Assembly: GCA_032622095.1 (NCBI GenBank)
Contig: CP136062.1
Location: 18,231,739-18,295,738 of the forward strand
Reading direction: 5' to 3'
Origin: Siphonodentalium dalli
Taxonomy: Eukaryota; Mollusca; Scaphopoda; Gadilida; Siphonodentaliidae
Length of the DNA: 64,000 bases
Numbering within the stretch: position 1 is the stretch's first letter; every line of letters starts with the position of its first letter. Made by a program: the position numbers and the translations under genes. Positions 1 to 64,000 of the stretch are shown piece after piece. The notes beneath the pieces are model-generated. The model was not told the origin of the DNA and did not search any database. It saw only the letters and a list, made by a program, of their open reading frames with translations.

Positions 1-855
1 TCTAATTCCATTCATAATTAAAATCTAGGCCGCTGACATGGCTATCTCCTTTGAAATCCATTGAGCGTAAACCATCTCAATGGGTTAACAATTGAGATTC
101 CGTGACCGCATTACAAAGAACATGTACTCAGCTAATCGCACTCACCATTTTCCGCATGGATAATCGTCGTGAAAAATCAATAATGTAGCCTGTGCATTTG
201 TAATCTAATAATGAATTTTCACAAAAATGGTATTATTGCTGTACTATAGAACCCGCTTAGCCAGTACTTTATCATTCCGTATTGCGAATTATTACATATT
301 ACAAAGCTGTAGCGTTCGAGTACTATGAAAACATGAACAGATGAAACTTTCAGGCCCCCTTTTTCTCCACCAAATGCAAAGATTTTCCGGTCAAGTGAAT
401 CCCGGTATATAGATTGTTCGCCAAACAATTCATATAAGTCATTACATGTGAAAGTATTTGCATATAAAGAGTTTTGGGCATATGTTGAGTTTCAATCTAC
501 AATGAAAGAAATATATACACTGATAGAAATACAGTCGAATACTATATAACACAAAATATGTATTACAAAATTATTAAGCACAAATTAACGCTGATATTAC
601 AAAAATTGTATTCTATAGTATAGGCCCCTGAAGATCATTGTGGAATCTGGTGACGATCGGACAATGGATGTCGTCTGTAGGATCAACCAAATTATTTAGC
701 CATAAAAATAGTAAAACTCAAGATCACCGCTGGCAGTGATGTTTTCACAAGGAAATTTTGAGAAAAAAATATGGCTCCCATCTAGTGGTGACACAAAATA
801 TCCACATGAGAAACAGTTCTCCAATAAATATCGACTGCAGGGTGCGCTATATATA
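1..855. other. Stretch without a recognised gene
   Basis: AT-rich sequence left of the Penelope-like element. Open frames are short and look random. I see no splice-bounded exon, TIR pair or tandem array. The last bases run into the (TA)n tract that borders the element. Confidence 0.6.
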
Positions 856-1210
856 TATATATTTCACAGTTTAGTATAGCATGTGCACAGTAATATATAT
901 GGTTCAAGATTGATATAAGACATGTCTATAGAAAATAATTCATTTAAATAAAATGTCTATAGGCCTTTCGTGGCATTGCCACTTTTCAATAGACGACAAT
1001 AATGATTATGACGTCATAGCGTCAAGGAAGATAACTCAATTTAGAGAGAACGTCATTTCCTGAGTGCATTAAGTTTACACTTGAAATGTTTCATATAAAA
1101 GTCTTCTCTTTGCTGTCTGAGTATTTTGCTGTTGGACTGTAGTTTTTGAAACGGGAAAATCGAAAAGTTCTTACCCCCGCATTCATCCAAGTGTGCACTG
1201 AGCGGAATTT
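856..1210 (-). repeat. PLE 3' pseudo-LTR
   Basis: A 355-bp direct repeat nearly identical to 10003-10357. It contains a perfect palindromic TGACGTCA (CRE-like) within ATTATGACGTCATAG. Positions 1053-1210 also encode the C-terminus of the endonuclease ORF, a typical PLE arrangement in which the pseudo-LTR overlaps the coding end. Confidence 0.9.
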
Positions 1211-1980
1211 TTCTATATTCTGGTTGTTTAATTTGCTGCTTGTGAATTCTCGTTCTTTCTCGCAGTGTATTGCCCGTTTCTCCGACGTAACTTTCTGAAC
1301 ATCCATTGCAGACGATACAATAGATTAAGGTTCTTGTTCCACAGTCCATAGAAACATTCGGATACATTTTCATACCATTTTTTAATTTTAGGTTTTCTCC
1401 TGAATGGATATATTTGCATGTCCCACATCGTTTGTCACTACATTTATTCACTAAATTCGATTTCCCACCAGTTGTGAATCTTGCTTTTGTCAGAATCTTT
1501 TTCAAGTTTTTTGGCTGACGTTTGCTCGGTAAAATATCATCTGATTTCATTGCGGCATTCATTGTTTCACTTTTCTGTAGGATGGGAAATAGTTGTTTTA
1601 CAACTGTGGCCTTATTAGGATGATGTGGGTTATGTGTGGAAACTAATGGAGTTGGATTCGATATTGGTTTTGGTGACATTTTTGCGCGTAGATCCGCGAT
1701 GGGTATGGCCCTTGCGCGTTCTATGCCGTCCTGTATCAGTTTTTTCGGATAGTGTTGTTTTTCTAGAAACATCTTCAGTTCAGAAAGTCTATGGTCACGT
1801 TGTTTGTCTTGACTAACGATTGTGCACACCCGTCTTGCCAGACAATAGGGGATGTTACGCTTAGTGTGCGATGGGTGGCACGAACGGAAATCCAGATATT
1901 GGTGTGTGTCTGTTAGTTTGTAGAATATGTCCGTTTGTAATTTATTTTTGTCAGCCAAAACAAGCACATCCAGAAATGGT
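1053..1980 (-). pseudogene. PLE RT thumb + GIY-YIG endonuclease (3' part of split ORF)
   Basis: This is the C-terminal portion of the Penelope-like polyprotein, open for about 304 residues. Its first residues follow directly on the PFLDVLV-type motif of the PLE RT at the Ngaro junction. Residues about 1-90 are the RT thumb/connector. A Cys-rich finger-like motif (C176, C181, C184) precedes the GIY-YIG nuclease, which shows LIYCIVC at 214-220 and YVGETGNTLRERTR at 227-240, including the catalytic Arg-containing helix. In the family this nuclease nicks target DNA to prime reverse transcription. The domain itself is open to a normal stop at 1053. It is cut from the RT by the inserted retrotransposon, so no complete protein can be made. 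No start is assigned because it is an internal fragment. Confidence 0.9.
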
Positions 1981-1982
1981 AA

Positions 1983-2092
1983 TTATGTTCTAACTCGCCA
2001 GGCTCGACCGAACATAAATTATTTATGGAATAACGACAAAGAATGTATGGAACGAAATATATGAACTTTAATGCAAATCGGGATGTGTAGAT
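1983..2092 (-). repeat. Ngaro split direct repeat B2
   Basis: 110 bp repeated almost exactly at 2427-2536. It forms the 3' terminus of the element, next to the interrupted PLE codons. Confidence 0.85.
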
Positions 2093-2208
2093 ATATATCG
2101 TTCACCAACAATTCAATAATAATAATACATTTCGAAAACTTCTTGATATAACTCTTCAGCTCTTTGGCGCATATTCTGGATAGTTATGTTGTGTGTGGGT
2201 GGGGGGGT

Positions 2209-2426
2209 ATAAACTACAAAATCCGAAGTAGAATGAAGCTTGTTCCAGGTGACAAGCTTCTTAAGTCGATACGAAATCAGCCGTGCAAAAAGACTCACAC
2301 GCGCTTAGCGCAGTGAGTGACTACTCTGGCATACGTGGACTGAATCCAATTAAACCAAAACAAACTTGACTGTGTCATTAACTCTTACACTGCCATACAC
2401 TCCTGATCGAACTTCAATAAATATAT
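2209..2426 (-). repeat. Ngaro split direct repeat A2
   Basis: 218 bp matching A1 at 7246-7463 with at least one difference (CTTGACTG versus CTGGACTG near 2368 and 7405). It lies between B1 and B2 in the 3' repeat cluster. Confidence 0.88.
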
Positions 2427-2536
2427 TTATGTTCTAACTCGCCAGGCTCGACCGAACATAAATTATTTATGGAATAACGACAAAGAATGTATGGAACGAA
2501 ATATATGAACTTTAATGCAAATCGGGATGTGTAGAT
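2427..2536 (-). repeat. Ngaro split direct repeat B1
   Basis: 110 bp copy of B2, directly abutting A2. The A2/B1 junction is the expected template for restoring both ends from a circular intermediate. Confidence 0.85.
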
Positions 2537-2609
2537 CTAGATTCACAAAGTTAGGGCCAACTTGGGTGAAATATTTCTCGCATGATAATTAAACTGAAAT
2601 TTGATGCAT

Positions 2610-3686
2610 TTAAATGCCAAGACTCCTCGAAACTGACAGTTTTAATGTCATATCTTCATGAACATAACCGTCCTTTGCACTGTCAGACTTCCATCGCCCA
2701 TGTTTCTTGAATAAACGGTCATTAACTCCTGCCGCGGCCGCAGCCGTAGCACCCCCTGAACGCAAACTATGTAATCCAAACTTCTTTTCGTCTAAACCAA
2801 TGTTTTTAAGCTGATGTAACACAATTTCTCTTGCACGAGTATATGATAAAGGTCTGTGTCCCTTTAAAACATAACTATCACTTTTGCTCAAATATTGAAG
2901 TTGACGGAATATATATTCCTCAGAATCGTCCGCAATTCGTGCAACTTTCAAATATAACTGCAAAATAGCGTGTGGGCAAGTGTCACTGTTCGTTTTGGCC
3001 AATACTATTTCATGACCTTTTCGATTTTGATCTGTTTTACTACACTCGATAAATAACGTCAAATGCGCTTCTTCAAACACTATGTTGTGTCTCTTCAAGT
3101 TGACAATCTCCGCAAATCTGAGAAAACCAGCATATCCAATTATACACATAGCTAACACTCTCAAATTGTCCAATTTTGCTTTCTCACCCCCGAGGGTGCG
3201 CGCCAAGATATGTAAATGTTGCGCCGTGACGGGTTCTTTCTTCTGCACTGGTTTTCCTAATTTTCTATTCGCGGCTTTACGTAAAGTCGAAACCAGAGGC
3301 GACTCACAAGGATTAGGCAAAACCGCCATGTTATGTGCCCAGCGAATTCCATAAACCGCCGAATCAATAGCCGAAATGCCTACAGCAGTCCGTATTAAAT
3401 AAGTTAGATAAACACATATGTCAGAAATTTCAGCTGGCAAAAAACTCAGTTTATGTAACGATGCCCATTCTTTCCACTTTTGAAAGCCACTTGCGTATTT
3501 TTGATTCGTACTGTCAGCTGTACCTTGCACAAGAATTTGTGGCAATTCGTTCGCCAAACTACGTATAACTGGAGACTGTATATTAGTGAAACTTGCCCAT
3601 ATGCCTTTCCTGAAAATATGTAAATCAACAATTTCATGAATAACAACAATGTACATAATATAATCTGTTCGTTTACACAACAACAT
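2610..3686 (-). CDS. Ngaro tyrosine recombinase (YR) ORF
   Basis: Integrase/recombinase of the retrotransposon, inferred to insert a circular DNA intermediate. The catalytic set of a tyrosine recombinase is visible in the 358-residue product counted from the ATG at 3686: Arg in GFLRFAEI (about 190), His-x-x-Arg in HSLRSGG (306/309), His/Trp in KKHGRWKS (329-332) and Tyr in KDGYVHE (341). An N-terminal SAM-like core-binding region (ADSTNQKYASGFQKWKEW) precedes it. The reading frame is open upstream to about 3790 but has no ATG before 3686. An acceptor-like TTTTCAG on the minus strand at 3610-3616 raises the possibility of a spliced or frameshifted start, but none of the GT donors I tried restores frame. 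The gene lies 0.7 kb downstream of the RT ORF across a tandem repeat. Confidence 0.88.
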   Translation of the reverse strand: MLLCKRTDYIMYIVVIHEIVDLHIFRKGIWASFTNIQSPVIRSLANELPQILVQGTADSTNQKYASGFQKWKEWASLHKLSFLPAEISDICVYLTYLIRTAVGISAIDSAVYGIRWAHNMAVLPNPCESPLVSTLRKAANRKLGKPVQKKEPVTAQHLHILARTLGGEKAKLDNLRVLAMCIIGYAGFLRFAEIVNLKRHNIVFEEAHLTLFIECSKTDQNRKGHEIVLAKTNSDTCPHAILQLYLKVARIADDSEEYIFRQLQYLSKSDSYVLKGHRPLSYTRAREIVLHQLKNIGLDEKKFGLHSLRSGGATAAAAAGVNDRLFKKHGRWKSDSAKDGYVHEDMTLKLSVSRSLGI

Positions 3687-3689
3687 CGC

Positions 3690-4419
3690 TTTGAAAACGC
3701 ACCATTTGTGCGCCTCACTTGTGGCATCACCACTGAGCCGCGTTGGTGCGACGAACAATCCGGAAGTCGAAGCTGAATCCGACGTTTCCTCATCTTATAA
3801 GGTCCGCGCGGAACGTTTGAGCCGACATGCTGACCGAGCTCCAGGAATTTCCTTGCTCCTTTTAACCTTTATATAACCATGCCCCAAATTGGGCATAACG
3901 AATACGGCCACATCTGGGCTAAACAAATACAACCACATCTGTGTTAAACAAATACAGCCACATCTGGGCTAAACAAATACAGCCACATCTGGGCTAAAAA
4001 AAAAAAAATACAGCCACATCTGGACTAAACGAGTACAGCTATCTGTGCTAACAACTTTCAGCCTCATCTGGGCTAGACAAAAATGGCCGCATCTGCTGGT
4101 CCACTTTAAACGCACGTAATATTTAAACTGCAACATAGCGAACTTTGCAACTCCAATTACTTATAAACCGAAAACAACACACATGGCAACGCGCGTCCAC
4201 AGATACCAATATATCGAATCACAAAGCACAAACTAGCGTCTGTGCTGAATCCATATCTGCAACTTTCCCAAATGAAGCTGTGTTGAAATATCCAACCAGA
4301 AATCTACAGAAACAGGACGTATCCAGATGCTTCACCACACCAACGCCGCTCATGTTTGCCTGTAAAATACATATGTGAACATAAAGCTGCAAATCTTGCC
4401 AATTATTAATACACTAGCT
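3690..4419. repeat. Non-coding inter-ORF spacer with short tandem repeats
   Basis: Between the RT and YR ORFs of the Ngaro element. Positions about 3893-4105 carry roughly seven degenerate ~25-29 bp units built on CAGCCACATCTGGGCTAAAC, one of them with an A-tract expansion. The rest has no domain-bearing ORF. Confidence 0.75.
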
Positions 4420-6612
4420 TCAAAACTTGATCGCTAAAAGACTACCTTTAAATACACCCTGCCTGAATAAAGTGTTGGGGTTTCCCCCTGTAGCAAAATT
4501 TAAATTGCTAGTATCAAATTCCATGTAATCGAGTATAATCCTGCTACATACATGTCTTTCTGGAAAAAGTAATGGCCAAAACACTGCTGATGGCCACCTA
4601 GGAACCAGAAGCACACCATGTGATGTACCTTCCGCAATATGTTTTAATACTCTAGGAATCAAACCAATAGGCGGTACCACCCAATTACTGTCCAGCTGCC
4701 AATTCTGAGAGAACGCATCTGCCGCTTCGCACCCTGGTTCCCAAAATTTTGAATTAAAACGAGACAATAAAGCGTTGTCAGCAATGGCAAACCTGTCAAT
4801 ATTGAATGGACCCCACTGCTTATCTAACCGAGAAAACAGTTCTCGCGAAATCCTCCAATCATCCACATCTACAAATTTACTGATGGCATCTGCTAAAGTG
4901 TTTTCTTTTCGCGGAACCCAATGTATGTCCAAATCTACCTTCCGTTGAACACAAAATTTGTAAATATTGACTGCCAACAATTGTAGACACTGCTTCATGC
5001 TTCCAGAATTACAAATATTCACCACATTTTGATTATCTGTGAACCAAGTTAATTTCTTGCTATCAAACATACCACTTGCACTCGTTAATATAGATTCGAC
5101 AGCCTTAAGCTCACGCCAAGTGGAACTTTGTTTACTTTCGGCAACAGACCAAAATTTATGAAATTGTGCCTGGTATGCACCTTTAATAAATCCGCCGTAG
5201 CCTATACCACTGGCGTCTGAAAAAACGGTGACGTCACTGTGACTCTGATTGAATAAAAACCTTTTATTGAGTAGTTTCAAATTTAGTTTCCAGAACAACA
5301 GTTCTTCTAAACAGTCAGATTCAAAATTCTCCAAATTTTGATCCCACGTCATTGCACTGGCTACGCACATGCAACAGAATTTAGTTTTCAAATTAACTAA
5401 ACGCCCCAAAACAGGACCTGTACTGATAATATTGCCTACCACCCGAGCAAGCTGCCTGGCGGTAATGCTGTGAGTAAATGACTGTTCTATTGTGAAACCC
5501 AACAAAATGATAATTCTCTCCAATTTCTCATCTGGCAAGGAGATAATCCCATCTATTGTGTTCCACAACAAACCCAGCCATTCCAAACATTGCACTGGCT
5601 GAAATATGGATTTCTCTTCGTTAATGAGTAATCCAGCACTTTGAATCGTGTTTCGAACCATGGAGGCATCCTTAAGAGATTTGTCATAAGAGTCACTTAC
5701 TGCCCATCCATCATCTAAATATAATACCAGCCTTATACCATGTAAATGCCAAAACTTAACTAAAGGCTTCAAACATTTAGTAAATATAAAGCCAGCTGAT
5801 GATAAACCGAATGGCAGAACAGTAAAACAATAGTATTTCACAGCTTTGCCAGACTCGAAATTCCAAGCGAAACCCAAAAATGTTTGGTGAGCTGTATTAA
5901 TATCTAGATGATGATAGCCAGCTTGTAAATCAAATTTAATCATGTAGCCGTTCCGTTCAATTAAATCTAAAGCTGCTTTGTGATCGTCAAAATGAATGCT
6001 CTCTTTCCAAATGTGTAAATTAACTGATCTCAGATCCAAAATTAACCGCTTTTTACCGTTTTTGTTTATAGAAACGGTTAAGGGGTTAACAATGTGTGGC
6101 AAAAACGGCACTTCCGTAATACAGCCTTTCTGAAGTAATTTACGAATTTCTCCATTTATAAAACTGCTGTTTTCCGTGGCTGAACGATTGTTTCTTAAAA
6201 ACAACTGTGCAGGTGTTGATCTGAACGGAATTTTATACCCATTTTCAATTATACCAAGAACAAATTCAGATGCTGTGTCCAAAGATTTCCAAAAATTTAA
6301 ATGCCTCTTTAAACGGCCTTTTACAGAATCAAATTGATCGTAATTAACAGCTTCAAAGTAGGATTGATGAGAAATTAATTTATCTGACAAATTATACTCA
6401 TCTTTAACTGTCTTTTTCATCGCCTGGTTCTGTTTTTTCGGCATTGACTGATCTGGCTTCTTTGACACTACCTTTCCCGATGGAGGGACAGGAGTCCCTC
6501 CAGTGACCATACCCGAGGCACGCTCAGCACTGATCCGTTGGCCTGGGCTTTCTGAAGAAGGTGCTATTGCCGGATGGAAATTTCCCGAAATTTCCCGGAC
6601 CGCGCCGAACAT
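4420..6612 (-). CDS. Ngaro reverse transcriptase-RNase H ORF
   Basis: A 730-residue pol protein that copies the element RNA into DNA. The N-terminal ~140 residues are basic and low-complexity. The RT domain spans about 150-360, with LILDLRSVN (190-198), MIKFDLQAGYHHLDI (224-238), VLPFGLSSAGFIFTK (265-279) and the catalytic YLDD at 298-301. RNase H follows, with SDASGIGYGG (D466), WRELKAVE (E501), FTDNQ (D526) and NTLADAIS (D575). The C-terminal block (FNIDRFA to LVPRWPSAVFWPLL) is the conserved tail found after RNase H in DIRS-order elements. The first ATG is at 6612 and overlaps gag by 89 bp in another frame, so translation may use frameshifting, reinitiation or its own start. No stop or frameshift interrupts it. 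Confidence 0.92.
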   Translation of the reverse strand: MFGAVREISGNFHPAIAPSSESPGQRISAERASGMVTGGTPVPPSGKVVSKKPDQSMPKKQNQAMKKTVKDEYNLSDKLISHQSYFEAVNYDQFDSVKGRLKRHLNFWKSLDTASEFVLGIIENGYKIPFRSTPAQLFLRNNRSATENSSFINGEIRKLLQKGCITEVPFLPHIVNPLTVSINKNGKKRLILDLRSVNLHIWKESIHFDDHKAALDLIERNGYMIKFDLQAGYHHLDINTAHQTFLGFAWNFESGKAVKYYCFTVLPFGLSSAGFIFTKCLKPLVKFWHLHGIRLVLYLDDGWAVSDSYDKSLKDASMVRNTIQSAGLLINEEKSIFQPVQCLEWLGLLWNTIDGIISLPDEKLERIIILLGFTIEQSFTHSITARQLARVVGNIISTGPVLGRLVNLKTKFCCMCVASAMTWDQNLENFESDCLEELLFWKLNLKLLNKRFLFNQSHSDVTVFSDASGIGYGGFIKGAYQAQFHKFWSVAESKQSSTWRELKAVESILTSASGMFDSKKLTWFTDNQNVVNICNSGSMKQCLQLLAVNIYKFCVQRKVDLDIHWVPRKENTLADAISKFVDVDDWRISRELFSRLDKQWGPFNIDRFAIADNALLSRFNSKFWEPGCEAADAFSQNWQLDSNWVVPPIGLIPRVLKHIAEGTSHGVLLVPRWPSAVFWPLLFPERHVCSRIILDYMEFDTSNLNFATGGNPNTLFRQGVFKGSLLAIKF

Positions 6613-7219
6613 ACTGTTGAGAGGCTGGTGGCGGCATGAACATATCTCCGGCCGTACTAGCTACAAAGCGACCTTGACCGCCTCGGCGTCTGCTGGCAGC
6701 CGAATCTTCAGTGTCCTTCATCGCCAACTTCTCTGCGAGTTTTATTCTGGCACAGTCGTCTGCGTCAACAGCTAACTCATCTCTGTCGTAATATTTTACT
6801 GTCTTCCAACCCGATGGAGACCTGTCTGCCAACCGAATCCTTTTGTTTCGCTGATTTACTTTGTCTTGAAGGTCATCAACCAAACTTTTTGCTTTGTTCA
6901 ACTTTTTTCTGTCCAGAGCCGCTCCGATGTCGTCGGTTAAGTCCAAAACGTCTCGATTGAATTTAAATTGCTCGCGGTGGCCTACAAATTTGAAATCGAA
7001 ATCTTCGGTGGCTCTTTTCCTTTTCATAACCGTCTTGTTGTCATCATTAAGTTCAAGGATTTCTTCCTTAAATGTGAACATCTTTTTGTCCAAATACCCT
7101 TTGAACAATGAGAATGCTTCATAAACAGCGGCGTCTGTGTCACTTGATTTCGCAGGGCTCATTATCCCATCTGCGTTGCGACGACCAGAATTTTCGACAA
7201 ATTCGTCACCTTCAGACAT
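6524..7219 (-). CDS. Ngaro gag-like ORF
   Basis: A 231-residue protein starting at the ATG at 7219, about 27 bases inside the end of repeat A1. It is rich in charged residues, with a probable helical region (residues 30-130) and a basic tract (QRNKRIRLADR). The C-terminal tail is Arg/Gly/Pro-rich (SRRRGGQGRF, RRGPGNFGKF), resembling an RNA-binding Gag tail. No CCHC zinc knuckle is present. It is assigned as Gag by position (first ORF, overlapping RT) and composition, not by a recognised domain. Confidence 0.75.
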   Translation of the reverse strand: MSEGDEFVENSGRRNADGIMSPAKSSDTDAAVYEAFSLFKGYLDKKMFTFKEEILELNDDNKTVMKRKRATEDFDFKFVGHREQFKFNRDVLDLTDDIGAALDRKKLNKAKSLVDDLQDKVNQRNKRIRLADRSPSGWKTVKYYDRDELAVDADDCARIKLAEKLAMKDTEDSAASRRRGGQGRFVASTAGDMFMPPPASQQYVRRGPGNFGKFPSGNSTFFRKPRPTDQC

Positions 7220-7245
7220 GATTTTAACTTTCCGTACAGCAAACG

Positions 7246-7463
7246 ATAAACTACAAAATCCGAAGTAGAATGAAGCTTGTTCCAGGTGACAAGCTTCTTA
7301 AGTCGATACGAAATCAGCCGTGCAAAAAGACTCACACGCGCTTAGCGCAGTGAGTGACTACTCTGGCATACGTGGACTGAATCCAATTAAACCAAAACAA
7401 ACTGGACTGTGTCATTAACTCTTACACTGCCATACACTCCTGATCGAACTTCAATAAATATAT
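7246..7463 (-). repeat. Ngaro split direct repeat A1 (5' end)
   Basis: 218 bp near-identical to A2 (2209-2426). It is the 5' terminus and presumed promoter-bearing end of the element. The right side joins PLE RT codons at 7464. Confidence 0.88.
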
Positions 7464-8363
7464 TGTTTGACGGCTCCATTCTGATGTAAATTTGATTGAC
7501 TGATGAAATGAGTTCAGAAGTGAAAGGAACTGGTTGAGGGTCTCTGTTGAATCTTCCCAAATTATGAAACAATCATCCAGATACCTTTTCCATGTACACA
7601 TAATATGTTCACTGATGTTGGTCTGGAATGATTCTTTTACTTTCGTATACAGTTGATGTTCGAGAAATCCCATTACTAAATTTGCGTAGGTTTGGGCCAT
7701 ATTTGTACCCATAGCCATGCCTTTAATTTGAAGAAAATAGCTCTCGTCAAAGAAGAAGTTATTGTTTTCTAAAACTATGTCAATTGCATTCAGAATGAAA
7801 TCCTCACTGAAGCGATCGTTCAATATATCATTATGTTCCTTTATCCAAAATTTAAGTGCCTCCTTTCCAAGTGAATGGGGGATGCACGAATATAAATTTG
7901 TCACATCGCAGCTCACAAGTATAGACCCTTCTTTTATTTCGTGTGGTAACTTGCGGATGAAGTCCATGTCATCTCGGAGAAAGCTAGGTATTTTTCCACA
8001 GAGATGTTTAAGAATTATGTCCACGAAGTTACTCAAACGATTAGAGGGGCACGAAGGTCCAGCTGTTATGGGTCGTAATTTGAGATATGTTGGTTCTCCC
8101 ATATAAGAGCTATTCTGAAGTTTGATTGCTTCTTGTATTTGCTTACTCTTGTGTATTTTCGGAAGACCGTATATATTACTGCTGTTATGTTCAAAGTTTA
8201 TAAGATAGTCTCTTTCTTTTTCCGTGGTACATTTGGGGAATGTTGTTAGAAGATTCTTGATTTTTTTAAACGTGTTTTCGTCAGTATTGGTTTCGTTTTC
8301 TTCATAGAATTCTTCATTTTGGATTAACTCCTCAATAAGAAGTCGATAATATGTTTGATTCAT
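7464..8363 (-). pseudogene. PLE reverse transcriptase core (5' part of split ORF)
   Basis: About 300 residues of Penelope-like RT. Visible motifs are NIYGLPKIHK (63-72), LKLRPITAGPSCPSNRLS (94-111), VSCDVTNLYSCIP (150-162, catalytic Asp153), GMAMGTNMAQTYANLVMG (215-232), RYLDDCFIIW (260-269, catalytic YLDD) and SIKFTSEWS (289-297). These match the PLE RT family rather than LINE or LTR RTs. The ORF then runs into Ngaro sequence for a few missense codons and stops at 7422. Its continuation (thumb and endonuclease) lies at 1980-1053. The upstream part is separated by a one-base frameshift near 8380 and an in-frame TAG near 8417. Confidence 0.92.
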
Positions 8364-8399
8364 AATGAATATAGGCCCCCTTTATCCGTTCTTTAATTA

Positions 8400-9985
8400 T
8401 GTTGGATTTGTCCTATTGTAAGCAATTTATAGCCTCGTTTTCCATTGTGGAGATATTTTGCTTCACATTTATATCCGTGTGTGGAATTTTCACCAAGGTT
8501 TCTATGTATTCATCTAGGTGAGGGTCGCGTCCTTTTGGTGGTGTTTTGTTCGATTTGTTACGAACCAGTGATCCATCTGTTGTTAGTTCTTTTCCGTGAT
8601 GATATTCTATGAGTCGTAATTTTCTTCCAAACTCCAAGACATCTGTTTCAAATTCTCTTACGTCTTGTCTAGGTGTCGGTGTAAATTTTAAGCCACGTTC
8701 AAGAACTTTAATTTCAACTCTTCTGTCAGTTTTCTGTTTGATGGGTTTATTATTTTAGGATCTACATGTTCGTCACATATTTTTTCTTCGTTGGGTTCAT
8801 TCTGCTTTGCTTGATCCTTGTGACTTGGGGATAGCCTTGTCCTAAAAAACGGGTTTCTCTATTTTGTCCGTTTTGTGGCCGACGATAGTTAATTGATCTC
8901 CCCGATATTTGTTGCCTGTTTGGTACAAAATCATCGGGAATATTTTGTCCAGGAGCACGATTGTAGTATCCCGATCGCATGACATCAGAGTATAAACGCC
9001 CATCTCTTCTATTAGAGCGATATTCTGATCTCTCATGCGATTTGCTACGGTATGACACTTGCCCAAAATTGTTGCGAGGAGTACTTCTTGATCTGCTTCT
9101 AGATTTACTCCAATTTCTTTTTTGTGTTTTATTTATTCTATTTGTTGGTATTTTCGGATTATATTTTTTCGTCTTTACCGCATTGTTAGAATTCTGTTTT
9201 TGCGTCGTGCGTTCTGGTTCTTTTGTGGATTGTTTTCCTTTTTGTTCCTTGGTAAGAAAATCACTTTCTGTATCAAACTTGATTTCATATTCATCCAGGA
9301 ACTTTTATTTTTAGTTTCCCAAATTGTTAGAGATTTGGTTTCATTTGCAGATGTTTCTTCTGCCCACATCTCTTTTAATTTGTCTGCAATTAGACCAGTT
9401 GCCGCACTAGTTATTTCTTCCTGCATTGCTGCATCTATGTTATGCAATTTCGTCTCATATCTTTTCTCTTTGTTTTCTGTTATTTTTATTTCCGTCCGGA
9501 ATTTAAACAACACTAAGTCTGAGCGTAGTTCACTCTCTTCCGGTGGTTCTCCTTCGATCTTGTTGACAAGGAATTTCCACGGAACAACAGGCTTTGGTTT
9601 AGAAATCTAGGAATTATACGTTTGTACAAGTTGAGCACAGCGGTAATAGTTCCAGAAGCTTTGTCTCCGTTTATTTAGATTATTCATCCAAGTTTTCGAT
9701 AAGAGTTTTTTCCTTCGGAGTGTCTCCTTCTCCAAACTGATTTCATTCAACTCAGTTATCATTTGAGGATGGATGTTCGATGTTTCCGATTGTCCATTTC
9801 CTCGAAATTCTTGTGAATGTTGCAATGTTGGAGAGATGTTCCACGCCTGATTTCGCATGTTCTCCCCATGTCTTCACAGTTTCCTCCAAAGAGTCGAACT
9901 TCTCTATGAGAGACTTTAAAGTCTCTAAGATATCCGAAAGAAGTTTTCGTGACTCCTCCTTCGATCTGGTTTCCAGAGTCATGTC
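8400..9985 (-). pseudogene. PLE N-terminal and linker region, frameshifted
   Basis: Minus-strand remnants of the region upstream of the RT core, spread over three frames. Nearest the RT (8413-8720) are a GLKFTPTP-type motif, FGRKLRLIEY and DPHLDEYIETL, which belong to the conserved PLE RT N-terminus. At about 8762-9300 is a basic, Ser/Arg/Asn-rich linker (KSRSRSRST and similar), plausibly nucleic-acid binding. At 9175-9612 is a charged, probably helical segment (DAAMQEEITSAATGLIADKLKEMW). At 9607-9982 there is a short predicted coiled-coil (LLSDILETLKSLIEKFDSLEETV). Frame changes occur near 9300, 9550 and 9750. I infer a single ancestral ORF now broken by indels. No intact start is supported. 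Confidence 0.7.
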
Positions 9986-10002
9986 TTGTCTTGTGCACAG
10001 AA

Positions 10003-10357
10003 ATATATTTCACAGTTTAGTATAGCATGTGCACAGTAATATATATGGTCAAAGATTGATATAAGACATGTCTATAGAAAATAATTCATTTAAATAAAAT
10101 GTCTATATGCCTTTCGTGGCATTGCCACTTTTCAATAGACGACAATAATGATTATGACGTCATAGCGTCAAGGGAGATAACTCAATTTAGAGAGAACGTC
10201 ATGTCCTGAGTGCATTAAGTTTACACTTGAAATGTTTCATATAAAAGTCGTCTCTTTTCTGTCTGAGTATTTTGCTGTCGGACTGTAGTTTTTGAAACGG
10301 GAAAATCGAAAAGTTCTTACCCCCGTATTCATCCAAGTGTGCACTGAGCGGAATTTT
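10003..10357 (-). repeat. PLE 5' pseudo-LTR
   Basis: 355-bp direct copy of 856-1210, including the TGACGTCA palindrome and a truncated piece of the endonuclease C-terminus (ending at GAGCGGAATTTT). It ends where the inverted partial copy begins. Confidence 0.9.
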
Positions 10358-10362
10358 ATAAG

Positions 10363-10542
10363 AAACATTTCAAGTGTAAACTTAATGCACTCAGGAAATG
10401 ACGTTCTCTCTAAATTGAGTTATCTCCCTTGACGCTATGACGTCATAATCATTATTGTCGTCTATTGAAAAGTGGCAGGCCTATAGACTTTTTATTTAAA
10501 TGAATTATTTTCTATAGACATGTCTTATATCAATCTTGGACC

Positions 10543-10551
<9 letters not shown>
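10363..10551 (+). repeat. PLE inverted terminal partial repeat
   Basis: Reverse complement of about 895-1090 and of the matching part of 10003-10357, reading out into a (TA)n tract at 10542-10570. An inverted fragment of the pseudo-LTR at the 5' end is a known PLE feature. Confidence 0.85.
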
Positions 10552-10573
<22 letters not shown>

Positions 10574-10867
10574 TTGTTATCCACACTACTGGTATATAAA
10601 GGTACTTAAAATAACTATATTATACTAGTATACACAAAATAAACCATATATTATGGCTATGGGTTCTAATATCCGAATATGACAGCTGAGAACTTGGTGT
10701 GAATTGAAGAGTAGTGGGGTCTCAAGAATATCTACTCCTCCACGTTAGAAATATGCCATTAAATAACATAAGTATAATCTAGCTTGAAGACAGAAGTGAT
10801 CCATCAAACCGCTCTTAATTCAACCAGGTCATCACACCCCATGTATGGTCGATCACATGATGATCTA
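10552..10867. other. Gene-free spacer between PLE and hAT-type element
   Basis: Starts with a (TA)n tract. It has no coding, hairpin or tandem structure that I can support. Confidence 0.5.
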
Positions 10868-12539
10868 GGTGGAATCGGGCTTCTCAAAGTACCGCCGGCA
10901 CCACACATGCCGGTACCGGTATCGATACTTTGCTAGTACCGCGGTTCCGGTACCGGTACTGGCAAGCCATTTTATAGTTTTAGGTATATCTGGAGGTAAT
11001 ACAGTGCTGAAAATCACAAGCCACGAACTCTATTATTAACATGAACTAATGATAATTTGATATCAGAATAAAGAAACTATTTCGGGATATTAGATACCAT
11101 TTTGGAATATACTAACAAACTTACCCGTATAGATTAGTGATGCGCAAATGACAACATAGACAATTCAATCAACCAAAATGGGACTATTCGTTGCACACAT
11201 TTTGTGGTTTTAACTTATTGTTCTTCAAGTTGGGGAGCCAATAAGGTCCACCTGCACCCCCCCCCCCCCCCCCCCGATGATTACAAATAAACTTATTTTT
11301 ATTGTTCCCTATGGTATCCAGATAAAGAATCCAGATTTCACCGAAAAATAAAGGTGGCCTACTAGGTGCTAGAGCTATTTGAATCCAAGATGGCCGCCAT
11401 TTCCTCTAATTCCGACCAGCTGTATTTAATCGTTGTAATAGATCGGTTGTTAGCAAAAGACACATACAAAATGTATGTCATTTTGTTGGTATGATGTCCT
11501 TCTTCAAAATGACGCCAAATAATTTCGAAAAAAATTCAAAATGGCCACCGAAAAATTACGTCATATGCACGAAAATAGGAAATTTAATTAATATTTCACC
11601 ATATCTTCCATTTTTTTCACATTAATCATTAGTAAATGGCAATGTTTTTGAGACAGTCATCAATCGTGATATTATAGCGTCATTTTAAGACATTTTCCAT
11701 TGACGAGGGTTCCGTAATAGATACAGACAGAGGATTTGCAAGAAGATTTTGATAGTCATTTTAACGACAAACCACACAGGCTGTTAATAGAATGTCAACA
11801 ACTATGTGCTTTATTTTATTGGACGGATGTTTTACTTCAATGGGAATGAAATTGGTATAGAAAATTTCCAAAATGGCCGCCGAAAATATGAAAAATGGTA
11901 AATATTGCCCCACGGTGTCCTGCAATGGCTTACAAGTTGTGGTTGATATATAAAATTGACTAATCTGTATTATATACATTGAATACCAACATGTCTGATG
12001 CACCATGGATCATTGTTTCTATTGTCACCACTGACATCACCAGAAATATTGGATTTTTCTCTCACAAACTTGACATAAATATCGGCAAAAATTAACTTTT
12101 CAGGGTTGGACAATTGTTTTAAGTAAAATGCAACTATCATTGCTATCAAAGGTATTTATTGTTTTGGTCTATCTTAAATGTGTCAAAATACGGTGTTTAT
12201 AGAACAAATTGCTCAAGATGGCTTCCAAAATGGCAACCAAATTTGTAAAAAGTTAATTTTTTACATATATCCGAACATTATTCTCTGCGTTATCCGACAA
12301 GGTAGTAAATTGTGACTCACTAGGTTATTATACGTGTTAGTTAATTAACTGACAACTACGTTCTATTATGTTTGTCCCAGTTCCGTATGGGGCATGACAA
12401 ATTCATTTAAAAGTTGCAGTATGGAATTTTGCGAAGAACCTCTTTTGTGATTCTTGCCATATTATTGAAAGGAAATGGGCAGAACTTTGAAACGGAACTG
12501 TGGCTATTCCGGTCCATTATGATAAAACATATCAACTGG

Positions 12540-13460
12540 ATACAGGGTGGATGCCAAGATGGTAGCCAGGGAGTTACTATATGATCATAGGTGAGGTGAA
12601 TAGGTATACAGGGAGTTATTGTATGGGCAATGGTGAGATGAGTACATGTATGTATACAATGAGTGACTGTATGATCATAAATGTAATGAATAGCTATACA
12701 GGGAGTGACTAAATGGGCATGTGTCAGGTGTATGAGTATACCCGGTGTTCCTGCTTGGTGACTCGTGGCGGTATGGCCATGTGTAGGTTATACGGGTATA
12801 CACATGTGTTGCTATATGGTCATGGGCGAGGGGTATGTGTATATAGCGAGCGGCCATGGATGATGTGCATATGCATACATGGAGTGAATATGCTGACATG
12901 GCTGGGGAGTATTAGTATATCTTGAGTGACTATTCTGCTATGGTGTGACAAATATGGATACAGGGAGTGACATTGCCCAGGGTGAGGTGAATATATATAC
13001 AATTATTGACCATGATCTTGTATGAATGTTTTGAATAGGTACACACGGGGTGACTATATGGCCATAGGTCAGATGAAGGAGTATTCCAGGTGCCATGGGT
13101 GAGGGTATTTGTATGAAGCGAGTGGCTATATGACCATTGGTGAGGTGGATATGTATAACCGGGGTGACTCTATGGTCATTGTTGTGGTGTTGATGTATAT
13201 ATTGAATGTCTATTTGACCATGTGTGTGTGGAGAATATGTATACATGGGATGACCTTATGGCCAACGGTGAGGTGAATGGGTATACAAGGAGTGACTCTA
13301 TGGTTATGGGTCATGTTTAGGATTATACCCGGTGTGCCTGCATTGTGACGCATGGCTGTATGGCCATCCGTGGCCATGGGTCAGGTGTACGTTTATACAG
13401 TTGGTCACTATATTGTTGTCTGTGGTGTTTATGTATATATGGAATGACTGTGTCGTAATG
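12540..13460 (+). repeat. Degenerate minisatellite, left palindrome arm
   Basis: Roughly twenty ~42-58 bp units on the theme of GTATACAGGGAGTGAC, then TATGGTCATGGGTGAGGTG. Unit length and sequence vary. It is mirrored in opposite orientation at 13585-14850. Confidence 0.8.
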
Positions 13461-13584
13461 GGTGGCTATCGCTTTTCACGTTTAAAGTTCCCCCATGTAC
13501 ACAAACACTATCAAGGTGGAGAACTCTTTGACATGACCCCTCTATTGATTAACATATCCTTGAGTTATTGTGGAAAGCGATAGC

Positions 13585-14850
13585 CACCCAAATTACACAT
13601 GTACAACCCACCCATGACCTCATATGTACATAAACACCACACAAATGACAATATAGTCACCCACTCTATAAACGTACACCTGACCATACAGCCATATTTG
13701 GTTATACCGGTAAATGCCACAAATGACGATACAGCCATGAGTCACCATGCATGAACACCAGATATACTCCTACACCTGACCATATATTCACTATATGTAT
13801 ACATATTCACCACATTCACGATCATAGAGTCACTCATTGTATACCTATTCACCTCACTATGGACCATACAGCCACTACATGTATATCTATTCGCCATACC
13901 CATGACCATAGAATCAATCCAGATATACATATACACCTCACCAATGGTGAGCCCTTCCAAATATACCAATACCCGCACACACGACCACTCATAAGTTTCA
14001 TACTTGCATATACACCGCACACTGTCACACATGACAATTCAGCAACTCACTGTATACTCATACACGCCATCCATGATCATTCATCTACACCCTATACTCC
14101 ACCGATGATAATACATCAACAACATATATAAATATACGACCCACCCGTTACCAAATTGGCACTCCCTATATAGCCACACACTCGTCAATGACCATCCAGC
14201 TTATTCCAGGTATGCATATAACTTCAATCTTGACCGTACAGGCATACCATGTGCACCTTTACACATTACCCATACATTATCTTCTATTTTGCATATTAAT
14301 TTTTTTATGATCTGTATATTATGTAACCTTGGATTTTGGAAATAAAAATATGTACTATTACCCATAACCATAAAATCACTCCCTATTTATCTACGCACTC
14401 CATCCATGACCATACAGACAGCACAAATATACATATACACCCACATGTCACAATACAGCCATACACGGTACACATATACATCCCACCACGACCTTGCAGT
14501 CACTCCATATATACATAAACAACACACGGATGACCATGTAGCTACTCTCGTTATATCTATACACTACAGCAATGCCCATACGGTCACATCGGCCACACAC
14601 AACAATACACCGTACAGTCACTACATGTATACCGATTCACCTCACACATGCCCATACAGCCACTCCTTATATTCCTATGTATCTCACCGTGGACACCCCA
14701 CTCATAACCATATAGTCACTCCTTGTATACCTATTCACATCATTCATGACCATACAGTAAATCACTGTATATCTATTCACACCACCTATGATCTTACAGT
14801 AACTCCCTGGCTGCCATCTCGGCATCCATCTTTTATCCAGTTGATCACTT
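13585..14850 (-). repeat. Degenerate minisatellite, right palindrome arm
   Basis: Same family as 12540-13460 but on the opposite strand (CACCTCACCCATGACCATA, then GTCACTCCTTGTATAC). ORFs here (Thr/His/Tyr-rich) are by-products of the repeat. Confidence 0.8.
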
Positions 14851-16240
14851 TTTATCATAATGGGCCAGAATAGCCACATATTATGGTTCATCTCAGATAA
14901 CGCAGATAATAGTGTTCGGGATATATGTAAAAAATTAACTTTTTACAAATTTGGTAGCCATTTTGGAAGCCATCTTGAGCAATTTGGTCTATAAACACCG
15001 TATTGTGACACATTTAAGATAGACCAAAACAATAAATACCTTTGATATCAATGATAGTTGCATTTTACTTAAAATAATTGTCCAACCCTGAAAAGTGAAT
15101 TTTTTCCGATATTTATGTCAAGTTTGTGAGAGAAAAATCCAATATTTCTGGTGAAGTCAGTGGTGACAATAGAAACAATGATCCATGGTGCATCAGACAT
15201 GTTAGTATTCAATGTATATAATACAGATTAGCCAATTTTATATATCAACCACAACTTGTAAGCCATTGCAGGACACCGTGGGGCAATATTTACCATTTTT
15301 CATATTTTCGGCGGCCATTTTGGAAATTTTCTACACCAATTTCATTCCCATTGAAGTAAAACATCCGTCCAATAAAATAAATCACATAGTTGTTGACATT
15401 CTATTAACAGCCTGTGTGGTTTGTCGATAAAATTACTATCAAAATCGTCTTGCAAAAAAATTCGCATATTTCACCCCTCTTTTTCAAATCCACTGTCTGT
15501 ATCTATTACGGAACCCTCGTCAATGGAAAATGTCTTAAAATGACGCTATAATATCACGATTGATGATTGTCTCAAAAACATTGCCATTTACTAATGATTA
15601 ATGTGAAGAAAAATGGAAGATATGGTGAAATATTAATTAAATTTCCTATTTTCGTGCATATGACGTTGTTTTTTCGGCGGCCATTTTGAATATTTTTCGA
15701 AATTATTTGCCGTCAATTTGAAGAAGGACATCATACCAACAAAATGGCATACATTTTGTCTGTGTCTTTTGCTAACAACCGACCTATTACAACGATTAAA
15801 TACAGCTGGTCGGAATTAGAGGAAATGGCGGCCATCTTGGATTCAAATGGCTCTAGCACCTAGTAGGGGCCACCTTTATTTTTCGGTGAAATCTGGATTC
15901 TTTATCTGGATACCATAGGGAACAATAAAAATAAGGTTATTTGTTATCATCGGGGGGGGGGGGGAGCAGGCGGACCTTATTTGCTCCCCAACTATTCTGT
16001 GTGTGATAAACTGATAGAAAGTAACGCGACACACGTCGGTGGTTTTCACTTCACAATATTCAATCAGATTAAATGTATTTGCAAAGTCGCGCGGTCGGCC
16101 ATTTTAAATCTAAACAATAATGAGTCAAGTTAGGCAACCACGAGTTCCTATACCAAATATGAACTACCATGTCTATTCAGCAAATTACATGTACATTGTG
16201 CACGGTTCGTGGATATTCGTTCCCGATTTTATTATATATA

Positions 16241-18807
16241 GTCCAGGCACATTAGGCGTGAATGGAGAAAAGTAAGGAAATAAATCCCGGAAAGCTGATT
16301 TTTTAATATTATTTAGGCCATAACATCGCGGATGCGTCACGAAAAGTCCCCTAAAATCGGAGTTGAGCTTTCGGAGTTAACCAATTTTTTTCATAAAAAA
16401 TAAAAACTTATATATTTTTCACAATCATAGGAATAATGGGATGTTATAACAATTTTTCAGCCGAAACGTATACAAAAAGCACTCAATATTGTTCGATATA
16501 CAATTCTCGAACCAACGACACCCATTCAAAGGGAAACGTCGAATGAATTTCGCATATATGGATATGAAATAAAACACTGAGCCAAAATACTGACGATGTT
16601 GAAGACAAACTGATGTATTCGATGTCGGATTTCTCAGGCTTCTCAAAACATAGGCGCAAGCTATCTATTTTAAAAACTGCACAGACACCACACCGTCGCT
16701 ATAATAGACAGAACTAGCGAGTACGCACATCGTAAGTTGTCAAAACTTGTAAAAACATAACCCTACCCCCGAAACTGGTTGTCAACGATCTGGTCGTATT
16801 TTGCTCTTCTATTTTGTCTAAGCTGGTCATAAGCATTACTAAGTTATACCAGTCTATGTGAAATATGAGTACGAGAGCGAATATAGTGACACGATCAGAA
16901 TAATACAAACGCGGTCATGAAATGGCTGTCAAAATGGCCGCAACCACCAAGCTAAGCCGAAATGATGGCAACTTATTATATAACCACCTAGTAGGTAAAA
17001 TACGTAGTAACAATATACAAGTCTGTTGTTAAATATCTTTAAAGGTACACAGTTCATTAAAACAGATCCATGTGCAGGATTTATCGGCCGTTGCAACGCA
17101 GGTCAAACCCAATGATTTACGTCTTTAAAATTTCGGGTTTTCTGTTTACAGTCGGGGCCAAAAATAATAATTTCGGGCATGCAACATACGAAGTAATGTT
17201 TCGCCACACAGTGTATGGTAGTTTCGTTCGGTGTGGTGATAAATTATTTAATGTAACGCAGAAACTTAAGTGCATATCCTTGCGGTATAAATAGTAGTTA
17301 CATTTCCGGAATGTTCATCACTGCACATGATAATAAACCACACACGTATGTTGCAATGCTTATTATATTGCAAAGAAACCGCCACCTCTTCAAAAGATTA
17401 GCACTGCATCACACCAGATCAAATAGACAGCAAATCGTACATTTTATATACGACTAATTTTCGTGCTGCTTCCAAACCGGTCTCTTAGTAAACAATTTGT
17501 TCAACTTACTTCAGTCGGCAACTTGCAACTGGAATATGCTATTACGCAATGTACAATATTAGTTTTCCGTATTTTGTTGTTTGAAAATATCTTGCCAAAA
17601 CCACCGATGAACTTGTGCAAAATATCAGGTGATCAGCGTTTAAAGCTGTTATTTCAGCGTTGAACATTGACTCAATGTTGCTAGTTATGGTTGTTAGTTC
17701 AGCAGATATGTGTAACATTAGGGAGAAGGGATACACACGGTAATGCGGTTGCAGAAAACATAGTACCCTTCGCGTATATGTGACCTTGGTGAATATAACC
17801 AAATATTATTTCCAGGTATAAAGACAGTCTCTGTCACAGAGTATGTGGGGAATTTTGGTCAAGTTTAGATTTTTTTAAAGAAAGTATATGGTACTCCTTT
17901 GTGTTTTGATAAATTGCGTTCATAGTATACCACAATGCATTCTTGTGATAACAGCGAAATATTCGTGTTTTATTACTTAATCTTAGGTAACTATGACTAA
18001 TATATTAAGACACGGAGAATATAATCTACACAATTCACCCAAATACTCTATGAATATATCTCATACTGATCTATAGCAGTGTATTTCGAAAGGTTTGATG
18101 GTGTATATATCAAAAGAAACGATGACCGGTCACATTAGTGATACTGCTATGAGCACATATATTTCGGCTTCTAGGAAAGGTCACATAATCAATTCCTCGC
18201 TATTAAATTTCATTTTACAGTGTAGTGTATATATATATCACACGATTAAAGATAAATAGTGCAGAATAAATTGCCTTTTTCTTCCGTTTCTTTGCGGTCA
18301 AAAAGTCCAGATTTCACCATTTTATGAGACCTTGCTTTTCGCTATATCTCTCGCGATATATATAGAGATAATTCGTACATACCCGATAAAATGTTTCTCT
18401 ACTACTCTGCAACCATTCTTCCTCACATATTTCGAGCGTGTTGTCACTCTTATGGGACTAGCTATTCAATTATGCATAAAATGTAAATTTCATTCTATTT
18501 TGGCCATTTTGGCGGCCATTTTGGGACATCAATTCTACTTATATGGTTCACGGCTAAGCATTGTTTGTATGTATGTCAATGTATTATGAATTTGGAATTA
18601 ATTGATCTACACATGACTGCATTCCCATATGGCCTGGTGGAAATGCTTCAGAATTTGAACCACTCCGAAAAATCAAGATATCTCAAAAAGCTCAACTCGG
18701 ATTCTAGGGGACTTTTGCCAAGTTGTTCATAAACATGTTCTTATTAATCCCTGAAAAATTCAGCTTTCCGGGATTTTTTGCACTAGTGAAACCTAATGTG
18801 CCTGGAC
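16241..18807. mobile_element. TA-flanked element with ~140-bp TIRs, no transposase
   Basis: Termini GTCCAGGCACATTAGG (left) and its exact complement (right), each bordered by TA (16239-16240 and 18808-18809). Inward similarity continues imperfectly for about 140 bp through TCCCGGAAAGCTGA and AAAGTCCCCTA.AATC.GAGTTGAGCTTT. The TA duplication suggests a Tc1/mariner-like or related transposase in trans. The interior has no ORF above 86 codons with a recognisable domain. Confidence 0.75.
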
Positions 18808-19395
18808 TAATAACTGGAGGTTCCATGAGTCCCATTTAAATTCAAAATGGTCTACCTTATATATGCAAACTGATACGACATGTGAACGGGTACGTGTGTA
18901 TGTGATTAATCAAAACGTGTGGGCCATACTTGTGGGTGGGGTCGTTGGTGAATAAATGATAAGAAATTGTAACTGGGCTTAGTGTATAATTGCCACAACT
19001 GGGCAAAAATAAAGGCAAAAACATAAGTTGCAATCACAAGTTCCCAACACAAAATAATCTTTGAAGATTAAAACAATATCACAAGGCCGTGCTTTCAAAG
19101 AATTGGAATTCAACCATTGAAGAGTTATAATAGACACATAAAAACCAGGAACCACCCTTCCGTGACCGACCTCTCGCTCCATGAATACAATCACGATCGA
19201 TGTGCATCGCGTGTAGTTTAAAGAGCGAAACTTGATACTACTGTATTTTGCCAAACAGCCTGCTGATCTACGAACGTGCATATATGCAACCACAGTACCG
19301 AGTACCGGCGGATCTGCACACCAGCACGGTTATCGCATAAAATGCCCGAGTACGCGGTACCGGTACTGCGTACCGTTGAGAAGCCTGGGTGGAAT

Positions 19396-20430
19396 TGTTG
19401 TATAAAAACACAGCACTACATGTAATTAAAATAAAACAGTGCTACATCTTATTACAGATTATTTCCACATATAATCAGTGACTACAGGCAGTCTAACAAA
19501 ATAAAGTTTCAGTGACACTCGATCCGAAGAGGGGGATAATTTCATCTTTTTTAGTCAATTGAGCGATTATGAATCAGGAAAGCTGAAATTTCTAAGTAAT
19601 ACTAGATATCGACATGACGAGTATAGTGTGTTTCAGAACGAAAAAGTTGAATAAAATCAAAAAATTTGTAAATTTAAAAACAATTCAAACGTTATTGTAT
19701 TCCATGTCCCAGGACGGACATATACACCAAATTTCAATAATATTCATTGAGAAACAACGGACCAAACGCCATATAACACCCCGAATACACCTTTTATTCC
19801 GAGCCGGCCTCGGTATACATCTTATAGTGTGTCCCCGAGCTGGAACACGTCGACTGGGGCGAGTTAGCCCTGGGGCGAGTAGGCCGATTCCGGCACATTC
19901 TATAATTTGCAGCAGGTATCCGTTTACGCTAGTTTACGCGTAATTTAATTTAGAAAGTTCCCCAATTAGCATCGTAAATAGAGCGACTGTATTTGACAGA
20001 GACTGCCTCTGTTATTGATTATCATGTTGTTATAATTAAAAAACGACAAATGCACATGCCGTTCAAACGTAGTAGTATATTTTCCCCATGTTAAACGACA
20101 TCCGCAAATAACAAATAACGCTAACCTACTGCAAATGTTTTACACGACAACTGTTAACATATTTGGGCTGAATTCATCTGATGTGGTATGATTCCTCAAA
20201 ATAAACAACAAACCATCGTTACTTGGAAATGTAGTTTGGGCTAACATTTACACAAATCCTCCAGCTCCTCTATCCTGACACACACGTCAGATGAGAAACA
20301 GCCATCATAGAACCGCCCAAATTGGGCGAAACAATAATACCAATAATACCAAAGTGTCTGAACGCTACATGTGCTTTCGATTTACACACGAACATATACC
20401 AACAAATCATTTGATATATGTGGACGCAAA
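19396..20430. other. Stretch without a recognised gene
   Basis: Downstream flank of the hAT-type element. It holds one 109-codon open frame (19614-19943) with no family resemblance and low-complexity composition. No repeat structure is evident. Confidence 0.5.
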
Positions 20431-20560
20431 CCTTGATATTGGGTGTCTGTCATTTGCAGAATGAGGTCCCCAGAGGGTGAATTTAATGATGCGGGGTAGC
20501 ATCATTAAATTCACCCTCTGGGGACCTCATTCTGCAAATGACAGACACCCTATTTCAAGG
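20431..20560. repeat. Hairpin MITE, near-perfect 62-bp arms
   Basis: Arms 20431-20492 and 20499-20560 are complementary apart from two or three bases, with the hexamer loop GGGGTA. The stem contains AATGAGGTCCCCAGAGGGTG. Related hairpins lie at 45946-46074 and 46284-46410, so it is a dispersed family. Confidence 0.85.
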
Positions 20561-22129
20561 ATTGTGTGGACGGGGTTATGTTGTGCTTTGGGTACAAAAC
20601 TCACCCCAGGTGCTCCTGGCAGCGTTTCCTGTCAATTTCCCCTCATTCGATTGAGACAATAAAATTTGTCCGAAAAGCCGCCATGCTCTCTTTCTGCGGC
20701 CCGGTCCATCATCGCCTGCTTCTCGTAGACTCGGCTGAGTATATGAGTAACAATGCTGATAAGGCACCAGGTTCATAGCGACAGGGGGTGTCTCGTGCAC
20801 CCTCATCTTTGGTTATTTTTTTGCAGTTGGAAATTCACCACCAAAAGGTTGATATAGTTCTTGTAGTTTTAATTTCCAACAATTAATTAGTTGGGAATTT
20901 GTTGTTTTTAGACAAACATTTGCATATTTTCCTAATTTTGGTAAAATGCTCTTACTTAAATGGCCATCAGTTGGTAGTGTTGCAACCTTAGGGGGTGTCA
21001 GGTTAAAACTTTCCGACACTTGGGAAGCTGGAGACCAATCTATATATGTTAGGAATTTGCGTTTTCATGTTCATATTTCAAAATTCTCACACCGGCCCAT
21101 CATGGTTCATGTCCTGCCCCACCCGGATTGGTTTAAACATATTTTATTAGAAAAAGCAAAAGGAATCGAGACACAAGTTTAAAAATAAATTAGAAACGCC
21201 TCTCTCCCACGAGTTAAACCACTAGATGTTAGGATTTTGGCAATTTATAGGTTCAGACCTCCAAATTTTCTCGCACTGGGCAGACCCATGGTCCAACAAT
21301 TGATTATGCCCCCCCCCCCCTATGGCTGGTGACCCCGTGATTACCTTTACATGAAGACTGGCATGCGGATACCTCCATACCATCCATGCAAATGAGGTAA
21401 AAGATGGGATGTGTGCAAATGGAATTATGCATGCAGGATCGTGTTATTGGTACGGTTCTTTGTGAGTGGACGCATGCAGTTGGAAATTCCAAAGTGGACC
21501 CCCCCCCCCCCCCCCCCACGGAAACCCTATAGACACGTCCCTGTGCGGCATAGCTCAAATCGCGTTGTACCGCTGCTGATCAATATTTTTTGCCTGCCCT
21601 GATCTGAAGGGAACTCGTAGTGAATTATCCGTCACCAGACTAATAACGGGCGCGCATATAGGTTACACACACCTAATTATTGTCCATAGGCGACAGTGTT
21701 AACTAGAAGTACTGCCGGCCATGGGTTAAGCCTATTTGAACTTCAAGTGGTCAATTTTCCCTTAGAACGTCATCCGCTGCACCAGTCTGTGACAACAAAC
21801 GCGTCCTTTTCGGTAATTTTTTCAAACGAAGATCTTGCATTTCCACAACTACCCCATTTACTGCACAAAAATCAGCAGAATAAAAATACCCAGACCCCTT
21901 CCATAACTTCGGGATCCCACCAGACTCTTCTTGGACATCTAAACATACATGATCGCCATCGTAGGCTATGATTTTCTGTTCCCGCTTAGAGATATTTCCC
22001 TCAACGATAATAAACCAATCAGCAGCCAGAATTTGTTTTATACTGACTCGAGTTTCCCCCACACAAATTCAAGAAGCGTAACTCTATATAATTAGTTGCT
22101 TGTAACCTATACGCTACCAGTAATCATGT
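20561..22129. other. Mostly gene-free; one unrecognised coding-like fragment
   Basis: Contains homopolymer C tracts at 21308 and 21500. The only notable frame is minus strand 21751-22062, ~103 codons (AADWFIIVEGNISK..., YDGDHVCLDV..., GYFYSADFCAVNGVVVEMQDLRLKKLP). Its residue composition looks coding, but it has no ATG, a TGA two codons upstream and no clear splice site. It may be a decayed C-terminal exon or transposase tail; I do not recognise it. Confidence 0.35.
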
Positions 22130-23740
22130 TGTGATCACAGTGGTCCGTGACACAAGACTTTACATAGTTCTGTATACAGATGTACACCAATATCACATAA
22201 ATTACCATGTTCCACTCGCTTTATACACACATACCCCACCCATTACCATACAGCCACACTTTGGTATACCCATACACCCAACACATGGCAATATAGCCAT
22301 GAGTATAACCATGCAGGCACTCCAAGTATACTCCTACACCTCACCCATGACCATATGGTCAGACCTGTCTACCTATTTACTACATTCATGAACATACAGA
22401 AACCTCTTGTATGCCCATTTGCCCCACCATTAGTCATAAGTCACTCCATGTATATATATTTGCCACATGCATGGCCATAAAGCCACTCAAGATATACATA
22501 TACACCCCACACATGACCATATACTCACGCCTGGTATACCTGTTCGCAACATTCATGATCATACATCACTTCTTATATACATATTTGCCTCCACATGCAT
22601 GGCCATAAAGCCACTCAAGATATACATATACACCCCACACATGACCATATACTCACGCCTGGTATACCTGTTCGCAACATTCATGATCATACATCACTTC
22701 TTATATACATATTTGCCTCACCGGTGGTCATACAGTCACTCACTGTATATATATATTTGCGACACACATGTCCATATACCCACTCAAGATATACATATAT
22801 ACCCAACTCAAAACCATAGAGTCACTCTAGGTATATATAGTATAAATATAAACCTCACCTACATCCAATGTCACGCACCGCGAACGCGACCATTCATACC
22901 CTCCAGACTTGCATATGTGACCCGCCATATCAAATCCAGTCGTACGTCGGGATTTTGTTTACCCTGAGCCAATGCATTCTCTTATATATGCGAGTCGACC
23001 ATACGTCGCCTCGCATATATAAGAGAATTCATTGGCCTAACAATTTTTTATCATTTTTTTTAATAAATGTTTCTTACATTTTTAGGACATAAATAAAAAA
23101 CATCCATTACCCTGCAGGGAGCCCCATGCATATATAGAAGCATATAGAAGAGTGGCGTCTGCTCATGTTTGTCTGGGGCTCTGTATGGGTAAAATTATAA
23201 AATTGTTAAAAAATACAAGAAAAAATTATTAAAATTGTAAACATTTGTTAGGCCAATGCATTCTCTTATATATGCGAGGCGACTTATGGTCGACTCGCAT
23301 ATATAAGAGAATGCATTGGCACAGGGTAAAAAAAATCCCGACTTACGACTGGATTTGATATGGCGGGTCACATATACACCTCACCATGACAATGCAGCCT
23401 CTCGCTGTATACTCATAAACCACATTCGTTATCATACAGTCACTCCTTGTATACCAATTCACCTCACCATTAATTTTGCCATACTGGTACTCCCTATATA
23501 CATATTGGCCATACCATGGCCATATATCCACTCAAGATATACATATACACCTCGCCCATGACCATAGAGTCACTCTGGTGTGTATATATACCTCATCAAT
23601 GGACATTACATTCATTCTAGATATACCAATACCCCGCACACACGGCCATTCGTACACTCCAGACTTGCAAATACAGCTCAACATGACAATTCAGCCATTC
23701 GCTGTCTACTTATACAACCCATCCACTTGAACGTGGGGTC
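22130..23740 (-). repeat. Minisatellite related to the palindrome arms
   Basis: Units of the same GTATAC / CACCTCACCCATGACCATA family as 13585-14850, in the same orientation. A local ~133-bp tandem duplication occurs (about 22465-22597 versus 22593-22725). The array is interrupted by the TIR element at 22917-23371. Together with the arm-like block at 25405-26095 it appears to be the right half of an older foldback copy. Confidence 0.7.
22917..23371. mobile_element. TIR element carrying the double-hairpin cassette
   Basis: Termini GTGACCCGCCATATCAAATC and its complement, with ATAT on both outer sides (22913-22916, 23372-23375), a possible 4-bp duplication. ~50-bp TIRs end at a CCCTG/CAGGG boundary. 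Inside are two opposed hairpins (arm start GCCAATGCATTCTCTTATAT) like those of the TTAA MITEs, with an AT-rich spacer. It is inserted in the minisatellite. Confidence 0.8.
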
Positions 23741-23845
23741 TGACAAAACAATCCGTACGTTATATTGCCCAGTAGCCTAAATAACACTATTTTAGTAGAT
23801 GTGGGAGGGTGAATATATCTGTTTTGCAATACTATGGTTCTTTAA

Positions 23846-24175
23846 CCCTTTACCCAACAAACCGGCCAAAACCGGCCAAATAAAGCTTCAACAGCCTAAA
23901 ATATCTTCGGTCTGTCTCAATAGAAACATACAAATATGGATATCATTGGAACCGGCTAATTGACCACATTGTGATAGTTACAGTTATGCCCTGTGCCAAT
24001 GCATTCTCTTATATATGCGAGTCGACCATAGGTCGCCTCGCATATATAAGAGAATGCATTGGCCTAAAAAAATGTGTTAAGCCAATGCATTCTCTTATAT
24101 ATGCGAGGCGACCTATGGTCGACTCGCATATATAAGAGAATGCATTGGCACAGGGCCCTTCTGTTGGGTAAAGGG
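23846..24175 (+). mobile_element. TTAA-flanked double-hairpin MITE, copy 1
   Basis: Termini CCCTTTACCCAACA / TGTTGGGTAAAGGG bordered by TTAA on both sides (23842-23845, 24176-24179), as for piggyBac-type transposition. The left subterminal block has tandem CCGGCCAAAA motifs. Two 69-nt hairpins lie at 23995-24063 and 24081-24149, exact reverse complements in layout, with only a 17-nt spacer in this copy. Confidence 0.9.
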
Positions 24176-24179
24176 TTAA

Positions 24180-24892
24180 TTTGCCTTAGATTAGACCGAG
24201 GTTTCAAGTCCATATATAACATCATGGTCAATAAGTTATGAGGGATTAATTTATAATTAACTGGAGAAATATATAGCAAAATAAATATTATGATAACATA
24301 TAAACCTTATATTGTTAATATATAATGAATATGATATCAGTTGTCCTGAGATAAATAGATGCACTCCGCTCTTCAATAATGACCATATTTATGCAGATCG
24401 ATGCATATCATAAGTGTTCAACTGATAATGCTATCACTGATCTGAAGCCATATATAATCAAGACGTTTTCAATAACAGCATAGAACAGGGAAGAATACTC
24501 CGTCTAAATATCCACTCATTTGACCATCAAAATAGGGGTGGTCAAATACATGCATATGTACAAAATATTGTCTTCACACCCACAGGTCTTAACGAATGAT
24601 AAACTTAACCCGAAACTAGTAGACCCTTTTCGCAAGGGATTATCTGTTGCCGGTGTTCTCTGATCCTCCCCGCTTTGCTATCTTATTATAGAAAACATGC
24701 ATATTCCCTTCCACTTTCAATTGTATAAAACACAAGATAGAACAATCACATTCGCAGGTAACACATATCTTATGAGAACAATTGTTACTATCGCTCGAGA
24801 TCATCAAAGATGTTCCATTCAAGTGAGTCAGATCTTAGAATAAGAATGTTAGTTGCAAATTAGATAAGTCAAATGTTTGTCAAGCTACACGG
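24180..24892. other. Stretch without a recognised gene
   Basis: AT-rich sequence between two TTAA MITEs. No tandem, inverted or coding signal stands out. Confidence 0.5.
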
Positions 24893-24896
24893 TTAA

Positions 24897-25287
24897 CCCT
24901 TTACCCAACAGAAGGGTCCTGTGCCAATGCATTCTCTTATATATGCGAGTCGACCATAGGTCGCCTCGCATATATAAGAGAATGCATTGGCTTAACACAT
25001 TACAAATTATAAAATTGTTAAAGAATGTAAGAAAAAATGGTAAAAAGTGTTAAAAAAAGATTTTTTTAGGCCAATGCATTCTCTTATATATGCGAGGCGA
25101 CCTATGGTCGACTCGCATATATAAGAGAATGCATTGGCACAGGGCACAACTGTAACTATCACAATGTGGTCAAGGAGCCGGTTCCAATGATATCCATATT
25201 TGTATGGTTTTATTGAGACAGACCGAAGATATTTTAGGCTGTTGAAGCTTTATTTGGCCGGTTTTGGCCGGTTTGTTGGGTAAAGGG
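24897..25287 (-). mobile_element. TTAA-flanked double-hairpin MITE, copy 2
   Basis: Opposite orientation to copy 1. Left TTAA at 24893-24896; the right site reads ATAA (25288-25291), a one-base decay. Both 69-nt hairpins are present around an AT-rich spacer, followed by the GGCCGGTTTTGGCCGG subterminal block. Confidence 0.88.
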
Positions 25288-25404
25288 ATAAGGGGTGAGT
25301 CCGAAATTAGTCGCAGGAAGATACTAATAAGTGGTGGGTCCCTGGTTGGTCGCAATTTTTTTCAGCCCTGTGTACGGACTTTTTTTTTTGGCAGACCCCC
25401 CTGA

Positions 25405-26095
25405 CTGCATCCATTAAAATGAACTAATAATGCCTCATAAGGTACCAGGACAACTATAATAGAACATTCAGTTCATTAAGTAGCATGTTTAATAACCAAG
25501 TGAGTCACAATTTGCTACCTTTTCGGAACAGCAGAAAATAATGTTCAAAACATATGTGACAAATCAACATTTTACCAAATTTGTTTGCCATTTTGCAAGC
25601 CATCTTGAGTAATTTTGTCTAAACTACCTCAGTCTGACACATTTAACACATATCAAAACAACAGACACCCTTGATACCAAAGAGAGATCCATTTTACTTA
25701 AAAAAATGGTTCAAACCTTTTTTTTTTTTTTTTTTCCGATTTTGATGTAAAAAAATCAGAATAATTCTGATAATTTCAGTGGTTAAAATAACAAAAATTA
25801 ATCAAGGTGCATCAGAAATGTTAGTATTAAATGTATATAAGATAGAATAGTCAATTGTGTGTTCATGTTGCATGCCACTTTTGAGCCAAAGTGACAATTT
25901 TGGTACCATTGAGTTGGATATACATAACAAATAGAATGCATCACTTTAATTGCACAGTTCTTCCAATTTATTGATGAAATATGACTAGAATCCCAATGGT
26001 GATATTTTGTGATATGTTATACCGTGTCCTGAAAAATCGAATTTTTGAGTGATCGGAAATGGTCGGAACCACAGGAATGACATATTGCATTACCC
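25405..26095 (-). repeat. Diverged copy of a palindrome arm
   Basis: Aligns by eye, with many substitutions, to the reverse complement of about 12400-11900 and to 14890-15300: AAGCCATCTTGAG.AATTT, GACACATTTAA, CATTTTACTTAAAA, GGTGCATCAGA.ATGTTAGTAT. It retains the segment missing from the right arm of the 11-16 kb palindrome (GTGAGTCACAATTT.CTACCTT). Truncated on the right by the TTAA MITE at 26110. Confidence 0.75.
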
Positions 26096-26109
26096 CAAAG
26101 GTCAGTTAA

Positions 26110-26501
26110 CCCTTTACCCAACAAACCGGCCAAAACCGGCCAAATAAAGCTTCAACAGCCTAAAATATCTTCGGTCTGTCTCAATAGAACCATACAAATA
26201 TGGATATCATTGGAACCGGCTCCTTGACCACATTGTGATAGTTACAGTTAGCCCTGTGCCAATGCATTCTCTTATATATGCGAGTCGACCATAGGTCGCC
26301 TCGCATATATAAGAGAATGCATTGGCCTAAAAAAAAATCTTTTTTTAACACTTTTTACCATTTTTTCTTACATTCTTTAACAATTTTATAATTTTTAATG
26401 TGTTAAGCCAATGCATTCTCTTATATATGCGAGGCGACCTATGGTCGACTCGCATATATAAGAGAATGCATTGGCACAGGGCCATTATGTTGGGTAAAGG
26501 G
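26110..26501 (+). mobile_element. TTAA-flanked double-hairpin MITE, copy 3
   Basis: Complete copy with perfect TTAA at 26106-26109 and 26502-26505, termini CCCTTTACCCAACA, GGCCAAAACCGGCC subterminal block and both hairpins. Confidence 0.92.
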
Positions 26502-26505
26502 TTAA

Positions 26506-27446
26506 CATGCAAAATACAAAATAAAGTCACAATTCTCAACCAGTTCCAGACAGCAGAAACTTATCTTAAAGATATTAGTAAGGAACGTAAAAAATCTAAT
26601 TCCGGCCGCCATTTTTGCGGCCATCTTGGACGGGGAGTTCCAATTTTGGCACAAAAAGGTGGCGTTATGTCAGCTTCACAAACATGCATACTTGTGTATA
26701 CATATGACAAAATTATTTCACTATAATTGCATCCAACTGACTTAACGGAAATGGCAGCCATCTTGGACGCCATCTTGACTATTTTATTAATTAGCAACAT
26801 TGGCGATTGTTATTTCACAGGATGAATATATTAACATAGATACATACCATTGTGTGCATTAATAAATTAACAATTATTCCAATAATTTGTATTCTTGTGA
26901 ACTTTGTGAAGAACGTGCAGCGATTTCACAGTACTGTCTTTTTCCACTGGGAATTATATTGATACGGATACATATGTAGTTCACCCACGTACATGAACAT
27001 TTACTCCCAAAAAACAGTGACTGTCCGTAATTCATCCGAAATCAACTGCAATCTGTCTTCCGTCGACCCAATATTCTTTGCCGATCGAGCTAATTACGTA
27101 TGGCGTAATTTACGCCACCTTGACTTATTGGCCGCGTTTTCTACTTATTGGCCGACTTTTTGTTACCAGAATATTTTTACCAAAGTTGCGGGGGGGGCGT
27201 GTCACCGCATTCGTGAGTATATAGAACTCATTTCGTCAATGTTGCAATGTTTCTCCCGCCGCAGCATACATGTAAGTTGCGTGGATGTGTGTGCCCACTT
27301 ATACTACATGTATATTGTTCAACCCAATAGCAAAATATTCTGCAAAGATATAATTTGTATTAATGTATGCGTGAGAAAACGGAAATGACATTGACGAAAT
27401 TAGTTTCCCCACACAGAAGAATGTCAATTGCAACAATTTCGTGTTG
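26506..27446. other. Stretch without a recognised gene
   Basis: Contains CGGCCATCTTGGA-type motifs near 26600-26780 that echo the palindrome arms. A 131-codon open frame at 26993-27388 shows no recognisable domain and is not called as a gene. Confidence 0.45.
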
Positions 27447-27614
27447 TGGCTAAGACAGTCGCGCTTGCGCTATATAATTAAGCAATCAACAGACAACCTG
27501 ATAATTCGAGCGTCGGTACAACTCGCACCCACGTTGCAGTTGTCTGTTGTGCAATGCTCGAATGAGGGTTCGTTGATTTCTTGGTTAGACAACACAAGCG
27601 CAGTGTCTTAGCCA
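27447..27614. mobile_element. Small TIR element (MITE)
   Basis: 168 bp with imperfect ~25-bp termini TGGCTAAGACAGTCGCGCTT / complement of CGCAGTGTCTTAGCCA. The inner parts are also partly inverted (AACAGACAACC, AATTCGAGC / GCTCGAAT). No clear target duplication. Confidence 0.6.
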
Positions 27615-27854
27615 TTAAGTGCCACCAAAAGAAAAAAAGAACAATGTCTTGTGTTATACGCCAGTTTTCAATAACATGAAGAAATCATAAATACTTTCCT
27701 GAATGAACGTGCATTTATCACAAAGTGCCCAGAGGCACACAGTTTAGCGCCATAAAAGCATTGATAATTATGTCAGTAAATTGTAAGCCGACGGAATTGT
27801 CGTGGGATTTAGAAATCCGAGTCGTGGACTAAACCGATAAATTAATGAATGACC

Positions 27855-27992
27855 GAAGGTCTCAACTCAACCTGCAGCACTTTGCCAAAATGCGATCAAA
27901 CCTTACTTATCACCAAAACGACACGTCAACTCAACCCGCAGCTCTTTGCCAAGGTGCGATCAAACCTTAATTATCACCAAAACAACACGTCA
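27855..27992. repeat. Two-copy ~66-bp tandem duplication
   Basis: TTTGCCAA..TGCGATCAAACC and ATCACCAAAAC.ACACGTCA occur twice in a row with few differences. Confidence 0.7.
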
Positions 27993-28129
27993 GCATGGGA
28001 TATATATCTTCATTTCCATACTTTCCATATTTTCAGGTACGACCAATCAAAGACATACGTTGTTTCTTACTGGAGGCGGAACACATATCTGTATATAACA
28101 ATGGCGGATACTTTCTACAGACGTTAAAG

Positions 28130-28485
28130 ATCAATCTCTACCAGAGCGCACAAGTCATGATTCCTTTCTGACTCTGTTCGAGTTGTGACAATGACGTACA
28201 CGTGCGTTTATACGTTTGTGTTGATAACATGATCGGAGAACCGAATCACACTGTTTCGAAATATAGTTCTTCGGTTTTAGTGGGACTTTTCAAACATAAG
28301 GTCCAAAATTTATACAAAATCTGTTCGATATGTTGTGTGCTTAACAATGGCAGCATGTTGCTCTGTTCGCTTAGTATATATTTTAATATCGATTAAGTCC
28401 ACCAAGTGTGGGTGAAATGTCGCCGGTAGCTGCGGTCTTAACGAGTCGTCAAGGCAGGTAAACCCTGCATGGAGTTTGGTTAAAG
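28130..28485. repeat. Dispersed repeat, uninterrupted copy (empty site)
   Basis: Shares long stretches with 29203-29619 (its left part) and 32230-32370 (its right part). The join of the two parts, GTGTGCTTAACAATGGCAGC near 28340, contains the TTAA that is occupied by the composite element at 29620-32229. Confidence 0.8.
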
Positions 28486-29202
28486 GTATGCCTGCAATAT
28501 AATTGCATTTGAACGGCTGTTGAACCCCGAGACTATGACTGAATTATCAGTGTTGTTTAATTTCACGCCAGATTTACTACTATTACGCTGGAAGGAACAT
28601 TATATAGTATCACTGGTATTACAGTAAATATAACGATTTCATGGAAGCTTTAACTTAATTGTGCCCTTATGGCAATTATCAGATAGTGGTATAATTAAGG
28701 TCTTATTTACATATAAAGGCCTCGTTATGGCTGCTGGCCTTTTGCCAACAGCCTTAATGATATAAGCATAGTACAATGTTATATACATGGTCAGTCTTAG
28801 ATTTGTCCGTCAGTTTGTTACTTGGTGCTTTGTGTGTTATTCGATGCTTGTATATCTCTCTATGATACTACTTGTATATTAAATATAATCAAAACGTTTA
28901 CTCAAGAAAACTCGTGTTTCTCTCCAACGTGAACTGTAGCCACAACGTGAAGTGAAGGATAGTGCCACAATGCAGTAGGAGGACGTCAACATACACTAGG
29001 TAACGTTATCGTAGCATTGACATCCAAATGTTAAAGTTTCCTCCTGCGTTGAAACCATGATCAGCCGGGTATTCATCACGTGACCAACCCTTCCTTACTT
29101 AATGATCTTCGGTCTCATATGTTGATGTCCATTGATCTCTTCTGAAACAGATATACTCATATTGTCAATGGATCTCCTGACAGATTAAAATGTGCATATA
29201 TA
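28486..29202. other. Stretch without a recognised gene
   Basis: AT-rich, no domain-bearing ORF or repeat found. It includes a small inverted motif GGCTGCTGGCC...GGCCTTTTGCCAACAGCC near 28730. Confidence 0.45.
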
Positions 29203-29619
29203 GCAATCTCTACCAGGGCGCACCAGTCATGCTTCCTTTCTGACTCTGTAACCGATTGGGTACTAGTCTGTGTTTTTGTATTTAGCATGGGATTTTCCAC
29301 CAAAAATGGCGAAAACCGATCGCTCCAATGTCAAATTTTCTATATGCTTTGTGAACAATTCCCACACTAAAACATAATGACAGTATGGAAAATCAGAGCG
29401 GAAGTTTTGTTGACGATTTTCGCAAGCTACCCGTCAAAATTGCAACAAATTAGAACTCTCTTGACAATGTCGTACAGGTGCATTTATACTATTGTTTTGA
29501 TAACATAATCGGAGAACCAAATCACACCGTTTCGAAATATAGTTCTTCCGTTTTAGTGGGACTTTTCAAACATAAGGTCCAACATTTATACAAATATTTT
29601 TCGATATTTTGAGTGCTTA

Positions 29620-30268
29620 GGTAGCAGTACACGATTTCACGGGTTGTAGGGGGTCTGAAAAATAGAAATATAAGTATCTGGGGGGCATAACGCCCAGTGT
29701 AGCCTGTGTTAACTGTGTCATTACTGGTTTGAAGGTTTATTTATTTTACAAAACTGGGAAAGTTCTCAAAAAAGTGAAAAATTTGGATACGCAACAGGGT
29801 TTTCGTATTCAGTGAAGGCCAACTCTGTGTTATTGATTACAGGGAAATAGCCCGATTTCTCTCCCCTGAATTCTGTCATCTGGGCTCGCAAGACTTTTTT
29901 TTTCAAATTGATACGATAACTTGTTTTCTATTTCAAATATTTCTCAGCTCTAGCATAGCTCTATCAGGTGGAAGAATCTTATTTACTGACATTCGCTCTA
30001 TCATGGTCTGTTTTTGGGTTGAAAATGGCCAATTTGAGTAAAAAAATGGGTAAAATTGAGCGGTTCGTGTGTTCTAACCAAGGGGCATAACTCAATGACA
30101 AACTGTACGAAGAACCAAAAGTACATTTAAATGATTACACCTAAAATTTCTGCCGAAATTAAAACATGCTTGATGGGATATATGCCAACGATAATGGCTT
30201 AGCATTGATTTGAAGTACAGTACCCCCTCCCAGGTTGGCAAAATTGCTGGAAATCGTGTATTGCTACC
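29620..30268. mobile_element. 649-bp TTAA-type element, copy A
   Basis: Termini GGTAGCAGTACACGATTTC and complement of GAAATCGTGTATTGCTACC. The right side is followed by TTAA (30269-30272); the left flank is TTA. Near-identical in sequence and exactly equal in length to 31581-32229. No ORF with a domain, so non-autonomous. Confidence 0.85.
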
Positions 30269-30272
30269 TTAA

Positions 30273-31576
30273 AGAGACATATCAAATTGGATAAATTAGT
30301 GAAAATCTACTGAAACATTTTATCTTTCCTATCTTCGTGTCTGAGTTACTATTCACAGTTTCTATTTATGACTGTTCTCGGAATTAGGTGCATTTGCTTG
30401 TAGAGTATTTGTATCTGAGGCTGTAAACTTTGATAGTATGGATTCCAGCTTGACAAGTCACTGAATGATCACACCGACAGGGCAAAAAACAAATTCAACG
30501 TATGTCTGCTATCGATAAAAAAAAACATTCCGGTTCACATTTGGGGGGGGGGGTGGTTATGTGATTATATATGCATCAGTTACTCTGTACGATTCGTTTC
30601 GAGTGGTGCGGTTTTGTGTAATTACATAAAATTGACATTAATTTAATGAAACGTGTTGCCACGCAAACATTTCAACAATGGATTTCCTTGGATACCTGGT
30701 GCGAAAAGCCATATTAATGTTGGTTATTTAGTTTTGGTCGTGTTTCCGAATGACCGAGTAATGTCAATATGTATATTGGAGAGGGGGTAAAGTCAGCTAC
30801 TGAGTTATCACGAACAGCGCGTGAGCACCAGCACAATAAAAATGGTATATAAGATTCCATAAATAATTAAATAGTGTGATTTCAACTTGACAATTAAGTC
30901 ATTGAATGTACACCGACTGGCCAAATAAACATGGTTCACATTTTGGAGGAGGGGTGATTATATATGCATTAGTTATTCCCTACGATTTGTTTGGAGTTTT
31001 GTTGCGTTCTTACATGTTTATGGCTGACCACATAAAAGTGATTTGCATGTAACGAAATGTGTTGCTAAGGGAACATCCCAACAATGGAACTCCTCGGATA
31101 CCACCTACGAATATGCGTATTGATTGATATTGGTCATTCGGTCTTGGTCGTGTTTCCTAATAACCAAATACATTGTCTCTTAACATATTCGGGGGGGGGG
31201 GGGGGTGACAAGAACATTGTCTTAACATATGCGGGGGAGGATGGGGGGGCTGGCTAGTAAATAACCACAGTGCATATGCTCTGGTCAGCAGAATACAGAT
31301 GTAATATGTCTGTTCAGACTGCCTTTTTGACTGGGATGTTTAGTTTTAAGGTGGTGGGCATGATGTCACATTTATAATTTAACTTTTTTTTTTTCGCTAT
31401 AACCAATAATTTGGGTGAATTTGGTTCATTTGTATTGAAACCACACTACTTATATTGACCTTATTTCCCATTCGCACTGAAGAAACACCATATGTGTTAT
31501 ATATCAAAGTTATCGGTGTACGTCAGAGACTTAACTTTACATTTGCGCGTTGAAGGGGGATAACTCTATTTTTCCT
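30273..31576. repeat. Interior of the composite unit, with an internal duplication
   Basis: 1.3 kb of non-coding DNA between copies A and B. Positions 30449-30755 and 30881-31165 are diverged direct copies of each other (CTTGACAA, CCGGTTCACATTT or TGGTTCACATTTTGG, GGTCGTGTTTCC). G-homopolymer tracts occur at 30543, 31190 and 31235. Confidence 0.65.
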
Positions 31577-31580
31577 TTAA

Positions 31581-32229
31581 GGTAGCAGTACACGATTTCA
31601 CGGGTTGTAGGGGGTCTGAAAAATAGAAATATAAGTATCTGGGGGGCATAACGACCAGTGTAGCCTGTGTTAACTGTGTCATTACTGGTTTGAAGGTTTA
31701 TTTATTTTACAAAACTGGGAAAGTTCTCAAAAAAGTGAAATATTTGGATACGTAACAGGGTTTTCGTATTCAGTGAAGGCCAACTCTGTGTTATTGATTA
31801 CAGGAAAATAGCCCGATTTCTCTCCCCTGAATTCTGTCATCTGGGCTCGCAAGACTTTTTTTTCAAATTGATACGATAACTTGTTTTCTATTTCAAATAT
31901 TTCTCAGCTCTAGCATAGCTCTATCAGGTGGAAGAATCTTATTTACTGACATTCGCTCTATCATGGTCTGTTTTTGGGTTGAAAATGGCCAATTTGAGTA
32001 AAAAAAATGGGTAAAATTGAGCAGTTCGTGTGTGCTAACCAAGGGGCATAACTCAATGACAAACTGTACGAAGAACCAAAAGTACATTTAAATGATTACA
32101 CCTAAAATTTCTGTCGAAATTAAAACATGCTTGATGGGATATATGCCAACGATAATGGCTTAGCATTGATTTGAAGTACAGTACCCCCTCCCAGGTTGGC
32201 AAAATTGCTGGAAATCGTGTATTGCTACC
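31581..32229. mobile_element. 649-bp TTAA-type element, copy B
   Basis: Same termini and length as copy A, with perfect TTAA on both sides (31577-31580, 32230-32233). The right flank continues as the right half of the host repeat seen at 28340-28470. Confidence 0.88.
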
Positions 32230-32625
32230 TTAACAATGGCAGCATGTTGCTTAGTATATATTTTAATATCGCGGAAGTCCACCAAATGTGGGTGAAATGT
32301 CGCCGGTCGCAGCGGTCTTACCGAGTCACCAAGGGAGGTAAACCCTGCATGGAGTTTGCATATATAGTTGCGATCCGCTTGTCAACATTTAGTCATTTGC
32401 AGCCCCCAGTAACATTCGAAGATAGAAAGTGTGTCTTTTGCTGTGACGATGTCGTAGAAGCCGAACAAGAGGCAAACTAATAATTCGCTTCTTCCGTGCT
32501 CGTGATGAGCAAACAACAGTTAGGTAACCATTAATATGATACATGATCCCGAGCCTCCGTGTGCATCTTAGAATATTACGTAATTGTGTTTTGTATATTT
32601 TATTATCACATGTTTTGTATATATA

Positions 32626-32974
32626 GCCCAGACAGTGAGTGGATTAGGGTCAAAATTTAGCAAAATCGTGACAGACCTGATTAAAGCATTAAACTGTGCC
32701 GATATGTAAAATGGGATATGGGAAACAATTTTGGAGGGGTGTGCCCGGGCTGCGGGTCATGGTTCGTGAGAATTTATGGTTTCCATGTTAGCGGCATAAA
32801 ATATTTGGGGAAAAGTGAAAAAATGCTGCGGTTTGGAAACAATTAGACTTATGTTTGAATATCTGGTAGTTCGGCACACCACACCCCCCCCCCCTCCGCC
32901 AAAAAGATTAACAAATGTATCAAATTTCATGCTATAATCCGGCCAGTCACGATTGTTTTGTTAATCCACTGGGC
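32626..32974. mobile_element. TA-flanked MITE, ~350 bp
   Basis: Termini GCCCAG...GTGGATTA / TAATCCACTGGGC with TA on both outer sides (32624-32625, 32975-32976). Inward match continues with AAAATCGTGAC / GTCACGATTGTTTT. No ORF. Confidence 0.7.
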
Positions 32975-32979
32975 TAATA

Positions 32980-33455
32980 GTGTTATCAGTTGTATAAGCA
33001 AACTGTTCTTGTCTGGATGTTTCTCGCAAATAAATCGTTATGAAGTCGAGTGTTCCTAATTATAGATGTTCAACTTAAAGTGATGTGAAACACTCCGGTA
33101 GGGTGATCAAATAGAAATAGAGAATAATCTTGCTCAAAGTAGTTATTCTTACAAATATTATATCCAAATTGACAACAAATTGACACCGCCATTCTTATAT
33201 ATTCATTAAAGGCAGTCACTCTTGACGGCGAAATCCTTTTCTTTAGTTTATGGCCTTTAATTGCGTCGCGAATCTAGAAGTAAATATTTTAATTGAGCGT
33301 AGTTCGGACAAGGTTTTCTATGAAGTGGTGTGGTCGATGTGCTGGCAATTTTCGGCGATGTTAATAGAATACAACATTTCCCCAGTTGGCATAGTGCCTA
33401 AATACTCATTTATCACTTTCACGCACCAGAAAAAGTCCTTAATATCACTTTAAGA
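32980..33455. other. Stretch without a recognised gene
   Basis: Contains a 67-codon frame (33250-33453) of no recognisable family. No repeat structure. Confidence 0.4.
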
Positions 33456-33950
33456 AATGGATGTTGATTTGCTTGCGTTCCATAGAGTATATATGGATGC
33501 AAGTCGGTTTGATATTTTGTGTGGAACACGAAAGTGTTCCACACATAAAAATGTCACAACCAACTGGCATCCATACTCAATATATAGAACGCAACAAAAT
33601 AAACATAAATTAATTATATTTACACTCAACCGAGTCAAGTGGCAAATTAAAAGCGTTTTAAGCGCCCATTTCCAACGTTATTATCGTGGCTCGGTGCAAG
33701 TTGAGTCTGCTTAACAAATGGACGTTGATTTGGTTGCATTCTGTAGAGTATGGATGCAAGTCGGTCTGACATTTTGTGTGGAACGCTATTTCAAGCGTTC
33801 CACACATAAATATGTCAGAATCCATACGCTATATGGAACGCAACACAATCAACATCCATTACTTATATTTGCACTCAACCGAGTCAACTGGGAGATTAAA
33901 AGAGCATTCCCCACGTTATTCTCATAGTTCGTTGTACGTTACGTCTGCAC
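33456..33950. repeat. Tandem pair of imperfect long hairpins
   Basis: Two direct copies (33456-33714 and 33717-33950). Each is a palindrome of ~65-bp arms meeting at a short loop after TTTTGTGTGGAAC / GTTCCACACATAAA, followed by ACTCAACCGAGTCAA. The second copy keeps the fold but with compensating changes around GGAACGC...GCGTTCC. Confidence 0.75.
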
Positions 33951-33953
33951 ATA

Positions 33954-34066
33954 AATGGAAGCAAGTAGGGGTCAGCGTGCGAGATCATGTGACGTAATAT
34001 CGACCAACCAACGTCCTGCATTCATGTTCCACATCGCGAATGCATGTGGGAGTGTAAATATACAAA
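33954..34066. repeat. ~113-bp dispersed repeat, single copy
   Basis: AATGGAAGCAAGTAGGGGTC through GTGTAAATATACA. Matches the tandem pair at 38284-38510. Confidence 0.75.
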
Positions 34067-34469
34067 CAAGAAATTCAATTAATTGAGGAAAAACACCCAC
34101 TGTCCCGAGTGGTAATGATAATCTATTGGAGGGTCTACTAGTTCGCATGCAAAATAGCATAATAGCATTGGATGTCTCAATGACATCAACAGCTTTAAGA
34201 TGGGAATAACCTACCATATATGGTAGATATTCAACCAGGCTCTGCTTAAGTTTGTTAATTGATGACTGGTGTACATGTACAATACACACAAATATTAATA
34301 ACAATTAACGTTATGATTTTGAAACTATGATAGAATATTGACAGTAAGGTGGTATTAACTACTACGAGTACTATTAGTAACAATAGTACTACTTTTCTAG
34401 CATAATATATGTGTACATAATGCATGGGAAATATTAAAGGACGAAACAATAGTTACAATACAATTATAA

Positions 34470-34935
34470 CAATTAAGCGCAATAAGAGCTAATTGCACTT
34501 AAGCGCAATATGGGAATCTCTATTGTGCTTAAGCGCAATATGGAAGTATTGAACTGTGTATAAGTGAATGATGGAATTTTCATATTGCACTTAGATAATA
34601 AAACTCAATAAGGTAACTCTTAATAAGGAATATAGTATATAGTGTACATAAACTGCCTATAATTCAGGTGGTGTAGTCCATTCCCATGGTACAATGGGTG
34701 GAACAAATATAGGATTATTCTACTATTTGCACAAGGGCGATCTAATGAGATGGATATTAATTGCGCTTAAGTGCAATATGGATGTAATTTCGCTTATGTG
34801 TAATAGGGAATGTGTAATAAGAATATTCCTTATTGCACAGGAATATCATATTGTGCTTAAGCGCAAAAAGGTATCTCTAACTTTGCTTAAGCACAACAAC
34901 TTAAGGAATTTTCTTATTGGCCTTGAGTGCAATTA
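34470..34935. repeat. Cluster of near-palindromic TTAAGCGCAAT motifs
   Basis: About ten variants of ATTGNRCTTAAGYGCAAT in both orientations, for example near 34472, 34495, 34524, 34762, 34853 and 34884. Several read as an almost perfect dyad around CTTAAG, with spacings of about 30 to 180 bp. Confidence 0.65.
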
Positions 34936-35383
34936 GTTATTCGGTTAGTTAAATAATAAGTTATTTCAATTGTTTTTTCATAACCGTGCAGCCCTTATTA
35001 GAGATCCCTTAAGTTATTGCAGTTAATCGAAATTCTCTATTAAATGTCAATGTGGTTTCCCATAAAGATCATCAATGATGTCTATGCGCAAGCGCATGGG
35101 CGACACGCCAATCTTCTCTGTTGGGATTCCAATTGTTGGCTTATTAAATATGCACATATGCTTAAGATACAGTTGCGCGCAAAGCGCGCTCCCGTAAGTC
35201 GGGTTTTTGGATCCCAGTTAATGAAAATATCATTGAAATAATCGGTTTCCCCCCAATAAACATCCATATATTCAATATACATGTTTTGGAGCAGAATTAG
35301 GCAGTCCATATTGGACGCCATCATGGAATTTATTTTTTTTGGTTTAATTTTCACACATAAGTATTAGTTATGTGGATGGAGTT

Positions 35384-35897
35384 CTCATTAAACCTCACAT
35401 CCTTATATTGGTTACAGTAATTCCCAAAGTAATTGACCACTTAACCACATCAGAATTATTGGTAATTTTTCAGGATTTTAAATCCTGAAAAATTACCAAT
35501 AATTATGCTGTGGTTAAGTGGTCAATTAATTTGGGCATTACTGTACGAGGATTGAGTTATCATTAAACCTCAAATCCTTATATTGGTTACATTAATGCCC
35601 AAAGTAATTGACCACTTAACCACAGCAGAATTATGGGTATTTTTTTCAGCATTTAAAATCCTGACAAATTACCCATTATTCTGCTGTGGTTAAGTGGTCA
35701 ATTACTTTGTACATTACTATATGAGGATTGAGTTATCATTACACCTCAAATCCTTATATTGGTTACAGTATAATGCCCAAAGTAATTGACCACTTAACTA
35801 CAGCATAATTATGAGTGATTTTCAGGATTTAAGATCATGAAAAAATACCCATTATTTTGCTGTGGTTAAGTGATCAATTACTTTGGACATTACTGTA
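35384..35897. repeat. Three tandem copies of a TA-flanked hairpin MITE
   Basis: Copies at 35415-35543, 35590-35719 and 35766-35895, each with termini CAGTAATGCCCAAAGTAATT (or a close variant) and its complement, bordered by TA. CAGT ends plus TA are typical of Tc1/mariner MITEs. The ~45-bp flank (ATTGAGTTATCATTA, then CCTTATATTGG) is repeated with them, giving a 175-176 bp period, so the array grew by duplication rather than three insertions. Confidence 0.85.
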
Positions 35898-36174
35898 TGT
35901 AGATGAGTTAAACCTCACATCAGTGTGTTGGGGATTTGGACCTTGACTTGGGATCTTTTGTTTTTAACGCAACAAATGCGCATACACCTTATACACAAAT
36001 TTCTTATGTAACCAGAGTTTTTCTTGGATAAGATGAGTTTGAAGCCTGCTTACATTTCAAAATGTTGTCTGTTTTGTATTATCTGCAGCGGAACTCGACG
36101 TGTTGAAGCAAAAGTTACAAAAGATAAAATGTGTACGTAACGAGACTATAATACAACTGAAAAAATAAATTGAG

Positions 36175-36850
36175 GGAGGGGTGGGCGATACAGGGAACTA
36201 AGGGTTGAACCGAAATAAATTTGTAGAGCGATAACGACCAACGTTGACATATTATGCATCTCAACTCTACTGTTGCAACAAGGCTATAAAATAGGGGGGT
36301 GTCAGAATCTTAGTCATCTCTATATAGTGCCAGAATAGTCATTTATGGACTTCTATAAGATGTTGGGTTGGTTATAATATGGACTCGGAGAAAAAGGCCT
36401 TTGTACCGATGAACTGACATAAATTAGTGGAGCGATGTTGCCATGTAATGCATCGCGACTGTACTAAAGCAGCAATGATATAAAATTGGAGGGGTGGGTC
36501 TGAAATTATCTCTATTTCTATAGATGGCACCAGGATTATATAGAAAGGAATAGCAATTGATATATGTATACGGTATACTATAGTAATACCATAGACATAT
36601 AAGTATCACGCGATAAAATATTACGTAACGTGACTATACCGATGAAAGAAATAAATAAATTGGACCAGGATTAGAGGTTGGGTTGGTTATATGTGGATAA
36701 TTGGATATGGAATTCATACCGATGAAACGATACAAATTAGTGGAGCGATAAAGACCAATGTTGACACTTAGTCAGGCTATGCGGGAGAAAATAGGGGTTG
36801 ATACGATAGACCGAAATAATGACCAATGTTGACGTATATAAAGTAACGCG
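36175..36850. repeat. Diverged tandem repeat, ~200-270 bp units
   Basis: Recurring GAAATAAATT.GT.GAGCGATAA.GACCAA.GTTGAC and ATAGGGGTG blocks, about three or four degenerate units. Non-coding. Confidence 0.5.
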
Positions 36851-36861
36851 ACTGTACTGGA

Positions 36862-37170
36862 CTGTTATTTTTCAAAATTTTAAGCCGAGACTTGGTGTGT
36901 GTGAGTGGGATACTAATATATTACTAAAATGACAGAGTACAGCACGTAATTATGTTTTAGATGGAAGAAATGAATTTTTTTCAATGATAAAATTTAACAT
37001 GGCATTTGCCATTAAAATCGATTTATGTCGATAAAACTGTCATTTTTCAACATTTTAAGCTGAGACTTGGTGTATGTGCGTGTGATACTTATATATTCAT
37101 AAAATAACAGAGTCCAGCGCGTAATTATGTTTTAGATGGAAGAAATTGAATTTGTTTTCGATAATAAATT
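36862..37170. repeat. Two-copy direct repeat, ~150 bp
   Basis: 36862-37010 and 37037-37165 share TTTAAGC.GAGACTTGGTGT, CGTAATTATGTTTTAGATGG and ATTGAATTTGTTTT-type blocks. Confidence 0.7.
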
Positions 37171-38280
37171 TGCAGCGTGGACGGGTCATCGAGTGCGCTC
37201 AATTTGTAAACAAAGTTTTGTCAATAGTCGTTTTGGTCAAACTATCCATTTTTAGACCGGGACAGCAGATCCGAATAGTAGCTAAGATGTATTTAGATAG
37301 AATTATCAAAAGAATTTGACTGATTAGAGTGCATTGTAAGAGATTCGAGTGGAGAAATATTGGTGACATTTTCACAAAAACACGCCAATTCGGCAATGAC
37401 TGCTACTTGCAGACGAGCGCTCGTTAATATTCATGCCAAGAATGCAGGCGTCAAACTCATCTTTTTGGAAGGTTAATCCAACATTTTTATTATCAGAACA
37501 ATCCTCCCAAAACACCTTCCAAATATCCAAGAAAGTTTTAATAACTTAGAAGACTGAACAGCCGAAATGAATTAATTAATAATCGCCAATGGAGGCTTCG
37601 CAGTGACGGTTGGCAATTATCACGATACGACAGGGGAACAATTTGACGTTCGTACTCATATTTCACCAATTTTTGTACCTGACTTTCCTATCCTAAGTTT
37701 CAAGGGAAAATGGCTAATTTTACTCTATTTGTCGTTATATACATATTATACATATTTATCACACCATTTATTATTCATTTTCATAAAAATAAAATAAAAG
37801 AAGCCGAAGATGACATGTTTAAACTGTTTGAAGCACGAATTTGGCGATAAGTTGTTATCAGAGTACGTTATACTTGTGATAGTTACGTTACGCACACGGT
37901 GTTCCCATATCCTATTGCGATAATCGCTTAACCCTTCGGGTTTCAACGGCATTTCAATTTGATGAAATTAAAATTTCTCAAGTTCCAGCTCAACACGAAT
38001 CTAGTGACCCAATTGGTAGAAATACTTTAGCAGTAATTCTTAGTTTTATAAGTCATAACTCTAATTTTATTGACGATACGAGCTCAACATCTAATATGTC
38101 ACTGTTTATGGCGGTGTTATCCAAACGTGTGCTTTGATAATGATTATAATTTTATTTTACGATCAAACGTCAGTGCAGCTCAGCAGAAACGCATAGGCAC
38201 TAGTTCAATTCAGCAGAAACGCATAAGTCCTACGATTATAGACACCCACTGGACGCGCTTCGCGCGTCGGTCAGTGGGTG
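37171..38280. other. Stretch without a recognised gene
   Basis: AT-rich with short random frames. A small tandem CAGCAGAAACGCATA duplication occurs near 38178-38226. No domain-bearing ORF. Confidence 0.45.
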
Positions 38281-38283
38281 AAA

Positions 38284-38510
38284 AATGGAAGCAAGTATGT
38301 GGTCAGCGTGTGACGTCATGTGACGTGATATCGACCAACCAACGTCTTGTATTCATGTTCCACACCGCGAATGCAGTTGAGCGTGTAAATATACAAAAAT
38401 GGAAGCAAGTAGGGGTCAGCGTGCGGTGTCATGTGACGTAATATCGACCAACCAACGTCCTGTATTCATGTTCCACAGCGCGAATGCATACAGGTGGGGG
38501 TGTAAATATA
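38284..38510. repeat. Tandem pair of the ~113-bp dispersed repeat
   Basis: Two copies of the 33954-34066 repeat (GGAAGCAAGTA, GTCAGCGTG, TATCGACCAACCAACGTC, TTCATGTTCCACA). Confidence 0.75.
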
Positions 38511-39110
38511 ATTTGTTCTGGAGATTGTTTCTCTGTCTCGCCGACGTAAAGCGTTCGTGGATACACAGTTCACACAACTCACACAGTATATACTTAATTT
38601 ATGGTTTTACAGTTACTATTACTATAAACTGCGCGTAATGTGCATGCCGTATTTTATACTTTATTCACGCCTGGCAATCTCCCCCCTCACAACATTTGGC
38701 TATGCAAAGATTACCGATTTCTCTCCATATCGATACTCCCGTTAAAAAGTTATTTAGTGGTCACTTCGTATATTTCTTTATTAGGAATACTCCAATTCGA
38801 CGTAAAACTGATTGCTGGATTTAGATATGTGCATAACAGCTGCATGTAAATGGCAACAAATCGATGTATTCGTGCACGCGTGAGTGAAGTAATAATGAAA
38901 TATATCGATATCTTGCGCAACAAATCATATATTGAGTCAATTAAATCGATTATGTTGAAACCAGAGTGCTAGCTGAATAGACATTCAGTGTGACATGTCT
39001 GAATGGTGCTTCTGAGCATAATGGACACAGTTATCATCGATTTCCGAGCGCTGTTGTTGGCTGCGTTCAAGAGGACCTGGATGAGAATCTATGATCTTGT
39101 CTGTGGTACG
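38511..39110. other. Stretch without a recognised gene
   Basis: No supported coding region, TIR pair or tandem array. Confidence 0.4.
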
Positions 39111-39345
39111 CATCAATCGAGGGGAGTTTATATGCATGTTGTGTTATTGAATTATTCATCCAATGAGAAGAGTTTTAATAGATGTCTTATGTGTTATTCA
39201 TCCAATGAGGAGAGTTTTAATAGATGTCTTATGTGTTATTTATCCAATGTGGGGAGTTTTTTAATAGATGTCTTCTGTGTTATTCGTCCAATGAGGGGAG
39301 TTTTAATAATGTCATCTGTAGTATGCATCCCAAGAGGTGAGTAGT
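39111..39345. repeat. ~58-bp tandem repeat, four units
   Basis: Units of GTGTTATTCATCCAATGAGG, then AGAGTTTTAATAGATGTCTT, decaying toward the right end. Confidence 0.75.
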
Positions 39346-39699
39346 AATATACGTTCAAAAACTAGGAGCACAGCGATGTGTGGATGATGGTGTCATTTGA
39401 TTTTCAGAATCAGTTTCGTGTGAAACTAGACACTGCCCTCCTTGATTGCGTGTATCGTAGCCCACGCAAAACAGCAGTAAATTGACAACGAATGAAAATC
39501 AGCTTTTTTGAAAACCTATAACTATAGTTTGAAGAAAAAGAACATACCGGTACTCGTTTCTGGAATTTTTAACTATTTCTTGAGAAACCGAAACTGCCTC
39601 AGATATAGAGGCCCCATCTTTTCTGGACTGTCTTCACCAGGATTATCTACACTAGATCGCAAACGAACGTAGCAGGCAAAGACCAGGAAACACGGCTAT

Positions 39700-41312
39700 A
39701 ATGGTTAGATCTTCTCATAACAAACAGCCAGGTTCCTGGATATTTCCATGAATCTCTATTCTGTCTAACGCCCGTAGAGATCATATTCCACCAGTACAAA
39801 ACCTTGTTGTAAAATATAGAGATCCGGGGGGGGCTGAGAACACCACAGAATACAAGGGTAAACCTGTCTTCGGTAACATGGACAGAGGTGATCATTATCT
39901 AGGTACACATTCCGAAGCGCCACTTGGACAATTCCATAGTCAGTAAAATTAAAAACAGGAGCATAATAGAGGTATGCCTGGTGTTTTGAAATTTGGAAAA
40001 TATAGGTATACCTATGACAGAGTATGCGTACCAGTATCGTAGAATCTCGCACTATCATAAATGAACTAGTTATACGTAGAGTATTAAAATATTCTTTAGT
40101 TTCATGATTGTCCCATACCGGTAGTTTCAGTAAAAGATGGGAGCGTGGTACATAGTTAGGTGTTACAATTTTAGAAATTAGGAACGTAAGCATATAGGCC
40201 GCGAGTTTTCGAAAGGGTTAATTTTGAAATTTATAGTTATTTACATGAGTAAGCAGTTGTAGAATGTAAGTGTAGGTGTAAGTCTGAAGTAAAATGCTAA
40301 ATTTCACTGGAATCGTCGTCAGTTATGTACCTGGTGATGGAGTGTTTAAACAACAGACCATCGCTTTTCGACCCGGATCTCTATATTTTACAACAACACA
40401 TGAATCTCTATTCTGTCTAACGCCCGTAGAGATCATATTCCACCAGTACAAAACCTTGGAACTTTTTGAAGTTTTGACAGGGAACCTTATAAAGTCAAAA
40501 CTATAACGCGGGGAATATATTTCTCTGTTATTATCTGTAGGTGAAGGTCCCAACTAAAAATTCCATGCTGTTCTGTGACTTTTGTGAGCTGATATCGCAA
40601 TAGACGTTGAATTAATTACCCAGGAGAAATACCATAATTGTAAGGGACGCAAAGAAAAATCGCTCGCAAATTCACTTGAATCGTGATATTTTTAGTTGGG
40701 ACATTCACATTATTAACCCTTTACACAACAAAGCGGCCAAAAACGCCCAAATAAAGCTTCAACAGCCTAAAATATCTTCAATAACACCATACAAATATGG
40801 ATATCATTGGAACCGGTTCATTGACCACATTGTGAAGGTTACAGTTATGCCCTGTGCCATTGCATTCTCTTATATATGCGAGTCGACCATAGGTCGCCTC
40901 GCATATATAAGAGAATGCATTGGCCTAAAAAAGATCTTTTTTTAACACTTTTTACCATTTTTTCTTACATTCTTTAACAATTTTATAATTTTTTCTTACA
41001 TTTAAAAAACAAATTCTAATATTTTTCAACATTCTTTGACAATTTTATCATTTTTAATATGTGTTAAGCCAATGCATTCTCTTATATATGCGAGGCGACC
41101 TATGGTCGACTCGCATACATAAGAGAATGCATTGGCACAGGGCCGTTCTGTTGGGTAAAGGGTTAAGGAACAGATAGTACCTGAGAAATATATTCTCCGC
41201 GATATTTTTTCGACTTTATAAGGTTCCCTGTCAAAACAAATAGTTCCAAGGTTTTGTACTGGTGGAATATGATCTCTAGGGGCGTTAGCCAGAGTAGAGA
41301 TTCATGGCATGA
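39700..41312. repeat. Rearranged block of direct and inverted duplications
   Basis: The ~58-bp segment beginning ATGAATCTCTATTCTGTCTA occurs at 39749-39806 and 40400-40457, and inverted at about 41255-41312. The segment around ACAGGGAACCTTATAAAGTC (40478-40530) is inverted at about 41185-41240. 39803-39826 is inverted at 40373-40397. The pair 40400-40546 / 41168-41312 forms ~145-bp inverted arms around the TTAA MITE at 40717. A 142-codon minus frame at 39765-40193 has no recognisable family. Confidence 0.7.
40717..41162 (+). mobile_element. TTAA-flanked double-hairpin MITE, copy 4 (longest)
   Basis: TTAA at 40713-40716 and 41163-41166. Left terminus CCCTTTACACAACA (one change), right TGTTGGGTAAAGGG. 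Both hairpins are present, the second with one changed base in its arm (GCATACATAAG). The spacer is enlarged by repeated TTCTTACATTCTTTAACAAT motifs. Confidence 0.9.
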
Positions 41313-42030
41313 TCTACCAGGTTCCATACGTTACGTAGAACACAAAGAACCACCATTCGGCAAACCTCGTCGGATTCCGTCACCGTTTCAGACTCGGCTT
41401 TAATACAACGCCATGATCGGTTCGAACTATATCACGTTATTTTTAGCTCGGTGACTGGGTCAAGTACAGGCGCGCCAATTTGAATTTAGTTATATTCCGT
41501 CAGTTCGTGGGTACGAAAACATTTACATTTAACGTCGAATTAAGCAATATAAAAGTGTTGTTTTACAACACTGATATAGAATAGTCCATAAAATATCTAT
41601 ATGAAATTATAGCAATACCTAAATTGACCTTTGTAGACACGTCCAACAGCACAATTGTTGCGAGGTGACACAATCGGTACAGTACTAGGTAGTTGGTGGA
41701 CTCAACTATTCAAACAGAGCTAAACGCTCTCATTATAAACGTCAGGTTTACCGACTAGATACCAGGCGGATACTCAGTTGTCGAGTCATAACATTATCAA
41801 TGGCATTAAAATAGGATGATTGGCCCATGTTTCTGGATATTTGGTGATCAAAGAACACGAGCCATACATAATAATTGTATCGAATAACTCGTCAAATAAC
41901 ACTACACGTATTTTATGCGGAAGGTCGGCTATAGAGTGGTGACACATTTCTTCCAGATCTGGGAATAATCATCCGCGAAAAATGAGTTCTAATTGGCCCC
42001 AAAGGTCATAAGTCGAGGAGTCCAGAATGA
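41313..42030. other. Stretch without a recognised gene
   Basis: No supported coding region or repeat. Confidence 0.45.
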
Positions 42031-42039
42031 AAGAACCAC

Positions 42040-42318
42040 TTGGTCAAAGTGGCCACGAAATTATACATCCACAAATGTTTGCGTCCAGCGTCGATGATAC
42101 CGTCATGAATTACATGTGGCACAAGGGGAACTATAGGACTGCATTGGGGAATTATCTGAAAACATCTACATTTGACACGTTTGCTAGAAGATGAATTCGA
42201 AGTTGCGTGGGATTATTTCAACAACACGATGGAGAACTTAATTGAAAACATGCTCAGAAGGGAAGATTAAATTTAAAGAAAAACAGAAGAATCTATGGGT
42301 AAAACAAGACGTCATGGT
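42040..42318 (+). repeat. Direct duplication, copy 1, with coding-like remnants
   Basis: Nearly the same as 44163-44434. Forward frames look like eroded coding sequence: HPQMFASSVDDTVMNYMWHKG runs to a TGA near 42195, then a shifted frame continues EFEVAWDYFNNTMENLIENMLRRE to a stop. Both copies share the frame break, so it predates the duplication. I do not recognise the protein. Confidence 0.65.
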
Positions 42319-42322
42319 TTAA

Positions 42323-43443
42323 AGGCCCACTTAATTTTCGAATCACCAGATCACATTATATACAACATATTCCATGTTATATACCATGAATCACCATATC
42401 ACATTATATACAACATATTCCATGTTATATACCATGAATCACCAGATCACATTATATACAACATATTCCATGTTATATACCATTTGAAAGAGGAAGCTCC
42501 AAAACATTGTATTATTAACTAATCCGGTCGAATAAACTGGGAACATGTTGTTTTTTTGTCGAGGTACCAATGTGTGTACTGCATTTAACTTTGATCCGAA
42601 CTGTACTATAAAGTATATTATACTCAATGGAAGGGGAATAACTCTATATATTAGTTTGAATTTTGATGCATTCTTGGTTAACAAGGGGGAGTCTTGGAAT
42701 GAATCTCTATCACTTGGTGGACAGTCCTAAGCCACAGCTGCTTCGTATTCTGGTGGAATATATATATTTTTGGTTCCTCTTCCAAATGGTATATAATATG
42801 GAATAATATAATCCGGGCATTCGAAAATTAAGTGGGCCTTTAACCCCTCCATGACTGGAGCTTCCTGAAAGTTTGTGAAAACCCTGTGCCAATGCATTCT
42901 CTTATATATGCGAGTCGACCATAGGTCTAACAATTTTTTATATATTTTTTTTATCAATTTTTCTTACATTCTTTAATAATTTGTATCATTTTTTATAATT
43001 TGTTCTTACATTCTTTCACAATTTTTATAATTTTTTTTATAATATTATCTGGTGTTGTATATAATATGGAATATGTTGTATATAATGTTATCTGGGCATT
43101 GAAAATTAAGTGGGCCTGTAAATAAGGCCCCTAGCTAATTAAAGTCATGTGAAAATGGGAACTTCCTGATTTTTTACGACTTTTTACGAAAACCCTGTGC
43201 CAATGCATTCTCTTATATACGCGAGTCAACCATAGGTCGCCTCTCATATATAAGAGAATGCATTGGCCAAACGAATTTTATATTATTTGTTATAATTGTT
43301 AAAAAAAATGTAAGAAAAATGAAAACATATATAAAAAATTGTTAAAGAATGTAAGAAATAATGATAAAAATTGATAAAGAACGTAAGAAAAAATGATAAA
43401 ATTGGAATAATATAATCCGGGCATTCGAAAAGTAAGTGGGCAT
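42323..43443. mobile_element. 1.1-kb TTAA-flanked element with hairpin cassettes
   Basis: TTAA on both sides (42319-42322, 43444-43447). Left terminus AGGCCCACTTAATTTTCGAA; right, complemented, ATGCCCACTTACTTTTCGAA. Inside are three ~54-bp tandem units (42334-42485), inverted terminus-like segments (about 42787-42842, 43070-43116), and the hairpin module: half at about 42887-42929 and one full hairpin at 43197-43266. The paralogous sequence at 44430-44470 lacks the insertion. Confidence 0.75.
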
Positions 43444-43495
43444 TTAACAGAAAAAAAGAAAAGCCTACAATTTTTTTCGAAATACTAGTAGTTAG

Positions 43496-44069
43496 CTGTG
43501 GTACAGATGCATCTGATATGTATGAGGGTGACGACCCCCCTCCCCCTGTGGTACAAATGCATCTGATATGTATGAGGGTGACGACCCCCTCCCAATGTGG
43601 TACAGATGCATCTGATATGTATGAGGGTGACGACCCCCCTCCCCCTGTGGTACAGATGCATATGATATGTATGAGGGTGACGACCCCCCTCCCCCTGTGG
43701 ATCAGATGCATCTGATATGTATGAGGGTGACGACCCCCCTCCCCCTGTGGTACAGATGCATCTGATATGTATGAGGGTGACGACCCCCCTCCCCCTGTGG
43801 TACAGATGCATCTGATATGTATGAGGGTGACGACCCCCCTCCCCCTGTGGTACAGATGCATCTGATATGTATGAGGGTGACGACCCCCTCCCCCTGTGGT
43901 ACAGATGCATCTGATATGTATGAGGGTGACGACCCCCCTCCCCCTGTGGTACAGATGCATCTGATATGTATGAGGGTGACGACCCCCTCCCCCTGTGGTA
44001 CAGATGCATCTGATATGTATGAGGGTGACGACCCCCTCCCCCTGTGGTACAGATGCATCTGATATGTAT
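43496..44069. repeat. 50-bp satellite, ~11 units
   Basis: Near-identical units TGTGGTACAGATGCATCTGA / TATGTATGAGGGTGACGACC / C-rich tract, varying mainly in C number (48-50 bp). The long frames on both strands are products of the repeat. Confidence 0.95.
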
Positions 44070-44162
44070 GTTTCCGTTCATATTCTGGCACCATATAGTT
44101 TTATACAACAAAATGCCTGCAAATCATACCATGCAAACTTGCCAGTGTATGAACGTACCCTA

Positions 44163-44434
44163 AAAGTGACCACGAAATTAATTGAATTTCATCCACAAAT
44201 GTTTGCGTCCAGCGTCGATGAGACCGTCATGAATTACATGTAGCACAAAGGAACTATAGGACTGCATTGAGGAATTATCTGAAAACATCTACATTTGACA
44301 CGTTTGCTCGAAGATGAATTCGAAGTTGCGTGGGATTATTTCAACAACACGATGGAGAATTTAATTGAAAACATGCTCCGAAGGGAAGGTTAAATAAAAA
44401 ATAAATACAGAAGAATCTATGGGTAAAACAAGAC
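44163..44434 (+). repeat. Direct duplication, copy 2
   Basis: Second copy of 42040-42318. It continues past the TTAA-element insertion point with GAGAAAAAAAATAGAAAAGC, matching 43448-43470 on the far side of the inserted element. Confidence 0.75.
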
Positions 44435-45050
44435 GCCATGTTTTATCAGAGAAAAAAAATAGAAAAGCCTACAAAACATAGCTCAGATTTGGTTTTTAAA
44501 AGATATAAAGCATGCAGAGAGATTATTTATACAGCGAACTATGAGTTTAAAAAAAGCCAAAAAAATCAATTGAATATAAAATTTCATGTGAATGCAAAGA
44601 AAATGCCAAAGCATTTCGCAACTATATCCGGAGTAAGACCCTATACCAATTACTCATTGACGAATAGTTATCCCTTAGGACATGTTCAGATAATATGTTC
44701 ATCAAATTTTGTTGAACATATTATGTGAACATTTCCCACCAATGAATAGTATTCCTTCTGCAATTGCTATTGGCTGTCGTCTGCTAACTCAATGTACAAA
44801 AACATATCAGACGGCAGACGTACGAACAAATAATACAAGTGCAGAAGGATTCATATTCACTGATGGGCAATGTTCAGATAATATTCAGTTCAACAATCAA
44901 TCATAAGAACTACTTGATTGTTTATTTAACTCAACGCGACAATTAAGTGGCGAATACAGAGTACTAATTAACATATATACATTAATTTATAAAAAGGGCC
45001 ACTGTTGTCTGGCTTGCCATTTTCATATGGCAGAAGTGTATAGTTGCACT
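44435..45050. other. Unrecognised stretch, possible decayed coding DNA
   Basis: A 96-codon forward frame (44438-44728) overlaps a short hairpin (AACATATTATGTGAAC near 44712). No domain is recognisable; not called as a gene. Confidence 0.3.
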
Positions 45051-45054
45051 ATCA

Positions 45055-45432
45055 GCATCATCAACAACATCATCATCATCACATCATCATCATCGTCACC
45101 GTCATCATCATAATATTAAGCATCATCATCATCATCATAATCATCATCATCGTCATCATCATCGTCATCATCATCAGCATCATAATCATCATCATCATCA
45201 TAATCATCATCACTGTCATCATCATCGTCATCATCATAATCATCATCATCTTCCTCATCATCATCTTCATCACCGTCATAATCATCGTCATCATCATCGT
45301 TAGCATGATCATCAATATCATCATCATCGTCGTCGTCATCATCATCATCGTCGTCATTGTCGTCGTCGTCGTCATCGTTATCATCATCGCCATCATGAGC
45401 ACCATCATAATCATTATCGTCAATGAGTATTT
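45055..45432. repeat. ATC/CAT trinucleotide microsatellite
   Basis: About 380 bp of (CAT)n with scattered CGT, AAT and AGC variants. Poly-Ile/His/Val and poly-Met frames here are artefacts. Confidence 0.97.
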
Positions 45433-45449
45433 AGTTAAGACATGATTAA

Positions 45450-45841
45450 CCCTTTACCCAACAGAACGGCCCTGTGCCAATGCATTCTCTTATATATGCG
45501 AGTCGACCATAGGTCGCCTCGCATATATAAGAGAATGCATTGGCTTAACACATTAAAAATTATAAAATTGTTAAAGAATGTAAGAAAAAATGGTAAAAAG
45601 TGTTTAAAAAATATCTTTTTTAGGCCAATGCATTCTCTTATATATGCGAGGCGACCTATGGTCGACTCGCATATATAAGAGAATGCATTGGCACAGGGCA
45701 TAACTGTAACTGTCACAATGTGGTCAAGGAGCCGGTTCCAATGATATCCATATTTGTATGGTTCTATTGAGACAGACCGAAGATATTTTAGGCCGTTGAA
45801 TCTTTATTTGGCCGGTTTTGGCCGGTTTGTTGGGTAAAGGG
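45450..45841 (-). mobile_element. TTAA-flanked double-hairpin MITE, copy 5
   Basis: TTAA at 45446-45449 and 45842-45845, perfect terminal CCCTTTACCCAACA pair, both 69-nt hairpins, subterminal GGCCGGTTTTGGCCGG. Reverse orientation relative to copies 1, 3 and 4. Confidence 0.93.
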
Positions 45842-45945
45842 TTAATGCCCTGCCACACCTATTATTTACCCCAGTTTCAAGAATAGGTTGATATTATCCT
45901 ATTGACTGTCGTATGTATCTCCACCCTTAGTATATTGATCTCAAG

Positions 45946-46410
45946 TGGCAAGTCTGAGTTTAGTGTGCCTGTCATAACATTTTGACGAATGAGGTCCCCA
46001 GAGGGTGAATTTAGTAATGCTATCCCGCACAGCGGGATACCATCACCAAATTCACCCTCTGTGGACCTCATTCTGCGTGCCCTCATCTGCTATGGGAGAC
46101 ATAGACTCAGATTGAAGTTCCCAAATGGTGAATATTGTGATGTACACCCATTTGGGAACCTCGATTGTTCAATGTGTCGTCTGCCAATTTGGGGATATAG
46201 AGAAACTATATATACTAAAAAAGAAATAGAATCTATTTGAAGAAGTTTCTGTAGAACTTTCCAGAGAAGATGAGGCTTAATCAGAATGAGGTCCCCAGAG
46301 GGAGAATTTAGTGACGCTAGCCCCCTATGCGGGATTACGTCACTAACTTCACCCTCTGCATGGGGACCTCATTCTGCAAATGACAGGCACACTAAACTCA
46401 GGCTTGTCAA
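45946..46410. repeat. Compound hairpin MITE cluster
   Basis: The first hairpin is inside 45987-46074 (GAATGAGGTCCCCAGAGGGT and complement), the second 46119-46163 (TTCCCAAATGG.G / C.CCATTTGGGAA), the third 46284-46378. Outer sequences GAGTTTAGTGTGCCTGTCAT (45946) and its complement (46383-46407) enclose them, so the block may be one element with internal hairpins. Same stem as the hairpin at 20431. Confidence 0.7.
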
Positions 46411-47440
46411 GTGGCATATATCGTTTATGGCCACTTATCATTTGTATTTCAACATTCGAGTATTTCTTGTCTATTAAATCATCTTGGTGACTTCACATCT
46501 TAATATCTTTGTTCGGACACCGTGGACGTTTTATATACCATAGGCATATATACATACTGTGAATCCGCGGGTGAGTACCGCTAGTGTGACCTAGAACTCT
46601 CTATTAAAATTAGGTTCTGATTTGGAGGGATTCCCTCCATTTTATTGGAGAGTGGCGCAGACTACGCGTGATTTCATTTGTTTATGGCATAACAGATCGC
46701 TTCACATATCTGAGGTCAACGACGCATTGACAATTTCCCCACGCATTGTCAAACTCAACAATTATTGTTGGAAAACTGAATACTACTTCTAAATTTACTA
46801 CGCCGGGAATGCACTCCATATTTGGAAACGTTGTATTACGAATACTACGTGGGAATGCCGCATCGTCATAGAAATGAAATATAATGGACACTTCAAGAGA
46901 CCTACATCCGTTAGGATATTCATTTTCAAAGAGACTGCTCCGAACCACGTCTACGTAATCAGATGGATATAGATACAATATGTTGATACATATGCGGACT
47001 ATTGATCTACAGACTGGATTTAAAGACATATTATATGTACTTTTTCGGGGCGTTAAACTGATAAGTTAATATCCTAAATGGGCGAATATCCCAAATGGGC
47101 GAATGTAACATCTACTAACTCGCCGAAAATCTGAAGCAGATCGACGTTACCCCTCCATAGAAAACATGGTCTGAACTACGCTCAATTGTAAATATTTACT
47201 ACTCGATTCGGGACGCATCTATCGGTGATAACTAGCGAAAAAAAATTCCATCGAGAGTCACTGCATTTAATTAATATATAAGAATGACGGTGTGTTGTCA
47301 ATTTGGATATAATATTTGTAAAAATAACAACTTTGAACAAGATTATTCTCCATTTATATTTGATCACCAAGTGTTTCACATCACTTTAACAAACCAAAAA
47401 TGCAAAATGACATAAGGAATCGGACTAATGCACAACAGGA
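46411..47440. other. Mostly gene-free; one weak minus-strand ORF
   Basis: The minus frame 47029-46682 starts with ATG and encodes 115 residues with normal amino-acid composition and five Cys (for example NGCRSLEVSIIFHFYDD, NCQCVVDLRYV). No family, splice site or polyA context supports it, so I leave it as a possible small or partial gene. Confidence 0.25.
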
Positions 47441-47454
47441 GAACGTGCAGACTT

Positions 47455-48570
47455 CAGAACGGTGCGGTACCGCAGCGGTAGGGTGGCCAACCCCAAGTTT
47501 TGTTAGAGAACCCGAGAACCGCACCCTTCTTGGCGTGCTATTGCCACAGAGGTGGCAAAAAGAGCACCCATTGACGTTTCGGTATTTATGGACAGATTTT
47601 TACCAAATAAAGTGTGCGATAAGGTGCCCACCCCATGTTATAATATAACAACTGTAAAACGCATCCCTCTGGGCCGCGCGGTTGCCACAGGAGACGGTAT
47701 TTATGGGCAGATTTTGACCAAATAAACGGTGCAGTGGGGATGCTCACCCCAAATTATACTACGAAAATTGAAAACCGCACCTCTCTATAGTCCGTGTGGT
47801 TGCCACCGGATGTGGCAAAAATGGCACCCCATTGCCATTTCGGTATTTATGGACGGATTTTGCCCAAATAAACGGTGTGGTAGGGTGGCCTAGACACCAA
47901 GTTATGTTTGAAAAACCGAAAAGCGCACATAAATATCGAAACGGCAATGAGTGTCCTTTTTGGTACCTCCTGTGGCAACCACACTGGATAAAGAGGTATT
48001 GTTTTCGGTTTTATAGTTTAACTTGGGTGGGCCACCCTATACCGCACCGTTTATGTTATCGAAATCGATCCATAAATACCGAAATAGCAATATGTGTTGG
48101 TTTTTTTCCGCCTTCTGTGGCTATCGGGTGCGGTTTTCGGTTTTTATAGCATCACTTGGGGTGATATCACTTACAGCGCCGTTTATTTGGTCAAAATCGG
48201 TTCATAAATAACGAAACTGCAATGGTTGTCTCTTTTGCCACCTCATGTGGCAACCGGACGGACTAGAGGGGTCCGGTTTTCGGTTTTCGGTTTTTCTAAC
48301 AGAACTTGATGTGGGCCATCCTACCGCACCGTTTATTTTGGGCACAATCGGTCCATACATAACGAAACGGCAATGGGTGTCCGTTTTGCCACCTCCTATG
48401 GCAACCAGACGGGTTAGAGGGGTGCGGTTTTCGGTTTTTATAGTATAATTTGGGGTGTGCCACCCTACTGCACCGTTATTTTGTCACAATTGTTCCATTA
48501 ATACCGAAAAGGCAATGGATATCCTTTTTTGTAACCTCATGTGAAAACCGCACGTGCTAGAAATGTGTTG
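47455..48570. repeat. ~160-bp satellite in head-to-head arrays
   Basis: About three units in one orientation (47455-47930: AACCGCACC, GTTGCCAC, GGTATTTATGGACAGATTTT, AATAAACGGTGC) switch near 47931 to about four units in the opposite orientation (ACCGTTTAT, ATAAATACCGAAA, TGCCACCTC.TGTGGCAACC). Units are 10-25% diverged by eye. Confidence 0.85.
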
Positions 48571-48779
48571 TTTTCGTTTTTGCTATCGGTTAATCTTAAC
48601 CACATGATTTAACACGGGTATTCCATGATATAAAAGTGGTATTTGAAGAAGATTTGAGTTGATATTATAATGCAGTTCACTGTATTCACATTCTATTTTA
48701 ATTTTATATATCCTTGTATTTTGAAGAACCAAATATTGGACCGAGTTTCATTTCTAAATGAATTAAAAACCTATAGCGC

Positions 48780-49690
48780 TAGCACCATAGTAAGGCTGAA
48801 GGGGTCACTCTCACCAAAAAAAAGTGCTGAAAGGGTACACAGGGTTGAGAGTTAGTAATATAGGAATAACTGACAAAACACTCCATACTAAAGTCAATGT
48901 ACAATTCTAGCTATTATATGACAAAGACTCGAGATGGTGTTGGGCCAAAAATGCTATCAAATATTGGGGTAAGACAGGGATTTATTCTATCCCCCACAAT
49001 TGTCGATATCTTTGTAGACGATGTATCAAATGGTTTGGACATGTCGTGTGTCCCTATAGAGGTTGGCGATACCGTTATTAATCATGTGCACCTTCTCTTT
49101 GCCGATGATCTTGTTTTGCTGTTTTACTGTTTACAAAAATTACACAAATATGTAAATCGGAATAGGTTAACAATTACTACGGAGAAGACAAAGTGCATAG
49201 TATTTCAGAAAGGAAACAGTCGAAACGATATCTCATTCAAAATAGGTGATTCTTTGGTCGGTATTTTCAAAGAATATACTTACCTGGGCAGTACAGTTTG
49301 TGCCAATGAATCATTTAAAAAGTCGCAACTTGGTGTCCATAATGAAAGCATGAAGGCAATGTATGCACTGGTTAAATCTTTAAGACAAAATTATATATAT
49401 TCAATCAGCGTTTGTAACACGCATTTCGATAAGCTCATCAAACCAATTGCACTTTATGGTTGTGAAGTATGGGCCTCCGACATGAATCTGAACAATCTTG
49501 AAACCATGCCGTGTGAAACAACTCACATACGTTTTTGTAAATATGCGCTTGGGGTAAATCGTATGGCATCGAATCACGCGGTGCGAGTAGAACTTGGTAG
49601 ATATCTTATTGTGTATGATGCCATATCTCGTGCCGTTAAATTTGCAATAAAGTCATCGAACACAGACCAAGAATCTCTTATTTACTAATC
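48780..49690 (+). pseudogene. Truncated non-LTR retrotransposon RT
   Basis: An open frame from 48897 to 49688 carries the C-terminal half of a LINE-type reverse transcriptase: GVRQGFILSPTIVDIFVDD (motif with G-x-x-Q-G), HLLFADDLVLL (catalytic ADD), LTITTEKTKCIVF, and the downstream IKPIALYGCEVWA ... IRFCKYALGV ... VELGRYLI block found after the RT in several invertebrate LINE clades. The N-terminal RT motifs, endonuclease and 3' tail are missing. An in-register trace just upstream (GITDKTLHTKVN) is out of frame. It is a dead 5'-truncated and 3'-truncated copy. The clade is not assigned. Confidence 0.85.
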
Positions 49691-50559
49691 TGCTAACATA
49701 TCAGAAGATCGTATTGTACAAGATAAATAGTCGTTTGACTCGGAAGTCCCCAAATATAATGATTTTTTTTCGATATAAATGGCCATTTCAGGATCAAACT
49801 ATCAAATGTGGGAAAACAATATTTTGTCACTTGAAAAAAAAAAAAAACATTTAAATGTCGAAAAAGTTTTTCTGGCCATTTTATGGTCAAACAATATCAA
49901 ATGAGTTCAATTATTATTAGTCATACATGGGGGAAGATATCCAGGGTGGGGAAGATGTGCGATATCCTAGGATATCCAGGGGTAGTAGTCCGGGAGCTAA
50001 TAGGGGTACCCTTGCACCCCCTGGGACTTAACTTCACTCCACTCATTTTGTTCCTTATTATGTCCTTCAACTTTTAAGCAATGTTAACAAGAAAAAAAAG
50101 TCCATCATGTCCGCCGTTTTTCAGACCAGTTTTATGCAAATTATAGCGGGAAAATCTTGTAAAATGTAAATCTTGTAAAATCTTGTTGGGAGAAATTGTG
50201 CATAATAATGTTTCTTTATATCCTCAAAATAATAATAGGCTATACATATAATCAACTATAGATCAAATGTAGCTGACTGTGATAAATAGTGACCATGTCA
50301 ACAGTCTCCGACTAATATTCATATTTGTTATTTCACTGAAATATTCACCCTCGGGGGAAATTGCTATTGCATAAAATGCTCACCTCTGATTATTGTGGAC
50401 TTTTAGTATGTTGTTCTAAGCATATCCGCCTGCAATATTCTGAAAAAATCTCTTCAAAGGTATTTTCCCTATGTTTACCCAAATGTATCTGGACTATATT
50501 CGGTTGATGTTGATCCATTGAGTAAGATGTCTGATGTCAGTGTAAACTGAACATCTTAA
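49691..50559. other. Stretch without a recognised gene
   Basis: AT-rich; contains a small GATATCC-rich inverted motif near 49937-49980. No ORF with a domain. Confidence 0.45.
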
Positions 50560-51010
50560 AGATGCGTAATCCGAATTAACGTTCCCAAATTACCATTTCT
50601 TTGGCTTCGGGGGTAAATAAAATATTTGATTTGAGTCGTAGAACCCACCCATCAAAGCTCAGAGTGATCACATATTGATTTTTGAAATATGTTATTTCTC
50701 GAGATGTGTACTTATATGTGTCCTGGAAAAGAGTCGTCAAACCGACGGTATCGGACAAATTTGCGGATGAAGATTTATATTGGATTCGTGATAATCAAGT
50801 GATAATACGGCCATATTTCGTTGAACAACATGTTGATAAATAACACGTTTTGAGAAAAAATATACCATAGTTGACAATGGTTATACCATTATCTTGTTGT
50901 AATTAATCGATTCTGATAACTAAATCGTATTTGAAGAAATGTTGTTGTTGTTGTAACTTGATGATGTGGGGACCGTCTGATCGGATTGAGTACCTTTAAT
51001 TGATTTCTGT
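50560..51010. repeat. Direct repeat flanking the DUF229 gene, left copy
   Basis: Shares with 53800-54150 the blocks AATTAACG, TTGGCTTCGGGG, ACCCATCAAAGCTCAGAGTGATCA, AATTAATCGATTCTGATAACT and ATGTTGTTGTTGTTG...GATGATGTGGGGACC. Similarity is roughly 75-85% by eye. Confidence 0.75.
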
Positions 51011-51136
51011 TCAAATCATAATTAAGATTACTGCACCCCGTCCTCATCAGTCTCGTTTGAATTACTTGGGAAAAACGATCTTTGGCTATAAATTATATCG
51101 AAGTAAAATGTAAGCTTTACTCATTCTTTGTTCAAG

Positions 51137-51216
51137 TGGTGTTCTCCTTATGTTCTCCTTATGTTCTCCTTATGTTCTCTTTATGTTCTCCTTATGCTCT
51201 CTTTGTGTTCTTGCAG
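51137..51216 (+). promoter_or_regulatory. Pyrimidine-rich 3' intron end with TTCTCCTTATG repeats
   Basis: Six near-exact 11-bp units form a polypyrimidine tract that ends TGTGTTCTTGCAG at 51216, a strong 3' splice acceptor. It implies that an upstream, presumably non-coding, exon is spliced to 51217. The open frame through this tract is therefore unlikely to be translated. Confidence 0.6.
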
Positions 51217-51236
51217 AGTACGGAAGCCATGACAAC

Positions 51237-53162
51237 ATGGAAAAGAAACACACATTGCTGATTCTGGCTATTACCGCCGGCACATTGATGTTGTATATTC
51301 AAATTCGTGTGACTAACATTGGAACAAGAGAAACGCACATCTATACGAAGGATTTTGGATACGTACGTGAAATATCGCCCTTGAATAACGACACACACTC
51401 GGCCCACCAGACCAAGTTGTGCCCAATACCTCAACTTGATCCCAATCACCCGCGTACATTAAAATGGACTAAAAGCAGAAAAGTCGTCACATGCAGAAAG
51501 CACCGAGTCCTCACATATTTGAACTCTGGTGATCTGTTTGTTAACGATACGGTGGTTAAAATATTTGCCCACGATGGCATTCTGTATAGCCATTGCTCAT
51601 ACCAGGGCATTTTAAGGATCAACGATAACTCATTTAAATACACACCGATGGTTAATTTCACGAAATACGCCAGGATGCCATACGAATTCTGCCGCGTCAC
51701 CTGTTTTCGACGCAATGGTGGTGTCTTTTACGTGGACTTCCATATAAATATTCAACCAAAACAACGGGAAACTATGTCCAAACGGGATGAAAAAGTACCA
51801 AATATTATGATGATTGGACTGGACTCTGTGTCACGGTCGCAAATGGTTCGTGCGATGCCACTGACAAAATCATTCTTCAAAAATGAATTGAAAGCCATAG
51901 AATTTACTGGCTATAATCGTGTTGGTAAAAACACTCTCCCGAACATTGTTCCGTTACTAACCGGAAAACACGTGTGTGCACTTCCATGGAATATCAAGAA
52001 GACGAATCGGACATTTGATGATTTAGACTTTATTTGGAAAAAGTATGCGGCGTTGGGTTATCGGACTTTGTTTGCAGAAGACCGTACGAATCTCGCTGTC
52101 TTTAACTTCGGTAATAAAGGATTCAGGAACGCGCCAACTGACCATTACTACCGTCATCTGAGTAGGGCCATCGAAAAAGAAAGATCTGTTTGGAATCATC
52201 AGTACTGTGTCAACAATAAATTGGAGATGGAAGTAATGTTCGAATATGTTTACCAATTCCACCATGCGTATAGGGATCTACCGACTTTCTCTTTCACTAT
52301 GACAACAAGACTGACGCATGATGATTTAGCAACGTCTACGTCAGCTGACAGACCTCATTTGAAATTCTTCAGAAATATGGCCGCTAGTGGAATGTTAAAT
52401 AAAACCATCGTGATTTTCTTCAGCGATCACGGTTTACGGTTCGGAGAGTTCGCACAAACGGATACAGGAAAGCTAGAAACGGACCTGCCGTTTTTATTCA
52501 TTGTGGTTCCTCAGTGGTTTCGCAACGATTATCCTCGATTATATTCGAATATGGGGGAGAATTCAGAAAGACTAACGACATTGTTTGATGTTCATGCCAC
52601 ACTTGAACACATTTTGCGTATCACAAGAACAAATATATCGTTGGCATCAAAAGAGAGTCAATGGATTGGAAGCGAACATGATAAATTACAAAATACAGGT
52701 GTCAGTTTATTTGAGGCCATACCTCCAGATCGCTCTTGTGTTAGAGCTGGGATACCGATTGCGTTTTGTACGTGTAAGGTCACGTGACAATTAAGCAGTC
52801 ACTCCTCGTTGGCTATTAGCGCAGCCAAGAAGTTAATATCGCATATTAATAATCGAATTGAAAAATGCACTAAATGTTTGAAACACTCAATCCGTAGAAT
52901 TATGACATTTCAAAAGATGTCGTCGGATTCGTACGAACACAATGCATATTGGCCACGAGAAAGCTGCATATTAAGCCATGGCAATCACATGTTCTCGATC
53001 ACATTGAAGACGTCTGCCCGAGGTGCTACTTTCCAAGCAACACTATTCTCCACGCGTGGCGGTGGATTTTCTGTCGATGAAATAACCCGATTGGACAGAT
53101 ATGGGTCAGGTGGAAAGTGTATCAATATAATTGGTTTGAGAAGGTTTTGTATTTGCCGATGA
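51237..53162 (+). CDS. DUF229 (alkaline-phosphatase-like) membrane protein gene with in-frame TGA
   Basis: Start chosen at 51237 (ACAACATGG, A at -3 and G at +4), after the splice acceptor at 51216. Residues about 7-22 (LLILAITAGTLMLYIQI) form a signal anchor, so a type II membrane/Golgi-type topology is likely. Cysteine-rich N-terminal region; the alkaline-phosphatase-like core starts with NIMMIGLDSVSR (D196, S198) and continues with GKNTLPNIVPLLTG, LFAEDRTN (metal-ligand region), TTRLTHDD (His) and IFFSDHGLRFGE (D397/H398), then the conserved PPDRSC...AGIPIAFCTC. A TGA at 52785-52787 ends the first ORF at 516 residues. The same frame continues 124 codons with the family's C-terminal module (AAKKLISHINN ... 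GGGFSVDEITRLDRYGSGGKCI ... FCICR) to TGA at 53162. It is either a nonsense-mutated allele, stop readthrough, or a truncated protein. Substrate unknown; DUF229 proteins are poorly characterised. Confidence 0.85.
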
Positions 53163-53183
53163 ATATCCTCATTATATTCACGT

Positions 53184-53189
53184 AATAAA
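53184..53189 (+). terminator. Polyadenylation signal AATAAA
   Basis: Canonical hexamer 22 bp after the second (distal) stop codon of the DUF229 gene. Its position suits a transcript whose coding end is at 53162 rather than at the early TGA. Confidence 0.6.
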
Positions 53190-53216
53190 GATGAATATAA
53201 CATGTCTTGCAAATAG

Positions 53217-53366
53217 TCATATTGTAATATGTGAGACACTGGCTCAGTGTGGTGAAGTCATTGTTTCATATTGTAATATGTGAGACACTGGCTCAGTGTG
53301 GTGAAGTCATTGTTTCATATTGTAATATGTGAGACACTGGCTCAGTGTGGTGAGGTCATTGTTGCA
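53217..53366. repeat. ~50-bp tandem repeat, three units
   Basis: TCATATTGTAATATGTGAGA / CACTGGCTCAGTGTGGTGAA units, nearly identical, beginning just downstream of the DUF229 polyA signal. Confidence 0.9.
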
Positions 53367-53799
53367 TATATGACACATCAATTCACATCAAAATGGTCAC
53401 TTTACGATCGGATTGGCACATTGTGATGTCCCCTAACTCAGATCAAGCTTTAAATTCTGTCCCGATGTTCGCCCACGTCGGGGTTAGAACCCTTGACATC
53501 GGCTTGCTCAGACAACGATAACGGTTTAGTTGAGTTGCACATTCAATATGTCTGTACTGAAGATATAGCCATTGATAGGTAGTTCACATGGTCAGATAAT
53601 AAGTTCAACAAATCGTAAACTTATTATCTCAACATTTCTCTCCAGTCAATAGGAACTCTGCACTTGTATTACATGTTCAACTCTCTGTCGTCTGCTCTTT
53701 TTCTTGAAAGCCCCTCCGAAATAATAAATAGACAATTCCGATATATACTAACTAATAGGAGAATCCATTTAGTAAAGAAATGTTAAAGGTACTCAATCA

Positions 53800-54150
53800 G
53801 AATTAACGCACACAAATTACTATTTCCTTGGCTTCGGGGTTAAAAAATATTTGATTCGAATCGAGGAACCAACCCATCAAAGCTCAGAGTGATCAGATAT
53901 CGATATTTGGAATCTATTATTTGAATTTTAAGTGGCTCAGTAAACAGTCCACGAGAGGAATTTCTGTGACCAAATGACGGATGAAGATGGATAACTCTAT
54001 AATCAAGTGGCTTTTTTGTGTCAGATATTTGACAAACCGGAAAAATTTCGTGACTGTGGTTAGCATTATTTTTGGCAATTAATCGATTCTGATAACTGAA
54101 GCGGCATTTAAAAAATGTTGTTGTTGTTGGATGATATGGGGACCATCTAT
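53800..54150. repeat. Direct repeat flanking the DUF229 gene, right copy
   Basis: Counterpart of 50560-51010. The two copies lie 2.8 kb apart and bracket the gene. Confidence 0.75.
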
Positions 54151-54162
54151 AGTAATCGGATA

Positions 54163-54366
54163 AGTTACACGGCTTGCTAGGGGAGATACGGTGTGGTATA
54201 TATCAGTTCCTGGATATATACTATAAGTTACACGGCTTGTTGGGGGAGATACGGTGTGGTATGCCCGGGTAGAGGCTCATATCTCACGAGGCGATAGCCG
54301 AGAGGGACACGAGATTCGACCGGAGCATACCACACCGTATTCTCAATCAACAGGCCGTATAATGTA
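54163..54366. repeat. Hairpin MITE plus duplicated arm
   Basis: The hairpin 54226-54366 has outer arms TTACACGGC.TGTTG / CAACAGGCCGTATAA and GATACGGTGTGGTATGC / GCATACCACACCGTAT. Its centre holds CGAGGCGATAGCCGAGAG. The left arm alone is repeated at 54163-54200. Confidence 0.75.
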
Positions 54367-56130
54367 TTTATCCCCGGTCGCTATTAACAAGATATGTTCT
54401 TTCTGTTTGTGGCGGTTTTTGACGGTTGGAAATATTTTCACAGGATACCCACCGCCAAGGCCAACCGTACCTTTAATATCGATTACATTTTTTTCAGCGG
54501 CATATTTTCATTTTCATTTTCCGATAGTCAAAGTTGACCAAAGGAGCAATTATAAGAAATAATTAATACCATTTGTGTAAATATTGATATCAGCCAATAT
54601 GCAACAATAACTATCAATAATTAATCAATAATTAATCAATAACGATCATTTTATGTAATAATAAACTCTTCAAACGGTGTTTGTGTCAACAAATGCGTCT
54701 TGTTTTGTGTTACGTCATTCGTCGTAGTTGACCCGGAACTCGGCTGAAGGTTAGGATATTCAGCCTATTGCGTCGAATTACGAAATCGCGTTTTGAATGT
54801 CTCTCTTTTCCCGCACGATAAAAAGAGGTCTTCGCACGAACCAAAAATGTTCAAACTTCCCAATTATAATTAAATATACACAAATGAAGGAGTCTATGTA
54901 GCTCCCGAAGGAGTCTATAGACTCTTTGATGTAGAGTTCTGATGGAGAAAATGTAGGTCGATCTATTTTTGTCATAAATCTGACGTATTTTGACCTGGGA
55001 GAAAAAATCGAAATCGAGGCTCACTACGAGCATGCAAGTTTTAAATATAGAAACAGGGAATCCCGACAAATTGCGATATAGGCGACAAACAAATAATCGA
55101 AAACAACACATAAAATAAACATAGCAAAAACGCGGCACAGTAAAAATGTCATAACGCCACGAGGTTTTACGTCGTTTTTGGTGACGTCATGGAGTGAAAC
55201 GGAGCAGAGTGACACCAACCTACGAATCTGTCTGATCGCCATACTGTTGCGCGAGCGCACGTAATAAGAGAGGACTGGTAATTATTATATTTTCAGTAAC
55301 TTTTTCTGCCAAAATAATAATCGTATCCCCACTCCCGGAAGTGCCACGATGTTATCCTACTCTCAGAGGTTTATCCTACTCCCAGCGATGACGGACTATT
55401 TATCCCAACCTCGCACGTTCCGAATTACGTAATTCGAAGTGCATGTTTTGGGTTACTCCCCTTACACCAAAATAATTGTCTCAGTTCCAGTGCATAGTCA
55501 GATAACACAAAATACATAAAAAACACACACCGCCAATGTGTTATCGACATCAAATTCCAGCTCAGTGAATTTGCAGGATCAACACCAACTGGGAAACATT
55601 TTTGGTTACGCTACACTTCGGAATCCAAAGATCTAAATCGTGATAAACAATTGTTCCCACAAGTGCATTCGCACCAAGATCCACTTCAGTATCTTCAAGC
55701 AGTTCCACTTCAAATTCCACTGACATTCGAGTGCATATTCCAAATGAAAGTGAGCAGTGATATCCCATATAATTAGGAAGGCTTATCCACACAATGACAT
55801 TCCAAACAGTTACTAATTTAATCTATAAAGTTTGTTGTTTGTTTGAAAAATTCCTCGGAAAAATCCCCTTGAAGTTGGTGGCAATAGGAGAAATCAGTCA
55901 ATGAAATGACGTCACGTTCCTTGTACGGGGTAAAATACTATGGCGCGCGCGGTTATAGTAAAAAAATCTAGAATGAGTGACGTAATCGATTTACCTTATT
56001 TGGGTTGTTATATTATCATTGCGCGTAATATAACGGAAACATTTAGGTCAATATTTAGAATGGGAACATCTTCTCAATGCATTTTATTAGAGTTGTGTCG
56101 TGAAAAACTGTTGTGGAAAATATAATAAAC
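54367..56130. other. Stretch without a recognised gene
   Basis: Short frames only; the 95-codon minus frame (55138-54851) has no domain. A TGACGTCA-containing segment near 55181 and CpG-richer sequence at 55140-55260 could be promoter-like, but nothing downstream supports it. Confidence 0.4.
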
Positions 56131-56283
56131 ACAATAGTTAACTGTCATCAGCGACGAACGAAGTTTCTCCTCTCGTGAGATGCGAGGATTATTTTTCACT
56201 CGGCTGACGCCTCGTGAAAAATAATCCTGCGCATCTCACTCGAGGAGAAACTTCGTTCGTCGCTGATGACAGTTAACTATTGT
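56131..56283. repeat. Hairpin MITE, ~68-bp arms
   Basis: Begins ACAATAGTTAACTGTCATCA and ends in its complement. Arms pair through GAGATGCGAGGATTATTTTT with minor mismatches. The loop is CTCGGCTGACGCCTCG, itself partly self-complementary. Confidence 0.88.
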
Positions 56284-57060
56284 CTATTTATTTAAATAGA
56301 AAGTCTACCATATGGGTTATCCCACGAACAATTATTTTAAGTGGCATGGCGACTCGGTCCAAGATAACGACTTATCTACATTCCGACTTAATTGGAACAG
56401 GAACTCAGTGTGTTCAACACGTATAGGCAATGATTGGGTTGTCAGTGGACACATATTACATCGTCTGTATGATCCATGTAAAACGCCAAATACACGATAA
56501 TTACAGAGATTACATGCATGTGTGTATCCACCCTTAGGGTTTATCATCAAATCCTTCTACACAGATAACAATCCATCCGATAATCCCATGAACAGTAACA
56601 AGCGGGCGCAAATTACGTTTACGTACATGATCATATTATAATATTGGAATCATTTTTCCAAGAATAAATTTGCAGAACGAACTATCACGATTCAAACTTT
56701 ACTTTTTGGAGATCCAAGCTTATCAAACTTCAAAATGAAGTAATTTATTTTCAAGGCTGTCCAAAACTTTATACAAGAGACACATCCCAGGATGAGAGCA
56801 TACGGATTTAAGAGCAGATGACTACTAGGGGGGGGGGTATACAATAGCAATAATAATTCTGAGTATATACAGGTGACCACTGCAGTCGAAAACGCCCCAT
56901 GAACATAGCCACTGCATTTTTACCTTAAGGATGAACAGTATATTTCATCGTTACCAGTTAGATACTTCCGATTCGTATAATTTCGAACAAGTTTGGAGAG
57001 ACTATCAGCAACAACAATAACAATCTATACCATTATCCACGTACAAATACCATATATATA
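56284..57060. other. Stretch without a recognised gene
   Basis: No supported coding region. A G homopolymer lies at 56829. Confidence 0.45.
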
Positions 57061-57061
57061 T

Positions 57062-58175
57062 GGGTAGGAATGGTGATTATGTGGGCATATAGAAACAGCT
57101 TGTGCCACTAAATACTCAAACCATACGAAATTTCCTTCAAAATTTACCGATTTCATATGTACCATCCCCCCAGGATATCTGGAGTAGTCAATCGAGGGTC
57201 AGCTGGGCCCAGTTTTCTGTAAGCCTGGTTGGAATGGTGATTATGTGGACATATAGCGACAGCTTGTGCCAATAAATACTCAAATGATACGAAATTTCCT
57301 TCAAAATCGGCCGATTTCTTATGTACCATCCCCCAGGATATCTGGAGGTGGTCAACAGAGAGTCAACTGGTCCGGGTTTTCTATAAGCCTGGTTTGAATC
57401 GTGATTATGTGGGCATATAGCGACAGCTTGTGGCACTAAATACTCAAACTATACGAAATTTCCTTCAAAATCGTCCGATTTCTTATGTACAATCCCCCAG
57501 GATATTTGGAGGTGGTCAACCGAGGGTCCACTGGTCCGGGTTTTCTGTAAGCCTGTTGGAATCGTGATTATGTGGACTATAGCGACAGCTTGTGCCACTA
57601 AATACTCAAATTATACGAAATTTCCTTCAAAATCGGCCGATTTTCTATGTACCATCCCACCAGGATATCTTGAGGTGGTCAACCGAGGGTCAACTGGGCC
57701 GGATTTTCTGTAAGGCGGGTAGGAATGGTGATTATGTGGGCATATAGCGACAGCTTATGCCACAAAATACTCAAACTATACGAAATTTCCTTTAAAATCG
57801 GCCGATTTCTAATGTACCATCCCCCTGGATATCTGCAGGTGGTCAACCGAGGGTCAACTGGTCCGGGTTTTCGCTAAGTCTGGTTGGAATCGTGATTAAG
57901 TGGACATATAGCGATAGCTTGTGCCACTAAATACTCTAATTATACGAAATTTCCTTTAAAATTTGTCGATTTCTTATTTGCCATCCCCCAGGATATCTGT
58001 AGGTGGTTAACCGAGGGTCAACTGGTCCGGGTTTTCTGTAAGGCGGGTAGGAAAGGTGATTATGTGGGCATATAGCGACAGTTTGTGCCACTAAATACTC
58101 AAACTATACGAAATTTCCTTCATAATCGGCCGATTTCTTATGTACCATCCCCCCAGGATATCTGGAGGTGGTTTC
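57062..58175. repeat. ~164-bp satellite, about seven units
   Basis: Units start near 57062, 57227, 57393, 57556, 57719, 57882 and 58046, each with GGTGATTATGTGGGCATATA, GCGACAGCTTGTGCCACTAA, ACGAAATTTCCTTCAAAATC and CCATCCCCCAGGATATCTGG. Divergence of roughly 5-10% by eye. Confidence 0.95.
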
Positions 58176-58690
58176 AGTTGATATATATATTTATCATATG
58201 ACTCAATCATTATTTACGTTGGAAAGTATGTCATAAATCAATTTCATATGAACTACTAGTTCATATCACCTTCCGATAATTTGATTGGTTTGTTGACAAA
58301 AAGTGTGTTCTGATTGGCTGAATGGCAGCCTGAGCCGAGCCGCATCTCTAACTAAATGCAGGTCAAATTCATGCGCGTCAATCAACGCGATGCCGACATT
58401 ATCGCATTTATAATCTTGAAATATATAGTTTTGGACATTGTTATACGATAAATAGAATATGTAATTCGTATTTATCTAATAAACATACGATATAATGTCA
58501 CAAACTGAGAACAGAATAGCGCACTATATCTTCGCGTGCATATTATTTCATGCTAGTTCACCAGGTGTAATTGGGTTTCCGGTGCAATGAAGTGACGTCA
58601 CAATAACATTTTGCTGCCGATGTCATATAGCTATTTAGTAATTTGTGTACGTTTTGGACATCATAATCAATTTATAGGTGTCATATGATA
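58176..58690. other. Stretch without a recognised gene
   Basis: Contains two short copies of ATACGATAAATAGAATATGTAATTCGT-like sequence (58443 and again at 58686) linked to the following hairpin. No coding signal. Confidence 0.4.
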
Positions 58691-58695
58691 AATAG

Positions 58696-58840
58696 AATAT
58701 GTAATTCGTGTTTCTCTCATATGATATTTATGAAACTCGTCACGAATTTTCCGTTTTCTCTCGCCGGAGGCTCGAGAAAACTGAAAATTCTTAGACTCGT
58801 TTCATAAATATCATATGAGAGAAACACTCATTTCATATCC
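58696..58840. repeat. Hairpin MITE
   Basis: Arms GTGTTTCTCTCATATGATAT...ATGAAAC / GTTTCATAAATATCATATGA, with the loop region TTCTCTCGCCGGAGGCTCGAGAA. Confidence 0.85.
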
Positions 58841-59637
58841 TCTATATAATCTTTCCATAAAAATTCAAGTCAAAATTGAAAAATATACGAGATAGTTGCC
58901 AGAAAGGTGATCGAATAAGGTTTTATGAACGTAATAATTCTAGACCAGTGTCCTCGTGAGGTTATACCATAGCCTATCAAAATTTAATCAAAATGTTGTA
59001 CATTTTACACAAATTAGTAAATATTCTCATTTTTTCTCTCCAAATTTTAATCTTAGATCACGTTCAGACACGGTATTAATAATTCCCTTCACCACTTTGT
59101 ACACTGTTTCAGTGTATGCTTCTAAAACCAACTAGACATGCAGCATTCTAAGTGTAAACTACATAATTCGTTTTTCTGCAAAAGTTATATTTTAGGGGGT
59201 GGGGTTAAGTTTACGCTCATATCACATTTTCACAGCAATACTGTTGGCATTCCATTGTTAAACTCGTTTTTATATCTCATTGGTGCAATTTCTGAGTGAG
59301 CCACGGTGCGGATCAATAGCCCATGTTGTTCACAAGTTATAGCCATTAATATGTGACAATTTATTTTCAATTTTTTCAATTTTTCGCGATTTCAAAATAC
59401 TTATTGCTATTTTTTCTAAATAACTCTTAAATTGGTCTAGTTTTGTATCTCGAGTCATTTTATTATCATTTCTTAATAATATAAACTATATATTGTGCAG
59501 TTTATAACCGCAATATTTTGTTTATGCTCTGACACCTGTACTCCAGAAAATATTAAATTTATTTTAGGGGTAAGAGTTGTCTTCCCTAAAAAATATATTT
59601 TGGGACACTTTCTGAAACGGGCAACAAACAAATTATG
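58841..59637. other. Stretch without a recognised gene
   Basis: AT-rich, short random frames only. Confidence 0.45.
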
Positions 59638-60205
59638 ATTCACTACATGGAATATAAGTTGAATATTGAATTCGCTACATGGAATATAAGTTGAATATTG
59701 AATTCGGTACATGAAATATAAGTTGAATATTGAATTCGGTACATGGAATATAAGTTTAATATTGAATTCGCTAATGGATTATAAGCTGAATATTGAATTC
59801 GCTTCATGGAATATAAGTTGAATATTGAACTCGCTAAATGGAGTATAAGTTGAATATTGAATTCGCTACATGGAATATAAGTTGAATATTGAATTCGCTA
59901 CATGGAATATAAGTTGAATATTGAATTCGCTACATGGAATATAAGTTGAATATTGAATTCGCTACATGGGATATAAGCTGAATATTGAATTCACTACATG
60001 GAATATAAGTTGAATATTGAATTCGGTACATGGAATATAAGTTGAATATTGAATTCGGTACATGGAATATATACTGAATTCGGTACATGGATTATAAGTT
60101 GAATATTGAATTCGGTACATGGAATATAAGTTGAATATTGAATTCGCTACATGGAATATAAGCTGAATATTGAATTCACTACATGGAATATAAGCTGAAT
60201 ACACG
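59638..60205. repeat. 32-bp satellite, ~17 units
   Basis: Near-identical GAATTCGCTACATGGAATAT / AAGTTGAATATT units with C/G and deletion variants; one unit near 60065 is shortened. Confidence 0.97.
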
Positions 60206-60409
60206 CTTCTATAAATTTCAGTTTCCGTGCACTGACATACGGACGGCAGGGGTGGGCCATATTGGCTACGAAGAAACTATACATGTTTACGTTTATATTT
60301 TGACCCACTTTGATATCCGCTATCTGATTAATAAGAGCTCCTCCAAATTGTTTTCCAGTTTTAAACTCTGCTAAACTCAGAAGCGAAAGTTGGTTCAACA
60401 TTGTCATTT

Positions 60410-60954
60410 TCATATCATATTCTCAAAGTATTGCAAGACAATGTCTAACTTCGCAATGTTCAGCCCGAGACCATAATGAGTGCCGTCGAAGCTGAAAATG
60501 TTATCCGTGAACCCACTCATATCTAACACATTCCATCTCGTTCCGTTCAGATATTTCCTGATGCGCTTGTTAAAATTGTCGTACCCTTCTTTGCTCAACC
60601 GTGTGTAAACTGGTGATCTGAGTAGATTGTGCCTGTGTTGAGATAACCATACAACCTTTGGCCATCTCGCATTGATATCATTCATGGCGTTCAGAGGAGG
60701 ATTAATGCATTTATTGACCACGGACGTGTAGTTCAGTCCATCATGTCCACCCGTATTCATCAACACAAATGAATTGTTTTTGTTCATCACTGTATTTATT
60801 GCGTTAATTGAACCCCTCGGGTTTCTGACACATGAATCCAAAGGAACAAACGATATCTTTACTGAGCCGTCGCAGTACCTTCCTCCTTTTTTTATCAGAT
60901 GTCTACACGATTTCTCGGTGAAAGCGTACATCCCTGAACATGTCTTCACTTGGT
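60410..60954 (-). CDS. Last exon of an SGNH/GDSL-like hydrolase gene
   Basis: About 180 residues read on the minus strand, starting right after a strong acceptor (TTTATATTTTCAG, AG at 60955-60956), with no ATG at its start; it is a 3' terminal exon ending at TGA 60410. Visible motifs: NSFVLMNTGGHDGL (Asn/Gly block III-like region), WPKVVWLSQHRHN, and SFDGTHYG, the D-x-x-H motif that supplies the catalytic Asp and His in SGNH-type esterases (NXPE/PC-esterase and related families). Several Cys (Cys4, 15, 26, 40, 81) suggest a secreted or luminal enzyme. The block I Ser must be encoded by upstream exons to the right, which I could not find within the window. Substrate unknown. Confidence 0.7.
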
Positions 60955-60956
60955 CT

Positions 60957-62330
60957 GAAAATATAAAGAAGATAAACCTGAAGTTTTATTTTAGACAAAT
61001 ACTGCACTCGCTTTGGAAGGGCACATTTTCAGTTAAAACTAGAATCAAATAACCTGTTTCAGTTAAAGACACGTAATTTTGTGATGTTTGACTCATACAG
61101 TACCCCAGGGCGAAGCAGCCTCACTCCTCTCATCGCGGTGGACCTTTTTCAAGCGAGATATCGCGCGAATCGCCGACATTCATTTTTCCGCCGCGATTTT
61201 GTCTGTCTGATTTTTCTCCCAGACCACTGGACGATTTGAATCAAATTTGGTGAGGCGAATCGGGGTACCCCTGCGGAATCAGTGCGGATGTTATAACCGC
61301 GGATTTTTATTTCTTCAAAATATTGGTTAAAACAATAAAACATTTGTTAAATTGAGCAATGAGTTCGATCTAAGAACAAATTAAAAGAAAAATTAAATAC
61401 AAAGTCACAAAGACTATTTTACTTTTCGTTTAGCTTCCAGTGTATATGTAATATGAGCATACGCTATCGTAACTAACGAACCAAAGCAAAACCACTCATA
61501 TGAGGGTAGCTGTGGCTTTTTTGTTCTTTTTTGTTGTTGTCAAAATCAGTTTATACATTCTCGGGTATTCCCTCCAAATAAGATTCACATAAGGCTATAT
61601 TTCCTGGGTTCGTCGAATGAACGGACCCCAATCGTAATGTCGAGTATAAATTAGGCTTCATGGTTATAAACTACTAGTACCAACATCAAAATGAAAATAG
61701 TCATACTTTGTCGAGAGGGGAACGGGAACATCTTTAACGAATTTAACCAATGTTTTTTCTTTTCTTGACGCTGTGTGAGCACTGCGGCGGATACACCCTA
61801 CAGAGAAGCGTGTCCATTTCATAGCTGTGTCACGGTGTCGATCTCAACGAAAATCGACGAACAACGTACGTCGTCGTGTAACTTTCCCATTGGCCGAGTT
61901 CGCCTGAATGTATCTTCTGCTTTGTTCATAATTATGTGTTTTCTTTCGATTACAGAAAATAGTACATTTATGGATTATCACATGCATGTATGTACTATAT
62001 AGTCTGATGATAACAATTCATGCCTTATTAAATATATGTTATTTCGTTTCTTACGGTAGAGCACCGCCCATCTTCGCATAGTGGAACGGTAAATTCGTGA
62101 TGACATTCTTATTATATTTCACATCAGGAATTTCGATTACTTTTCACTCGCCCCGATGAGTGTAGACTGTAGTTACTATATCGTAATTTATTGTGTCTTA
62201 TTTTCTAAATAAAAGGTAAACTAACGCTACGAATGAACTTACATTGTAATTCAATGTTCATAACTCTCATTTGCAATACCAGTAATCGGAAGACACAGTA
62301 ACAAGATATTCCGATTACGACATGAATTCT
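60957..62330. other. Presumed intron / intergenic, no further exon found
   Basis: Upstream of the SGNH exon on the minus strand. No upstream exon with an SGNH Ser block is recognisable. Short frames only. Confidence 0.4.
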
Positions 62331-62334
62331 TTAA

Positions 62335-62709
62335 CCCTTTACCCAACAAACCGACCAAAACCGGCCAAATAAAGATTCAACGGCCTAAAATATCTTCGGT
62401 CTGTCTCAATAGAACCATACAAATATGGATATCATTGGAACCGGCTCCTTGACCACATTGTGATAGTTACAGTTATGCCCTGTGCCAATGCATTCTCTTA
62501 AATATGCGAGTCGACCATAGGTCGCCTCGCATATATAAGAGAATGCATTGGCCTAAAAAAAATCTTTTTTTAACACTTTTTACCATTTTTTCTTACATTC
62601 TTTAACAATTTTATAATTTTTAATGTGTTAAGCCAATGCATTCTCTTATATATGCGAGGCGACCTATAAGAGAATGCATTGGCACAGGGCCGTTCTGTTG
62701 GGTAAAGGG
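62335..62709 (+). mobile_element. TTAA-flanked double-hairpin MITE, copy 6
   Basis: TTAA at 62331-62334 and 62710-62713, terminal CCCTTTACCCAACA pair. The first hairpin is full (one arm base changed, TTAAATATGCG). The second hairpin has lost part of one arm (GCGACCTATAAGAGAATGCA), which explains the shorter length. Confidence 0.92.
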
Positions 62710-62713
62710 TTAA

Positions 62714-64000
62714 GCCCACCTATCTACTGTGCGACAAAAGCACTGGCGAAATTCAAAACAGCTGCGTCGTGTTAGATAATAATTGGTGACGTCACAAAAT
62801 CAGAAATAGTCTATATACGACCCAAAGCGTCCGGCTTCGATTCGTTATAATATAGCAAAATAACTGAATCATGTCCCGTTTACTTAATCTAGTGCGAGGG
62901 TCACTCGTGAATTATAAAAATATGCGATGTCCTGTGGTCAATGAAATAGGCCGATTTATCAGGAAAAACGAATTTTCAGTTAATCAGATATCATTGAATT
63001 TAACTTTGCTATTGATGATAATTAGACGACAATAGACATGTCTATTTCACTTTTTCCTGTTGTAAGCCTGAAACAAACATTTAAATGGTGATAGACTGTA
63101 TAGTTTTCACAATTTTTAAAGCATCAATAGGGATTCTTGAAAACATCGAGAAACCTTATCAAAAAGTCAAAAGGACAGAGGTGTCGATCTAGGACCGCAT
63201 TATTTGCAGTACACGATATTCGTAATTGTGTGAAGGGATAGTAAATTTTCGGTGTGTTTAAAACTAGTAAAGTCTGTACTGAGTGCATGTCACAGTTGCC
63301 GGAGGTGCTTATAAAAATAAGTCATTAATTTAGCGACATTAAGTTATGTTTAAAGGAATGGGAATGTTTGTCTCTAAGGAACTAATTTTGTTATGAAACT
63401 TGTAAACAAAAGCTGTTATCAATACATGTATATGCATGTGGTTTATTTGTGGGTTATAATTACGCTATGTAAAATATTGAACAGGTGCATGTTATATTTA
63501 TCAGCTGATGATGATGATATTTTCTAAGAATTGTTATCAACATGGAGATAATTTATCTGCGGTAGTTAATTAAAATTGTTACCCAATAGTAGAGTTTTAC
63601 TTTGTAAATCATTGGGATTTAGAATTAACTGGTTAACCCCAAATTCGCGTTCGTAACGCCACAACGAACTGTTGCCCGCCCTGAATTAACTGTTGGCCGG
63701 TTTGCAATCACGGTCAGCTTTCGTGACGTCACGAGTGAATTATTGCCCGACCCGAGCGAACTGTTGACTGGCCCGAACGAACTGTTACATGGTTTGCAAT
63801 TTCCGTGACGCTTCGGCTATTACCGGAAATTTCCACCTGATACAGACCAATGTTACTCTGTAGTAATACAAAACTATTAGTTAAAATTCCTCAGTGATAT
63901 AGGGTATGTAGCATGCCACGCCAGCCGTTGAGGCATGCCACATGTTCTTTGACAAGCTAAAATCGTAACATTGCCACAGGGTAATAACTCTATAAAGAAT
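62714..64000. other. Stretch without a recognised gene
   Basis: AT-rich. Positions about 63655-63830 carry a degenerate tandem motif (GAACTGTTG / GGTTTGCAAT / CGTGACG). No domain-bearing ORF to the window end. Confidence 0.5.

What the first reader, a model, noticed from the sequence alone, without database searches (positions are those of the whole stretch)
22917..43443. Same hairpin cassette inside elements with three unrelated termini
The CCCTGTGCCAATGCATTCTC hairpin module occurs in the CCCTTTACCCAACA family, in the GTGACCCGCCATATC element (22917-23371) and in the AGGCCCACTTAATTTTCG element (42323-43443). Its borders (CCCTGTGCC / GGCACAGGG) coincide with the point where the host elements diverge, implying a module that is itself mobile or repeatedly captured.
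Basis: seen in the sequence. Interest (0 to 1): 0.75.

Follow-up and report, generated by a model that had tools for sequence, protein, structure and literature searches.

The report
Hairpin core shared by unrelated mini-transposons
The same 74-base DNA hairpin, repeated tens of thousands of times in this genome, sits just inside the ends of several otherwise unrelated families of small non-coding transposons; it seems to travel with them rather than alone, and it has stayed unchanged while its surroundings diverged, which suggests that it helps them multiply.

Summary
The cassette is real. The window lies in a 2.23-Gb genome with 152,016 exact matches to the 20-mer. In the loci fetched it sits subterminally in four families of miniature transposons: F1 (TTAACCCTTTACCCAACA), F2/F4 (TTAACCCTTTCATGAC), F3 (TTAACCCTTTSAGTGCC), all TTAA/piggyBac-type, and F5 (GTGACCCGCC, 4-bp ATWT duplication). 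Consensus cassettes of F1 (both ends), F3 and F5 are 74/74 identical, while the 20 bases outside match at 2-10 of 20. The adjoining AT-rich spacer is homologous but differs at 8-19% of aligned sites. The third case (AGGCCC, 42323-43443) is a composite: an F2-type arm plus hairpin captured between AGGCCC ends, repeated at other loci.

Independent mobility is not supported: 66 of 70 junctions in the C1 sample, and 69 of 87 from classes chosen to be odd, carry known arms. One bare copy (L125) is ambiguous. Best reading: a hairpin core spread by its host MITEs, exchanged or captured between families, and held constant in amplifying lineages, probably by a cis-role in mobilisation (inferred). Closest precedent: coral CMITEs (PMC2872659). 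New variant of a known kind.

The parts
22917..23371 (+). F5 MITE, GTGACCCGCCATATC... termini, hairpin at both ends; 4-bp duplication ATAT at 22913-22916 / 23372-23375
22962..23035 (+). left 74-bp cassette (7-bp CCCTGAG + 67-bp hairpin) of the F5 element
   Evidence: fold -29.7 kcal/mol, z -11.4
23253..23326 (-). right 74-bp cassette of the F5 element
23846..24175 (+). F1 MITE (TTAA-flanked) with two hairpins and a shortened spacer
24897..25287 (-). F1 MITE (one flanking TTAA reads ATAA)
26110..26501 (+). F1 MITE, full length 392 bp: long arm 26110-26251, hairpin cassette 26252-26325, spacer, cassette 26408-26481, short arm 26482-26501
   Evidence: hairpin fold -36.1 kcal/mol, z -14.3
40717..41162 (+). 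F1 MITE, long-spacer form (446 bp)
45450..45841 (-). F1 MITE
62335..62709 (+). F1 MITE; right hairpin partly collapsed
42323..42839 (+). AGGCCC element (TTAA-flanked, 5'-AG...CT-3' ends, Kolobok-like signature)
   Evidence: signature rule from PMC9587614 passages
42843..43120 (+). captured unit: F2-type terminus and arm, half hairpin (from 42882), AT-rich spacer, second AGGCCC right end (43100-43117)
43193..43266 (+). second single hairpin cassette with a diverged F2-like arm; followed by a third AGGCCC right end (43426-43443)

Best explanation
The feature is the subterminal core of several families of miniature inverted-repeat transposons. It is a 74-bp cassette (CCCTGTG plus a 67-bp near-perfect hairpin with a conserved internal T.C mismatch) joined to an AT-rich spacer. 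SHOWN, for the loci examined: the cassette is inside MITEs with unrelated arms and two types of 4-bp target duplication; it nearly always faces CCCTGTG-outward; its consensus is identical between F1, F3 and F5 while arms and spacer differ; copies without known arms are rare; one capture into another element can be read. INFERRED: (1) copies multiply when the host MITE is mobilised in trans (piggyBac-type for F1-F4, unknown for F5). (2) The core passed between families by rare capture or exchange (nested TTAA insertion, break repair or template switching at the hairpin), not by its own transposition. (3) The hairpin stays constant in source copies because it acts in cis in mobilisation or amplification, for example as a protein-binding palindrome next to the end.
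For: Consensus cassettes of F1L (27), F1R (29), F3 (14), F5 (25) are 74/74 identical in all pairs; the outer -1..-20 bases match 2-10 of 20. Spacers are homologous (above all 500 shuffles for F1-F5, F1-F3 and F5-F3, one representative each), but their consensuses differ at 7 of 53, 9 of 48 and 4 of 50 aligned sites, against 0 of 74 in the cassette (Fisher p 0.0017, 0.0001, 0.0245, uncorrected). In 34 F1 copies sampled through the arm, not the hairpin, common (>=20%) variants number 9 in 137 arm positions and 0 in 148 hairpin positions (p 0.0012; 6 of 134, p 0.011, if three sites in an indel-prone repeat are left out), while private decay does not differ significantly (arm 1.8%, hairpins 1.4% and 0.6%; bootstrap 95% -0.25 to 2.1 points). 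That points to constraint on source copies rather than correction of dead ones. The older F2-type hairpin differs by two compensated pairs (G:C>T:A in 11 and A:T>C:G in 12 of 59 distinct 67-nt hairpins), and the T.C mismatch is kept in 56 of 59. Orientation: cassette starts facing the nearer end versus away are F1 120:3 (61 elements), F5 26:0 (13), F3 16:0 (19), F2/F4 27:4 (14). F1 arms chosen without regard to the hairpin are followed by the cassette start in 39 of 40. F1 has TTAA on both sides in 26 of 29 copies (58 rows there because both strands were counted) and 28 of 34. F5 has a 4-bp ATAT/ATTT duplication in 7 of 8 distinct copies. Capture in the AGGCCC composite.
Against: The cis-role is inferred from conservation only, and the tests are post hoc and uncorrected. 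A recent common source for F1, F3 and F5 would also give identical hairpins, although the spacer divergence argues against that being the whole story. Most copies used were found through the exact 20-mer, so the first 20 bases of those hairpins are biased towards identity, and some rows are near-duplicates from tandem or inverted duplications. The spacer consensuses used only copies in which a spacer motif was found (F1 54 of 62, F3 10 of 12, F5 19 of 36). F3 has a hairpin at one end only, and hairpin-less palindromic F3-like MITEs exist, so the hairpin is not needed in every family. Single-sided stem changes outnumber compensated ones outside the loop stem. No autonomous partner with these arms was found: none of the 20 piggyBac transposase loci fetched carries the hairpin (its one loose match, in L047 at up to 7 mismatches, is not it), but those 4.2-4.4-kb pieces may not reach both ends. 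F5 belongs to no superfamily that I could name.
Confidence: 0.6

Rival explanations
1. The cassette is itself a mobile element (a tiny foldback/TTAA element with its own ends CCCTGTG...CACAGGG) that inserted into several MITEs.
For: One outer border, the same to the base in the F1L, F1R, F3 and F5 consensuses. L125 holds a bare two-hairpin cassette with TTGA on the left and TTAA on the right. F5-type cores without F5 arms exist: L022/L036 and L121.
Against: Only 1,496 + 470 of 152,016 copies have a -1 pyrimidine or CA. Among 35 + 19 + 33 junctions fetched from odd classes, 69 have known arms (this includes partner junctions of the same elements), and of the 18 others several are truncated F5 (L064, L068, L114, L118, L121, L122), one an F4 arm just under threshold (L111) and one an arm deletion (L110). 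TTAA|CCCTGTG can arise by deletion between CCCT repeats, as L110 suggests. Orientation is almost one-way. F3 with the hairpin is not F3 without it plus an insert: the interior is replaced.
Confidence: 0.1
2. One ancestral hairpin MITE whose termini diverged beyond recognition while the hairpin was kept (vertical descent only, no capture).
For: F2, F3, F4 and F5 have the hairpin about 38-45 bp from the tip; F1-F4 all start TTAACCCTTT; the spacer is homologous in F1, F3, F5 and the composite. CMITEs show a comparable pattern (PMC2872659, passages).
Against: Spacer consensuses differ by only 8-19% while outer arms match at 2-10 of 20, so arms would have to evolve far faster than an AT-rich spacer. 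F5 has a non-TTAA duplication and a G start. The F1 arms are 20 and 143 bp, not about 40. The F3 arm exists with a quite different core.
Confidence: 0.2
3. The identity is concerted evolution: hairpins are copied between MITEs by cruciform-linked breakage, template switching or gene conversion, with no function of their own.
For: Hairpins collapse and lose parts (vestiges in 8 of 8 F1 'empty' matches; L003, L009, L027). Tandem hairpin amplification inside an F2/F4 element in L008. Exchange would keep all families alike.
Against: Dead F1 copies keep private hairpin changes at a rate not significantly below the arm, so ongoing correction is not visible. Perfect-palindrome correction should also remove the T.C mismatch, which is kept in 56 of 59. 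F2/F4 hairpins differ from the rest and are 8-9% from their own consensus.
Confidence: 0.15

Closest known systems
CMITE families of Acropora corals (Wang et al. 2010, PMC2872659; abstract, passages and sections 12-13 seen)
   Same: TTAA-flanked, piggyBac-like MITEs of several families with different TIRs but one conserved internal region of 75 bp; tandem arrays; a composite (CMITE-IN) in which the MITE sits between direct repeats and moves with TTAA ends.
   Different: The printed 60-bp CMITE core is not a convincing match to this cassette (score 13 in one of four comparisons, 5 of 300 shuffles as high; the others ordinary) and does not fold unusually (z -0.65). Here the core is a hairpin (z -14), with 152,016 exact 20-mers, and occurs also in a family with an ATWT duplication.
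piggyBac/TTAA MITEs and piggyBac/piggyBat ends (PMC11707139, passages only)
   Same: TTAA duplication, CCC termini; subterminal palindromes beside the tip are bound by the transposase's cysteine-rich domains in piggyBac and piggyBat.
   Different: Those palindromes are short (for piggyBac, 19-bp repeats). Here a 67-bp hairpin is shared across families and also with the non-TTAA F5.
Kolobok-type elements / KolobokP (PMC9587614, abstract and passages)
   Same: The AGGCCC element has TTAA and 5'-RR...YY-3' ends, the Kolobok signature; composite architecture with repeated ends.
   Different: No transposase was searched for; the repeated ends here are about 50 bp and not 450/660-bp LTDRs.
SINE families sharing a conserved central domain (recalled; the one paper search for it found nothing)
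   Same: A core shared by elements with different heads and tails.
   Different: RNA-mediated elements; here DNA transposons with TIRs and 4-bp duplications.

Membership tests
piggyBac-type (TTAA) MITE: F1, F2/F4, F3 | TTAA target duplication | tested here: met
   F1: 26 of 29 and 28 of 34 with TTAA on both sides; F3 and F2/F4 termini read TTAACCC in many copies, not counted
piggyBac-type (TTAA) MITE: F1, F2/F4, F3 | CC(C/T)T terminal motif (PMC2872659 passage) | tested here: met
   TTAA|CCCTTT in F1-F4
piggyBac-type (TTAA) MITE: F1, F2/F4, F3 | small, non-coding | tested here: met
   F1 225-489 bp; F3 228-482 bp in the 9 of 12 rows with a right end. No coding search was run on F1; in L014 (two F3 copies) ORFs up to 115 aa only
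piggyBac-type (TTAA) MITE: F1, F2/F4, F3 | autonomous partner with the same termini | tested here: inconclusive
   128 PF13843 matches; of 20 loci fetched, six show TTAACCCTTTA on one side (L045, L046, L050, L052, L053, L054) and L056 shows TTAACCCTTAA on both, but none has the F1-F4 arms
F5 as piggyBac-type | TTAA duplication and CC terminus | tested here: not met
   4-bp ATAT/ATTT in 7 of 8 distinct copies, GTGACCC terminus
CMITE | core more conserved between families than the TIRs | tested here: met
   74/74 versus 2-10 of 20
CMITE | homologous core sequence | tested here: not met
   one weak score (5 of 300 shuffles as high, four comparisons made)
CMITE | all families TTAA-flanked | tested here: not met
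   F5
independently mobile cassette | bare copies with a common target duplication | tested here: not met
   single ambiguous locus L125
Kolobok-type (AGGCCC element) | TTAA plus 5'-RR...YY-3' ends | tested here: met
   42319-42324 and 42838-42843; rule from PMC9587614
Kolobok-type (AGGCCC element) | Kolobok transposase partner | not tested
known structured RNA | Rfam family match | tested here: not met
   0 matches at gathering thresholds, window 22000-47000

The most novel reading that the evidence does not exclude
The 74-bp hairpin is a portable cis-acting amplification signal: any small transposon that acquires it next to its end multiplies strongly, whichever transposase serves it. The genome would then have been colonised by a selfish DNA structure that rides on several transposon superfamilies (piggyBac-type, the ATWT family F5, and a Kolobok-like composite). 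L125 and the arm-less F5 cores (L022/L036, L121) could be traces of rare self-movement.
Probability: 0.25. Interest if true: 0.75.

Novelty: new variant of a known kind. Interest (0 to 1): 0.5.

Why it matters
How MITEs reach very high copy numbers, and why some internal sequences help, is an open question; the CMITE authors called the origin of their conserved core a mystery (PMC2872659, passages). Here the same problem comes with far larger numbers, a defined 74-bp structure, both hairpin-bearing and hairpin-less relatives of one family (F3) and families using different target sites. The cis-role of a MITE core therefore becomes directly testable.

Tried and rejected
Independent insertion with target duplication was rejected on junction counts and fetched loci. 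Empty-site patterns: F1 8 of 8 matches are collapsed vestiges; F5 3 loci, one a clear vestige; F3 99 strand rows, mostly a different palindromic core. The idea that L064 was a new TTAAAGGTACG family was dropped: its right end is a truncated F5 arm. F2 and F4 first looked like two families but are the two ends of one element. Exact matches elsewhere: viral contigs 0 (26-mer), genome contigs 0 (22-mer); Rfam 0; exact search only, so distant relatives there are not excluded. The first arm-versus-hairpin comparison was biased by choosing copies through the hairpin and was replaced. The first spacer comparison used one typed representative per family, and I entered F1-F3 as 9 of 54 where the alignment shows 10; one search repeats it on consensuses and is the one quoted. 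The F1-arm DNA search returned nothing (the tool skips very common words). The classifier failed by a coding slip (all 'none'); its listing is used, and the counts come. L091 was fetched at a wrong address and holds no cassette, so 14 of 15 CA-class loci count. Paper searches for shared cores or unrelated TIRs in DNA transposons gave CMITE as the only close precedent in the listings I saw; one search looked for SINE cores and found none, and searched for CMITE by name.
Full report
OBSERVATION. The 20-mer CCCTGTGCCAATGCATTCTC has 16 matches in the window at up to 3 mismatches (mean 0.00 in 100 shuffles) and 152,016 exact matches in the 2.23-Gb, nine-contig genome (76,190 + 75,826; backwards control 0). 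The cassette is CCCTGTG plus a 67-bp hairpin, CCAATGCATTCTCTTATATATGCGAG-TCGACCATAGGTCGC-CTCGC..., which folds as single-stranded DNA at -36 kcal/mol (z -14.3) with one internal T.C mismatch.

ANATOMY OF THE HOSTS. I fetched 40 regions chosen from the 100 listed C1 places, not all 100. Outer junctions fall into six arms: F1L/F1R are the two ends of one TTAA element, F2/F4 the two ends of another, F3 has one hairpin (228-482 bp where a right end was found, 9 of 12 rows), F5 has two. In one search, 66 of 70 distinct junctions of this sample have a known arm; the other four are one F5-core locus and its copy in a large inverted duplication (L022/L036), and other loci of that duplication and of tandem arrays are also counted more than once in the 70. 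Ten exact duplicates were dropped. The genome search scored 40 of 3,752 candidates; 13 rows, the window's own included, cover the whole 278-bp unit. In all six loci cut out (L104, which is the window, and L105-L109 at 85-88% identity) the unit lies between two AGGCCC ends of the same direction.

IS THE CASSETTE MOBILE BY ITSELF? Before the 20-mer stands G in 88,925 copies (F1-type), a pyrimidine in 1,496 and CA in 470. Odd classes were sampled on purpose, and all cassette junctions in the fetched pieces were classified, partner junctions included. Pyrimidine class (20 loci): 32 of 35 have known arms (3 too near an edge and 1 duplicate dropped). CA class (14 loci with a cassette): 16 of 19. TTAA class (343 genome-wide; 18 loci): 21 of 33 (2 and 1 dropped). 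The 18 others include truncated F5 (L064, L068, L114, L118, L121, L122), an F4 arm just under threshold (L111), and L110, where the short F1 arm seems lost between two CCCT repeats. L115, L123 and L125 have TTAA directly at the cassette; L125 is two-sided (TTGA / TTAA) in a tandem array of about 499 bp. L086 and L096 stay unexplained. This is no independent family, but one bare copy remains ambiguous.

ORIENTATION. Cassette starts face the nearer element end in 120 of 123 (F1), 26 of 26 (F5), 16 of 16 (F3) and 27 of 31 (F2/F4) cases.

WITH AND WITHOUT. F1 arms picked without regard to the hairpin are followed by the cassette start in 39 of 40. F3-type arms also occur with another small palindromic core; the shared arm ends about one base before the cassette border (L099, L100, L103). 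Thus the outer border is a real exchange point.

IDENTITY VERSUS SURROUNDINGS. Consensus cassettes of F1L, F1R, F3 and F5 are 74/74 identical in every pair; outer bases -1..-20 match 2-10 of 20 and -21..-40 match 3-5 of 20. The spacer is homologous (above all 500 shuffles for F1-F5, F1-F3 and F5-F3), but its consensuses differ at 7 of 53, 9 of 48 and 4 of 50 sites (Fisher p 0.0017, 0.0001, 0.0245 against 0 of 74, uncorrected; copies without the spacer motif left out: 54 of 62, 10 of 12 and 19 of 36 used for F1, F3 and F5). Among 34 F1 copies chosen by the arm, common variants are 9 in 137 arm bases and 0 in 148 hairpin bases (p 0.0012); three of the nine lie in an indel-prone repeat, and without them it is 6 of 134 (p 0.011). 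The allele combinations form a mosaic. Private differences are 1.8% in the arm and 1.4% / 0.6% in the hairpins, not significantly different. Six of the 40 copies lacked a findable end and were left out of that count. F2/F4 hairpins are older (8-9% from their consensus) and differ by two compensated pairs, with the T.C mismatch kept (56 of 59 distinct 67-nt hairpins). Results against: single-sided stem changes are more common than compensated ones outside the loop stem; F5 (8 copies) shows no clear arm-hairpin difference at its right end (1.7% versus 1.6%); and F3 does without a second hairpin.

MECHANISM. Best supported: a core carried by MITEs that are moved in trans, handed between families by capture or exchange, and kept constant only in copies that go on to amplify. 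piggyBac transposases are abundant (128 matches) and several of the 20 fetched loci have TTAACCCTT termini, so F1-F4 mobilisation in trans is plausible. No partner with the same arms was found, and F5's is unknown. In piggyBac and piggyBat, subterminal palindromes are bound by the transposase's cysteine-rich domains (PMC11707139, passages), one possible role for the hairpin; F5 would then need the same or a host protein.

KNOWN KIND. CMITEs of corals (PMC2872659; abstract, passages, two sections) are TTAA MITEs with different TIRs and a conserved 75-bp core, tandem arrays and a composite. The principle is the same; the core is not demonstrably homologous, is not a hairpin in the printed consensus and, in the passages I saw, is not reported outside TTAA elements. 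Hence: new variant of a known kind.

Noticed in passing
L099, L100, L103 (C1:146.86 Mb, C4:80.32 Mb, C2:133.14 Mb); L101, L102: Tiny hairpin-less palindromic MITEs (about 110 bp) with F3-like arms TTAACCCTTTCAGTGCCAAGTCC... and core TTCCTTGATCATTTTTCAAGGAA or shorter; L101 and L102 are almost pure palindromes with no core.
   Followed up: partly
G000:C1, about 1.70-2.09 Mb and 3.34-3.67 Mb: Several loci have near-identical partners in inverted order (L025/L034, L026/L033, L028/L031, L022/L036): a large inverted duplication or an assembly duplicate.
   Followed up: no
G000:C1:735-780 kb (about 14.56-kb steps), 820-921 kb (about 11.17-kb steps), 94.237-94.292 Mb (about 7.86-kb steps): Evenly spaced cassette copies point to long tandem arrays of multi-kilobase units that contain these MITEs.
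   Followed up: no
L008:998-1355: Inside an F2/F4 element the hairpin itself is tandemly amplified with a 97-bp unit (hairpin plus about 30 bp).
   Followed up: partly
window 1053-8363 (-): A run of ORFs with GIY-YIG, phage-integrase (tyrosine recombinase), reverse transcriptase and Dam-methylase domains, which looks like a DIRS/Ngaro-type retroelement (the type name is recalled).
   Followed up: no
window 51150-52787 (+): A 545-aa ORF matching DUF229 (E 2e-117), possibly a host gene or a processed copy.
   Followed up: no
L032:420-894: An F5 element next to the end motif of an AGGCCC element (flank AGGCCCATTT); AGGCCC ends and TTAA elements were seen abutting and sharing TTTAA (window 42839, L021).
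   Followed up: partly
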